Positions 1 through 64,000 of a DNA stretch of 64,000 bases are shown here, in pieces. The stretch comes from Anastrepha obliqua. Taxonomy: Eukaryota; Arthropoda; Insecta; Diptera; Tephritidae. The first letter of the stretch is position 1; every line of letters starts with the position of its first letter. The stretch is taken from NCBI RefSeq assembly GCF_027943255.1, contig NC_072894.1, forward strand, positions 73,633,601 through 73,697,600, in the 5' to 3' direction. The notes under the pieces are model-generated. The model searched no databases. It was not told the origin of the DNA and saw only the letters and a list, made by a program, of their open reading frames with translations. Made by a program: the position numbers and the translations under genes.

Positions 1-161
1 TTGCCTCAAAAGCGCGTTTATGTAATCACGCCCTTCTACTAATATTTAAAATTTTTATAGCATAATTGCCTTTTATAATTTGATTAATTTTCCATTTATC
101 AATAAATGTGAGAATTTTTCAATGAAATCATGAGTTACCAAATTTTTTAGATATCGTTTTA

Positions 162-1215
162 TTGTCTACTAAAACGCCACTTGAAATCAGTAATTGTATT
201 GAGTGTAAGACTGAAGACCACAATCAACTAACTAAGTGGACCTTATCAGTGTCGGGAAAATCCACAATAGACCAGGTGTTCACAATACGCCTAGTCTTGA
301 AAAAGACCCATGAAATGAGAATCGACAGCACGAAAAGGGGTTGCCTATATGCCGTGGTGTCTGAATTTGGTATCCCCGCAAAACTATCCAAGCCGTTTGA
401 TACCAACCGCGGTTTCTTACAGGGTGAGTCGTTGTCATGTGACTTCTTTAACCTGTTGCTGGAAAAGATCGTGCGGGACGCATAACTTGAATCCTTCAGG
501 CATTTTTTATAAGAACGTACAATTGCTGTCTTATGCCGATGATATTGACATTATCCGCCTTTACAACCACGTTGTTAGTTCTGCTTTTTCCAAACTGGAA
601 AACGAAGCAAAGCGAATGGGTCAGTTGGTGAAATAGGACAAAATGAAGTACACTCTGTCAACAAAAACAAAACAGTCGGCGGACTCGCGTATCGGCTCCT
701 ACGCCATTGTTGACAGTTATGATTTTGAGGTTGTAACAGAGTTCGTTTATCTAGGAACCAGCATTAAAACCGATAATAATATCAGCCTTGAAATCCAACA
801 GAGACTCTCTTGTCAACAAGAGCTAGTTTGAGTAGTAAAGTCCTCTCTCTATGAACAAAACTAACACTTTATAAGGCTCTCATCGTGACCATCTTATCGT
901 ATGTCGCAAAAGCTTTGACTATGAGGCGTTGGTTGGAGTATTTGAGAGAAAAATTCTGCAAAGATTTTTGGACTTTGCATGTAGGCGACAGCGTGTATCA
1001 TAGGTTATGCAGCGAATAAAGATCCAGCTGAGAAGAACCAACGAAGGTCATGCCATTTGAATGGATACAAACGAGGGAGGCCTCCTCTGCATTTCAAAGA
1101 TCAGCTGGAGAAGGACTTGGCTTCATTGGCGCCGGCTAGCACGAGAAAGAAACGACTGGTGCGATTTGTTCAACTCGGCTAAAATCGCGTAAGTGGTTAT
1201 CGCGCCAATCAAATG
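162..1215 (+). pseudogene. Non-LTR retrotransposon remnant (reverse transcriptase C-terminal half and tail)
   Basis: The three frames together spell the C-terminal half of an LTR-less reverse transcriptase. A polymerase core appears at 520-560 (LSYADDIDIIR, carrying the YADD catalytic motif). It is followed by the VDSYDFEVVTEFVYLGTSI block (about 700-770) typical of the segment after the palm domain. Near 1075-1180 come a GRPPLHFKDQLEKDL motif and a final NSAKIA-like tail. The frame changes at about 490, 640 and 830, and several stops interrupt it, so the copy is dead. The 5' end, with endonuclease and early reverse transcriptase blocks, is missing, as usual for 5'-truncated LINE copies. The exact clade cannot be fixed by eye. 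Confidence 0.85.
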
Positions 1216-1590
1216 TGTAGAAGAAGATATGTTCATATGTATATGAAATTTACATAACCGTATGCATTTTTGCGTTTTTTTTTTTCAAACAATTGTATTC
1301 AGCAATCTAGAAAATCGTGTAAACTATCCTGATTTTACAAATTAGGTATGAAAAACAAAGAGAAGACAAATGAAAACTAGTAACTATTTTTGTTTAGCTT
1401 AATTAAAAAAATAAAAGGGTGTACATCTCGTAGAATAGATCTGATTTGATAATCATCTTTGCCGAAAAACCCGCTCATGTTTTTTACCCCAAAGCGCGCC
1501 GTCGTTTTTGGTAAAAATAATTTGCAGACTCTGATTCACCTTAACCGAAAATGACTAGGAAGGCCTTGTAAATACATATATATATATATA
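1216..1590. other. No gene seen; AT-rich spacer
   Basis: Between the retrotransposon tail and the first SINE I see only AT-rich sequence ending in a short TA microsatellite (about 1577-1590). No open frame or family motif was recognised. Confidence 0.6.
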
Positions 1591-1899
1591 ATTGGCGCGT
1601 ACACTCTTTTTGGGTATTTGGCCGAGTTCCTCCTCCTATTTGTGGCGTGCGTATTGATGTTGTTCCACAAATTTAGGGACCTACAGTTTTAAGCCGACTC
1701 CGAACGGCAGATATTTTTTATGAGGAGCTTTTTCATGGCAGAAATACACTCGGAGGTTTGCCATTGCCTGCCGAGGGGTGACCGTTATTAGGAAAAACTT
1801 TTTCTTCATTTTGGTGTTTCACCGAGATTCAAACCTACGTTCTCTCTGTGAATTCCGAATGGTAGTCATGCACCAACCCATTCAGCTACGGCGGCCGCC
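1591..1899 (-). repeat. tRNA-derived SINE, near full length (copy 1)
   Basis: Read on the minus strand, it begins with a GC-rich head (GGCGGCCGCCGTAGCTGAAT). It then has a tRNA-like box A region (GTAGCTGAATGGGTTGGTGC) and a box B (AGGTTTGAATCTCGG). This is followed by a body containing GAGTGTATTTCTGCCATG and a GAGGAGGAACTCGG segment, and a tail ending in GTGTACGCGCCAAT. The A and B boxes are spaced as in a tRNA, which implies RNA polymerase III transcription in its active form. This is the reference copy; six other copies occur at 3347, 12261, 17280, 18117, 21426 and 47645. Confidence 0.8.
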
Positions 1900-2478
1900 G
1901 TTCAATTAATTTTAGCTTTTAAATGCTCTTCCGTGACCAGCAACTTTAAATTGAAGAAAACCCGCTTAAAATTGCCCACCTGGAAAAAACTGAGAAATTA
2001 CTTTTCTGTACAGAACTCAGATTTTCTGAAAAACTTAGTTTCATCAGTTCTCATGATGATTTTGCCTATCCAGCTCATCAACCATGGACCAAAAACTTTT
2101 AATTTTCAGCGGTCTGCTTTATCGGCGACACAGTTCTTAAGGAATACTGAGTTTTAAGTAGCTGTACTGGCTACCGCGCTGGCGGCTTAAGGGTTAAAGG
2201 GAATTATTTTAGTCAGCAGCCAAGCGATTGCTTTTTCATATACATTTTTAATGGATTCAAATCAAAATAAAGCTACTTATATTTGCTACAAGTAACCAGC
2301 AGTCCCAATAATGCAATTCGTCAGAGAAACATTTGAAGGGACAGAACGGATAAACCGACTCAACCAAAATATATTTTTTTTTTAGTTCTACTGTCTCAAT
2401 ACAGTAACGATCAGATCTGCCAAAAAAACTTCGATTTATTAATTATTTAATTTGGAGTTCAAATTCGAGTTCCCTTAT
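1900..2478. other. No gene seen
   Basis: Only short, composition-driven open frames occur here, such as a 74-codon frame at 1933-2157 without recognisable motifs. I assign no feature. Confidence 0.5.
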
Positions 2479-2963
2479 GGGGTGTTTACGAGTTTACATG
2501 ATTTTTATTAACTTTTATTTTTAGTTGAAAGCAACAATCGCCTGGTGTAAACGGGATTCAAATCAATCGCTCTTAACAAAGTTAGTCACCAGCTAACTTT
2601 GAGTCATTCAACTTATATTTTTAGCAACCCTGGGTTTGTTATATTCTGTACTTAACGTGCGTACATTTTGAAAGTGAAATTGTAGTGAGTGGCTTCGTTT
2701 ACATTGAATTAAAATAATATAATAAACTGAATAAAATCAATATCACAAAGTTATTGGATTGCTACGAGCTTTTGCTATAATAAATGTTATAATTTCGCTT
2801 TTGGAATTACCATTTCACTTGTTACCCTGAAAGGCTGTTCAACAAAAAATCACCTCGTATAAACAGGATAGGAAACTTCTTCACATTCCACTTCACATTC
2901 CCCTTCTCATTCAACTTTTGATCAATTAATTGCCTGCAAATCGCCTCATGTAAACACCCTTTT
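2479..2963. repeat. Candidate MITE with GGGTGTTTAC ends
   Basis: The left edge reads GGGGTGTTTACGAGTTTACA. The right edge is its approximate reverse complement (CTCATGTAAACACCC), and GATTTGCAGG/CAATCGCC-like segments sit just inside both ends. The interior has no open frame. Length and inverted ends fit a non-autonomous DNA element, but no target duplication is clear and no second copy is in the window. Confidence 0.4.
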
Positions 2964-3346
2964 AGATATAATCCATACATATGTACATATATATTCAAAG
3001 TTTTGCATATTTATGTGTACGACTCATTTAATGTAATCTTCCGTATTTCGCCCTCCTGCAGAAATTAATTTCGTTATCTTATCCGGTTTTGCCCATCTTG
3101 TTTTTGATTTAAGTTTGTTATGAAAAGCTAAATTTGGTCGGGTGGCCGGTAAAATATCGAATACCAAGTGAATATATTTTTATGAAATAAACGGTTACTG
3201 ACTCCTGATAACACACGTTTAATTAACATCTCTTATTTGGTCGCTGTAGTAGTCCAATTTAAAAGTTGTTAATTTTCAGTATAACCACTAAATTATACAA
3301 ATACATTTTCGAAAGCTATAGAAATTTTAACAGGCGAAAGATTTAT
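2964..3346. other. No gene seen; AT-rich spacer
   Basis: Sequence between the candidate MITE and the SINE/mariner composite. No coding, RNA or repeat signature was recognised. Confidence 0.5.
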
Positions 3347-3545
3347 TCGGCAGAGCGTAGGTTCGAATCTTCGAGAATGAAACAGCAAAATTATAGAAAA
3401 AGTTGTATTTCTACCATGAAAAAAGCTAATCATAAAAAAAAATATTTGCCATTCGGGGTCGGCTTGAAACTGTAGGTCACTCTAATTGTGGAACGACATC
3501 AATACACACACCACAAATAGCAGGAGGAGCTAGGAGCTCGGCCAA
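3347..3545 (+). repeat. tRNA-derived SINE, 5'-truncated (copy 2)
   Basis: The copy starts just before box B (GTAGGTTCGAATCTTCGAG at about 3358) and continues through the body (GGGGTCGGCTTGAAACTGTA) to GGAGCTCGGCCAA. It lacks the tRNA-like head, including box A, and the last part of the tail. It abuts a mariner fragment at about 3546-3551, so the two elements share a breakpoint. Confidence 0.75.
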
Positions 3546-3550
3546 TCGGC

Positions 3551-4005
3551 ATATCGGTTGGCTCATGCCATGCAATATACTCGGAAATTTTGGGCATGAA
3601 ACGTGAGGCAGTGAAGTTTGTTCCAAAATTGCTGAATTTTGACCAAAAACAACGTCGCATGAGCATCGCTCAGAAATTGTTGAATGACGTCAACGATGAT
3701 CCAGATTTGCTTAAACGGGTGATAACTGATGACGAATCATGGGTATATGGTTATTACATCAAAACCAAAGCTCAACCGTCCCAATGGAAGTGTCTGGGAG
3801 AGCCAAGAGCCGATAGCAGAAAATCGCCGAACACGCAAAACACTTGTCTTATTTATGCCTCTCCCAAACAAACTAAACATGCTATATTGGTAAAACCGTG
3901 AACACATCTTCGAGTGCACCAACATAAAAAAAATAATAATTGAAAGTCGAATGTACGTAGTCCGCGAAATTTGAAACCTTCACCATATTTTTTGAACACA
4001 CCTCG
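3551..4005 (+). pseudogene. mariner transposase fragment with 3' terminal repeat
   Basis: From 3551 the frame reads ISVGSCHAIYSEILGMKR, then VKFVPKLLNFDQKQRR, then VITDDESWVYGY. These are the end of the helix-turn-helix region and the first catalytic Asp block of a mariner transposase (DD34D family). Coding similarity ends shortly after the KAQPSQWK motif near 3790; the remaining catalytic core is deleted. Near 3990-4005 the sequence ends in TTTTTTGAACACACCTCG followed by TA. The same terminal motif closes the mariner at 24363, so the 3' inverted repeat is preserved. The 5' end is lost at the SINE junction. It cannot be functional. Confidence 0.85.
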
Positions 4006-5924
4006 TATGTATAGACGGTAGGGATCAGATGTAACGACCTATATATATTTATATACAGGGTGAGCCATCGTTTATGTCGGTATGAACACATTGAATAACT
4101 TTGAAAAAAAAAACAACTGATTTGTGTAAGTGATGTATTTTTATTTAGTTTGGAATCAATATTTGAGAGCTCACCGCTGATCGCATAAAACATTATTACT
4201 TGGTCGATCTCTTACCGATTTTAGTTGAATCGACGAAATTGTTCTCAAAGTTCTAACTAGAGAACGAAGGTTAAGACTGCCCATTTTTTTAACCTGGACC
4301 TTAAAACATCCCATTAGGAAATACTTCACAAAGAACCTTGAAAAAGCGTTTGCTATTGTCTATAAAAGAAAATTCATAAACTATATTACTTATTTATTTA
4401 TCTTTGTGTGCCTACCCTGCGAACATAATATTACACTTCTGTATATATTTTTGTCTTTGCAAAATAAACTTTTTCAGCCCAATTAAATTTAAAATACCTA
4501 TGCAAGTGCTTGTGGATGTACTATAGAATATGTATATTAATTGAATAATAAAGGCTTTGGATATAATATTAGGAAATCTAAATATTTGTTTAAAATTTTT
4601 CTTGAAGCTCTCGACCGCCAACACATGCTGAATTCTTTTACAGATCTATACGTATGTACATGCATTTATACTTGTTTGAATGCATGCATGGCACTATGGG
4701 GTAGTTTGTGTTATTATGATTGGGATGAATATTGTGTAAAAGTTCCCAGATTTACCACGTCATTTAAGTTTGAAAGAAAATTTTTGGCTTTCATTTTATT
4801 TTGAAGAAATAAATTAAATAATATGATATAAACTCTTTGAATACATACATACATACATAGTCACAATGTACATACATACGTATGTACGTACGTATGCCTA
4901 TGCCCTATGCCTTTTGTTTGAAATTTTTGACTTGATGCCAAATTATTGCTGAACAAACAAGTGGCCAGTTTTTGGCATATAAACATCAAGATTTTACGTA
5001 ATTTCGCACAGGAAACGCTGAAAATACATATCTTTTTAAATTTTGAATGTATAAGAAAAACGCCAGAGTATTTTATCCTAAGTAAATTAAATTACGCCAA
5101 AAATATTTATAAGATAATAGACTTCAATCAGCGATGGTGTGATTTTCACACAAAATATGAAAAATATAATATGATTTTCACAATGATGCACAATTTTTTT
5201 ATTTTAAATGTGAACAAAATACATATTTATGTTTGTAGATGCATGCGCCTGCAGGCATTCGAGTAATTTACGGCCAAAGCTATGCTAAAATACTAAAAAG
5301 TCAACGATGAGGAAATACCAAATAATATTAATAAGAACCAAATATACCATTAAATTAAAAATGCAAAGAAAATATTATTTTGCAAATAAAAACTTAAGGA
5401 AAATGAGCAAACAGGTAGGTTAAATTTACATTCAAGTTCACATAAGCTTCAAACAAGAAAAATTTGGAGCGCAGCCCCATAATGAGAGCTAAAGTAAATG
5501 AAAATTCGCAGAATTCTCAAAATTTAAAATTTTAAAAAGTAAAAAAAAAAAAATATTAATATTTTTAAGAAATCAAAGCTCATGCAATGCTGTGATAAAT
5601 TTAAAGATTTGAAATTTACTTAATGACCTCTCAAGGTTAATTATGCGCATCTTTTGAGATTTAATAAAGACTTTCTATTCCAAATAGAATATTTCTTTTG
5701 AAATTTGTTATTTTATAGTCAATTTGCACCGAGCTGAATTATAGTTAAAGTCATTTAAATGGAGAATTGCTCAAGTGTTCAAATTCTCATGCATTTCCTC
5801 GATAATACTTGTAGAGTTTTACACATAAAAAAATGGCTTCTGGCTGCATATTTTCTATTAATTGAATTCAGTGGTAGACACTTTTATGTTCAACAACAAA
5901 ACAAGCATTTTCTATTACTATTAA
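4006..5924. other. No gene seen; AT-rich DNA with one transposon-end-like motif
   Basis: At 4057-4110 there is an ACAGGGTGAGCCATCG motif resembling the outer end of a Tc1/IS630-type element (a related motif is at 49211), but no partner end was found. The rest is AT-rich. Frames such as 4946-5266 are rich in Ile, Asn, Lys and Phe, as expected of AT-rich noncoding DNA. Confidence 0.5.
4841..4896. repeat. CATA/GTAC microsatellite
   Basis: Tandem ATACATAC units are followed by TACGTATGTACGTACGTATG, a self-complementary tract able to form a hairpin. Similar tracts recur at about 22340, 23570, 35465, 43370, 51535 and 55135. Confidence 0.8.
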
Positions 5925-6390
5925 TGCTGGAGTTCCACAAGGAAGTGTTTTGGGTCCAGTGCTCTATACTACATTTACAGTCGACATTCCAGTATCAAGC
6001 GCTATTAACATGGCAACATATGCTGATGACACGGCTATTATTGCAACCAGCAATTTCCCGCCAGAAGCCTCTCAACATCTACAATCAGAGCTTGAATTTA
6101 TCGGAACGTGGCTATTGCAATGGAAAATTCGAGTCAAATAGCAAAAATCAATTTAAGTTACATTTGCATTGAGAAAGGTAGACTGCTAAAAAGTTTCACT
6201 TAATGGTTCCGAAATCCCCCAGAGCGATACTGTTAACTATTTGGAGTCCACCTTGATCGAAGACTAACCTGGATAGTCCACTGCAAAGAAAAGCAGAAGC
6301 AACTTAAAATGAAAACCAAAAACATGTATTGGCTTTTGGGTCAAAATTGCCAAGTCAGTCTTGAAAACAAAGTGCGCCTATACAAAACTA
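5925..6390 (+). pseudogene. jockey-like reverse transcriptase, first part (interrupted)
   Basis: The frame reads AGVPQGSVLGPVLYTTFTVD, then MATYADDTAI (catalytic YADD), LQSELEFIGTWLLQWKI, then with frame changes NGSEIPQSDTVNYL and KNMYWLLG. These are consecutive blocks of a jockey-clade reverse transcriptase. The copy begins in mid-domain and has frameshifts. At 6390 it is cut by a DNA transposon and resumes at 7298 with the next expected motif (LILKPVWAY), so both halves are one copy. Confidence 0.85.
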
Positions 6391-7295
6391 GGGGAGAATG
6401 GGGAGTTGTGAGACGGGTTTTGTTTTTGGACCCGTATTACTCAAAATCTTAATATTCCTCATATGTCAACGATGGAATCTTTAGTCAGTGAATACTGGAA
6501 GCTATTGGTATGGCCTATTTAACAAAACTACAATTTTCCTTAAAATTAAAATTGTATATAATAATATAAAATATAATACAAAATACAAAAATGTGGGGAG
6601 TTCTGAGACACCATGGTTTAAATCAATAAAAATGACTTATTTTAGTTGTTAGTTCTTTATTAAGATGAAAAATAAAAAAGAAAAGACAATTGTTATAAAA
6701 AAGTGTATACATTTCCTTGATTGCAACCAATAATATATTTGCATCGATCGTTGTTTTACTTAACTCACTCACATACCTCTGACGCGGCATGATAAATGAA
6801 AAATCTACGAAAAAGCGGAAAAACAATAAAAACTCAAATTTAACCAAAAATTTCATGATATATATACAAACAATGCATGAATATTGTGAGGTACTTATGA
6901 AAGATGCGTTAAAACGTCGAAAAAAACGGTGTCTCACAACTCCCCACATTTGTTGTCTTACAACTCCCCAAATCGTTTTTTTTATAAATGGCCGCGTAGT
7001 CATAAACACATCGAACGTTCATGCCCAAGTGAATGTGTAAATTCAAAGCTAATAGGACAATTAATAATTTGTATATATTAACATTTGCAATTTGCTTCAA
7101 CAACTGATCGAATGTATCGCAAAACAAATGATGAAAAAACTCGAAATGCGTGTAAATATGACCAATGCTAGCTGAAAAGTGAGATCGCATCGAGAACACT
7201 TGTTGACACTTAAAATCGAATGTAAACAAATGAATAATGCCGAAAGGTAACAATGTCTCACAACTCCCTGTGTCTCACAACTCCCCATTTTCCCC
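6391..7295 (-). mobile_element. 905-bp TA-flanked DNA transposon, possibly pogo/Tigger-type, non-autonomous
   Basis: The ends are inverted repeats of 24 bp with one mismatch (left GGGGAGAATGGGGAGTTGTG, right its complement ending CATTTTCCCC), flanked by TA on both sides. The 15-mer GGGGAGTTGTGAGAC or a close variant occurs six times: at 6400 and 6595 on the plus strand and at 6931, 6955, 7255 and 7272 on the minus strand. Multiple subterminal copies in opposite arms look like transposase binding sites. A short minus-strand frame begins inside (6790). The element interrupts a jockey-like copy, so it is younger than that copy. TA duplication and the MPRQRYV N-terminus suggest the pogo branch; this is inference. 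Confidence 0.8.
6623..6790 (-). CDS. Short ORF with pogo/Tigger-like transposase N-terminus
   Basis: The 55-residue frame starts MPRQRYVSELSKTTIDANIL and continues LVAIKEM, resembling the first residues of pogo/Tigger transposases before their helix-turn-helix. After that motif it degenerates into Phe/Asn-rich sequence and stops. The rest of the transposase is absent, so this is a remnant in a deletion derivative, not a working enzyme. A frame without a start codon extends upstream to 7009 but crosses the 15-mer repeats and is probably not coding. The family call rests on a short stretch. Confidence 0.4.
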   Translation of the reverse strand: MPRQRYVSELSKTTIDANILLVAIKEMYTLFYNNCLFFFIFHLNKELTTKISHFY

Positions 7296-7297
7296 TA

Positions 7298-7540
7298 CTT
7301 AATATTAAAGCCTGTCTGGGCTTATGATATTCAACTTTAGGATACAACAATTCACTCTAATGTAGAAATTTTGCAAAAATATCAGCGCGCCTTGTAAGCG
7401 CGCCTTGGTTTATTATTAATGCCGACATTCATAAAGATTTTAGAGTACATTTTATAAAAGATGAAACACGAAAATTAAGTGCTAGGAATACCCATAGACT
7501 ACATTACGACCCTAATAACTCAGCTTTAAATTTGCAATAG
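7298..7540 (+). pseudogene. jockey-like reverse transcriptase, resumed C-terminal part
   Basis: Directly after the inserted element the sequence gives LILKPVWAYDIQL, ILQKYQRAL, HIHKDFRVHFIKDETRKLSA and THRLHYDPNNSALNLQ, ending in TAG near 7540. These are the C-terminal blocks of the same jockey-like protein as 5925-6390. Stops and small frame changes are present. Confidence 0.8.
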
Positions 7541-7660
7541 TTTATCTAATACAAGACTGAAAATATATCAAATTTCGAATCTCCCAGACACAGTATAAAT
7601 CTATTAATTGAAAACAACATATCTTAAGTGAAAAGGATGTTAATTTTAAGAACTTTATAC

Positions 7661-7890
7661 AAGGTGGCGCAAAACTAATAGCCTTATTGGAAGACTCATA
7701 ATTTTTGCAACTGGCGTCGTACGTCAATCATATTTGACACTTGTGAATAAGTCAGTTGCAATATTCAAACAGACAGGCAATTGAGCGCATAAAGGTCAAA
7801 ATAAAAAAATTCCTCATCACTAGAAATAATTTTTTTTATTTAGTAAAAAAGTTATTCAAAAACAAAATTGGACGATTAATTTTACAAGAT
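7661..7890 (+). repeat. MITE of the AAGGTGGCGCAAAATTAAT family (copy 1)
   Basis: The left end is AAGGTGGCGCAAAACTAAT. The degenerate right end is GATTAATTTTAC. The interior includes ATAATTTTTGCAACTGGCGT and GTCAAAATAAA and is shared with copies at 11462, 18971, 46882 and 50711. It has no coding capacity. Confidence 0.75.
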
Positions 7891-8310
7891 GTTTTCAGGC
7901 GCAGCCAGAGTAGTAACTATACGAACAATTAACAACAACATTAATTAAGTATGGTGTAGTAAAATTTTCGTATTGAAAACTTTTTCCTTTATGTTTAGCG
8001 TAAATATACCATTTGTTTGTACACACATACGATCAGAAATCAGCTGTTTGATTTAACTTGTTTGCAGTTAAATTCTTGCTGGATATATAATTTTCGTTAC
8101 ATTAGCTGAGAAGGCTTGGTAAATACTGGAAATATTTATATATTTTCTTCAACATAGATTGAAACTGAGTTCATTGTTAAATGTTATACATATGCATATG
8201 TGCATGTTTTCAGTTGAGCTTTTCAAGTATGAATGAAATTGGACTATTTCAAGCGAGTTTCTTGTTTAAACTAATAATTTATCATTTAGGTACATATAAA
8301 AATTTAGTTA
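7891..8310. other. No gene seen
   Basis: AT-rich sequence 3' of the MITE. No motif or open frame of interest was found. Confidence 0.5.
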
Positions 8311-8607
8311 GGCAGCTAATACAAATTCATATTTTAGAGGAATAGCGTACCATGCATTTAAATTAATTGGTGGTTTACCTACCAAGAGGATTAAATTCGT
8401 AGTTATGACTACGGATGAAGCGGGATTAGTCATCGATGGCGTGAGATATTCCGCTCTCGTTGTCGAAAGAGTGGTAGAGTTCAGTGCAGAAAGAACGACT
8501 ATTAAAGAACGGATACTGGCCGGCGTTGATAGCTGACCAAGAAAAGCCAGAATCTCTTCAGGAACGAGAAGAGTATTGGGGGGATTCTTCGTAAGGAAAG
8601 TAGACAT
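8311..8607. other. Roughly 100-codon segment open on both strands, unidentified
   Basis: The minus strand is open for about 100 codons (contains KNPPNTLLVPEEILAFLGQL and NLNAWYAIPLKYEFVLAA). The plus strand is also open except for one TGA (contains YFRGIAYHAFKLIGGLPTKR, KFVVMTTDEAGLVIDG and GVRYSALVVERVVEFSAER). The plus reading has the more protein-like balance of charged residues, with a TAG acceptor-like start and a TTCGTAAGG donor-like end. The base composition is clearly less AT-rich than the flanks. I cannot name a family on either strand; a degraded transposon ORF or an old exon are both possible. Confidence 0.3.
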
Positions 8608-8943
8608 ACATACATGTATATCTTAATCACCAACACCCACAATTGGCTAAATCAAAAGCATGGGGGCATGAACTAAACCGCTTCGGTCACGAAGCCATGT
8701 TGACAAAACCATATTCAATCTATTTTTAACGCCCTCTGGCAGTAGTGGGCACATATGTATCTATATTACTTCATTTTACTTATGGGTGAACTGCACATAT
8801 AATGTGAATACTTCTAAAATCTTCTGGAATATGCACGGACAATTTTTGAAATTTATGAAGCCAACATCCCTACTTTTTTACGCGAGTGATTATTTACAAA
8901 TATTTTAATTCAATACATATGTGTATGTATGTATGCATGTATT
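8608..8943. other. Presumed 3' UTR / downstream flank of the split gene
   Basis: On the minus strand this follows the TAG stop at 8944-8946. No clear AATAAA signal was picked out, and no other feature was recognised. Confidence 0.35.
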
Positions 8944-9379
8944 CTACCTTTCTGTCTGTTTTTGAGATTCCTTTTGTAAAAAACCGGTTGTGGCATCCTT
9001 CAAATTATCCTTAAGGTTTTCATTGCCATTTTGGAAAGGTTTGCCAGCCTCCTGTAGTTTTTTATCTAAGGCATCGGTCACTAATTCTTTTTTCAAAGTA
9101 GCAATACTTGATGTTGGTTTTACTGATGGGCTTGATATTGGTGTCGAAGGGGGTGTTGCTGGCGCTGGTTTCTCAATCGGTTTTGCTGGAGTTGGAGCTA
9201 CCGGAGTAGAGGTGACGGGTTTTATTTCTGGTTTTACCGGTTTGGGCTCAGGTACTGGTTTATTGTCTGTAATTTTGTTTATTGCTGCTGGTTGTTGCTG
9301 TAGTGGTTGTTCCTTATTTTCGATGGCATTTTTGCCAAGCTTTATATTTAAATTACCGAAAAACCAACCGAAATGTTTT
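8944..9379 (-). CDS. Terminal coding exon of an unrecognised split gene (Pro/Lys-rich protein)
   Basis: On the minus strand a T-rich tract ending TTTTTGTAG precedes an open frame of 145 codons including the TAG stop. The frame opens with one leftover base, so it needs an upstream exon ending with two bases of a codon; the small exon at 31740-31787 ends with AG and supplies Arg. Joined, they encode 159 residues: MFALWYLSFAIDEI, then RKHFGWFFGNLNIKLG (15-30), a Pro/Lys/Thr-rich linker (about 57-103, with repeated PxPxKP patterns) and a charged, probably helical C-terminus (110-150: LKKELVTDALDKKLQEAG, ENLKDNLKDA). The N-terminal hydrophobic/aromatic stretch might anchor it to a membrane, but it is short. 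I do not recognise the family. The opposite strand is also open but is a Gly/Val-rich shadow. Confidence 0.7.
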
Positions 9380-9954
9380 CTACAAAAATTAAAATAAAAG
9401 AAAAAACCAAGGTTAACAATTAATAGTACATTAAAAGTGAATTAATGAAATAAACGCAATTAAAATTATATTAAAATGAAATTTGAACAATAATAATAAT
9501 GTAAAGTGGCAATGAAAACTCTAATCTACCCAGCGAACATAGAGGAATATTTAAAAGGTATCGCTTAAAAATTAATAATAAGCGTAGAGTGTTTTGCGCC
9601 ACTGTATACATGTACATGCACACATATGTACCTACAGTAGTACGAGCGAATAGGAATAAAATAAGTTTTGTTGTTGCTAGAAACATGAGATTTCCGCATA
9701 TATACATGCAATATTCGTTTTGACTCAATAACTTAAGTATAATAGAGTGAGTGAAAAATATTTTTTACTGTAAACAAATTTTACATAATGATGAAATGAA
9801 ATTGAAATTAATCGTGCCATCCATTATTAGATGGTCATACAGCCTTCTATTGCATATACTATATGCATATTTGTAGAGCAATGCTGAAGAGTTTCGTTCT
9901 CTACTCTCTCTTGTTTTGGTTGTAAGAGCCCAAAAACGCTTGTAGTGCTTCAAA

Positions 9955-10210
9955 CTCTAGGATCGTCATCCTCTTCTTTTTTCAGGGCCGAAATGTACTC
10001 CTTGCAGAAGCCTCAGAAGGCCTTTGTATCAATGCCTTATATCCTTCATTCTTCTTTGCGAGTTTGTCAATAATCTCCCTTTTTTCTATGCCAATGTTAC
10101 CCGCTACTTAGAATATCCAAACTTGATTGGACATGCCAAGTGCGTTAAATTTTCTAAGGCTCTCCATCACCAATTTGGAGTTCAGTCTCTAGGGCTCTTA
10201 GCTCAAACTA
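9955..10210 (-). pseudogene. RNase H domain fragment of a non-LTR retrotransposon
   Basis: Read on the minus strand, with stops, the frame gives LGMSNQVWIF, a stop, then VAGNIGIEKREIIDKLAKK. This matches the WVPGHxGIxGNExAD block of the RNase H domain found in jockey/R1/I-type elements. Only this block and some flank remain. Several positions are mutated (H to N, GN to KR), so it is inactive. Confidence 0.65.
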
Positions 10211-10439
10211 CGTAAATGTCGCCATTTGAAATTGAATTAAAATTTTCATTTTCTAAAAGTTTTGTATCTCACTTTTTAATTAACTACCGCATTTGTAAAG
10301 ATTTTTTTAAGGCCAGTTTAGTGATTAATGTTTTAAGATTAAATTGAAAAAAAAAAAAAAATATATATATATACGTGTATAGTATATGTATTTTTTTAAA
10401 TAAAAAATAAGTTATTCCTAAACTGTTGAACAATACACT
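10211..10439. other. AT-rich spacer with TA microsatellite
   Basis: Contains an A-run followed by (TA)n near 10349-10372. Nothing else was recognised. Confidence 0.5.
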
Positions 10440-11230
10440 TACCAGTCAGGTAAGTCGACAGAAACTGCCATACATAGCCTTACGAGCAATATCGAAGAGG
10501 TATGGTTAGAAACGAAATAGATAGACTAATCATGACGTGGGTACTCCTACTTCCATTTTCCAGGCGAAGGTCCACGCCTTAGAGCTGTGTCCAGAGAATG
10601 TCTACGGAGAGGCACGCGCGGTGCCAATATTAACATTCTCTGACAGTCAAAAAGTTTCTCATTCCAATCTGTCTGGGAATGTTTTAAAATCCTCAACACC
10701 CTAGCATCAAGAAACTTTGTTACCTTGATGTGGGTCCCGGGACATGAGGGGCACGAAGGGAATGAAATTGCGAACCCTTTAGAGAAAAAGGGGGCAAAAA
10801 CTCTCTACATAGGCCCTGAAACTTTCTGCGGGGTCATTAACAGCTTCAAAACTGCCTTTCTGCGTGAGCAGGAAAAACGAGGCCTAATCGATTACTGGAA
10901 AAGACTCATAGATCCAGAACGGATGAAGGCAGAAACAATCCTTAACCTAAGAAGAAAGGACATTAATTATCACATGGAAAAGATAGCTGCGATAGAAAAC
11001 GATTCCTGTAGACTCTGCAAAGACGCACAAGAAACAGCAAAACACGTTCTATGGAACTGCCCAGCAGTGGCATGACGCAGACTAAATTACCTGCGAAATG
11101 GGGCTATAGATACAAGCCTCCTGGTATAAATTTAGCCTACAGCAGTTTTAGGATTTATTAAAGCCTAAAACTGTTTGAGTGGCTACATGGCTGCACAATA
11201 GATCTCTTCAGGTGGCAGTGCACAAACAGC
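10440..11230 (+). pseudogene. Non-LTR retrotransposon 3' part: RNase H and zinc-knuckle tail
   Basis: A clean open frame at 10725-11075 begins LMWVPGHEGHEGNEIANPLE, the RNase H motif with the last catalytic block. It ends with a CRLCKDAQETAKHVLWNCP knuckle (C-x2-C-x8-H-x4-C), the usual C-terminus of these elements. Upstream (10560-10720), frame-shifted pieces such as FQAEVHALELC and SDSQK are earlier RNase H blocks. A SRRLNYLRNGAIDTSLL-like tail and probable 3' UTR run to about 11230. The reverse transcriptase is missing. Confidence 0.8.
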
Positions 11231-11461
11231 CGATCAGTATAAATAATAATTATTATTATTTTTAAATTGGTGGCAACGCTGTACCAAATTAACTGTGGCT
11301 TATATATTAATTATACCAAATATATTATATAATTATAATTGCTCCTAAAAAGCAAAAAGTCCATATTAATATTTGAATTAATTTAGTTCATTTCCATTCT
11401 TTAGATAGATATATATATGTTCTATCAAAATAAATCTGGACAATTGCAGCCACACATATAA

Positions 11462-11691
11462 AAGGTGGCGCAAAATTAATCACCCTGCCGGAAGATTTAT
11501 AATTTTTGCAAATGGCATCGAAAGTCAATCATATTTGGCACTTGAGAACTAGACATCTGCGGTATACAAAGAGAAAATCAGTGGAGCGCGTAGAAGTCAA
11601 AATAAAGATTTCCATAAATCAAAACCACATTTTTGTTATTTCGTAAACAAGTTATTAAAAAATAAAATTGGATGGTTATTTTGCGCCACGT
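11462..11691 (+). repeat. MITE of the AAGGTGGCGCAAAATTAAT family (copy 2)
   Basis: The best-preserved ends of the family: AAGGTGGCGCAAAATTAATC at the left and GGTTATTTTGCGCCACGTT at the right, about 230 bp apart. The interior is alignable with copy 1 (ATAATTTTTGCAAATGGC). No open frame. Confidence 0.8.
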
Positions 11692-12260
11692 TGCATATTT
11701 TGCGAAAATCATAATTTGGTATAATGCCAAAATTGTTTACTTCAGAATATAATGAACCGAATGATGAATCCTACTTTAGCCAGCTCTGCGTCAAAAAATA
11801 GTTGAGATTTGTTGTTTTTCATATGTATGTATGTGTACATTTGCGTTCAAGACCTTTTTCACAGCCATGTATGAACGATATTAATTTTTATTTAAGTTAA
11901 AAAATAAAAAAATAAAAAAAATGAGACACCGGCATACGCCGATGCCGTTGGAAAAATAAAATTTTATTCAAAAGAATTCAAAGAGTAAATTTCTGTTTTT
12001 TTGTACACATCCCGAGGATGCTGTCTAGTCACCAGTTAAAATCCCATGCAAATCCAGTCAGTAGTTTCGGAATTCAAGTAGGCGAACAGGCAAACGGACA
12101 GACATAAAAGTAGTCTATTACATTTTCGATGTACAGACACGATTTTTCTACGGTGTTATTATAGTATAGACATGGTTAAAACTCAAGCCAAGTATAATGC
12201 CACAGAAACAGCGAGTTTCTTATATATGTATATACCAGTACTTATATAAAGTATTGTATT
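11692..12260. other. Possible unclassified dispersed repeat; no gene
   Basis: The stretch 12040-12110 (GTAGTTTCGGAATTCAAGTA, GGCGAACAGGCAAACGGACA) has the look of a dispersed repeat tail, but I cannot place it in a family. An inverted GGCATACGCCGATGCC segment is at about 11931. Confidence 0.3.
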
Positions 12261-12511
12261 TAGCCGAGCTCCTCCTCCTATTTGTGGTGTGCGTATTGTT
12301 GTTTTTCTACAAATGGGAGGATTTAAGCCGCCTTTGAAGGGCATTTGTTTTTTTGTGAGGAGCTTCCCAATGGCAGAAATACACTCGGAGGTTTGCCATT
12401 GCCTGCAGAGGTGCAGTCGCTATTAGAAAAAACGTTTTTTATCATTTGGTGCTCTAAAATTGGGTAATCCCTAATGGTAATCACGCGCCAAACCATTCGA
12501 TTACGGCAGCC
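12261..12511 (-). repeat. tRNA-derived SINE, near full length (copy 3)
   Basis: On the minus strand it runs from GGCTGCCGTAATCGAATGGT (degraded box A head) through a box-B region that is mutated, then the GAGTGTATTTCTGCCATT body and GGAGGAGGAGCTCGGC. Box B differs from copies 1 and 7, so Pol III activity is unlikely. Confidence 0.75.
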
Positions 12512-13380
12512 AATTAAATTACTCAGGTCATCAGGTTCGCTATATAATATCACTATAAATCTTAATAAAAACAAGTAAAGAAGGCTAAATTATGTCCGGA
12601 CCGAACTTTATATACTCGCTCACACTTTAGTATAATTGATTTCAAGCTGGCTGTTAGTTTTTGGAATTTTACTACTTTCAACATCAGACTGAAGAACAGA
12701 AACTTAGTTTTAAAATATAAAACAGTGGATGAGGTGTTATCCGATCTCCTTACATCGGATCTAAACAAGCCGTTAAGCCGTTATCGACATTCACTCCAAA
12801 GTGGTCATGGCACCTGGCACTTTCCAACATTTTACTTGCGTCGCATTTATTTTATTGGGCTCCGAATGTGATTAAATTTTCTTGATCGTGTTTTGTTATT
12901 CCTTTTGTGAAAATTACAAATTTTGAAATTTGAAATGAACTGAACGAGTAATAAGTATTGGTATTTTTGGTATGGGTTTTGTCACATAATGACCTATACT
13001 TTTATAAAAAATTAGTGAAGATTAAGCAAATAAAAGAAAAATAGTCAAAACAGTTCAACATCTTGAGGTGCTATTATTTGCTTTACATTTTATTAATTAT
13101 AATTTTTTATATGTATATTCATTTGAATGCTTGGAAATTTTCAAGTTTAAAATTTGTGTAAGAAATATACATATTTTTATTGATTGAACAATTTTCCTGC
13201 ATTTTCGGTTCACATGTATTTATAGTGAAAATACAGTATATGAATTGAAATTAAAACAGAAGCCGAAATGAATTTAAAAGATAAATCGGTAATGACTGAC
13301 ATACATACATATATATGCATATTATCGGAGATTTGCTGAGACTAATCGATTTTTAAATACGAGTACATTTTTTTGCATTA
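12512..13380. other. No gene; possible dispersed repeat at about 12560-12800
   Basis: A segment starting AACAAGTAAAGAAGGCTAAA and continuing TCCGGACCGAACTTTATATA is reminiscent of repeat families in fly genomes, but only one copy is present here, so I do not classify it. The remainder is AT-rich. Confidence 0.3.
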
Positions 13381-15201
13381 GGATGACCCGCAAATGAAAA
13401 AACAGAATTGTTCTATGGCCAAAAAATGTATTAAATATTTCTATGCATTATTTTATTAAATATTTGCGCAGACCCGTCAACACTTCGAAACTTACAATTG
13501 AATTTCCATGAACAAACTGCACTTCTTCGTAGATTTGGTATAAATGTCGATATTATGTAATCTTCTCACTTGATTTTCCCTTAAAAACGTCCGAAAATAA
13601 TCTGTATGCTTTATTACAAAAAAAAAAAAAAAAAATAATTAGAAAATGGAAATTAAAACCGAAAAATGCTTATCTTTTTTTTTGTTTTTATTTTTGGACT
13701 AAGAAATTTTTAAAAACAAAATTACGTATTATTACATTATTTTTAAATGTTTTTGGAATTGTCTAAATAATTTATTGATGATATATGATAACTTTTGCTG
13801 TCTCACCTAGAAAATTCTAGTTTTTTCCATATTTGGAATTTAGTGTATAGTGTATATAATGTATATATATATATTTTTAAGTCCATAGGGTTAAATAAAA
13901 AAATGTTTATAAATAAAATTTTTTTGTTCAAAATTTTGGGATAAATTTTGTTTTGCTTCATTTTTGATATCCTCCCAGTTTTTGTTTTCTTGTTTTGGTT
14001 CTTGTTAGTAATAGTATAGACTACTCTTGAAAATTCCTCCAAGTTGCATAATAGGATTCCCATAACTTTTCGAGTTATGTATATTCAAATATGTACAGCA
14101 AATCAATGAAAAATCAGTGCAAAATACTACTCTAACGAAGCGATTATGGATACAAGGTTTAGCCAATCTGTTATCGTAAAAACGAAATTGAACGAGTAAC
14201 TTCGGCTGTCAGTCACTGGAGACTCGGCAGCAGAATTCTGCCGGCTCATTTCACACGTATTCACACACTTGTCCAATCAGTCGATGTTCAGACGGCAACG
14301 AAGTAGTAGGAGAGGTTGGCTGTACTAATTTTTTTCGTATATCACCAACAGAATTTTACATATTACGTAAAGAAACCCCTGTCAAATCCCCTGTTACGTC
14401 AGAAAATCAACTGTTTCTTTGAAATTCGCTGAGAGTTGGTTAAGCCTGATTTTGTCCACACCTCTAAAATCTTGTCACCATGCGTGCTCGTATATTACGT
14501 CCGTTTGCAATTTGTCGCTACGTACATACGTACATACATTAATAAAAAATAATAATTTTCAAATAAATTTCCAAAAACAAAAATATAATATTTGCCAATT
14601 TTTTTTTCACACTACATGTTATGCAAAAAATATTTTTTTGTTTAAATGCTTAAAAGAACTAAATATATTTTACTTTTAAAATCTCTATACCAAAATTTTC
14701 AACATTGAATAAATCTCAATATAATAAAATTGTTTTTGATTTTTTTCTTAGTTTACTTCTTACTGTACTCAAGTCTACAACCAGTTTATAGAAGGATTGA
14801 CGACAATGTCCAAAATACTTGGATCTCTTGATATGGCACCGTTTATATATTAAAACTGTAAGTAATATTTATCAATATATTGTTGCATTAAAAAGTAATA
14901 TATTTAAAATTGTTTTTTTTATTACTTTTGTGGAAGTATACATATAAGTATAAAAGATAGTTTAAATACTTTTTTTTAATAAAGCATAGATTAATATTTT
15001 GTTTTTATTCAAAATGTATAAATATTTTGTATCAAATTTACGGAAAAGTGCATATTCCTTCATGAGAAATTCAATTATAATTTTCAAAGCGTTGGCCGCC
15101 CGAGTAAATATTAAATAAAACAATAGGAACCTAACTTTTTTTTAGCCATAGAGCAAATTTTAGGGGCAGCATCAAGAAAAAAAATTTTTATCGAGTCATC
15201 C
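13381..15201. mobile_element. Candidate 1.8-kb TA-flanked element with GGATGACYCG ends
   Basis: The left end is TA followed by GGATGACCCGCAAA. The right end is TTTATCGAGTCATCC followed by TA. The two match as inverted repeats over about 10 bp with one difference. The interior is strongly AT-rich with poly-A runs and holds no recognisable transposase. Short ends make chance pairing possible. A segment at 14290-14410 resembles 18540-18660. Confidence 0.3.
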
Positions 15202-15203
15202 TA

Positions 15204-17279
15204 ATGTGCATACACGTATATATGCATATTAATGGATAATAAATAGGTAATTATGTAAGACTTTTAAAATTAATGCATGTCGAACCCTTTTCCTGTCAAT
15301 TCTGCTATAACAAAAAACAAAAACCATATCGGCGGCAAGATACACATTAGTTCAGTTAGTAATAAAAAATAAAAATTTTGTTCAGATTGCGCTGTTTCCC
15401 ACTTGTTGAGGCCGTGCAATGCTCATTTCGTCACATGATTTAACGAACTTATTTTCACTGTTAGGCAATTAACCACTTGTTGTCGATCTCTTTTTTGTGT
15501 CTACATTTGCACAATGCAGGCATGTATGTGCCCATATTTATATACATACATACACAAATTTGCAAATGTGCTAACAATACGAAAAACTGCAATCACTCGC
15601 TATGACAGTTAATCGTAAAAGTTGTGTCGGCATACATATCGATGTAGATAGGCGTGGATATTTATATAAAATAATAAATGTGCACAAGCTTATGGCGTTA
15701 GATGAGTAATAGAAGTACCCGGTAAGCACCTTTTATATGAATACACTGCAAGGTTCGCACGTCAGCCGAGAAGTTTCGACGGTCTGATAATAGGGCTATT
15801 CGTTTCGCCAAGCGTTAATAAGTGGCGAATAGATGAAGTGACTGGTATAAATAAACATATCTGGGTATCGCTGGAATAGGGCTGTCTAAAATTACATTTG
15901 CAATTACAGCGAATCTTGCTCGACAGCGTTATTGTTGCTTTCGCATGCAATTTTTTCGTCAAGTCGTTCGTTTTTAGTCAAGGCGATCGAAATCGAGCTT
16001 AATTAAATAAACGATTGGAGCAATATCCGTTTTCTTCTAGGCAGAAGGGACTTGAGGGGGGGCATCGCGGGTGTTCGGTTACTTTTATAATATACTGAAT
16101 TTGTAGAACACGTATGTATGTAAATAAAAGGATTTTTCGATATTCCCATTTGTTAGGAATTTCTTGCGAATAATATGAGTTTTTCCTGAAGCACTGTTTT
16201 TTTAAATTGACTGTCATTATAACTCGAAAACTTTTCAACGCATTCCCAAGTTTATACGACATATTCCTTTCTTATATGCGCAAAAAATAAAATTGCAAAA
16301 AAAGGATTAAAGTTTGAAAATTTGAAAGATCCCAGACGAATTTCGTTATGTCTAATATTTCACATATTAAATTAAAAAAAACTAACAATCTTTTAACTTC
16401 AAACGATTTGAATACTAGCTATGGTGGCATCCGCATTAGTGTTTTTTTGAGTGATAAATGAGATGATAGTAGATACTCATGTTTTTTAAGACATTTCATT
16501 AAAGGACGAGGATAATTTAGTAGATTTCGTTTAACTTAATTTGACCCCCTAGTCTTTCACAAAATCAGTTCATGGTAAGGGTTTAGCGATAATTTCACAT
16601 GTCGCGCTGCAAAAGTATCAGTATTCTAATAAAAAAAAACCTTGAATAGGATCCAAGCAAATAAAGCATATGGTTCTGGAAAAACGTAGGCACCTTAACT
16701 TCTGTTTTGAACACATTTTTACCTCACAATTTGGTTTTGCATTCTTACCCTTTTACGGACACCAACCAGCCTACCTGCAGCTGCATTCTACTGGCAGACG
16801 CAGGAGAAGATTCACCAGAGTAAGTTTTCTACTTTAGCCTGGGTACTTTACGGGAGTGGGAAATTCTGAGCTGCTTGAACCGTATGCAAAATAATGACCT
16901 CTGGTCACTCTTAGGCGAATCGCAGTTAGAAACATTGTCCACTTGCATGAACTTTTGGGCACGGAATTAGCGCAACCGGAAACTTTTATAGTGAAAAAAT
17001 TCATGTGTATGTTAAGACTCATTTTTCTTAAAGAGGATCTGGAAAAATTTAATTTTACTTCGTGGAGATGATGATGAGAAATAAAGTGAACAGCTTATTT
17101 CTATTACTGATGCCTTAGTATTTACATAAACGTGTATACTTACATATATTTGTAATTACTTGCTTGAATTGATTTCATTGATTACTTGAAGGTATTGTAT
17201 TAAACAAGTCAAATCTTATAGAAAATGATAGAAACGGTTTTTTCTAAAGCGCTCGCCCTCCGCCGCGAGTGCATTTCAA
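15204..17279. other. No gene seen
   Basis: AT-rich with a slightly GC-richer patch at 15760-15990 that contains no convincing exon. No repeat family member was recognised. Confidence 0.45.
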
Positions 17280-17390
17280 CCATGGAAAATCCCTCATTAA
17301 AAGCCATCTGCCGTTCGGAGTAGGCAAAACTGCAGGCTCCTCCAGTTGAGGAACAATATTGACATAGACATCACACATTGGAGAAGGAGT
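17280..17390 (+). repeat. tRNA-derived SINE fragment (copy 4)
   Basis: Only the body and part of the tail remain: CATGGAAAATCCCTCATTAA, CATCTGCCGTTCGGAGTAGG, then TGAGGAACAATATTGACATA and GGAGAAGGAG. It aligns with the plus-strand orientation of copies 2 and 6. The head and last tail bases are missing. Confidence 0.65.
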
Positions 17391-18116
17391 CTATTAAATG
17401 TGGTAGCGGAAAGCCAGCTGATTTTGGTTTTGATTTTTTTTCCTTTCACCGTATAAATTCGGATGTCGGCACAAAATGTAATTACGAAACGTATTACTTA
17501 CATTTGTGATTTGAAAACGGAAATTTTGTAAAGAATTTAAATTCAAAAGTTATTATGAATATTTTAAAAGCATTTCAACACGACAAATAAATTGATTTCT
17601 TTCTTCTATTTTGCCTTCACAAATAAATCACTTGTTTGTTTTATAATTTGACGTGACATTCTAATGTACAAAATGTTGTTGTTGGCCTAATGCCACCGCC
17701 TTTAGTGAATTCGCCTTGGTATCACTTACATATATGCAAATTGGTTTTTGTTAAAACTATTTACAATATGTGACAAAAAAAAAGAGTTTTGTCCTCGATA
17801 AAAAACAATAAAAACGGTAACTATTTGGTGGTAGCAATAATTTTTAAACTTTATACATTCATTTCTATTCATAACGTAACAAAATCTGAACCTCGAGGAA
17901 AAAAATGTAAAATTTCGGGGAAGACAAAACAAAAAACCCATAGGTTATGGTAAAATCAAAACTTTTTCGTCATCAAACAAGCTTAAAATAGGACTAAATT
18001 TCCATGCTACAAATCGGACAGTTCGATACAGGTTGGTAGAAGCCGGATTATTAGCAAAACACACAGAAGAGTACCGTTGTTGAATTTACAGAACAAAACA
18101 AAAAGGCTTCAATTCG
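17391..18116. other. No gene seen
   Basis: AT-rich DNA; a 71-codon minus-strand frame at 17726-17941 is Phe/Asn/Tyr-rich and shows no motif. Confidence 0.5.
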
Positions 18117-18311
18117 CGTCCGAATGGCAGATGGTTCGTTATGAGGAGGTTTTCCATGGTAGAAATACACTCGGAGGTTTGTCTTTGTCTGCCGTGGGGC
18201 GGACGCTATTAGAATATAACTTTTCTGTCAATTCGTGTTTCGTGCGGGCTTCTAACCTGTGCACTTCCAAATGGTAGTCATTCACCAACCCATTCGGATA
18301 CGATGTCCGCC
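18117..18311 (-). repeat. tRNA-derived SINE, 3'-truncated (copy 5)
   Basis: On the minus strand it begins GGCGGACATCGTATCCGAAT with a box-A-like GGGTTGGTGAATGACTACCA and a weakened box B (CAGGTTAGAAGCCC), then the GAGTGTATTTCTACCATGG body. It stops after GCCATTCGGA, losing the tail. Confidence 0.7.
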
Positions 18312-18970
18312 TTTGCAATTACTAGGTGTACATTTTTCCTTCTTGCATTTATGAATTGCTGGCAAAACAAAAAAAAAAAAAAAAATTAATTGGTCGTATT
18401 TTGTGCCAAATCGCTCATCGAATAATTTTTCCTAATTTTCAGTGTTGTTCTGCAATGCGTGTGAAGTCAATGAAAACCCATGGTGAGGATTTTTAGAGGT
18501 GTGCTCTTTAGCAGACCTTTATTCGGCTTTGAGGGAATTTGACGTGGCAGCCGTCTGAAGTAACGAAGTGTTATTGTGTTAATTTTTTTGTATATCACAC
18601 GTATAACACATTCTTAGTTTTTTGGTAAAAAGTCGATTCTGTCAAATCTTTTCATAATGTAGTGCCTCTACCATTTTCTTGGTGCGAGTTCCTCGATATA
18701 AAGATGAACTAGCATCGTTGTTGTCTTCATTTTAATATTCAGGACAATCTTAGAACAAGGTGAGATTAATTTTTATGAATGGTAATTTTAAAAACTCTAC
18801 TAGATTTCATAATTCCCCAAAATAGATAATTCTATTCATGCATCGAAATCTTATGGAACAAAACTCGACTTATGTACAAACATAATTAGCGCGGGAAAAT
18901 GCCCTGTTATGAAGTACATAATATCACGAGTTCATGAAGAACATATTCGTATCCAACTTCATCTACATAA
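18312..18970. other. No gene; segment similar to 14290-14410
   Basis: TTTTTTTGTATATCACACGT and TCTGTCAAATC at 18585-18650 resemble a segment at about 14330-14390 (TTTTTTTCGTATATCACC, CTGTCAAATC), and both are preceded by a GTCTGAAGTAACGAAGT / CAGACGGCAACGAAGT-like stretch. This is probably a shared old repeat. Confidence 0.3.
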
Positions 18971-19810
18971 AAGGTGGCGTAAAATTAATCATCATAATTT
19001 TGTTGCTGAATAACTTTTTTACTAAATAAGTAAAAAGAAAAAAAAATGATTTGAATGACGGAAATCTTTATTTTGACATTTAGGCGTTCCGTTGCGTGTA
19101 TGTTTGTATACTGTAGCTCTCTAGTCCTCAAGTTTCAATTAACGTACGACGCCATTTACAAAAATTATAAATCTTCCGATATAGTCCGGGAGCCAGGGGT
19201 CATTTTGACCTCATCATTTCATACCGACTGATTTTAATACTGAAGGCAGACGCCATCCAATGGATAACGAAACCAACCGTAAGCTGGTTCAGTAGCGGTC
19301 GGTACGTGTCGAAAAAAAATTTTTAACAACTCATTTAATACCGACTGACATTTTTTTGTGTGTTGTTGACATTTAGTAGAATAAAAAAAATAGTCAGCTG
19401 CGCCGTAGAGTGGGGAAAATACGTCAGCTGAACAGGCGAACTTGTAAAATAAATTAAAAAGTAAAACTACTTTATGCCGATGGAAATTTCTTTACATAAT
19501 TTTGGACACATATGAAGATATAATAATGATGGTCAGCTACGTTTATAGCGGTGGGAAGACCGGCAGCCAAAGCATTGAAAATTCCGCGCACCGCCGAGAT
19601 GTATGAAAATGAGTTGATAGAAATTTTTTTTCGACACGTTTCGTACCCTCCCACAATCACATCCACCGCGGGTGCGCCAGCTGACGTTCACTTTCGTTAT
19701 TCATGAAATCTAAATCACAAGTATAGTCAAGAATTTAACGGTATAAAAACGCAGTCCAAAATCGACCCCTGGCTCCCGGACTAATAGGATGATTAATTTT
19801 ACGCCACCTT
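18971..19810 (-). repeat. MITE of the AAGGTGGCGCAAAATTAAT family (copy 3), split by another element
   Basis: The left end is AAGGTGGCGTAAAATTAATC and the right end GATTAATTTTACGCCACCTT, a near-perfect inverted pair. The interior (TAAAAATTATAAATCTTCCGATA) is broken at 19183 by the 598-bp element and resumes at 19784 with ATAGGATGATTAAT. Without the insert, the MITE would be about 240 bp, matching the other copies. Confidence 0.85.
19184..19781. mobile_element. 598-bp DNA element with 18-bp perfect inverted ends, TA-flanked
   Basis: It starts GTCCGGGAGCCAGGGGTC and ends with the exact complement GACCCCTGGCTCCCGGAC; similarity continues for several bases with one indel. TA flanks both ends and is the target duplication, because the interrupted MITE reads across it. 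Inside, a second inverted pair (GTGTCGAAAAAAAATTT near 19307 and AAATTTTTTTTCGACAC near 19622) and a repeated CATTT(C/A)ATACCGACTG motif occur. A 64-codon minus-strand frame (19472-19666) has no recognisable family. The superfamily is unknown; TA targets suggest Tc1/mariner-like or PIF-like mobilisation. Confidence 0.8.
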
Positions 19811-20598
19811 GTACATGCATGTGCATATGGGATTATGTTTTCATGGCTATACACTTGGTACACTAAACCCTTTTTTCGAACTTCGTTCAACTTATATCAT
19901 TCTGCTTTTTAATGTTAATTGGGTATAAATGTACCAGACACACATATGTATGTATGTGGGTATATAGATGTGAATGTGACTTGCACAATCATGTACCTGT
20001 GTTTGCCTACCTGCACTCTTTTGTTGGTTAATTAGCACAGCAACTAACTTTATTAAAATTTTGAATAATTGTTTGCGATTAGCAAATGTGTTAGTAAAAT
20101 TTAAGAGAATGACAACAACAAGAAATATGGAATAAAAGAAGTTTGGAGTACCCTCATGAACTTCTGGAAATATGAGAATTTGCAATGCTTGTTTTTTCGA
20201 TCAACCAAGAAATGGTCTACGTGACAATGTCGGTGTACGGGGGAATTTCTAATACACTCTTGGATCTACAAAGCAATCACGATTTGGCATATTCTCAATT
20301 AGTGTGTAGGTGACTGTATACAAATATGTATTAACGTACACTCATATAATTGTAAATAAAAATGTGTTAACGATTGCAACGATTCATATGTACATATATT
20401 GTACACATGAACTCATTGGGTAGGATTACATAATTCGTTAATGGATCTGAACTTTTGCATATACATATGTACATATGGAATGGGAATGTTACGTACATAC
20501 ATACGTGGAATTTCATGTAATTCACATATAAGTAGATGTTCTACTTTTTCGTGCTTAACTCCCAATCCGCAAATAAAAAGCGAGATTTCCCGTACAAT
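19811..20598. other. No gene seen
   Basis: AT-rich spacer with TACATATG-type microsatellite motifs (about 20390-20480). Nothing else was supported. Confidence 0.5.
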
Positions 20599-20630
20599 AT
20601 TTCTCTCCCAAAATCTGAGATTATAAAATA
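20599..20630. repeat. Left arm of a 32-bp perfect inverted repeat
   Basis: The arm begins ATTTCTCTCCCAAAATCTGA; its exact reverse complement lies at 21756-21787. Weaker similarity continues outward (CGTACAATATT against AATTTTGTATGG). The arms are 1.1 kb apart and enclose SINE copy 6 and a short coiled-coil-like frame. Confidence 0.85.
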
Positions 20631-21315
20631 ACCCTTTTTGTCAAAGTGTCGAATACTTGCTGTGGGGGCGAAAATATCTGCGTACGAAGCTTAACATTGA
20701 TTTTAAAGTCGTTTCGATTGACGATTATCAGTTGAGGAGATATTCAGTTACATACATATGTACATATATGTATTTACATATATATGTTTTTTTCATGCAG
20801 TATAAAAAAAAATTTTATTTGTTCAATGTATCCACCTAACTCTTTTAACACCGCATGCAATGGTTGTCTCCATTGGCGGTATATTGTCTGATAAATTTAT
20901 TAAGATCAAAACTTTAGTTTGTGGAAATGTGGGGTAAAGTATCTATCAGATCTTGTCACTTTCATTGAAAAATCCTGTTGACTAATTAGGTTGCGTTTGA
21001 TAACTCAAAAATTTGTAATAATTATTCCCAATTTTTGCAATCCACCACTGTAAACTTGGGAGGGTAAAGTGGCAGTTCGATGCAAGAGAGATGTTCATTT
21101 CGTGCTCGAGAAATTTTAGCCATCAAAAATTATCTATCACGAGGACATATGATATGGTATGTATGTATGTACGTTCACATATGCATTAACTACCAATAAA
21201 TCCACAAAATTAATCTACCCACATATGGCAATCAGTTGTGAAAGTTTTTTTTTCATATAAATTATTTTGGTGGAATATTTCGGTGTTTTTGGTTTGTTTA
21301 ATTATTACTAACGAT

Positions 21316-21471
21316 ATGAGAAAAATACAAAGAGAAGAAATAGCTTATTTAATTGCGCAATTGGCTGCTAATAATAAACAGTTGGAAGAAATCCGTAAGC
21401 GACGTTTACTGAGGTTGCAAAAAATTATGGCAGAAATACGCATGTCGTTCGGAGTCGGCTTGAAACTGTAG
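21316..21471 (+). pseudogene. Short coiled-coil-like ORF cut by a SINE
   Basis: From an ATG at 21316 the frame reads MRKIQREEIAYLIAQLAANN, then KQLEEIRKRRLLRLQKI, then runs into SINE sequence and stops at 21471. The Leu/Glu/Arg-rich start resembles the beginning of some transposase or regulatory proteins (for instance PIF/Harbinger-like), but the match is too short to name. The real C-terminal part would have been displaced by the SINE. Confidence 0.3.
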
Positions 21472-21560
21472 GTCCCACCATTTGTGGAACAACATCAAAA
21501 CGCACACCACCAATAGGAGGAGGAGCTCGGCCAAACACCCAAAAAGGGTGTACGCGCCAT
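21426..21560 (+). repeat. tRNA-derived SINE, 5'-truncated (copy 6)
   Basis: Starts at ATGGCAGAAATACGCATGTC in the body and continues GTTCGGAGTCGGCTTGAAAC to the best-preserved tail of the family (GGAGGAGGAGCTCGGCCAAA, then AAAAGGGTGTACGCGCCA). It lacks the tRNA-like head. Confidence 0.8.
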
Positions 21561-21755
21561 TTATGGACACATGATTTTTTCTGTAAAGTGAATCCATAAT
21601 TAATAATATTTATTAATATTATAATTTACAGACTTGTTTTCTTTGCCTGCGTCCATTTCATTCAGTTTTTATTTTGATGTTTATCCTTACATTCGTAATA
21701 ATAATTATCGATAATACAGGGTTGAATGTCAAAAAGTATGATTATCATCTAGGAT

Positions 21756-21787
21756 TATTTTATAATCTCAGATTTTGGGAGAGAAAT
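21756..21787. repeat. Right arm of the 32-bp perfect inverted repeat
   Basis: Begins TATTTTATAATCTCAGATTT and is the exact reverse complement of 20599-20630. Confidence 0.85.
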
Positions 21788-22623
21788 TTTGTATGGAAAC
21801 GTATTATAAATGTCTATTATTGCCCTTTTTGTAAACAAACAAATTTATTTTTTGAGGAATCTGGTATTTGTGCATATTTGCTTAGGTTTGAAATTCGCAG
21901 TTTATAGTCATAAAGGATAAAATGGAAAAGTTATCAATAAAAAAGGTAGATACATATGTACTTATGAATATAAAATATATTTATGCTATTTGGCAAGTGA
22001 TGCCAAATTTTCCGTTCATTAACTATTTTGCTATTATTTTTGGGAGAGTATTTTCGCCTACGCTCTTGATTTGGATTGATGGCTGGTAATGGCTAATTTT
22101 GTTGTCGCACACAACTTTAGTGTCCAAAATTTCTTGTCGCGCCAAGACTTGCACAATATTAGCATTCGTTGGTTTTTACGAATGTGCATTTGTGACTATC
22201 CGCAACATTCCTAGTGTGTACTTAAGTATGTGTGTATATGCGTATACAGTTCTCACACAATTTATTCGTATACCCTGCGTAGTACGTAAAAAACTTAAGC
22301 TTTGCGCAAAATATTATATTTGCTGTGACAACACATACATATGTATGTATATTTACATACATATGTATATTACTTTAAGAATGTTACATTCCTGATGAAT
22401 TACCGCAAACAAAACTCCCATTATTTCAACTCACACTGAATGGTTCCAAGGAAAGCAGGCAGATGTCGCAAAATGCAGCAAAAGTTTTATTCGTACGCTT
22501 TGTGTTTTTACTAACATTGCTGAAAACGAAAAAATATTTGTTTTTCTTAGTTTTTATCAGCGATGCAGTTTCAGTTGCGCGTAATATATTATCTATGCGT
22601 AATATCTCGCTTGAACGTGACAA
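21788..22623. other. No gene; microsatellite near 22336-22375
   Basis: Contains a self-complementary ACATACATATGTATGT tract. The open frames here show no family resemblance. Confidence 0.5.
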
Positions 22624-23385
22624 ATGGGACGAAGTGCGGATTTACCACTAGAAATGCGTAAAATTGTAATTGAATTGTGCTTTGAAAACAAGTACCTACG
22701 CGAAATTGATACAAAGTAGGCTAAGTGTTATCGCTAATTAGGTTAATACTGGTAACTTGGAAGCTAATCACCACCAAGCCGGAAGGCGAAAAATATTGAC
22801 TCCACGTGAGGAACACAAAGTAGCATCAGTTGCGCAAAATCCCAAAATAATCTCAACGATACTATGCCGAAATATTCAAGTCTTTAGTCTTTGCTTAAAA
22901 GCGTAAGCCCACAACAAGTGCGTAATTGCCTGTAGAACGCTGGTTATTATAGCAGAGTGACACGCCGCAAGCCCTACATTTCGGATATTAATAGAGAGAC
23001 GAGATTGAAGTTCGCCAAACGCTATATAAATGAGCCAGATTCTTTTTGGGAAAACGTCACATTCAGTGATGAGTCGAAATTTAATGTTTTCGGATCAGAA
23101 GTCCCTCCAAACGTTGGAAAGAAGATACTTATTTTTTTATATTTATCTTATACCTACCGTTAATCAAGAAGGAGGAAATGCAATGGTTTGGGGGTGCATT
23201 AGCTGCATCTGGGGTAGGAAAAATAGTTTTTATTGATGATAAAATGGACAAACATCTGTATTTAAACATTTTGAAGAACAATTTGCATGATAGTGCCGAT
23301 AAACTTGGACTGGATGTTGAAGGGTTCTTGTTTCAATAAGACAATGACCCCAAAACGCTCATCTTATCTTGTGCAAGAGCGGCTT
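22624..23385 (+). pseudogene. Tc1-like transposase (Bari/S-type), degraded
   Basis: ATG at 22624 opens MGRSADLPLEMRKIVIELCF, the N-terminal helix-turn-helix of a Tc1-family transposase. It then decays through stops in the second DNA-binding region (QQVRNCL, YYSRVTRRKPYIS). A catalytic block with the first Asp follows (VTFSDESKFNVFGS at about 23060). After a local rearrangement come MVWGCISC, FIDDKMDKHLYLNILKNNLH and DNDPKT (second Asp; the usual following His is replaced). The third catalytic block is missing. Tc1 enzymes use a DD34E triad, so this copy is dead. Confidence 0.85.
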
Positions 23386-23662
23386 ATTTACCATTTTTAT
23401 TTGGTTTACCTATATGAAAACATTTTCTCGTACCGACATATTGTACATATGTATGTATGCCCATATGTACATTTTCTTTGGTAGGGGAAGGCCCGAAATA
23501 CAAAATTTTTTCGCCTCGCATAAACAATTGGTTCAATAGAAAAGGTGTATTGTGTCACTTTTGATAAATAAGTATGTATGTACCTATGTATGCGCGTATG
23601 TATGTATTATACATACATAAAATTCCATTGAATATCATTTCCGTGGAACTTTATACAATTTT
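23386..23662. other. Spacer with TATG microsatellite
   Basis: GTATGTATGTACCTATGTATG and similar units at about 23568-23625 lie between two transposase remnants; the 5' end of the following mariner is not recognisable. Confidence 0.55.
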
Positions 23663-24363
23663 TATATGTCTTGTGTGAAAAACGAAATTAAGTGCGCGGA
23701 TGCATTTCGAATGTTGACTGTGTCATACGGAGAAGCTAATTTGGACCAAAGCAACGTTTATCGGTGGTACAAAATGTTCTCAGAAGACCGAGAAGATGTG
23801 AACGACGAAAAGCGTGCCGTACGCCCGAACATTTCAACAACAGACGAAAAAATTGATGAAGTGAAGAAAATGGTATTGGCCAATCTTCATATCACCGTTA
23901 GAGAAGTTGCTGAACACCTAGACATATCGATTGGCTCGTGCCATTTGATTTTTTTCAATGATTTGGGCATGAGACGGGTCGCCGCAAAATTCGTACCAAA
24001 ACTGCTCTATTTCGCCCAAAAGCAGCACCGCGACGACCCAAATTTGCTCCAGAGGGTCATAACTGGTGACGAATCGTGGGTTTATGGTCATGACGTTGAA
24101 TCTGGCGCCCTGTGACTTTTTCTTGTTCCTGAAACTGAAGAGGCCCATGAAAAAACGACGCTACGCTACGATTGACGAGATAAAGACGGCGTCGAAGGAG
24201 GAGCTGAACACGATAAAAAAAATGATTTTTTGAAGTGCTTTGGCACAAGTGCATAATATCTCATGGGGATTACTTTGAAGGGGACAAAATATATATTAAT
24301 GAATAAATAAATAATTTTAAAATAAAAAACACAAAATTCGCGATACTTTTTGAACACACCTCG
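23663..24363 (+). pseudogene. Internally deleted mariner with 3' terminal repeat
   Basis: An uninterrupted frame of about 149 codons reads CVKNEIKCADAFRML, NVYRWYKMFSEDREDVND, VREVAEHLDISIGSCH and VITGDESWVYG (first catalytic Asp). It then jumps after HDVES directly to LAPCDFFLFLKLKRPMKKRR in another frame, the region just after the last catalytic Asp. The middle of the core is therefore deleted. The protein tail (TIDEIKTASKEELNTIKK, then CFGTSA) and the 3' terminal motif TTTTTGAACACACCTCG are present, the same terminal motif as the mariner ending at 4005. The 5' inverted repeat was not found. Non-functional DD34D family member. Confidence 0.85.
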
Positions 24364-25072
24364 CAAGTAGTTATTCAGCTAAGTATGTATGTACCTATAT
24401 ATTGTAATTATAATTACAATTTTATATATATATCTGAATATATGCGATTTTTTAAACGCAGTTTTGGATGCATTTTTTTTTGCGGCTTCTGAGGAATGCA
24501 TATACCACAATGTTGTGATCCGCAAAACAACTTAGTTTTTCAGGATGAACACCTGCACACATACATATGTACATATAATACATACGTATGTACCAGAGAC
24601 CGGCATCGAGTTGTTTCGCGCCGTCTCCTGCTTCATGCTTCAAATTTGCTACAACTAAACAAAATAGTCGCCAGGCTTTGCAGGCAGCTCCGAGACGCAA
24701 CATTCTATTTTTGAGTTTATGTAGTTGGCGTGATCGCCGATTTGTATTGTTGTGTATGCGTATTAGATATGTATGCATGCAAAGAACAACACGACATCAA
24801 GCAGCGTTTCAACGAGTGCATGCAAAGACAAACAATACTTGAAGGTCTCGAGTAGCTCGTGTCACAAAAGGTTTCGAGCCTTTATTTCTTCACCCAGTTG
24901 TTGTTGTTTCTGATAAGAGAAATCGTTTTTATATATGGCAATAAGGCTAAGTCCGAGTAAATGATCGAGCATACACAAAATCCATGATGGAAAGAATAAT
25001 GAGATGTCGCCTATCATGGTACCGTTACTTTGCTCTCAGCAAATTTGACAATGGGTGGCGTCGTAATATCAC
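24364..25072. other. No gene; one GC-richer patch at 24600-24720
   Basis: The patch contains GTTGTTTCGCGCCGTCTCCT and several overlapping short frames on both strands. No motif or splice pair convinced me. CATA-type microsatellites flank it. Confidence 0.4.
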
Positions 25073-26252
25073 CAGTATGGCCAGATTACAATTTTCGTAA
25101 CTTGATTTAGCATTTTTTTTGTTGTTATTTAGTGTCGGAGTTTTAGTTCTCTCTTTATGCCATTTTTCTAGCCTGTTCTAATTAAAATTTACATTTTTTA
25201 AAAATTAGTTCAATAATTCACTTAGTTTTATTTAGCTTTACTTTTTCTAACATCTGGTCGCATTGCCCGCGATCGCGGTAATTGTTTGTGTTGTTCTCCT
25301 CTCAGCAGTCAAATCTCTCTCGCTATTGCAGTGTTGCCTAGTTTTGGATATAAAAACGCACTGAAATGCCTATTTAAAGAAAATAAAATACCAAATTTTT
25401 ATTGAACTACTTAAAGAACTTTGTATGCGTGACAAATTGTCTTTAAATAGTGCGTTTTTTTTTAATTAGTAGTGTGTTTTGGTTAAGAGCAATTTAATTT
25501 ATGAGTTTTTTGTTAAAAGAAACTCTTTTGTTAAGAGAACGACTTTTTGCTACATTCGGGGTTATGTAATGAGATAAGGTACTGTTTTTGTAAAAATGTC
25601 GTTATGGTTTCTTAAGTAATTTCTGGTATTTTGTTACTTATTTTTACTATGAATACATCCCTTCATGCCCTGTGTCCCGATTGAGGACCGGAAGAAACGA
25701 TTACACCTATACGGTTTTAATTCGCATTTAGTATCTAAATCCAAACGCTTTTTTAAAATGTGTAAAGAGGTTTTAAATGTTAAGAAGAGTAGAGAGAAGA
25801 ACATTTAATATCCTGCATAACTTTAAAGTGAGAAAAAAATTAAAATTGCTTTTTCAAAATATCAAATTTTATAAGAATCAACAAGTTTTCATTAACACTA
25901 AAATCTTTTCAGAGTGACCTTTTTTAACATTCTTTTGTTTAATAATACAGTTTTTTTAACTTACAGTTTCGGTAGATTTAAATTAAAAAAATAAACAAAA
26001 CCACAAACTTATTATAAATATTTTCGCATTTTGGGTATAAACAAGGTCTAAATTTATTGCGAAGAGCAAATGGTTGGCAACATTGCATAATTCAGCGAAT
26101 GCGACGTCACGCACGCTTTGATGGCACAAAATCTAGGTATCCGTTGCAGCTCTCTGAGTATGCACCTATATGTGCTGTAGGCTTCATGAATGGAAAGAGA
26201 TAATCTTTAGAAATAATTTTTGCTACTTTTTTTGGATAATCTGGTCACGCTG
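25073..26252. mobile_element. Candidate hAT-like element(s), possibly nested
   Basis: An outer inverted pair, CAGTATGGCCAGATTA (25073) against the complement of TAATCTGGTCACGCTG (26237-26252), matches at 13 of 16 positions. An inner pair, CAGTGTTGCC (25329) against the complement of GGCAACATTG (26076-26085), matches at 9 of 10. CAGYGTTGCC-type ends are common in hAT elements. No 8-bp target duplication is visible for either pair and there is no transposase inside. A hAT C-terminus lies just downstream at 26985. Confidence 0.35.
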
Positions 26253-26984
26253 TAGTGCTCTACTGTATGCATGAGTTATTTTTTACATTAATACGCTGTC
26301 CAATAATAATAATCGGAAAATAATTAATTGGTGTTATAGGTCGAACATGTAGGCGACCCTATTTTCGATGTAATACTTTTTCTTGTTTTGTTTCGTATTC
26401 ATTTTATTTTATTTTTTCTCCTTTCGGGTGTTAATTTGAATCATTTTCCCCAAACTTCACCAGAATATTTATATTTCATGCATTAATTAATTGAGTCAAT
26501 ATATTTTAAGTTAAAAAATCTCATGTGTGAACATTTAACCATCCACTATTTCTTGATGAAAACTATGTGTATATTTTGCTACATGTACGAATAAAATAAT
26601 TTTTTTATTTAATGTTTCACATAAGTTTAGTTAGAACTTCAGTAACTAAAAACTATCCGTTGTACCGCTGAAAAGCCCATTTTAGAAGACAGTCACAATA
26701 AATATAAAGAAACGGCACCGATCTTGTAAAGGAATAAAAATTTCAAAAAACACCAAATCTTGAAAAAAGAACGTAAAAAACACTAAATTTAAAAAAGAAA
26801 ATTAAAATAAAAAATAAATTTATAACGATTCTGTAAACCAAGTATGCCTTTATACACTTTAAATGTACAAATTATGTAAATAGATCACAAATTATTTCCG
26901 AAATCTATCTCCTCATCATTTTCAACTTCATTTTTCTTAACTTCAAGCCATATTTTGAATTTCGGTAAACATGTTTACTATCGA

Positions 26985-27290
26985 TATGACGATTCACAGC
27001 ATCTGGTAAATTGTAATTTTCCCAACAACAATTTTCTCTTTTGAATCCGTTTTTATATGGAGCAATGCATTTACTTCAAGAAGGAACAAACAGTTACGAA
27101 TTTGGCTTTTAAAAATATTCATTGCGCTGAAAACTCGCGCAACTTCTGCATTTGAGTCTGATAATGATAAGAGGCGAATTACCAAATTTGCCACCTTTTC
27201 AAATGGATTCAGACCAGCTAAGTCTTTATACATCTTAACTTGTAGCCATTTCAGTGAATTTAAATTTTTAGATTCTGCCACAGCATTAAA
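26985..27290 (-). pseudogene. hAT transposase C-terminal dimerisation region
   Basis: Minus-strand frame with NLVIRLLSLSDSNAEVARVF, then SAMNIFKSQIRNCLFLLEVN and ALLHIKT. This is the conserved C-terminal hATC dimerisation block (SNAxVERxFSxMNxIKSxxRN) of hAT transposases. About 95 codons are open; the N-terminal BED finger and catalytic core are not detectable upstream. It could be a decayed autonomous partner of the hAT-like ends at 25073-26252. Confidence 0.75.
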
Positions 27291-27818
27291 TATTTCAAAC
27301 TATCTCATGTTTTTAACTATCAGAAATGTATTTAAATTGCATTTGAGTTCAGAAAAGAAGCACTAAAGTATTAGGTTCTAAATCATTTTTTGGCGCTTCA
27401 ATTTTCAGTATAAGTTGGCAAATATAATAAAAAGCGTTGAGCTTATTTTAGGCAAGCGCAGTGTTATTGCAGAGTGCCTAAAAATATGCAATATTTCAGT
27501 TTTGTTTTGTTTTGTTCGAATTCCACCAGTAAAAATCTTATTAGTTTGAATTTCGCGGCAATTGTTAAGAAATCAAAAATTATTTCAGATTTAGATTTAA
27601 TTAATTAGCTGAAATTACTGTGACTAGCACAATAAAGCATTTTTTTAAATTGTGCTATCATTACTAATAGTGGGCCAATTGGCTTTGTTTATGTATCAGT
27701 TTGTATGCCAGGTAGACGCTTTTCAGAAATTTATGCATCCATTGAAATATTAGTATAAAAATTAGTATGAAAATTAAAATTTTTTAGGTTTAATCAATGT
27801 ATATGTATTTTATATGTA
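27291..27818. other. No gene seen
   Basis: AT-rich DNA between the hAT remnant and the Tc1 element. Confidence 0.5.
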
Positions 27819-29411
27819 CACTTGCCAGAAAAAGTATACGTACACAAAGAAATGAAAGCAAAATATTAAGAAAATTATTGTAAAAAAACTAAAACATTTT
27901 AAACTTTTATGAGAAATATTTAGTCAGTAATTTTAGTCCAATTTCTATACGTATTTTCCTAAGTACATCTTTAAAAATTAAATTTTACAAAACAAAAACA
28001 AAAATTTTTACTTCCACGAAGCAGAAAAAGTTTCCGTCAGGGATTCCCCGCAGTATGCAGTAGCATATTTATCCCCAATAACGGTTTTATTTTAGTTTGT
28101 AATTGATTTTGCTGTGACTACATTACTTTGGAGCTATTTTGCAGTTGTTGTGTACAATAAATAGCGATGGCCTTCAAAACTAAGGAAATTAGTGGAGACG
28201 CGAGAAAAATGATTCTGAAACTTAGAAATGAAGGCAAATCTTTCCGTGAAATCGGACAAATCATAGGAAGAACTCACTCTTCTGTGTAGTATGTCGTGCA
28301 AACATACAATACAACTGATTCAATTGTATCCAAGCCACGCTCTGGTCGGCCTAGCAAGCTGACCGTACGTGAATTGCAATCAGTGAAAAATAATCCTCGA
28401 ATTGCGGCTTCTCAAGTATGTAAAAACATTTCAAATTCCGTTAGCAAGCATGTGCATGGTGATATTGTGCCTAAAATAGTTAAAAAAGATGGGTATCGCG
28501 GACGTAGAAGCCGTACATATCCGAAATCAACAGAAAAAAACGCATTGATTTTGCAAACGAATATGTTAACAAGCCTCCAGAATTTTGGGAACTTGTTCTA
28601 TTTTCGGATGAAAGCAAATATTGAATATTTGGTATTAAAGGAAGAAATCTAGTGTGGCATAAGAGCGGTACCGCACTCGAAAAAAAAATCTTGTACCAAC
28701 GCTGAAACATGACGGGGAAGGTGTGATGGTCTGGGGCTCTATGGTGGCGCAAGGAGTTGGCAAACTTGTTTTTATTGAGTCAATAATGTATCATTTTTTT
28801 TTTAATATTTTAAAGACTAGTATGATGCAAAGCGTTCAACAGTTGGAGCTTGGTGATGATTTCTGGTTTTAGCATGATTTTGATCCCAAGCATTCGGCAT
28901 ATAATGTTAAGCTCTGGTTGCTGTACAACACAAATCACCGCCCAATCCCCGGACCTCAATTCTATTGAGCATTTGTGGGATTTACTGGAGCGCAGGGTCC
29001 ATCAGCACAGCATCACCTCCAAGGAAATACTTAAAAATGTAATAATTAATGAATGGAGCAAAATTACCAAAGAGGATACTTCTAAATTGGTCCATTCCGT
29101 GTCACATCGACTTGCGGAGGACCTCAAGCGGAAAGGTTATCCCACAAGTTATTAACACCTTTTTTTTGCTTGTTAAATATGAACACTTTAATCTTATATT
29201 GCAATGTACGAATACTTTTCCTGCTTCGTTGAAGTGAAGTTTTTTGTTTTTGTTTTGGGAAATTTAATTTTTAAAGATGTATTTAGGAAAAAATGTATAC
29301 AAATTGTAAAAAAAATTCTGACTAAACATTTCTCATAAAAGTTTTAGTTTTTTTTACAATGAATTTTTTATGTACGTATTTCTTGTGTACGTATACTTTT
29401 TCTGGCAAGTG
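27819..29411 (+). mobile_element. Near full-length Tc1-family transposon with long IR/DR ends
   Basis: The ends are long inverted repeats of roughly 220 bp. The outer motif CACTTGCCAGAAAAAGTATA (27819) is mirrored at the right end (29411). An inner, related copy of the AGAAAAAGTWTMCGT motif lies at 28021-28040 on the left and, inverted, at 29207-29225 on the right. This outer-plus-inner arrangement is the IR/DR organisation of Tc1 elements such as Minos and Sleeping Beauty-type transposons, where both motifs bind transposase. TA precedes the left end; the right flank has TG, consistent with a mutated duplication. Total length 1593 bp; it holds one transposase pseudogene. Confidence 0.9.
28167..29155 (+). 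pseudogene. Tc1-family transposase (DD34E), disabled
   Basis: ATG at 28167 (MAFKTKEISGDARKMILKLR, first helix-turn-helix), followed by SFREIGQIIGRTHSSV, then an in-frame TAG at about 28288. The frame continues with SKPRSGRPSKLT (GRPR-like hook between the DNA-binding subdomains). The catalytic blocks are visible across frames: ELVLFSDESKY (first Asp), FWF, a stop, HDFDPKHSA (second Asp, near 28870) and SPDLNSIEHLWDLLERRV (Glu, near 28960). The terminal SHRLAEDLKRKGYPTSY stops at 29155. About 330 codons, close to the family's usual 340. At least two stops and several frameshifts make it inactive. Confidence 0.85.
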
Positions 29412-29832
29412 TGTGTATGTACACATAGCTATGGGCATAGAAATAGCGCACTCTTAGTATCCTCTATACGAATTGTTATTTCTTAGAATATTAATGTTTA
29501 TTCGTACATATGTTTGTATTTCTATACCGATGTTATGCTGAGAGTAGTGATCTCTAATATCGGGCAATGTGCCCTGCCAACTTTTTTAATGCTTCCTTTT
29601 GCCATGTTACACTCAAATCGCTCAAAGCGCAATAATATTTTAATCATTAGTTAAGCTAATTAAAGTTAATTCTCTCGGTAAATTCTTGTTTGTTGTAATT
29701 GCAAATATAATTTTTTTCCTTTAAAAGGAGGACCTCACTGCTTACTTGAAAAGAAAAACATAATTTGTGACCTTTACGAAAGGGGTACAAACAAACAAAA
29801 TTTGCAAAAATATCGAATTATTCACGTAAAAT
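29412..29832. other. No gene seen
   Basis: AT-rich spacer between two Tc1-type copies. Confidence 0.5.
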
Positions 29833-30340
29833 GGAATATGATACTTTTTACAGACTAAACTAAAATTAATATGATTGGTCCTGATGCTAAGACTTTAGTT
29901 CATCGTGAAAAAAACCAAGAGTTCAATCCCCGGTACACAACAAAACCATAAAGCACGGTGTGGGTAACTTGAATGTTTGGGTATCATTTTCTTTTAATAG
30001 AGTTCTACCAATAGTGGAAATAAATGGCATTAGGGATAAGTTTGCTTATCTTGATATTCCCAAAAATACGATGGAGCCATATTCCTTTGAGTCCATGCCA
30101 CTAAGCTGGTTATTCCTGCATGACAACAATAGGTTTGTGCAGCAAAAGTGGTGTAAAATTAGATTTTCAAAGAAAAAATGACAGTTCCGGAATGGCCAAC
30201 ACAAAGCGTCGACCATAACCCTTTTGAAAATCTGCGGAAGGATATTAAGGTGAAGGTGAGCAAAAAAAAGTTTAAAAATGCCAATGAACTATGGCAAGCA
30301 ATACAATCTATTCCTCTGGAGAGATGCAAACGTTAATAGA
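29833..30340 (+). pseudogene. Second Tc1-like transposase fragment (different subfamily)
   Basis: Frame pieces in order: VKWNMILFTD, stop, TKINMIGPDAKTLVHR (first catalytic Asp in FTDETKI, with the Glu codon now TAA). Then GNLNVWVSFSFNRVLPIVEI, PYSFESMPLSWLFLHDNN (second Asp region, HDND to HDNN), WPTQSVDHNPFENLRKDIKV (the SPDLNPIENLW block with the catalytic Glu) and IQSIPLERCKR. N-terminal DNA-binding domains and ends are missing. Sequence differs from the adjacent 27819-29411 element, so it is a separate insertion. Confidence 0.8.
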
Positions 30341-30415
30341 AAATTTATTTCACATGTGTTAAGCAGTTTTAAAAAATAATGGATAATGAATAATACTAAT
30401 CAGTTTAGTATTTAA

Positions 30416-31068
30416 GGAGAACACCACTGTGAACGCGTGAAAATTAAGTGATTTTCATGAATTTTTTTTTATGTAGGAATGATTATTTGAGGATCGGACA
30501 AATTATAATTTATTTAATTAACATATAATATATTCAACTATAATGACACAAATTTGAATTAAAAAAAATTAAAAATTAGAATTGTTATTAATATTAAAGC
30601 AAAACTTCATAAAAAACTGATGAACCCTGGTGGCCACGATACAGCGGCGAAAAATCATCTGAAAGCAAAAAACCAAAAAAAAAATCTTAATCTATACATA
30701 AATGGCTATCGTCGTACGTTGCTGTTTTCGAAAGGCTTGAAAAAATATTAATTTTTGGAATTTTTAAAAACGGCTATGTATGATTGTAACCAATACATGT
30801 ACAAAAATTAAAAAAAAAAATTAAAATCGGTTCATAAGTCTTCGAGAAATCGAGGCCACCGTGTTCAGAAAAGTCGTTTTGAGAAAAACGCGTTTAAAGT
30901 TTTTATTGGCCGTTGTAACTCACTACCTCCACGTATTGGGTATAATTTCGACAATTTTCAAGATTTTAAGTTAAAATTTCTTTTACATATTTTTGAATAT
31001 ATCTACTTTAAGAAAATGCAAAACACAAAAAATCGATTTTTTTTGAAAAATCACAGAGGTGTTCTTTG
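30416..31068. mobile_element. TTAA-flanked non-autonomous element A (piggyBac-like ends)
   Basis: TTAA at 30412-30415 is followed by GGAGAACACCACTGTGA; the right end has TCACAGAGGTGTTCT at about 31051-31065, its inverted partner with one mismatch, but the right TTAA has been lost. The interior contains CGAGAAATCGAGGCC and AAAAATCGATTTTTTTTGAA motifs also seen in the elements at 33855 and 49922. No open frame. The TTAA target is typical of piggyBac elements. Confidence 0.6.
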
Positions 31069-31099
31069 GAGAAAAAGAAGTCCATTATTTTTACGCAAA

Positions 31100-31330
31100 C
31101 GGTTTAAAACTGGTCAACTTCGATTATTTCTGTGATTTATCGACATTTTCTTTGACATCCAGAATGGCTGAACGGAATGGACGAAACCAAATTGCACGTA
31201 ATTAGCAGTTACACCATAAGCACTATTCACAATTTCAGCAGCCTGGCTTGTATTTTCGTCTTTATCAAAGAAAAACTGTAAAATGTATCTAATTTTTACA
31301 TTTGTTGACTTCCATTGTTAACACCCTCTC
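31100..31330 (-). pseudogene. mariner transposase N-terminal fragment
   Basis: Minus-strand reading, with frame changes, gives FFDKDENTSQAAEIVNSAYG, VTANYVQFGFVHSV and ENVDKS. This matches the N-terminal helix-turn-helix block of mariner transposases (KAAEIVNxVYGxxxVTANYVQFWFRRF). It is a different subfamily from the mariners at 3551 and 23663. No ends or catalytic core were found. Confidence 0.65.
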
Positions 31331-31739
31331 TCTCATAACAGAATGGAACGAACAAAAAGAGCAAAATAATTTTTTTAGTGTGAAGTGTCACCTTGACAAC
31401 AAGCATAAACTTTAAATTGTTTGATCGAAACATTACGAGATTTTTTATTGGGGGAAGTGCGCTATTTTCTTATGCATAGCTGTATGTATATATATATGTA
31501 TCTAGGTATATTATTGGAAAAAGTCATCCAATGCAAAATGGTTTAATCAAAATGAACTAAATTAATCAGTAATCACATTATTTATCTTTAAAATTAGCTT
31601 ATTTATGCTAACAAAATTTCATTTGTATATACATACATACGTGTATAGGTATGTATGATATGCGTGTATGTAGTGAAAACAAGGCTTGCCGTTCTGCTAT
31701 ATATTCTAATTTTAGGAGTTGCAATTTATATGTACTTAC

Positions 31740-31787
31740 CTTATTTCATCGATGGCAAAAGACAAGTACCACAACGCAAACATTTTT
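31740..31787 (-). CDS. Start-codon exon of the split gene (44 coding nt)
   Basis: On the minus strand a T-rich acceptor (TATATTTTTGCAG) ends at 31788. The exon then has four untranslated A residues, ATG at 31783 and 14 codons (MFALWYLSFAIDEI) plus AG, and ends at a consensus donor GTAAGTACA. The AG remainder completes an Arg codon with the first base of the exon at 9379, giving IRKHFGWFFGN across the join. Only 4 nt precede the ATG here, so an upstream non-coding exon is required; a candidate lies at 44269-44349. The match of start codon, phase and both splice sites is the evidence. I cannot name the protein. Confidence 0.6.
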
Positions 31788-32526
31788 CTGCAAAAATATA
31801 AAAGGTTAAAGCGTAAATTTATATTTAACAAAAATCAGTTGAATATTAATAATTTATTTTTATTGACATTGCAAATAACTACAACAGTAAATAATATTTC
31901 TAAAACACGGTGTATGAGCTTACGTTGAAAAGATCACAAAAATCAAATTTGTTTTGTTTCCCGGAAAAATTTGGCTTCACTTTAAAATATAGATTTTATG
32001 TAGTAACGCTACATACTCAGTTTTTAGCTCCTATCAATTAAATTTTTTAAACGACTTTAAAGTATATATCAAAGGCGAAAACATAAACATAGGCATCCAT
32101 TGCGTATACTTGATTTCATAGGGAAAAGATCAACTATTTTTTTATTACATGTTTTTAAAAAACAGTAAGAAATACAAAGTTGAGGTATGTACATAAGCGT
32201 ATGTGACATACGTTTTTTCAAATTTCAAATTCAAGGATATTTAAGGATACATTTTTTAAAGAATTTGTATTATATATGTTCTGGCGAAATGTACACAGAG
32301 TTTGTTTTAATAGATGGATATACCCTACTTCGTTTCAATTTCATAGAGTGAATACAAGTATTTAAAATCATTTTTGGAAAATTTAGTCATGTCAAACTTT
32401 AAAGCACTTAAAACTAAATTGATGAAAACAAGAAAAACTGAGTACGCGGCATCGATCATCATAGCATCGCAGTTCGGTGTGAACCATTGCTTCCGTTACA
32501 AGTCACATTCACGTCACTCGGCCATT
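31788..32526. other. Intronic AT-rich DNA (putative intron 1)
   Basis: No repeat or gene signature beyond the acceptor polypyrimidine tract next to 31788. Confidence 0.45.
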
Positions 32527-33150
32527 AGCTTTTAGTTTGATAACAGATATGGCCATAGCTTTAAAGTCGCCTTCAATGTCATATCTCCATCGCTTTCTCG
32601 GCCGGCCTCTTCTTCTGTCGCCTGTGGACTTGTTTCGAAGATATTTTCCATAGCTCTATCGTTGCTCATTCGTAAAATGTGATCGTACCATCGAATCTTT
32701 TGAGCTTTGATACACCTGATTACATTTGCACCCCTAATAAGTGTGTCTAACACTTCGTTGTACCGAATGTAGCGTTCCATACATTTTTTTAGAATCTTTC
32801 TTTCAAAATAATTTAATTGATAGGTTTCATAAGGTTTCAGCACCTAGACTTCGCACCCGTATGAGAGTGCATGTCTTATGACAGTTTTGTATATTCGTAG
32901 TTTCTTCGCTCAGCACAAATCCACGGTACCTAAATTCATTGACTATTTCAAAACGATAGTTGCCGATTTGTAAGTTATGTGTTGCGTTGCGTGCTGCACC
33001 TTCCATATATTTGGTTTCCGGCATTTCTTTGTAAAATTTATAGTTTTACGTTTATATAAAATTTCTCCTGGGTAAAGTTGGCGCTCGATGTTAAAATACA
33101 GTAGAAACTCGTTTCTTGCACGCACTAATGAAAACAGAGCTCGATCCAAG
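32527..33150 (-). pseudogene. Non-LTR retrotransposon remnant, reverse transcriptase C-terminal part
   Basis: Minus-strand frames read MEGAARNATHNLQIGNYRFE, IVNEFRYRGFVLSEETTN, then NYFERKILKKCMERYIRYNE and IRWYDHILRMSNDRAMENIF. These correspond to the post-palm segment (FRYLGSVL, FERKIL, IRWLGHVxRM) also present in the element at 162-1215, though the two copies are diverged. The frame shifts near 32830-32850. Confidence 0.75.
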
Positions 33151-33850
33151 GCTCGATATTGTTGGTTGTGAACTGATATACTTTAAAAATTCCTCGAATT
33201 TTAAGATGCTAAAGCATTCAAAATCTAACGAAGATCAACAGATTCCTGTGAATAATTGTGAGCATACCATTGTTGCACTGCAGACATAAAATGCCTGAAA
33301 TAGCAGAACGGAGAAGCAGCGGAATTCTTTTTGAAATTGAGAGGTGCTGCTTTATTTCACTTTAAATACAGAAATCCTTAACGAAATAAAAACCATACTT
33401 GTAATCTGTAATATATGATAGAGAAGAAGCGATATTTCGTCGAACCATAGGAGATTTCAGCCTTAAAACCAAAAATGCTGATACTGGGCTAAAAGTAATC
33501 AACCTTCTCTTCGTATGGTTTATTGTCAAACTAAGATATATTATCAAGCTATATCTACAGTATAAGGAATATTTATAAATTATATACACTACGAAAACTT
33601 CTACCCAGTTCAGTATCTTCTTTAAAGCAGAGACAAAGAAAAGGCAAAAATGGAAGACACATCAAAAATTATGCTTGGAATTGTGTTACTCTGACAAAAT
33701 TATGTTCCAAAATTTGTAGCAGGTTAAACCAGCCATCTAAAATCCATTCATCTAACACCCTTTCCCTTTGGCCAGTACCTTCAAAACTGCATGTTTCCTG
33801 GGCCTACCGTTAAAGGAGTTTGACGACGATGACCCATAAGTTTACTGCGA
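33151..33850. other. No gene seen
   Basis: AT-rich DNA with no supported feature up to the TTAA preceding element B. Confidence 0.5.
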
Positions 33851-33854
33851 TTAA

Positions 33855-35297
33855 GGGGAACCGGTGGTCTAGAGCACGAAAATTTCACCTATTTTCACAA
33901 TTTTTTCTGCCATTAAAAAATAAAAAAGCGATATTTCAGCTTTTCGTGTTTATTACTACATCTATTGAGCATACAAAAATTTTTTTATATTTATTTTAAA
34001 AACAATATTTATTATTATAAAAATGCCGCTGAAGATTACCCTCTCGAGAAATCGGACCCGGACGGCGTAGGTGGGACACAAAATTCAAGAAGATTCTTAA
34101 TTATATAGCGTGCAGTTATAGTCGGAACTAGAACAAATTGAAAAAAATTAAAAATTGAAAAACGGCGCGCAGAATCGTAAAATCGGGTGTTTTTCACTAG
34201 CTTTTTAGTGTAAAAAATAGAAAATTATTTAGATAAAATTATGATTCTAGTTCTGACGAAGGCCATACATACGTGTTGCCAACAACACATTCAAATTTCA
34301 AGTAATTCGGTTGACTATTTTTTTTCATCCCCCCAGTGCCGAAAAAGTTGTTTTTTTAACTATGTTTATTTGTAAAGATTTCGTACATAAATTGGCTTAA
34401 TCTAAATAAACAAGATTAATAAATTAAAACAAAAATTTAAGATACAATATCCCAAGTTGAGCTCTCAGCATCTGTGACTAACATTGTTATATACTATTGA
34501 TAAGAAAGTTTGCACATTAATCATTAATAAACACAAACGTAGATTATTTTTGGACTATAATGAAAAAATTAAAAAAATATTATAGATGTAACAAATTTAA
34601 GGGGTATAAGATAAAAACAGACGATACAAATTAAAAACAAAAACCTAATATTATATACATATATTATTCCATTTGCCACCAAAATTTTTGCCATTTAATG
34701 TCTTCGAAAGTTTTACCATCTTTGAAAGGTATACTCATATCGAATCTAAGTTCATTTCCGTCAGGTGTAGAGGTTTTTATCGATTTATCTGTAGCTCTGC
34801 GGTATCTGTGGTATAATATCGGTAGAGTATCATCACCATTTGCACCAATTTGTTTTTGTCAAGATAGATAAGGGCCTCAGCAGGGAGAAATCCTAGTTCC
34901 AGAGAGTTTTTTATGTACTCTTCGTTAGTATAGAAGGGCCCATTTATGAGATTGTTCATATGGCAGTTCAGGCATCTTTGTGCTTCCTTATGGGATATGA
35001 GATTAATCATGTAATTACCTATTCTGTGAACTTTAGATATTTTATAGAGGTGACTATTATGATAGAATAGTATTTTGTGTAATCACTTTGAGGACCGGAA
35101 AAAGTCGTTTCGCGATAAATGAGTTTAAAGTTTGATGTACATAGGCGCGCAGATCGCTCTCTACCTAGTTAATGGGCTGTAGAAGCTATAATATTGAGAA
35201 TTTCCGCATGAAATTTCACAGTATTTTCTTAAGATACTATACTTTTGAAATATCGAATAAAATCGATTTTTTGAAATTTCTAGATCATGGGGTCCCC
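33855..35297. mobile_element. TTAA-flanked element B (1.44 kb) carrying an unidentified ORF
   Basis: TTAA occurs at both edges (33851-33854 and 35298-35301). The ends read GGGGAACCGGTGGTCTAGA and TCTAGATCATGGGGTCCCC, inverted partners at 14 of 19 positions. Arms resemble elements A and C (CTCGAGAAATCGGACC near the left, AAAATCGATTTTTTGAAA near the right). Unlike them it has a central insert of about 0.8 kb containing a minus-strand ORF. Intact TTAA on both sides supports piggyBac-type insertion. Confidence 0.75.
34664..35082 (-). pseudogene. Unrecognised ORF inside element B, with one frameshift
   Basis: The frame is open from 35082 and includes KILFYHNSHLYKISKVHR, then an ATG (35010) MINLISHKEAQRCLNCHMNN, GPFYTNEEYIKNSLELGFLP and AEALIYLDKNKLVQMVMILY. 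A frameshift at about 34800 moves to RRATDKSIKTSTPDGNELRF, DMSIPFKDGKTFEDIKWQKF and WWQME, stopping at 34664. Balanced composition and continuation in a second frame indicate once-coding sequence of about 140 codons. It does not resemble the piggyBac transposase core I know; a CLNC motif is the only Cys pair. It may be a captured host or viral gene piece or a diverged transposon protein. Confidence 0.5.
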
Positions 35298-35301
35298 TTA
35301 A

Positions 35302-37070
35302 CAAGACTTGTAAGCTGCTACAACATCTAAAACTAGGAATTTCACTTGAAAAATTAAATTATGGACGAGTATAAAAAAATACAGATTTGGTAACAGATGC
35401 TTGCAGCCTATTTAGGGTGTATTTCATTGTTCTCAGTTGGAATAGAAGCCGAAATTTTAAAAGATATACATACATACATGCATATGTATGTATAACACAA
35501 ATGCAATGCAGTGTCGTAACTCGTAATCGTGAACACTGCTATTAATTGTGCGAGTATGACTAACTAAAACACACAGCACAGCCTAATCGTGCTGACAATT
35601 TGAGTTTGTTCATACCGCGTATTTATAGCCAGAAACTTGTGTGTACATGTAGACTACTCACTTGCGACAACTGTGCAGGGTAAATAGAAAAATGTGTTTT
35701 TTCTTTTGTTTTTGGTTTTCGTAGAAAAGCTTGCAAGCGAAATTTGCAGGAGCATGCACGCAGTTGCGTATAGTACACATTATGTATACATATGTAAGTG
35801 TATGTATGTATGCATGTTTCCAAAAATAAATATGCCAAGGGAGATACTCAAAATGGTTTATTTACAAATCGATTTCTTCAGATTTTCCTTCAATCAGCAC
35901 TTTTCGTTTAATGGCGTGCTGAAAGTCTTTCTGTACTTAATGACTTTTCCCTCTCTCTATTGCTAATATGTACCGCATCGTTTGGTTGCAGGGTGTGCAA
36001 GTGTACGTTCTTATTTATTTATATGGCTTCCCTGCCGAAATGATTACATTTTAATTTGTCGTAGATCTTATACAGCTCATCAATCCTGCTATATAACCCA
36101 ATGCCTACCTCAACTCCACCTCATTGTTGCCGTCAACCAAGCTCCCGCACTATGCATTATGACAGTCATGGGGCTTACAAGAATAATTTTTGATTTCCAT
36201 CTCTTGAGTCCAAAGCAAATAGTACTTGTAATATCTAGTGCTCCTTAAACAAATTTGCAAATTTGAAATTGTCACTGACACCTCTGCGAGTTGTCTTTAT
36301 TTAACAGCAGTTCCACGTTTCATGGGGTGAAATGTGGTTTATATGTAAGTTGATATCAGCATCGTTAGCAATTGACGATGTTCGCCAAAAAACATACACC
36401 ACTAAAACATACAGAGCAATTAAAGTTGGGCTTAAGAAGTTCTAAACGATTGTCGGGAGTTCAGTCTACGCTTTTTTAAGAAAAATTTCACTAGTTTTTC
36501 GATAATTCATAGAGTTCAGAAAAGGTTTTACAGACTTGAAAATATTATAGTATAATATAAAGGATATTTATTAGACTGTATACATCTACATCGTATCAAA
36601 CAATATCTCAAAATATTCATGTACGCTAATAACTAGCCACAGAATGCACCGAATTGCAGTTTGCAAGATTTCTTTCGACAGAAAATGCATAAACTTACAA
36701 AATATCACGGTTTGGCATTTTGCACTACCACTAATTCTTTAGTGGTTTAAAGGTTTCACTATCACTAAATCTTCAGTTTTTCAGTGTTTTAACTATCCGC
36801 TTATTGCATTAATGATTTAGTGCATCTTGCCCAATCCTGCAAAATAGCCGTGTTTATAAGCCGAAACTTGTTAAAAAAGCAAACAATTAATTTAGAACTT
36901 GCACCAAATCAAAAATTAATCAATAGATTGCTTACTATCACTTTGCATTAATCAAATTTATCAATTTTTTTCTGATAGAATTTTTAAAACAGAAGGGTAA
37001 TTGTTTTAAAAATGTTTGCTTATGTGTATGCTGTATGCCAAACTGCACTAATCGGGAATAAACAGGTAAA
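35302..37070. other. No gene seen; microsatellite at 35464-35495
   Basis: AT-rich intronic-type DNA with ATACATACATGCATATGTAT. Short frames at 35694-36248 have no motif. Confidence 0.45.
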
Positions 37071-37074
37071 GCAA

Positions 37075-37510
37075 AGATGAAAAATGTATGTCTGTTGATG
37101 TTCTTGTAGCAGTCCGGGCATATTTTGAGTATGTCTGGGTTAATTCTCGATAGGTAGGAGTTTAATGCTGCAATATCTAGAAGGGTAATTGAGCCAAAGT
37201 TACGCTGCCCTCACGAGACAGCTCAACACTTCGTTTGCGAAGGGTGGCGGCTCCCGATGAATATCATCCAATATCTGTCTGATCCAGTAGTTGTAGATGT
37301 GTTCGCTCCTGGATGTCGTCAGTATAGTCGACGATATACATATCTCCTGACTCGCCTGGGAGGTGACTCAGCCTCCAGCAACTGCCTGCAGAGGGGTTTC
37401 CTGCGGTAGCAATCCAGCAGGAATTGCTTGCTGGACGTCTTATTACCTCCTTAACCGGAAACAGAGCAGCCTCATTGCGGAAATGTTGCAGGGGAAACAT
37501 TAGAATTCAT
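37075..37510 (-). pseudogene. Non-LTR retrotransposon tail (R1/I-type C-terminal region)
   Basis: On the minus strand the reading gives RRYVYRRLY, HPGANTSTTTGSDRYWMIFI and, at the end, NSYLSRINPDILKICPDCYK. The last is the NxYLxRINPDIxxxCPxC knuckle near the C-terminus of these elements. The same module with better-kept LSDIHREA appears at 46600-46870. Frames change several times. Confidence 0.6.
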
Positions 37511-37737
37511 TCCATAGCTGTCTTTATGACAGTATTCTTACAGGTCAGAAGCTTCATCCCATGCGAATTACTAGTGCCAGGCGACTAGACCGGTCATCCT
37601 AGTTACAAAAGGGCATTACTAGTATTATTAATGTCGTTTATAATTAATTTGGTTAAATAACATGATGATATAAAGTAGACATAATGGAACTAGTTGGTTT
37701 TCTGACTGGTCACTGTTAATTAAATTACCATCGCTCA

Positions 37738-37865
37738 AAAATTCACATTGGGAATGAGACAGGGGGTCTCTATCTGGAAGATGAGGAAATCACAGAGCAT
37801 ATCTTGTGCAACTGTATTGCCTTGGCAAAGACAAGACTGTACATCTTTCGTCGAGATCAATGAAT
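37738..37865 (+). pseudogene. Retrotransposon C-terminal knuckle fragment
   Basis: A short frame, GNETGGLYLEDEEITEHILC, then NCIALAKTRLYIF, matches the E-x-E-x2-T-x-EH-x4-C-x-ALAxxRL block that follows RNase H in jockey/R1-type elements. The orientation is opposite to the neighbour at 37075-37510, so the two are separate copies. Confidence 0.6.
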
Positions 37866-37869
37866 AAAG

Positions 37870-39057
37870 ATCGGATACGAGCGAAATCAAGAATGCTCCT
37901 GTTGCATATATTCTGAAATTTGTACGCAAGGCAGAAATTTGACTAAAAGAATTTGGCTTTGAACCAATTTCCAATCTGAGGCAGGGAGCGAGGAATCTAG
38001 GTTAAATAGAACCTGATTTAATACATTTAAGGTAGTATTGCCTGTCAATAGGACTAGTATTAACTACTTTTAAGACATGTAGTAGGACACAAAATATCTT
38101 TTAAGTCGAAGTGTCGGTCATTGGGAAAACTATAGACTCAAAATTATAATTTTAATAATGATGCCTAAAAATTAAATATTTTCGAAATATTAGATTGTAA
38201 AAATTATTTTGAAAAAATATGTTTGTTTGCTTGCGCGTCCACTTTTTTAAATATTATTGTAGTTCAAGGCCTCGACTTTGTTTCCGTTTTTAGTTACGTT
38301 AATTAATAAAATTATCAATAAAACTTGAACGATGCGCGGATACTTAAAGAAAGGCCGCTTGATAAAGTTTTGAATTAACTACTTTTTACCAAGTGTTTCC
38401 TACTTCACATAATTAAAAAATTTTTTTTTGTGAGAACTATTTCGCAAATTATTTTCAGAACTTTTTAGCTATCCAGTAGGTATAATATACTAAGAATAAA
38501 GTATTTGAATAGACTCCGCAAAACAAAACAACAATTCCAAACACTAACTGCTTAGAACCTGGCATAATTTAAGCAATCGAAAAAGGTCAGTCACTGATTT
38601 TTAATCGTTCCTTTTCTGGCTTTCTTTCTGTGCTACATACAAGGTGCTTGCTTTCTCGTCTGAATGTGGTACTTGGCTCGTGAACGGGAGTTTGATCTCT
38701 GCTTGTGAACATGCCAACGTATACCAATAAGGAATGCTCTGATATCCTAATGTGTTGCGGACGCTGCGAAGGAATGCCGTCTCAGTCACTGGTTATGGGC
38801 TCGTAGCATGCGGAGAGTTCAATAAAAGATACTAACTTTAGGGAGTACCGCAGCATATATTCATCATGTGCTTGCGATGACAACTCCTTCGCAGACCTAG
38901 GCCTTTCCGGGTAATCCTGTATATCTGCTGATTTTTTATTGCGTACATGTTTTGCCTTAATGGCAGGGCCGAATATGGCGGGTATTTACGACTTGTCTTA
39001 GTACTTCTAACCTAGTACTTATAAATTCGTAACTACTTTGAAGTACTATATAATATA
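37870..39057. other. No gene identified
   Basis: The segment 38590-38960 is less AT-rich and has a 62-codon minus-strand frame (MTETAFLRSVRNTLGYQSIP) without recognisable motifs; it may be an unrecognised repeat. Confidence 0.35.
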
Positions 39058-39582
39058 GGGTTTTCCAATAACAGGTGTTATTGGTGAATGGATTACGCTA
39101 TCGACAGACGATTAACGATTTTTATGGCTGGTATTGGATGGTATTGATCTGGACAAGACCGCGCTACGTGCCACGAAGCCATTGATCTTTTATAGGAAAA
39201 GTTTCCGGACCGTGTTATCTCTCGAAGAGGTGAACACAATTGGCCACCGACATCTTTTGATTCAACACCTTGTGACTTTTTTCTTTGGGGCCACGTGAAA
39301 GAGAAGGTCTACGCCAACAGCCCAGGGTCGATTCAAGAACTCAAGATGGAATTCGTGAGGCTATCGAGGACATAGGGCAGCAACTTTGCAATTCGCTTAT
39401 GGAAAATTTCATGAAAAGGATATTGTTCTGTAAGCGTGGTCGTGGTGGTCATTTTCCTGATGTAATTTTACACTATTAACGGCAAGCTTTCCTCTTTATA
39501 ATGAAATAAATATCCGATCATTTATATTAAAAAATAGCATTTTTCTTTGAATATCAAAATAACACCTCTGTTTGGAAAACCC
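39058..39582 (+). mobile_element. Internally deleted IS630/Tc1-type element with GGGTTTTCCAA ends
   Basis: The left end is TA then GGGTTTTCCAATAACAGGTG; the right end is the near-complement AACACCTCTGTTTGGAAAAC followed by CC and TA. It is 525 bp long. It contains only the C-terminal third of a transposase. TA flanking and the QDxATCH block place it in the Tc1/mariner/IS630 group. Confidence 0.85.
39146..39479 (+). pseudogene. IS630/Tc1-type transposase, C-terminal third
   Basis: Readable blocks: QDRATCHEAIDLL (the QDGATCHTA motif around the second catalytic Asp), EKFPDRVISRRGEHNWPP, CDFFLWGHVKEKVYANSPGS, then after a frameshift DGIREAIEDIGQQLCNSLME and KRGRGGHFPDVILHY ending at 39479. The N-terminal DNA-binding region and first catalytic Asp are deleted. 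A stop (TAG) lies in the first block. Confidence 0.8.
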
Positions 39583-39644
39583 TATATAATCGATTGATTG
39601 AACCGATAAGCTTAAACACCGAATCGTGAAGAATCAATTAAAAA

Positions 39645-40520
39645 TGTACCAGAACGTTCAATAATGTGTGTGACTGACACATAGATGGCGGCACTAGTAC
39701 TAAATCAATATTTTTTTCGAAAGTTGGCAACCTTTTTAGGCTTACTGTCAAAATCATATGTTAATCCGACCATTTGTTTACAAGTTACAGTGCTTTAAGT
39801 GACGCTACTTTTGAGTAAAAAAAAAAATGAATTCAAAGCAATTCCGTGTGCTTATTTATCATTGTTTTTTAATGAAAAAAATACTGTTCAATGCCAGGAA
39901 TGGCTTGAAAAACATTATTCGGACTCTGCTCCATCAAAAAGAAGCATTTGTTATATGTATGCCGAATTCAAACGTAGTCGTACAGACACCGATGACATTC
40001 CATCTACTGGAAGGCCAAATGACCCTGTTATTCCGGAAAACGTTGAAAAAACACTGAAAATCATTATGTTCGACCGTAAAGTGAAAGTGAGGGAGATTGT
40101 TGACATTCTAAAGATATCAGCAGGCAGTGTACACACCATAATACACGAATATTTGGGTATGAAAAAGGTGTTTTCCAAATGGGTGCCGCGTTTGCTCACA
40201 CCGGAGCAAAAACAACAACGAATCGATGATTCAAAGAGCTGTTTGGACATGTTTACGCGCAATAAGTCGGAGTTTTTGCGTCGGTACATCACAATGCATG
40301 CAACATGGATCCACCATTTCACTCCAGAGTCAAATCGGCAGTCTGCTGAGTGGCATGCAGCCGGTGAAAGCCGCCCAAAGCGACCAAAGACGCAGCAGTC
40401 GGCTGGCAAGATTATGGCGTCTGTATTTTGGGATGCGCATGGAATAATATTCATCAACTATCTCCAGAAGGGGCAGACCATCAACAGCGACTATTATATA
40501 GCGTTATCACTTATTTATAC
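39645..40520 (+). pseudogene. mariner transposase, long open frame, 3'-truncated
   Basis: ATG at 39829 starts MNSKQFRVLIYHCFLMKK. One frameshift then leads into a frame that is open for 259 codons on its own (39799-40578). Blocks: NTVQCQEWLEKHYSDSAPSK, RTDTDDIPSTGRPNDPV, VKVREIVDILKISAGSVHTI (helix-turn-helix), LGMKKVFSKWVPRLLTPEQK, TMHATWIHHFTPESNRQSAE and MASVFWDAHGIIFINYLQKG, then NSDYYIAL. The first catalytic motif, normally MDETW, is MHATW, so the essential Asp is gone. Sequence after YYIAL is lost, with the last two acidic residues. AGAACGTTCAATAATGTGTG at about 39651 may be the 5' end. It differs from the mariners at 3551, 23663 and 31100. Confidence 0.85.
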
Positions 40521-40578
40521 TATTTCAGATCAGCCATTGATTTCCTCTTTCATAAAATCAGCTTTAAAAAATAGATAA

Positions 40579-41654
40579 CTATTTTATATGCCAAAGTCTT
40601 AAGCTAGGATCAGAAGTATTCTCCGGAGTATATGCCAGCCGTATTAAGCTATGTTAGGTACAGGATGGAAATACATACTGAGAGCACCTATTATGATACT
40701 GTTGCTGAACCTCTTTTGCACTTTTCCCTAATGCAAGTAAAAATATATCTTGTAAAGTTAATAAGCCTCAAAAATTGGTAAAGAAGAGAGTGCATTAAAT
40801 GTATGAGATGGTAAATTCTATCGTTATTGAGTATTAACTGATCGGGGTATTAAGATTAAATAAAACTGAAAATAATGCGCGAATTGCAAATGTTTGTCGT
40901 CTTGTATTTAGTAGGTGGGCACTGAAGCAACTTCCCAGTAGCTAAACTATCACAAGCCACGGTAATTTGGCGAAATCTCAACTCATCTGAAATTGAAGAA
41001 AAGTGATTAGCAGCAAGTTTTTGATTAGCACAAGCACGACTCACATATTTGACGTGAAGAGGTGATGAAGAAGTATCAAGGTGGACATCTTTTCGCCAGC
41101 TGCCCATATTTCATCATTCTGTATATTCTTAACGCTCTGAATTTGGCATCTCAATGAGCTCTTCATATGTACTTGTATGTACATACTTATATATTATACT
41201 TCTGTGAGTAATGATCACCGATAATCTTGGCGCCTAATTTTATAACTAAGGCAAAATATGCAGCTAGAAAGCCGCGGTAGAGTATTTTAACGTGTTACCT
41301 CAAATGATAATGACCCAGTAGGAGGAGTCTGATGAAATTATTTTAAAACTATTTATTTTATGCTGTGTTTTTCTAATGTTTATGAGTTGCTATTAATTTA
41401 ATATAAAATGTGATTTTGATTTCGGACAGTCGAGAAGTTTTATTTTTAGAATAAAAGGAGTCGAATAGTATATCCGACGAAAGCGACAATATTCATGGAT
41501 TTGTCGAATAAAATCTCATACATTTTTTTTTGGCTAATTTCAAGACGAATCTATTCAAGATAGTGGCATCCGTTTTACATTGACATGACATTTCTAATTT
41601 AAAGGCGAAATGAAGAAAAAGCAGTCAGCTACTCTAATCACACCAACTTGTACA
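40579..41654. other. No gene supported
   Basis: A minus-strand 83-codon frame (40856-41107: MGSWRKDVHLDTSSSPLHVK) has plausible composition but no family match or splice partners. The rest is AT-rich. Confidence 0.35.
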
Positions 41655-42125
41655 GGGATTTAGTTTGGCGCATTGTCCCAGGCTGTCGAAAAAAGGGGAA
41701 TCCAGTGAGCTTAATCATCTAGCTGACAAACCCGGACATTTACAGGGAAAGTACTCACAATCTCCTTCTCTCAAAGGTCTCTCAGCTTCTGCAATGGGGT
41801 TTAAATGGTAAACCTAAGTTTTGTATGTCGATCGTCCAATGACCGGTAAATACAGCTACGAGTTTGAAAATTGAATGACGTGAAGTCTCCAGGACTTTCT
41901 GAATCTTCCCTCTATTGTACTGCGGCCAAAGGGTATTTGAAATACTGCATGGAGAAATGGAGCAACATCTTTTTTGTGCTTTCCTGAGAAATAATTTGTA
42001 CAGTTCCCCTTTAATAACTGTCAGTGGGATGCCGATGATCGGGGCATCGGGCCGATGACTGAGGCTAATTCACTCGCCTTCCTGGCAAGCTCATCAGCAA
42101 TTTCATTTTCCTAAATGTCGAAGCT
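41655..42125 (-). pseudogene. Non-LTR retrotransposon 3' part (RNase H end and C-terminal knuckle)
   Basis: Minus-strand pieces in order: NEIADELARKASELAS (the GNExAD block of RNase H), LKGNCTNYF, GRSTIEGRFRKS, LYLPVIGRSTYKT, HLNPIAEAERPL, and EGDCEYFPCKCPGLSAR (knuckle). This is the usual order in I/R1/jockey-type elements. Several frameshifts; inactive. Confidence 0.7.
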
Positions 42126-44268
42126 ACTTAGAAATATATTTTAGCGAGCCCTAACCGCCATAACCGCGAAAAAATATTGGATTTTCCGTTTTTGATAGAA
42201 ATCGATCCCTCATACAAACAAGCTGCCCTACGAAATACCGTTCCGTTACAAACTTATGACGAAAGCAATTTTGGCTTAAGTGTAAAATTTACTTGTTGTC
42301 GGTTTCGCCCTTTTGGCGGTTAATGATCGACATCTAACATATTTTAGGTTGTTAGACACCATAACAACCTCGACGGTCTCGATGAGGAAAAAGCTCATTA
42401 AAACCAGTCGGCAGTATACTGAAATAAAGGAAATATTTAATAATGTTGGGTAACTATTAAACAGGAGATATGTGCGAAGATTTAACTATTCATTTATAGC
42501 TTGTTAAGCAAGTTGAAACTAGTAACTTTATTTCAAACTGGATCTTTTGCGATTTAAAAAAAAGGACATTAAAAGAAGACTGGACCAAATTTGTTGAATC
42601 AAGTTATGGATGGGGCTGTCATTTTTTTAAATATTTGTACTGTTGGAAACGCCATTTTCGTCCACAGTGATTATTGTAGAACCATCACTTTCCACACTTT
42701 GTAAAATTGGCAATATTTACTGTGGACCACCTTGAGTTTCAGAAGGTTGATACGCCATGCTACACAGATCATCAAACTATCGATATTTCGCAGATCGCAG
42801 ATGCAATATGAATACATTCGATTCTCTTGGATTCAAAAGAAGTTGAGGCGAATGTCAGTTGAGCCATTTATGAGATGGGGTTGGAAACCGTTATTAAAGT
42901 TTAGAAAATTTGGGTTCATAGAATGTACTATTGCGAGTTGATAGTCCTGCAGCTAAGGCTCATAAATTATTTAAATTGTTAATTCATCAAGTTTTGTTAA
43001 TAATAATAATGAAGTGATTATATTTCACTTATATAGCTTTAAAAAGTAATATACTAAAATTAATTGGTTTTTGATAATTTTTTTTGTTTAAAATATTTCA
43101 AACTGGATTACTCCTTAAAAGCTCACACGCAGGCATTTTTTCGACTTCATTGTTTTAGTACCGGATTCAGCAAAGCAAAAATGGAACACACGGGAAACCT
43201 CTTAACAAATTGTTGGTCACCAACGGAGCAAAAAACTCATTTTTTTCCAAAATTTCTTTTTCCGCAGGGCATGTCGCATGTGTATTAGTCAGAGCCATTT
43301 CGTCTGAACCGCATGATTTTATCACAAATGAGACCTACCCAAATGCGTACTTGCATATGTTTGTACGTACATACATGCATGTAGATGGGTCCGTGTGTAT
43401 ATATATACATATATGTATGTGCTCATATATATTAAATCAAAAACAAACAAAAGTCACGTAAAATCAATTTTTAAACAATGTCGTTAACTAATGCTAGCGA
43501 TGTGATATCTAAGCTAATAAAGAAAAGTCGGTCACTTTAATTCAGAATTGACGTCTAATTACATGTGTTATAAGCGTTTATTGTCAAAACAAAAAAAAAA
43601 AAAAATACCCCTGTTATGTTACGTCATCAAAGGATGAGAAAAGCAGTGAGTAATTCTGGCGAAATCATAATAGTTGCATATGCATATGTATGTATGCAGA
43701 TGCTATGTATGTATTTGCCATGTGTATCCAACACTGCACTCACCTGCTATCTCTCAAAAATTTTCATTACAATAAAATATTTTCCACTCTCTTACAATTT
43801 TTCTCTTTACTAACTTTTTAGTTCTGTATTAACTTTTGGTATTTTTGCACCAGTAGTTTTTTCACAATAGTCAATTTTCGTTGGTTAGCCTTTCTACATA
43901 TGTACATACATATAAATATGTGTATTTGTAATTTGAAGATGACAATTGATAATAACATGTTTTTGTAATTGATTTAACACTTTCCCCCAACCACTTGTAA
44001 TAGATTGTTAACGTTTATAAGTAATGAATATGCTTTCTACCGAATGTACATCAGAGATATGTGCATGTACATATGCATATATATAAGTGTATATCGTTAA
44101 TGGATATTTTAATAACACTAACCACATTTATTTGTTCGATTCCGCACTCAACAAAAGGCTTGTTTCATATGTAGCGTATCACATGTAGCTCTTTTTGCGT
44201 CAATACTGCTTAATTACTTATTGTCGTTTAGAATATAAATTTTTTACTAATTTTTACGTATAATTTAC
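42126..44268. other. No gene seen; microsatellite near 43370-43430
   Basis: Short frames at 42732, 43064 and 43210 show no motifs. The 43360-43430 stretch is a CATG/TATA-rich microsatellite. Confidence 0.45.
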
Positions 44269-44349
44269 CTGTTTCACTAGACTAATAACAATTTTGGTTT
44301 ATAACAAATTTTTCGTGCTCGCGTTTTCTTCGCTCAACGGCAACAAAAT
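44269..44349 (-). other. Candidate 5' UTR exon and transcription start of the split gene
   Basis: On the minus strand TCATTT at 44351-44346 fits the insect initiator (TCAKTY). The following 80 nt are less AT-rich (GTTGCCGTTGAGCGAAGAAA, ACGCGAGCACG), contain no ATG, and end GTGAAACAG before the donor GTAAATTA. This is the shape of a fly first exon. It would splice to the acceptor at 31788, which needs exactly such a non-coding exon. The link is inference; another promoter may serve. Confidence 0.35.
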
Positions 44350-44351
44350 GA

Positions 44352-45289
44352 GACGTTCAGTTCAGTTGTTCAGTTTCAATTGTTCACCGGTTACTTAAGA
44401 GCTGACCAATCTCACCGTTTCGCGGTTTCGGTACTGTAAATATACATACATACATATGCATACAGCTGTATATCGTGTTAACGATACGTTCACATTTGGG
44501 GTGACATAACCCAAACAAAATGAGTTCAACCAAAAAATTTTCTCTTGACAAGAGTTTATACAGAAATGAGAATGAATCGCAAATTCACTCCTTATGTACA
44601 TACACATATACATATAAATAAATGAGTGTGGATGTTCTTTTTCTCTTCGGAATTGTAAACATTTGCCTTAATTAAAACTGTCATTGCGAAGCCAGGGTGC
44701 GTATGAGCAATACATGACTTTTGTTCGTGAGAACAGAGAGTTAGCATACCTTTGTATGTGCGTTGAATGAGAGAGATAATAGAAGTTCGAACTCCTTTCG
44801 TTAAGACCAATAGACATTCATACCTACATTCACTTTGTTTGTTTTTGATATCACAATTATTTTGGTGTGTGAGATATTAAATAAGAGGTCATTGTTACAG
44901 TTTTGATTTCAGCAGTGAAAAAACTGTATGCCTGTTATGCATTAATGTTAACTTTTTTAATTTATCTATCATATTCAATTGAAAAGTGTTAATATCTTAC
45001 TTATTTTCAAGGATATTTTATGAGCTGATTAGATGAAAAATATTAATTACATTGAAAATTTAAATACGTCGTATTTGAAATTTTAATTCAAAAGTCAGTT
45101 TGTCCTTAAATACCTCTCAGAAAAATATGATTAACCGCATCTAAGCAACAGGAAAACACAAATCAACCTTTATTAACTTAACAGTTAACAGTTTCACAAA
45201 GGGTATCTCTAGAAATGCAACGCTGTAGATTTTTCAAATGATACAGCTGATAGAAACGTTGATTTTTTTTTTTTATTTTGATTTGCATT
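44352..45289. other. Possible promoter flank; no gene seen
   Basis: Upstream (minus-strand sense) of the candidate first exon. It contains a GAGAGAGATAATAGAAG stretch at 44767 and TACATACATATGCA microsatellite; no TATA box is placed convincingly. Confidence 0.3.
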
Positions 45290-45425
45290 TCTGATTGTTG
45301 TTCTTGTTGTTGTTGTAGCAACACAGACATTCCCCATAAATGTTTGGGGAATACATAAGAGTGATAGTCCTTGGCCGGATATAAGTCCGGGTCGTTTCGG
45401 TAACGTATAACTGACTGTTGTAGAA
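45290..45425 (-). repeat. Dispersed repeat with CCGGATATAARTCCGG hairpin (copy 1)
   Basis: Contains a TTGTTGTTGTTGTAGCAACA start, CATTCCCCATAAATG with GGGGAATA, then CCTTGGCCGGATATAAGTCC and GGGTCGTTTCGGTAACGTA. The same modules occur in inverted order at 55918-56050. CCGGATATAARTCCGG is self-complementary. The family is not assigned; probably the 3' end of a retroelement or a SINE. Confidence 0.7.
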
Positions 45426-45901
45426 TGCATTTATGATCGCGTTCTTTGTTGCAACAAATAAAATGGAAGTGTTATTGAATTTTATGGTGGTTGAAGGTAT
45501 ATGGAGACAAGAAGTGATAATTTTTTTGGTTTTAGGAAAAAATAAAACATTTTAGGAGAAAAGGCTTGGAAAAATAATATGTATGTATATATTTTATTCG
45601 CATTTCCCAATGAACGAACCGATCCACTTTTATTGTAAGTTCTGGCTCTAAAAAATCCTTTCCAACTATTATTACCCTTTGTATTATTCTATATATCACT
45701 AGCAAGTGTAAAAACTGTCCTTGTGTGAAATTTTTAAATTTCCCAATTTATGATCTCTTCTACAACTTTATTCTATAATTCGCGCTCTTTTCCTTCCGCT
45801 CAGCAACGAGCTTTTCCTCCATATTGAGTCTAGCTCTTATAAGAATCTTCACTTCATTCACAGATAAAGTTTGGCTAAAAAATATTAAAATAAAAAAAGT
45901 A

Positions 45902-46087
45902 CAAGGCGCGTTCATTAAAGGTGGTGGCACTAGACCAACAACACTGTTATGTACGTTTGATTGTCAAAGCTAACCAGAAAACAAATAATGAATTCGCCTT
46001 GTTTCATTCTCGGCTGACAGCCACATGGACAGAAAAAAAAAACAACTCAGCTGATTTACCAACACCACCTTCAATAGATTCGCCCTG
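45902..46087 (+). repeat. MITE of the TTCATTAAAGGTGGTGG family, uninterrupted copy
   Basis: The left end is GCGCGTTCATTAAAGGTGGT; the right end CACCACCTTCAATAGATTCG is its approximate inverted partner. The start of the interior (GGCACTAGACCAACAACA) aligns with the copy at 49623. It provides the empty-site reference for the insertion at 49922. Confidence 0.75.
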
Positions 46088-46599
46088 AAAAAATATAATT
46101 TTTTTAATTTAGGCATAAGAAATTGTCATAATTGAAATCAAAGCAAAAGATGATTACTACTCACTTTTCTTCCGACATTTTTCAAGAGTCAAAGCGCAGC
46201 GTAAATTTCTATGATGCAAAGGAGGAGTGACGATTGATACAAAAATTGCATTTTAGAATGTTTGATGTTTGCAGTGCTGCAATATTTAAATTTTTAAGTA
46301 TAATCTTTGTATGACTCTCGCTTTATTAGCCACATCTAAGGCATTACTTCATTGTTCTATGATTATAACTCAATACTTACTCACACCGGCAATTACCTGT
46401 CAAATATTTCTCGTGCAAATACAACTTGTATGAGACTAACCGAAATTTAACGGCATGACTCACATACAGATATTTCGCGCCGGACGTTAGAAACGCAGCG
46501 CGCCTATAAGTTGTACTGTAAAGAAATCCAGATAGATATAAAAATATATGTACCAAACTGCTCACATTACGGGGGTCTCACGAAGCAGTTGAAAGTCTT
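46088..46599. other. No gene seen
   Basis: A GC-richer patch at 46470-46510 (TTCGCGCCGGACGTTAGAAA) is unassigned. Confidence 0.4.
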
Positions 46600-46870
46600 C
46601 GTCTTTAATAGGTGGTGGTTGGTCTCAAATAACGGCATTCGGGGGTCGGAAGTAAAGGCGGTGGTAAGAGCTTCCCGATGAATGTCGCTTAACGTCTGTC
46701 TATATACTGTCCGGCCCAGCAGTAGTAGTTGTGTTTTGTCCTGGATCTCATCAGACTAGCTCAGACTCTAGCGAATGTCTTTAGACGTGATTCTTTCCCC
46801 AGTAAAATAGCCCTGTCTAGTGCACTAAGCCCCACTCCTCCATTGCTTGTCTGTTTGTATACTAAAGGGG
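46600..46870 (-). pseudogene. Non-LTR retrotransposon tail, same family as 37075-37510
   Basis: Minus-strand reading gives DEIQDKTQ, YYWAGQYIDRR (with frame change), LSDIHREALTTAFTSDP and PRMPLF. The order and DNA-level similarity to 37200-37340 (GCTTCCCGATGAAT, CAGTAGTAGTTGTG) identify the same module. No intact frame. Confidence 0.55.
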
Positions 46871-46881
46871 TCCAGCTTACA

Positions 46882-46964
46882 TGTGTCAAATATAATATGA
46901 TTTACCTACGACGCCATTTGCAATTTTAAATCTTCCGATATGGTGATTAATTTTGCGTCACATT
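46882..46964 (-). repeat. MITE of the AAGGTGGCGCAAAATTAAT family, one-end fragment (copy 4)
   Basis: TACGACGCCATTTGCAATTT, AAATCTTCCGATATGGTG and ATTAATTTTGCGTCACATTG reproduce the right third of copy 3. The rest is absent. Confidence 0.7.
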
Positions 46965-47644
46965 GTATAAGTCTCTGTCCAAGGCGAAATCGCTTCAATA
47001 ATTCGGTAATTTTCAATAATTCGGTAATTTTCTGTCATAAATAAACCAAAAGTATCACAGCCATATGGTACAAACGATAGAGCAAATAAAATTTTGAAAA
47101 ATTTGCAGTGCCACGTCCACTTTTGGATAAATGCGTGTATCTCCATAACTTGATAAAACTCGCCCTAACTTGGTACAGTTTTGCCTCGTACCACATTTAC
47201 ATCCAACATAAATATTTTTTTTTTCTCTTAATATTAATTTCCATTCGTCCATCCAATGTTGTAAGCCGCAACTCGAGAAAAAGTGTAGATATTTTTGTGA
47301 AACTCAGTAAGAACACTTACCTTAATAAACATATATACACACATATGTAAGTTTGTGCTTAAAATGGGAGAAATCGGTCAAAAAACCCGTTCATTTTACA
47401 TATAACGTTAATTAAAAAACAAAATAAAGCAAAATTACTTACATTTGGTAAAAGGGATAAGCCCAGTAAAAAAAGTGCTACGCAAATTGCTGGTGCTACC
47501 TCACTATTTACTATTTATCGTATGCCTCGATAACGATCTGATAAAATTCACCCAAAATTACTACAGGTAGTACACGTATTGCTCCCGGCCTCATCTAGAT
47601 TCAACACAATTATTATAAATATATAAATAAATAAATAAACAAAT
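46965..47644. other. No gene seen
   Basis: Includes a tandem duplication of ATAATTCGGTAATTTTC at about 46996-47031. Otherwise AT-rich. Confidence 0.5.
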
Positions 47645-47863
47645 AATTGGCGCGTACACTTATGTTAGGTGTTTGGCAGAGCTCGTCCGTCTAAATGGTG
47701 TTTTATGAGGAGCTTTTGATAGCAGAAATACACTCGGAGGCTTGTCATTGCCTACCGAGGGGAAAACACATTTCTAAAATGTTGCTGTTTCGTGCACGGA
47801 GGTTCGAACCTACGCACTCCCGACAGGTAATCACGCACCAACCCTTTCGGTTACGGCGGCCGG
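47645..47863 (-). repeat. tRNA-derived SINE with best-kept box B (copy 7)
   Basis: On the minus strand: GCCGGCCGCCGTAACCGAAA, GGGTTGGTGCGTGATTACC (box A region), then CGTAGGTTCGAACCTCCGTG (box B GGTTCGAACC), the GAGTGTATTTCTGCTATC body and a tail GTGTACGCGCCAATT. The GGAGGAGGAGCTCGGC segment is internally shortened. The box B here is canonical. Confidence 0.8.
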
Positions 47864-49622
47864 CAATTATAGTGATCAGATAAAAACCATGCTCACTTGA
47901 GATATGTTAATATTAAATTTGCACTCGTCTATCAGATATCACAAGCTTTCACTCTCACTACCTATGAGTTTATTTGATTCAAAAAATGTAACAGCCTGCT
48001 TATATTAAATTTTACCAAAACGTGCGGTTATTTCAAGCTCGGTCCTGACCGAATATAGCACTTTTTAGCTTGTTTTGCAGTGAAATTCAAAACGATCTTT
48101 GATTTCAAAACGGTGTAGCGCTACGTCTCTAAGCCTAATAATGTGATTTGCCACCTGCGATACCTTATTTTTATTATTCGTAGATGGTAGTAGACCAAAA
48201 ACCCAATGGAAACTAGCCAACTTTCACTGTGCACTCATTTCCCTGAAGGCCATTCTTTACATGAATCCACAATTTCGGTAGAACTTGTCACTTCTATTGA
48301 GAGGTGGCAGCCTGAAGCTAGCAAATAAGCTATTCCACTTGTCATATATACTCTCAAATATGTTGAACGAGCAGTGTAGAAGCAGCCTCCCTCGCTCTAT
48401 TTTTATTTAAAGATTTGAAAAAGAAACATAGAAGTTTCATAGAGCAGTTGAAGAAATGGCAAATATTTTCGCTTTTTCTGCCCGGTGCATATACTTGTGC
48501 CTACAGCTATGAATTTATTTATTGTTCTGTTATATGCCCAAATTTAATATGTAGGTATATACAAAATTCTAGGGGAACACTTTTTAAAACATAAGATATT
48601 GTTAATTTTTTCAATTCAATAAAAACGACATATGTTTTCAAATCAAAACTAAATACAAGTAAATTTTTATTTACACAAATTTATATAAATAATTAAAATA
48701 CTTTACTAGTACTTATACTTACATATCATACATAATCCGCATAGTAAATGTCATAACCAAAAATAAACTGTTTTGTTGTGATATGAGAATTTAATCTTAA
48801 AATTTTTTGCTGCTCATTTGAGGAAATAATTTGTTGGTAAATATTAGACTAAGGTAATTAATATACGGTAATATGCACCCAACATAGTATATAGGTTCCT
48901 TCAACTCCTATCTGGAGCATAGGGCAAATATAAGTCAGCTGTGAATTTATTTCAATTAGTCGAAAATAATAGTTTAAGAAAATGATACCAAACAGTGGCT
49001 AGTGTGCAGCGCCCGTTTGCTGGAAGAACATCATAACTGAAATATTCAATAATTCGAGACAAACGTCTCTTAAGTTTTCAATTTACTATGCCTCCATAGT
49101 TAAAAAATAAATACACATTTTCTTCTAATAAAAAAGTTTTAGAGGATTATAAAATTTTTTGATTATAAGTTCGTTTAGCAAACCATCAAGTGAGCGATGT
49201 GTATGTATGTACAGGATGCGCCATCTCAATCTGGTCAGTGGAAGTAAAGAATAACTTTGACAATGCTCAATAGATTGAGAGAGTTTTATATTTTTTTAAG
49301 CTGATCCAAAAAATGTATGGTATGTCAGAAATTTATCTAGAAACAATACCGACAAAAGCAAACTTTTTTCGGGATTTTCCATCATACATATTTACTGAGT
49401 ATCGCTTTCATTTCGAGTGGAACCTTGTTTTAAGCTAGTCGCTTTAAAAGTCCCGCAAGATTTCGGTGGCCAGTAAATGTTGACACTACCGGCCCCAAGC
49501 ACTTTCGACGTCCGGTTTTGCTGTCATGCGTTTGAAGTAAGACACTGCTATTAATCGGCAATTGTGGATTTTGATAACAAAGAAAAAAAAAACTAAAAAC
49601 TAGCTGATCTGATGGCGCCAAT
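47864..49622. other. No gene; one transposon-end-like motif at 49211
   Basis: GTACAGGATGCGCCATCTCA at 49210 resembles the ACAGGGTGAGCCATCG motif at 4057, probably ends of related elements, but no second end or transposase is near. The segment 48160-48400 is less AT-rich but shows no exon. Confidence 0.4.
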
Positions 49623-50660
49623 CAAGGTGAATTCATTAAAGGAGGTGGCCCTAAACCATCAACAACATTTTGCACATTATAATGTCACAGCAAAATAGAA
49701 AGCAAAGAAGAGAATTACTTACGAGTATTTAAAACAATGTGCCACTTTCTCATAATTTTATTTATGTATAAAAAGCCTTTTGAATTTAAATTCATTACAA
49801 AATTTCAATTTAGAAATTGCAAACTTGAATGTAAATAATTAATTAATTTTGTACTGTCATCCAAATGTAAACCGTAAAAGTAAAAAAAAAAAATCTGTAG
49901 GTCTACTGTTACCACCTTTAAGGGGTTACATCTAGTTAGAATTTTCAAAAAATCGATTTTTTTTTATTTCATTTTTGTAATGTACATATATTTAAGTAAA
50001 CACTATGAAAATTTCAAGTCATTCCGAAGATTATTTTTGAAGTTATACGCATAAATGTAACGACGCGTCAGAGCACTTTAAATTAGCTTTTAAAACTTTA
50101 ACCTTGTTTTTCTCAAAACTGTGTTTTGAAAGTCCGTGACCACGATTTCTCGGAAAGGGCTAAACCGGTTAGTCTGAAATTTTTACACCGGCTTCTGAAC
50201 TATATTTTCTAGTACTTAATCGAAGCTTTTTTAAAACCGATAAACATTTTTTTGTTTATACACAATTTAAGGCCAAAACTATTCCAAAAAATAGATTTTT
50301 TTTTTGAGAAGCCGCCATTTTGTCAATAAATTTTTTTTTGCTTATTCCTTCGATTAATTACAAGAATATACAATACTTTAATCAAATCCGGTTGGTTTTT
50401 TCATTTCAGATAATCCACTTCGGAGATATAGTGGTCACCGTAAAACGTCTTTTTTTGGAGGGGTTCCTGGAAATCTGCTGTAGCAGCTATAAAAACTGTT
50501 ATTCTTGCAAATAAAATTTTTTTAAATATTATTCAAAGTTACCATAATATGTGTACAAAGGCTTAAAACAATTAATTCAGAAGTTTTCTCAGGAAAATTT
50601 TTTTAAAAACCTCATTTTTCAGGGCTTCTAACTAAATGTAACCCCTTAATAGATTCTCTT
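49623..50660 (+). repeat. MITE of the TTCATTAAAGGTGGTGG family, split by element C
   Basis: The left end is CAAGGTGAATTCATTAAAGG; the right end is TTACCACCTTTAA, then element C, then TAGATTCTCTT. Comparison with 45902-46087 (CCACCTTCAATAGATTCG) shows that the right end is continuous once element C and one TTAA are removed. Confidence 0.8.
49922..50645. mobile_element. TTAA-flanked element C (724 bp, piggyBac-like ends)
   Basis: TTAA at 49918-49921 and 50646-50649. The ends GGGGTTACATCTAGTTAGAA and TTCTAACTAAATGTAACCCC are inverted partners with one mismatch in 20. The interior carries an AAAAATCGATTTTTTTTTAT segment and CACGATTTCTCGGAAAG, shared in style with elements A and B. No coding capacity; it was presumably mobilised in trans by a piggyBac-like transposase. 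Confidence 0.85.
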
Positions 50661-50710
50661 TCGCGCCAATCGTTTGAAAATTGTTAAGGGTATTTAAAAA
50701 TCTCATTGAT

Positions 50711-50940
50711 AAGATTGTGTATTCAATTTTGTTTTTGAATAACTTTTTACTGCAATAAGTAAAAATAATTAGTTTGAGTGCGGGAAATCTTTATTTTGAC
50801 TTTTTCGCGCTCTATTGCGTGTCTGCTTGTGTACTGCAACTGTCTAGTGCTCAAGGGTCAAATATGGTTGACGTACAATGCCATTTATGATACAAAAGTT
50901 ATAAATTTTCCGATAAGGTGTTTAATTTTGGGGCTTCTTG
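50711..50940 (-). repeat. MITE of the AAGGTGGCGCAAAATTAAT family (copy 5), degraded ends
   Basis: The interior is readily aligned to copy 3 (GGGAAATCTTTATTTTGAC, GTACAATGCCATTTATGA, ATAAATTTTCCGATAAGGTG), but both termini are mutated (AAGATTGTGTATTC, TTTAATTTTGGGGCTTCTT). Confidence 0.7.
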
Positions 50941-53087
50941 TGTATACATACACACATATGCACACATATACTTTCGTGAAATTTTCGTTTCTCTGAAATT
51001 TTGATTTTTATTATTTCACTACCACAAATTTCGATATTTTGCTTGAGCATCAATAATAACTATGCAGGTATGTAAGTAATGTATAATGTATAAGTAAATA
51101 ATAATTAATGTTTGCTATATTTTCATATTGGATTGGTATTTTTTTTTGTTTTTTGCTTCGAATTGCACAAAGTGGAGTTAGGAGTCTTACACTCAACCCG
51201 TGCGATTTTCCATTATTGCGATTAACACTTTTTAGACGGTTTGTGGGAATTAGCTCTGAGCATTTGTAATGTTCGTACATACATATATCGTGGGTATATC
51301 TCATATAGATGTTCTCGAGTCATTTACTTATATCTTTATTCGTATTTTTCTTTTCTACAATTATCATTACTCGGTTCTCTTTTGTCGTCTTACCGTTTAA
51401 TTTGAATATCACAGCATCCTTTATGATTTTATCATTTCTTAACATTCATGTTGTTGTTATAACAGTTATATGTATACGTAACTACTATATGTATTGTATA
51501 TACAAGTATATATGGATGTAAGTTTTTATGTATATACATACATACATACATATTTAGTATATCGGTGTTATTATTTATTTGCTTAAATTGGATTTTCTTA
51601 TAAGCATACCTGTGCATGTCTAATCGACCTTTGTTGCCACTATTAATGACTACTCGATTTTAAAAGTATGTAGCTTTCTACTTATAAACATAATATAATT
51701 TATGTTTTAACGATATCTTCCATTAAAAAGTGAAATTAGCGAGCTGATATTGGAACACCTTGTATATATAAGAAACTGATACTGAAAGTATCACTACAAA
51801 GACCTTATGAAGCGCGTTCCTTAAAAATTACTTTAGAGCTTGTCCAACGCCGGCTGTTATAAAAAAAATTCTCGAAAAATAATATTCCTTCCTATTATTC
51901 TGTGCGTGGGAAAAAGGTACGCATGGTGGTTAGTCATACTTCAAAATAGCTAAAGTAAACAAACTATACAGTTTTAGGTTTGGAAAGTAAGTTGGATTGA
52001 CAATGCGCCTGTTTGTTGCAATAATTTCTATTGAAAAGGTGTTTATTTTAGGTGTTTATTAAGCCTGTATTTCCCCCTTATTAAAATATTGACTTTTACA
52101 AGTTTGTGTTTCAAAGAAACATGAAAAAATATTTCCAGCTGACACGAGAAATCGAATAGAATAATTTTATTTATTTATGATGTTCTTCTTATTAAGTTCT
52201 TAGAATTAAGTTCGACATAGCTACGATATCGAATGCGTGGGCATATTAGTAGCGCCAAAATCCTGCTGCGGACATACCACCAATTAGAACGACCAATTAG
52301 AACCCCCAATAATCAAAGTTAAATTGTAGATTTTAGACTAATAGTTAAGAATACTGTATTTTATAATTTTACACGACAAAACTGTGGCTGACCCGATGAA
52401 ATATGTATAGCATAGACCGAATTGAATGCCAAGGGAACCTAAGAGCGCTTTCTGTATCAATGCCTAGTTCTGTGAAAGAGGTGAATTGCCTCTGTCTTAA
52501 ATTTGCATTCTTCCCATCATTGAGGGATATTGCAGCCAGAGGATTAGCAATTTACTAAAGGTCAAGGAAAACAGCATGAGAGTCTAAGCTATTCTGCAAT
52601 GTCATAGCAACACCAGAGGGACCAGTTCAGAGCTATGGATTGATCAACAGCCAAGTCAACCTAATCAAACCGAACTTTATGAACTAAGTTTGATCTTGAC
52701 TCATACTTATTTTTTTGTTTGTGCTGGTTAACTTTAATATTATAATGAATTTTAGAGTATTCCTTGTTTAAATTTGCAATGAAAAATAATATACGAGAAC
52801 AAGGCAGTGCATAGAAGTGGGTGAGTTAAATTTATTATTCAAATAATTCCAGTAAAAGTCTTAACTATCTAATTAAATAATCTAAGTGCGATTCCGTCAA
52901 TATAAAGATCATAGAGAATCTGCGGTTTCCGAAGATGCTGCATCCTGCTTTACATCGAGATTAACATACATACAAAGTTTCGTTAATACTTATATCCCGT
53001 TTTTGTTCGGGTTAATGTTCGCGTAGACGCACAACGGGCGGGGGGAAATCGAAATCTTTCTTGCAATTGGTGAGCCAAATTTGATTC
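50941..53087. other. No gene seen; microsatellite at 51531-51556
   Basis: AT-rich with tandem CATACATACATACATACATA. Frames at 51050-51617 are microsatellite-derived. Nothing else was supported. Confidence 0.5.
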
Positions 53088-53934
53088 AGGGCTATAGCGT
53101 TTGCTTTTTGAACCACCCATTTTTTTGAGCATGGTAACACAAATGACATGTCAAATGTGTTCATAATTTACTTAAAGGTTTGACATTTACGAAATGGGAC
53201 GCTATACCCATGAACAAAATTGGGAAATATTGAAAACCTATTTCCAAAGTGGTGAGTCTTCTTCTTCTTTTCTGATTTTCAGAAAATCCACACGTTACTG
53301 TAGAGAAGCAAATGCACCCACAACGAGTCACTGTTTGGTGCGGTTTTTGATCTGGCGGCATCATCGGACCATTTTTTTTTTCGAAAATGAGCGAGGAGCC
53401 GAGGTTACAGTAAATGGCGAGCGTTACCGTGACATGCTCAACGAGTTGTTTCCAAAAATTGAAGAGGATGACATGGACGACATTTGGTTTCAACAGGACG
53501 GTGCAACTTGTCACACTGCCAAAGTTACACTCGAACTTTTGGCTACCGTTATTGAAAACCGAATAATCAGCCGAAATTCCGATATCAATTGACCGCCTCG
53601 GAACTGTGATTTAAGCCCGTTGGACTATTTTTTGTGGGGAGCCGTTAAGGACAAATGCTATGCGAACCATCCAGAGACGATTTATGCTTTAAAACATGAA
53701 ATTGAAGTTGCCATTCATGAAATTGGAGCCCAAACAATCAAAAATGTGCTTAAAAATTGGGTTCATCGAATGGCCTACTGTAAAGCCAGACGTGGCAATC
53801 ATTTGAACGATATTATTTTTCATTCATAAATGACAATGTTCAATCTTCAAAATAAAAAAAAAAATTTGAAAAAATATTGATTCGTTTCTTTTTATAGTCG
53901 ATTTAAAAAGCAAATTTTACATGGCCCGCCCTAT
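53088..53934 (+). mobile_element. Internally deleted IS630/Tc1-type element with AGGGCGGGCCATG end
   Basis: The right end, in reverse complement, reads AGGGCGGGCCATGTAAAATT, then TGCTTTTTAAATCG. The left end at 53088 keeps AGGGC and, after a small change, GTTTGCTTTTTGAACC. Between them is one gene with a large deletion. About 847 bp. Confidence 0.7.
53194..53829 (+). pseudogene. IS630/Tc1-type transposase, N-terminus fused to catalytic C-terminus
   Basis: It starts MGRYTHEQNWEILKTYFQSG, the first helix-turn-helix helix, then jumps to ENPHVTVEKQMHPQRVTVWC with a stop in place of Trp, and SGGIIGP. Back in the first frame it continues FFFENERGAEVTVNGERYRD, DDIWFQQDGATCHTAKVTLE (the second catalytic Asp in QQDGATCHTA), a stop, PPRNCDLSPLDYFLWGAVKD (the third acidic block) and HRMAYCKARRGNHLNDIIFH. 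Most of the DNA-binding domain and the first catalytic Asp are deleted. Related in family, not in sequence detail, to the element at 39058. Confidence 0.85.
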
Positions 53935-55917
53935 ATATGCATATATATTATACGTTGCATAGACAGATGAACGAACATAAATCAAAATATCGGAGAGGTG
54001 TCCGATGTTTTCCTGTTTTACTCGAGTTATTTCTTGTACGGATGGACGACCGAACATTTTATCCAAGAGCGCAAGGGCACTAACAAAAGTTCTCAAATGA
54101 AACCTCAAATCTTGACTCCATATATGTACGGTAAGGCTGAGGCCATATATGCACTTCTTTAGATATTTAAATCTATTTGTAACTTTGTTAAACAATTTTC
54201 TTTCTAAAACCAAAAGTTTGAGTGCCGGCTACCTGGATAATATCAGATAGTAGAAAATGGCTGGAAGAAGAACAAGTTTGTAACTATAAATGGCCTGCAC
54301 AAAAAATTTAAACTGGAAGATAGCAGAAAACGGTAGAGCGGTGACTCTCTAATTAGTTTTTTTGGGGAGAATATCATTTGAGCCCTGAATAACCTGCTAA
54401 AATTTTTAAAAGAAAATATATTTCGTCGACACAGATTTGTTGCTTACTCACAGTTAATTTACACTACAAATGAAACCAGATATTAAAAAGTACATAGTAT
54501 ACGGTCTGGCACTCACTCCTACAATACTTTAAGACATGACAATCCTGTGTGTAAGAAAATGTTATTTTTTTGGCAGTGACGTTACTTATTCAGGCAAATG
54601 AAACAAAACCTAAAAAGGAGCAAAAGACAGACAGGAAATCAAAACACCGCCAAAATATAAAAAAGCATTTACCAAATGTGTCTTTCTCATTCGTAGTCAA
54701 GAATAAATGGTCTTCTGATTCCGTATGTGTATATCTAAGTACATATTAGAGTTTCTCAATTTAAATGAAATGAAAACAACTTAAAATTTCTTACGCCTTT
54801 TCAATTTCGAAAATTTTTAAATTTATTATTTTTTTTTTGAGTTTTAGAAATGCTTACCAATTAAAATTCTCAATCAAAAATTTGTTTTTTTGTTAAATAT
54901 TAAATTACTTAAAAATTCACAATATGAGTAAAGTAGCGTTGAATTTGTAATAAAAAGTACTAGGACAACTTTTATTTTGTCACATTTCATTAATATTGCA
55001 GAATTAAAAATTCGATTATTTTCTGATGAAAGACATCGTGTTAACACATACACATTTTGAACAGTTTTTTTTTATAATACAAACAAATAATTTTACATCT
55101 TAACTTACAAATCAAAACGATAAAAAATTTCGGATACATACATACATACATATAAAAGTTTCACAAAATATTTGTGCAGCTCGCTTAAACTATTTAAATC
55201 AAAAATATTCGAAATCTGCATTCTAATGAAATGGAAATATTTTTGCTCATATATAGTTTTAGTATTCTAATTTTTGTAATATAACGGTGTGAGTGATGGT
55301 ATGCACATCTTGTATGCATCTGTTACGACTTTTCTTGGTACTGTGCAAAGCATATTTGAGTAAAACAAATTTATGATCGTATTGTGTTAAATCTCATTAT
55401 GTATAAGTTCTCCAAAACAAAGGGATATGAATGAGGGGAGCGTTTAAGACAAAATATTCCGCCCCACTCTCGTCTTTAAATGTTCTACTTTCTGTAATAA
55501 TATTGTGGAAACCATTCGATGCACTTCTACTTTGCAAAAACATACTCAGTTTTACTTCTGAAAACGTAATATGCACCTCAGAATACAGCGTTAAATAAAC
55601 TCCAGAATTCAATTGCACATTTGAATCTGTTAGATACAGGTATTGCAGAAAGTATCAAATGTATGATACTTCACTGGTATATATCTATGTACTAATGTAT
55701 GTACATTTTAATACATTTAAAGACAATACAAAGAAAGGACTCGAGAAGTTTGTTTTGACACCAATGCAAATTCCTAGGATTAGCTAAAGAACACAAGAAA
55801 CTGTAAAAAAACACGGAAGACAATTTTTACACAATACAAGCAGGTTGGAACCAAAAAAATTCAACTTGTTTAGTTATCGTGAAAATACCCATTTTATAAG
55901 TAATGCTGCATATGCAG
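53935..55917. other. No gene seen; microsatellite at 55135-55152
   Basis: AT-rich; tandem ATACATACATACATACATAT. Minus-strand frames at 53917-54213 and 55397-55618 have no motif. Confidence 0.5.
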
Positions 55918-56050
55918 CACAAAAGACCATGGGACCAAGGACCGAAACGACCCGGATTTATATCCGGCCAAGGACTGTCACTCCAGCAGCATTCCCCATA
56001 TGTAAGTATGGGGAATGTTTATGCTACTACAACAACAACCATGGGGTCGA
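55918..56050 (+). repeat. Dispersed repeat with CCGGATATAARTCCGG hairpin (copy 2)
   Basis: The same modules as 45290-45425 in the opposite orientation: ACCGAAACGACCCGGATTTA, TATCCGGCCAAGGACTGTCA, GCATTCCCCATATGTAAGTA with TGGGGAATG, then GCTACTACAACAACAACC. The CATTCCCCATA...TATGGGGAATG pair forms a second hairpin. Confidence 0.75.
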
Positions 56051-59000
56051 GGTGCGAACCTCGTAGAAGATCTATGTATCTACAAATATTTAAAATCATT
56101 TTTCGAAAACTTAATCCTATGAAAATTCAAAGTCCTTTCAAATGTGCTTTTAAATTTACGAGCAAATGAAAATTTAAGTATGCACCATTACTATATAAAG
56201 TCTGTAGTTTGAATTGCATATGAAAACGTTTACTGTCTCACGGTGTAATCTGTTTAGCTTTTGTGTGGAGAAATATTCTACTTTCCGTGTTAAGGACACG
56301 GGCCGAGGTTGGGATTGTTACTTATTTGGATTAGTATAACACCGGCTATTCAAATTAGTACAGTAGTTATTTTTGCAAGGCTTAAGAACTGTCATAAGAC
56401 CATATTAATTAACTATTTCTAATATCTTTACATCCTTTTTATATTTTGCATGCACAACGAGTTATTTTGAAACAATTTAGTATGGCACATAATTTCGAAC
56501 TATATATACATTTTCGATGCACTTTTGATTGACATGAGTTTTGGATGCTTTTAAAAATGTATATTTAAGTATAAATCGATTATCAGTTTTGTATGGCAAA
56601 TAACGCTCGCTTAACGGAAATTTTATCAATATGTAATTTCAATATTCTTTTAGAAAATATTACCGCTAAAGGATCACCCGGAAATCATACTTTACTTTTA
56701 TTAGAATGCAGACTTCAAATATGTTTGAATGTTCAGTTTTTATGGTACACTATAAATCATACTTTTGCTATTTGTTGATGTTGTGGTGTATAGAACTGTT
56801 AGCATTCAAGTTTTATTCATTAACATCACATTGATTTTTCAATTATTTCGTATAGCACAATGATATTCGCTTATCAATTTGGCAAACTTTTTTGTTGTTG
56901 TTGGTGTTTCTGCTTGCAAACTAAGTAGCTCAGTTGCCAATTTAAATAGTTATAACTACATTGTTGTTGTTGTTGTTGTTGTTGTTTATTAAATTAATTT
57001 GTTAATATCACTTTAACCATCTTTGTTTAGATGTTGCGTTTGCTTGTTTGTAGTAGGTTGCTTGCCGCTTACTTTTTTGTTGTATTCGCGGACGCATATC
57101 ACATATCAATTAAATTGCAAAATACATACATACGTACATACAATACATGCTTAGTACAATTCATGTTATACGTACTATACATACATTTGTTGTTTTTTCT
57201 TCATTTGCCCTGACTGCTTTGTTCTTATTACGTATTATTATTCACATACAGATGTTAATAAATTTGTTGGTTTGTTGTTTTTGTCTTTCAATTCTCTCCT
57301 CTCTAAATTACGAGTTTGATATATTCATAGTTATACTTTTCATCACAATTCGTTTTTGTTGTTTTTTTGTTTGTTTGTAATGCATACCCTTTTTTGATTT
57401 TGATTTACAATTCGTGCATTTTGGTACTAGTTGGAATTTTTCTAAGTTTGTACCACGTATGGAAATTTGATTATGTTGTTAAATCTAGTATACGATTGCA
57501 ACAATATACACTTACATACATATATGCACGCTTTACCAGCATCTTTGAGCATTGTTGACATTTGAGCTTAACATTTAAAGGTAACTAACTAACTTATTAG
57601 TTGCATGATTTAGCAGAGAGCAATAAAACAAAAATAAAAAAAATCTACTTATTTAGGTGTAAGTTTCATCAGTTTTGTTATACCGGGATGAACTCTGTTT
57701 CCAACGACGAATGTTTAACAGAAATGATACATAAAGAGTTAACTTCGCAATTTGTTAACTTTGTTCACAATTTTCACCAAGTATATTTTAAAAATCTTTA
57801 CATAAGCGTATTTCGACTAAAAAAAATTGAGTTACACATATTTTGTCTCAAACTCTTATTTACTTTACTAGCTTTGAATTTTTTTCCATAGCTTTATATC
57901 CTTCGAAACTCCTGCTTGCATAATTCATTTAAACTGGGCAAACTGATTTTTTTTAAACGTTTAACTAATTCAACAGATTTTAAACACTGCTAAATAATTT
58001 AATCTTTTAAATTATGCAAATAAAATGTCGAAATTAATTAAAGCTGATTATAAAAGGACGATTTTTTTTCTGGAGTATTATCAAAATTGGAATGTAAAAT
58101 GAATTAAAAAAAAGCCTAAAAAATGTATCCAAAAAGGATAAATACTCCAGACATTGGCAGCACGCTTCTTTAATGTGCTTTGGGAACGCAATCAGAAATA
58201 AAACATTTGTGCATTAAAAATATCGTTTTCTTTCTCAACTCATTTCGGCTTTTTGAAAATTAAGTTGGTATTTTCAAATTGATTTTTTAAGACCGTAGTT
58301 TTAGAATTTTTTTAAGAGTATAATTTCTTCCAGCAGTGACTAAAACTTAAAAATAATCATATTTACTGTTTGGGGTTTGTTTCTTTTGTGTTTGGAAAAC
58401 AAATATTTCTTTCTCTAGTTTAAGGGAGTTTGAATATTTAAATTTTAACTTTTTTCCCGAAGTACATATATAGTTTCTTTGAAACGTATTATTTTGAACG
58501 TATGCCATTTTTAAACTACATAAGTGCTCTCTGCTAGCATGAACATACCGAACCGTCTTTTCTTTTTATCGCTGTCAACAGGTTTTACTTAACTAATCTA
58601 AACATTTTCATATTTGTTCTTCATCTTACAGTGGATTTTGTTGTTGTTGTTGTTATAGTCGTTTTTTGTTGTTGTTGCATTCTTAACGTATGCTGGCTTG
58701 CATTAAATCACAGCTTTGGTTCACATTAAACAAAATATTAATGTTGTTCTTTCAATATTTGCTTAGGGTTTTAGAGATTCCACTTTTTTGTGTGTTACGC
58801 CATTTTATTTAACTTGCTTATTCTTCTTCGCATTCCCAGGGGTGTTTAAGTCTTTTAGATCTCTTTTACAAATATAATGTTTCTGCACAATTACATATAT
58901 AGCGTTCTTAAAAAAACACCCATTTACTTTTAACCAATATACATACATATAAATAAGCGTTTTTTTTAAACAATTTCATTGATGTATAAAATTTATTTTG

Positions 59001-60644
59001 AATGCGTTTAGGTTTTTTTTGTCGAAAAATGCTCTATTTTGCTGATTTTTTGCGCACAATGTTTTAAAAAATGACGTACGCTGTATGTGTTTTGTGGACT
59101 AAAAAAGTGCAGGTAACGAAATATTATGAACTATTTAAAATATGATGTTTGATAATATTAAGAGCTGAATTAAATTCTGCATTGAAAACATTCACAAAAA
59201 AAATAAACATTACAGATTTTAAGTTCGAAACTACGCCTATAGAAGGTATTAAATGGCTGCAAGCACCTTTGCTACTTTTCTGTTTCTTATGTTTCTTTTT
59301 TAATATTCGATGAAGTTTCTAATATTTACATTCAACCTCTTCTTGGTGTTATACCTTCGTAATATTTATTTTTGTCGTAGTATTGGAATAATTAATTAAC
59401 TTAAATTTTAACATAACAGTTACTCGTCTAAGCATTTGCTTAAATTATTTTAGTGTGGAATTATAGATATTTGCTCTGTATTTTGTAAATGAAATTATAC
59501 AAGCTTTTAGTCCATGACCGTAAATTAATCCGGAGTCCATTTTAATTTTTTCTGATAAAAATATTTGTTTTTATGTGAGCCAATCGTAAACACTATAAAT
59601 TAAGTAAAATCGTTTTCTTTATATGCAGGTATTTTTTATAAAGCAAAGAAATAAAGTAATATGGAATATATATACGTTCTTGACTCATATATAACACATT
59701 TAGGTATTAGTTTATATATGCAGCTATATAAAAAATAATGCAAAAATTACATCTGTTGATTGACTGAAATCTACATTGTTGTTGTTGTTACAGTATTCCG
59801 GTACATGCAATAAATAAAAAAATATAATGCTTTGAATAATACGGGAGCACAATTTCTAGACTATTGTCTTCTTTTTAGTTTTCCACAAGTTTCGTTCCTT
59901 TCGCTTATGACATTCCTCACCGTAATTGTAATTTATGTGAAAACAAAATGTGGTAACAACTGCTCACGGTCTCCGTCTTAATTCAATTGTATTTCGAATT
60001 GTTTTTTTTAGGAGCAATTCTTGATTTCATAAGGATCTTTGTGTTTTACGTTGCTCTGGAACCAATCTACTTCATATATGTACATATAAATTTATTTTAC
60101 CCCTTTATCACAAGAGTTGTTGTTATTGTTTCTTCTTAAACTATGGTCGCCTAAATATATATGCGTTTATGAATATATAGGTAATTGAGTTTTGATGCTT
60201 TTTAGCTTTGTGTTCTTTTGTAACTCTTACCCGCATGTATGATGTTTTTGTAACATTCAAAAGATGGTTGTTTAAATTTACGTAACTTTTTTTGCTTTTA
60301 GCTTGGATTGATGTGATTTTAAAGATATAGAAATAAAATATCACTGCAATGCCTTTATCATCCAACTTTTCCTTATACTTTGGTTGTGAAGCTAGAATAT
60401 TGCTAAGGTTTTTGTTTGTTATGAACGTCATTTTTGCTCACCTACACAATGTTTGCTGTACACAATATGTGTTCATATGCATATATATTGTTCATATACA
60501 TTTATGAATCGTTACATATGTATCTTTAGTAAACCTGAAACAAAACTAATATATTTACTGGAGCTAGCTAGTATCAAATCGAAAATTTACACTTACCTAA
60601 ATTTGCATAAAAATTGGGGCATGAGTCAGTGTATCTATTCAATT
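56051..60644. other. No gene seen; AT-rich with GTT-repeat tracts; may include the FBXO33 3' UTR
   Basis: Long AT-rich stretch with GTT tandem repeats (56961-56987, about 58637-58675, 59776-59790). On the minus strand the part next to 60645 must include the 3' UTR of the F-box gene; an AATAAA-type signal on the minus strand at 60096-60091 is one possible end. No other coding signal was found. Confidence 0.45.
56961..56987. repeat. (GTT)n microsatellite
   Basis: About nine tandem TTG/GTT units; shorter tracts recur at 58637-58675 and 59776-59790. Confidence 0.85.
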
Positions 60645-62897
60645 TTAGTAGCCCATATCACGACGCATGAGATCGAAGACATATTCATCACGAACATCAT
60701 CCGGTACTGGTATATAACCGAGTGCAGGATGTAAAGTATTTGGGTTGAGAGGTTTCCATTTTTGACCAAGCAATGTGTTGATTTCCTACCAGTAGTTATG
60801 AAAAACGATTACGTTATGTATATGCATAGAAGAGTATTATAAGGTATGACTTTACTTCAATAAATGAATCCATGCTTGATTCTGTGGGCGTGCTATCTAT
60901 CATAGATACCTCTAAGCGTTTAAGCGTATGGCCTCGAAGACGTGAAATTCCAACAATATTGTGTAGATCTAGCACATAACCATGTATTACGATTTCCTCT
61001 AAATTTTTACAACGCCAGGCCATCATTACGAAGGGGTCTTGACCAGAACGTAAAAATAAATCCATCACATTTTTATCGGAATGCTTGTATGCCTGTAAAT
61101 AATGAACGTTTTGTTTGTCAAGTGATCTTAATTAACGTTTGCTATTTTAAAAAGTTTGGAAATATACTAACAGAATCTATCCACTGAATACTTTTCAGTT
61201 TACTGCTATTGTTGACAGACATCCACTCTAAGGCCTCAACGTTCATCTATAATAAAAATGTGTTTAGATAATAGTTTAAAAGTCAAAGATTTTCAAATCT
61301 TACAAAGTCACAAAATAAAACACGCAAATGTGTTATTGGCATGTTATGGCGTAGAATTCGCACTTGCAGCACTTCCACTGCTTCGAAAGCATACGCTAAT
61401 GTTACTATCAAATCAATATTGGAAAAGGTGGCTCCAAATCTAGCCCAAGACGTATCAGAAATACCAGGATGTTGACGATCCAATCCATGTATACAGATTA
61501 ATAGCTTTTTCAAAGGCAGTAGCTCCATGGCATGCAAAAGCTCTTCATTTAATGTATCGTAATCGAGTGATAAAACCTTAAAATAAAAATTTCAAAAGTA
61601 TATAATATTCATAAAATAGCAGACTAATTCTTATTTTCACCTGTAATGATGCACACTTTTGTAGCAAAGATGTTTTTATGGTAAATATGGGATAATGACT
61701 AGGGTCGAATTTAATCGAAGCCAATGTTAGCTGCAGCAATGCTTCTGGTTTGCTTAAAGCTTTTAATAAATCTGAACCATAGTAGGTTAAAGCTTCTATT
61801 GCACCTAAATCCAACATTTGGCATGGGAACTGCTTGCGATTTAAAAACATTTTCAGCGGTTCCACAAAGCACCTAGAAATACAATTCAAATATACAATCT
61901 AATCTATATTAATTATGAGAATTCTTTTCATACTGTTTAACATCGACAAGACTCTCTTCGTTTATATCGCCAGGTGGGATTAAGCCGACATTGTTAGTGT
62001 AAAAATGTAACCCTTGCAAATTTTCACAGCGTGCAATCCTTTAAATGAAACAAATTATACGAATAGAATGGATTTATAGGGTATATTATAAATACCTATA
62101 CAAAATACGTCTTATTTTCTCCATATGGAAAACGTTCAGAAAATCAAAAATTAGCGTAACTTCACTTGCCAAATTACAAAGCTTCTGACGAAAAAACGCA
62201 CATTGACGCTCATTGTTGATGTGTAATTTGAACTTGAAATTGTTGAAAAATCTGAAAACATATCAATTTATTCATTCATGGTTTCAATAATCTTGCGATT
62301 ATGCTAATATAAGGATATTTTCTTCGCTCATTTACAAAAGAAAAATGGAAACTAATGTTACTCTTGTAGTAGCACATCTTTTTCATGGCAAAGTTTTGTT
62401 TTACTATCATTGTTGTAGAAAACTTATTTTATCTAATAACAATATAATATAGGTGTACTCATGTCTATAAAACATAGACCCTCAAAATCGATCGACTGTT
62501 AATAACAAATAATTAATAAATAATATTTAAAATATTAAATTGGTAACGTTTAATAAAAATCTTTATTCTCTATTACACACTTATACATGCATATACATAT
62601 GTATTTATTAGATGTATTGTCGATCCATCACTTTAAAACGGCTTTTGCTCTTAAACCAATAACATTAGCATTGCACAAAATTTTTTTCAAAATATTTTTA
62701 AAAATTAGTTTATACTGGTGATATGCCATCGTATATACATATGTATATAACACATACCTTTTCTGGAAAAGCACCCCACGCCAGTGACGACAAGTTTGCG
62801 AAGCATTTAATCGATCCCGTGGCTCTAGATATTCATATATGTTGCCCAATACGAGAGTAGGTATTTGATCCCATTCTGTCGAAACACGTCGGCTCAT
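60645..62897 (-). CDS. FBXO33: F-box protein, FBXO33 orthologue (8 coding exons)
   Basis: Minus-strand exons: 62897-62758, 62251-62096, 62038-61934, 61872-61641, 61576-61304, 61246-61172, 61092-60856, 60785-60645. All junctions have GT/AG sites and agree in phase, giving 1359 nt (452 residues and TAA). An F-box is at residues 9-44 (IPTLVLGNIYEYLEPRDRLN, CRHWRGVLF), the Skp1-binding motif of SCF ubiquitin ligases. A Leu-rich region follows (ALTYYGSDLLKALSKPEALL; LKKLLICIHGLD). Residues 346-390 (DPFVMMAWRCKNLEEIVIHG, then IVGISRLRGHTLKRLEV) closely match the FBXO33 signature EDPLVLLAWRC...IHGY...ARLRG...LKVLEV. Predicted role: substrate adaptor for ubiquitination; human FBXO33 has been linked to YB-1 turnover. 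The first intron is 506 bp, the others 57-79 bp. ATG 62897 is the first in-frame Met. No damage seen. Confidence 0.85.
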
Positions 62898-62992
62898 GTC
62901 TTGGTGTACAATCAGCACTAAGTGTATTGCAATCTCACTTTTCGCCCTTTCACTGCCACTTCGATTTCCACTCGCTTGCTTCCACAGTTCCA

Positions 62993-63265
62993 ACTATAAT
63001 AAAGTTATTTAATTTTTCTTCCAACTAAACTACCGTTAATCAAAACAGCTAATAACATTTGATTTGCTATTGCCCAAATAGGACTTGAGTTGACTTTTTT
63101 TGTGTATTATATTTTGTTTTGCAAAACAACACATATAAATAGTCGCAAAAATGAAATGCGTATAAAATTGTAAAACTAAAAATTTTGATGAACAATAGAA
63201 ATTTAGATTTCTGCCTTTCTTCAGTTTCGTTCTTATAGTTCTCAGTTTATTGAATTCCACTTACC
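62993..63265 (-). other. Probable 5' UTR intron of the F-box gene
   Basis: On the minus strand, a donor GTAAGTGG follows ACAAACG at 63265, and an acceptor TTTATTATAG precedes 62993. The segment 62993-62898 would be the 5' UTR part of the start-codon exon; its frame is open but has no ATG upstream of 62897. The upstream exon (63265 onward) is non-coding. Confidence 0.45.
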
Positions 63266-64000
63266 GTTTGTATTTCAACCTTTTTAGTCCTTTAGTAATT
63301 TTCTTGAAAAATTTACTTAATTTATACTAAAAGGGCTTTCCTAATGAGTCTTTTGCAAAATACTTTTTATTTTTGTGCATTAGATTTGCTTATTGGCTAC
63401 TTCTCGGTTTTTTTTCAACTCATATTCGACAAATTGAAATGAGATGTTGCCAGCTGTAACTTATTAAAGCAAAACTATAAAATTAATATGCGCTTACACC
63501 GATGCTAAACTTATTATACAGGCGAGAATTAGATTATAGACCGGTTCATAAATTGTTCTAGAAAAAAAAACTGGCATAAGCGATTTTATGAACTCCCTAT
63601 AATTTTTACTAATAATTACGTTTTGCAATTAAAATTTTCTCAATAATTTGGTTTTGATGGCGAAGTGTAAATGGGAATTGGCAGTTGGAACTGCCCATTG
63701 TTGTTAGTGACTAATACTTAGACGTTTTTGATCGAAATGATTAATTTGTTTCAGCATTGTAACGCTTGAAGCACGACTATTTGGAGAGCCTGGCAGTAAA
63801 GCTGTGAGCTGCACTCACAGATTGTCAACATCAGGGAGAACGATACTTGTAAGTAGGAGCGATTTTGACGGTTAAATCACCTCACCGAAGTTGGAGCTTT
63901 GCAATTGCCAGCAACGCGTTTAAGAGGAATGATTTTTTAACATTTTACAAAGGATTTTCACAGGGGATGTATTCTGTTAATTCTATACCAAAAGAGGTTT
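63266..64000. other. Upstream flank of the F-box gene; promoter not located
   Basis: It should contain the first non-coding exon and promoter of the F-box gene. I see no TATA box or other gene. A short GTGAGCTGCACTCAC palindrome lies at about 63805. Confidence 0.4.

What the first reader, a model, noticed from the sequence alone, without database searches (positions are those of the whole stretch)
8944..44349. A host gene split across about 35 kb of transposon debris, with a 44-nt coding start exon
Minus-strand exon 31740-31787 (ATG, 14 codons plus AG) and exon 8944-9379 (one leftover base, 144 codons, stop) have consensus splice sites and complementary phase, giving a 159-residue protein I do not recognise (aromatic N-terminus, Pro/Lys linker, charged helix). 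A plausible 5' UTR exon with initiator and donor sits at 44269-44349. Standard gene callers would probably miss the tiny start exon.
Basis: partly seen in the sequence, partly recalled or inferred. Interest (0 to 1): 0.75.

Follow-up and report, generated by a model that had tools for sequence, protein, structure and literature searches.

The report
Fruit-fly arginine kinase's front exons
The tiny start exon and the second exon are real, but they are the front end of a well-known energy-buffering enzyme, arginine kinase, whose catalytic part lies about 43,000 bases further on, outside the window; the Drosophila counterpart of this start exon is already published as a mitochondrial address tag.

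Summary
The 48-nt exon (31740-31787, minus strand) and the next exon join as proposed. However, the "stop" TAG (8946-8944) overlaps an intron donor, GAAAG|GTAGAAT. The exon is 9379-8948: 432 nt, phase 2 at both ends. It joins in phase to an exon 42.6 kb downstream, outside the window (G000:C3:73599970-73598887), that encodes a complete 356-aa arginine kinase. The joined 519-aa product matches 517 of 519 aligned residues of Anastrepha ludens "arginine kinase 1 isoform X2". A Rhagoletis zephyria protein ending at the same place is named "alpha carbonic anhydrase 8-like". Phlebotomus papatasi ArgK1 isoform X1 has the same first 16 residues. In Drosophila the homologous exon-1 peptide (14 of 16 identical) suffices to send a fluorophore to mitochondria (PMC13215054). 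Best explanation: the mitochondrial isoform of ArgK1 in a tephritid close to A. ludens, with the intron between the two front exons about 11 times longer than in Drosophila. The 5' UTR exon (44269-44349) is plausible but untested. Known gene, known mechanism; interest is low, apart from the annotation trap and the constancy of an unusual targeting peptide.

The parts
31740..31787 (-). Start exon (48 nt): 4 nt of 5' UTR, ATG at 31783-31781, 14 codons plus AG; codes MFALWYLSFAIDEI and two bases of R15
   Evidence: Sequence and splice sites; same residues contiguous with exon 3's in P0001 and P0005
8948..9379 (-). Second coding exon, 432 nt, phase 2 at both ends (frame-neutral): KHFGWFF start, Pro/Lys-rich linker, charged helix
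   Evidence: same extent in A. ludens P0005
8944..8947 (-).
   Evidence: P0005 continues ...QTERKLNIMVDAA across this point; kinase exon acceptor in the same phase 42,577 bp downstream
9380..31739 (-). Intron between the two front exons, 22,360 bp
   Evidence: transposase/reverse-transcriptase-type fragments at 10644-11072, 23621-24112 and 28290-28649 (matches below curated cut-offs)
1..8947 (-). Window part of the 42,577-bp intron leading to the catalytic exon, which lies outside the window at G000:C3:73599970-73598887 (locus L005)
44269..44349 (-). Candidate 5' UTR exon of the distal promoter (unproven)
   Evidence: Initiator-like TCATTT and donor CAG|gtaaat; 1 of 5 such patterns in the window

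Best explanation
The exons belong to the arginine kinase 1 gene (ArgK1) of a tephritid fly very close to Anastrepha ludens. Transcripts from a distal promoter splice the 48-nt start exon to the frame-neutral 432-nt exon and then to the catalytic exon (519 aa), or, as in Drosophila isoform RE, straight to the catalytic exon (375 aa). By homology with Drosophila ArgK1-RA and -RE, the N-terminal peptide MFALWYLSFAIDEIRK takes the kinase to mitochondria, and the Pro/Lys-rich exon serves as a spacer, so that phosphoarginine can be charged where ATP is made. Shown here: the DNA structure, matching phases, an annotated A. ludens isoform with the same structure, and conservation of the peptide. Shown by others in Drosophila: targeting by the exon-1 peptide. 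Inferred: use of the exons in this species, existence of the 375-aa form here, the spacer role, the distal promoter.
For: Exon 2 + exon 3 (ending at 8948) + the downstream kinase exon give one open 519-aa frame; 517 of 519 aligned residues equal A. ludens arginine kinase 1 isoform X2. The kinase exon has PF02807 and PF00217 above cut-off and matches solved arginine kinases over residues 1-356. P. papatasi ArgK1 isoform X1 has the identical first 16 residues. In P0002-P0004 the likeness ends at ER, just where the donor lies, and no stop follows at once (P0003 and P0004 are near-identical, so these are about two independent cases). Drosophila: peptide MFALWYLTFAVDEIRK of ArgK1 exon 1 suffices to bring a fluorophore to mitochondria (PMC13215054 section 24); 14 of 16 residues are the same.
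Against: No transcript of this species was available. The exon 3 donor GTAGAA lacks the G at +5 of the usual consensus (recalled). The R. zephyria protein P0001 ends at the very residue before the TAG, as it would if the stop were used. The peptide has net charge 0 in its first 16 residues and low helical moment at its start, unlike the usual positively charged presequence (recalled). The P. papatasi match of the extension as a whole has E = 4.5; it counts only through the identical 16 residues and the kinase.
Confidence: 0.95

Rival explanations
1. The 159-aa protein is also made as such: the weak donor is skipped, the TAG is used, and the transcript ends in the intron, giving a kinase-free peptide that could compete for the mitochondrial site.
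For: The frame with TAG is there; R. zephyria P0001 ends at the same place; the donor is weak; an ATTAAA lies at 8909-8904. In Drosophila the exon-1 peptide fused to a fluorophore without the second exon made mitochondria round up.
Against: P0001 comes from a 53,883-bp contig, while here exon 2 to the kinase stop takes 66,501 bp, so that model may simply not reach the kinase exon (inference). P0002-P0004 do not keep the stop.
Confidence: 0.07
2. An independent tephritid gene for a 159-aa protein of unknown kind.
For: Open frame, splice sites, and the R. zephyria predicted protein of the same extent.
Against: A. ludens and P. papatasi proteins join this N-terminus to arginine kinase; Drosophila ArgK1 begins with the same peptide; the kinase exon lies downstream on the same strand in matching phase.
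Confidence: 0.02
3. Chance open frame and splice-like sites in non-coding DNA.
For: The splice pattern of exon 2 is met by 4 places in the window.
Against: The two parts, 22,360 bp apart here, are contiguous and conserved in other species' proteins.
Confidence: 0.005

Closest known systems
Anastrepha ludens arginine kinase 1 isoform X2 (P0005, 522 aa)
   Same: 517 of 519 aligned residues, including the whole front part and the kinase
   Different: Three more residues (QQP) in the linker and two substitutions
Drosophila melanogaster ArgK1 isoforms RA and RE (PMC13215054)
   Same: Exon-1 peptide 14 of 16 identical; a second exon whose stated coordinates give 561 nt, also a multiple of three; last exon catalytic in every isoform
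   Different: Intron between the two front exons 1,996 bp by the stated coordinates against 22,360 bp here; second exon 561 against 432 nt. The Drosophila protein itself was not fetched, so the linkers were not compared
Phlebotomus papatasi arginine kinase 1 isoform X1 (P0006, 571 aa)
   Same: First 16 residues identical; KDAT-FL-ES motif before the kinase; closely alike kinase
   Different: Linker longer and mostly not alignable; residues between linker and kinase differ
Rhagoletis zephyria 'alpha carbonic anhydrase 8-like' (P0001, 165 aa)
   Same: 76% identical over the whole 159-aa stretch, same N-terminus
   Different: Ends where the TAG is here, without the kinase; its name fits no result here (no Pfam family on the 159-aa product)

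Membership tests
Arginine kinase (ATP:guanido phosphotransferase) | N- and C-terminal ATP:guanido phosphotransferase domains | tested here: met
   PF02807 (109.8 bits, cut-off 25.7) and PF00217 (268.6 bits, cut-off 22.4); the domains are in the exon outside the window, joined by phase
ArgK1 mitochondrial isoform (Drosophila RA/RE type) | Start exon coding MFALWYL(S/T)FA(I/V)DEIRK | tested here: met
   14 of 16 identical to the peptide printed in PMC13215054
ArgK1 mitochondrial isoform (Drosophila RA/RE type) | Frame-neutral second exon that can be skipped (RA with, RE without) | tested here: inconclusive
   Exon 3 is 432 nt, phase 2/2, and skipping it keeps the frame (375 aa); whether it is skipped in this species was not testable
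ArgK1 mitochondrial isoform (Drosophila RA/RE type) | Localisation to mitochondria | not testable with these tools
   Known for Drosophila only
ArgK1 of Anastrepha | Annotated isoform with the same exon order and sequence | tested here: met
   P0005, 517 of 519 aligned residues
Carbonic anhydrase (name given to the R. zephyria protein) | Carbonic anhydrase domain | tested here: not met
   0 Pfam families up to E = 10 for the 159-aa product

The most novel reading that the evidence does not exclude
MFALWYLSFAIDEIRK is a receptor-specific mitochondrial address: uncharged overall, aromatic, and kept letter for letter between a sand fly and tephritids while the next exon diverges freely. Such constraint suggests one fixed protein partner on or in mitochondria rather than the loose physical code of ordinary presequences, and the exon next to it would be a tether whose length varies.
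Probability: 0.4. Interest if true: 0.45.

Novelty: already known. Interest (0 to 1): 0.22.

Why it matters
It corrects a truncated gene model of a kind that also stands in public annotation under an unrelated name (R. zephyria), and shows how a stop codon overlapping an intron donor can mislead. The near-perfect constancy of a short, uncharged mitochondrial targeting peptide in the flies seen here makes its receptor a testable question; the gene and the targeting role were already described in Drosophila.

Tried and rejected
Pfam (E up to 10), PDB sequences (E up to 1) and Rfam gave no match for the 159-aa product or the window, and ARAGORN found no tRNA. The exact string of the first 14 residues occurs in 0 papers of the library; the shorter FALWYL in 1, the Drosophila paper. 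A profile search with the 159-residue alignment found only the same 4 proteins among 7996 scored candidates, because candidates are limited by length; searching the front part at the length of the whole 519-aa protein found the kinase isoforms (2 of 490 candidates). Structure prediction of P0001 had low confidence (mean pLDDT 57.5, pTM 0.17; helices 2-33 and 113-159), so no fold search was made.

Rejected: an independent unknown gene; a chance frame. Neither confirmed nor rejected: the 5' UTR exon. PMC13215054 gives coordinates of 54 nt for the Drosophila first exon, about 10 nt more than a 44-nt coding part; so short an exon makes a further upstream non-coding exon likely there (inference), but says nothing of its place here.

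Papers: of PMC13215054 I saw the abstract and outline, section 24 in full, and passages found by term. All other papers were seen as search listings only. A paper of Munneke and Collier on one Drosophila gene for cytoplasmic and mitochondrial arginine kinases is recalled, not seen; one search lists 6 papers, one of which (PMC5443511) contains the name Munneke. Claims about what is in print rest on these searches only.

Full report
Observation. The minus strand holds the two exons. Exon 2 (31787-31740) reads tttgcag|AAAAATGTTTGCG...GAAATAAG|gtaagt, and exon 3 starts at 9379 after tttttgtag. A pattern scan of both strands for such mini-exons gives 4 in the window, 2 in the right phase: suggestive, not decisive.

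The junction. A protein search gave 4 hits at E <= 1 among 366 candidates. P0001, a Rhagoletis zephyria prediction of 165 residues, is 76% identical over the whole query, and its first 15 residues equal those read across the junction. The two parts lie 22,360 bp apart in this window, so their adjacency in another species is not chance. The other 3 (P0002-P0004, no species shown) are frames that run out of sequence unlike exon 2 through ...FFR|KHFGWFF, as an unspliced frame with the same acceptor would.

The stop. In those 3 frames the likeness ends at ER and they read on for 3 to 5 residues that differ. In the window the bases there are GAAAG|GTAGAAT; a donor there puts the exon end at 8948, the exon then being 432 nt and in phase 2 at both ends. 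P0001, in contrast, ends at that ER, as with a stop.

Downstream. I fetched 50 kb beyond the window's low end and 10 kb beyond its high end. On the minus strand one open frame codes a complete arginine kinase behind an acceptor ttctttcag|AAAATTAAACATCATGGTT in the phase needed. Exon 2 + exon 3 + this exon give 519 residues, exon 2 + this exon 375, its own ATG 356. It matches PF02807 and PF00217 above cut-off, and solved arginine kinases over residues 1-356.

Relatives. Searching residues 1-164 of the 519-aa product at its full length gave 2 hits at E <= 10 among 490 candidates. The first is Anastrepha ludens arginine kinase 1 isoform X2, E = 2.3e-96; over the full length 517 of 519 aligned residues are identical. 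The second is Phlebotomus papatasi arginine kinase 1 isoform X1, E = 4.5 for the front part, but with an identical first 16 residues and a KDAT-FL-ES motif before the kinase. From the A. ludens likeness I infer that the window is from an Anastrepha or a near relative. P0001 is best read as a truncated ArgK1 under a wrong name: its longest contig is 53,883 bp, while here exon 2 to the kinase stop takes 66,501 bp.

Function. PMC13215054 reports that Drosophila ArgK1 is alternatively spliced, that isoforms RA and RE contain a first exon with peptide MFALWYLTFAVDEIRK, and that constructs with this exon, with or without the second, go to mitochondria; with the first exon alone mitochondria rounded up. 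The window's peptide is the same at 14 of 16 positions. From the paper's coordinates I compute 561 nt for the second exon, also a multiple of three, and 1,996 bp for the intron between, against 432 nt and 22,360 bp here. The likely mechanism is placing of a phosphagen kinase at mitochondria by choice of 5' exons, with a flexible spacer. The model of P0001 has helices at 2-33 and 113-159 with no structure between, at low confidence. The peptide has net charge 0, unlike ordinary presequences (recalled).

Introns. Of 8 window frames scanned with Pfam, 5 matched families of transposase, reverse-transcriptase or helix-turn-helix type, 1 of these above its curated cut-off (Transposase_1 at 39799-40575); 1 was an F-box frame and 2 had no match. 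Four of the 5 lie in the gene's introns, one upstream of the candidate exon 1. Within the 124 kb examined, 2%, 12% and 14% of the three introns are repeated; genome-wide copy numbers were not obtained.

The 5' UTR exon at 44269-44349 stays open: its pattern occurs 5 times in the window, it is not repeated within the 124 kb, and no transcript or relative DNA was at hand.

Verdict. A good reading of a real gene that is already known: tephritid ArgK1 with the front exons of its mitochondrial isoform. Worth keeping are the TAG overlapping a donor, which matches the truncated R. zephyria model, and the constancy of an uncharged targeting peptide.

Noticed in passing
L005:7450-7610 (G000:C3:73601050-73601210, minus strand): A further possible alternative start exon of the same gene: MGGCASKDKK... 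ends in phase 2 at GAAGG|GTGTGTAT and joins in frame to the kinase exon. MGGCASK looks like an N-myristoylation start (recalled pattern), which would make a third, membrane-bound form.
   Followed up: partly
P0001 (Rhagoletis zephyria): Public protein named 'alpha carbonic anhydrase 8-like' appears to be a truncated arginine kinase 1 isoform.
   Followed up: yes
window 60647-62896, minus strand: A multi-exon F-box protein gene upstream of this gene; F-box-like domain above cut-off in the first coding exon.
   Followed up: partly
window 39799-40575, plus strand: Mariner-type transposase fragment of 259 codons with Transposase_1 above cut-off, inside the proposed intron between exons 1 and 2.
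   Followed up: partly
window 384-999 and L006 about 1994-2641: 78% identical stretch shared with a reverse-transcriptase-like frame 48 kb beyond the window; the RT likeness is by eye only.
   Followed up: no
L006/L005 border (window coordinates about -43000 to -39300, minus strand) and L007 (64596-65953, plus strand): Neighbouring frames that look by eye like a Nopp140-type Ser/Lys-rich protein with RGG end and an Oxa1/Cox18-type protein.
   Followed up: no
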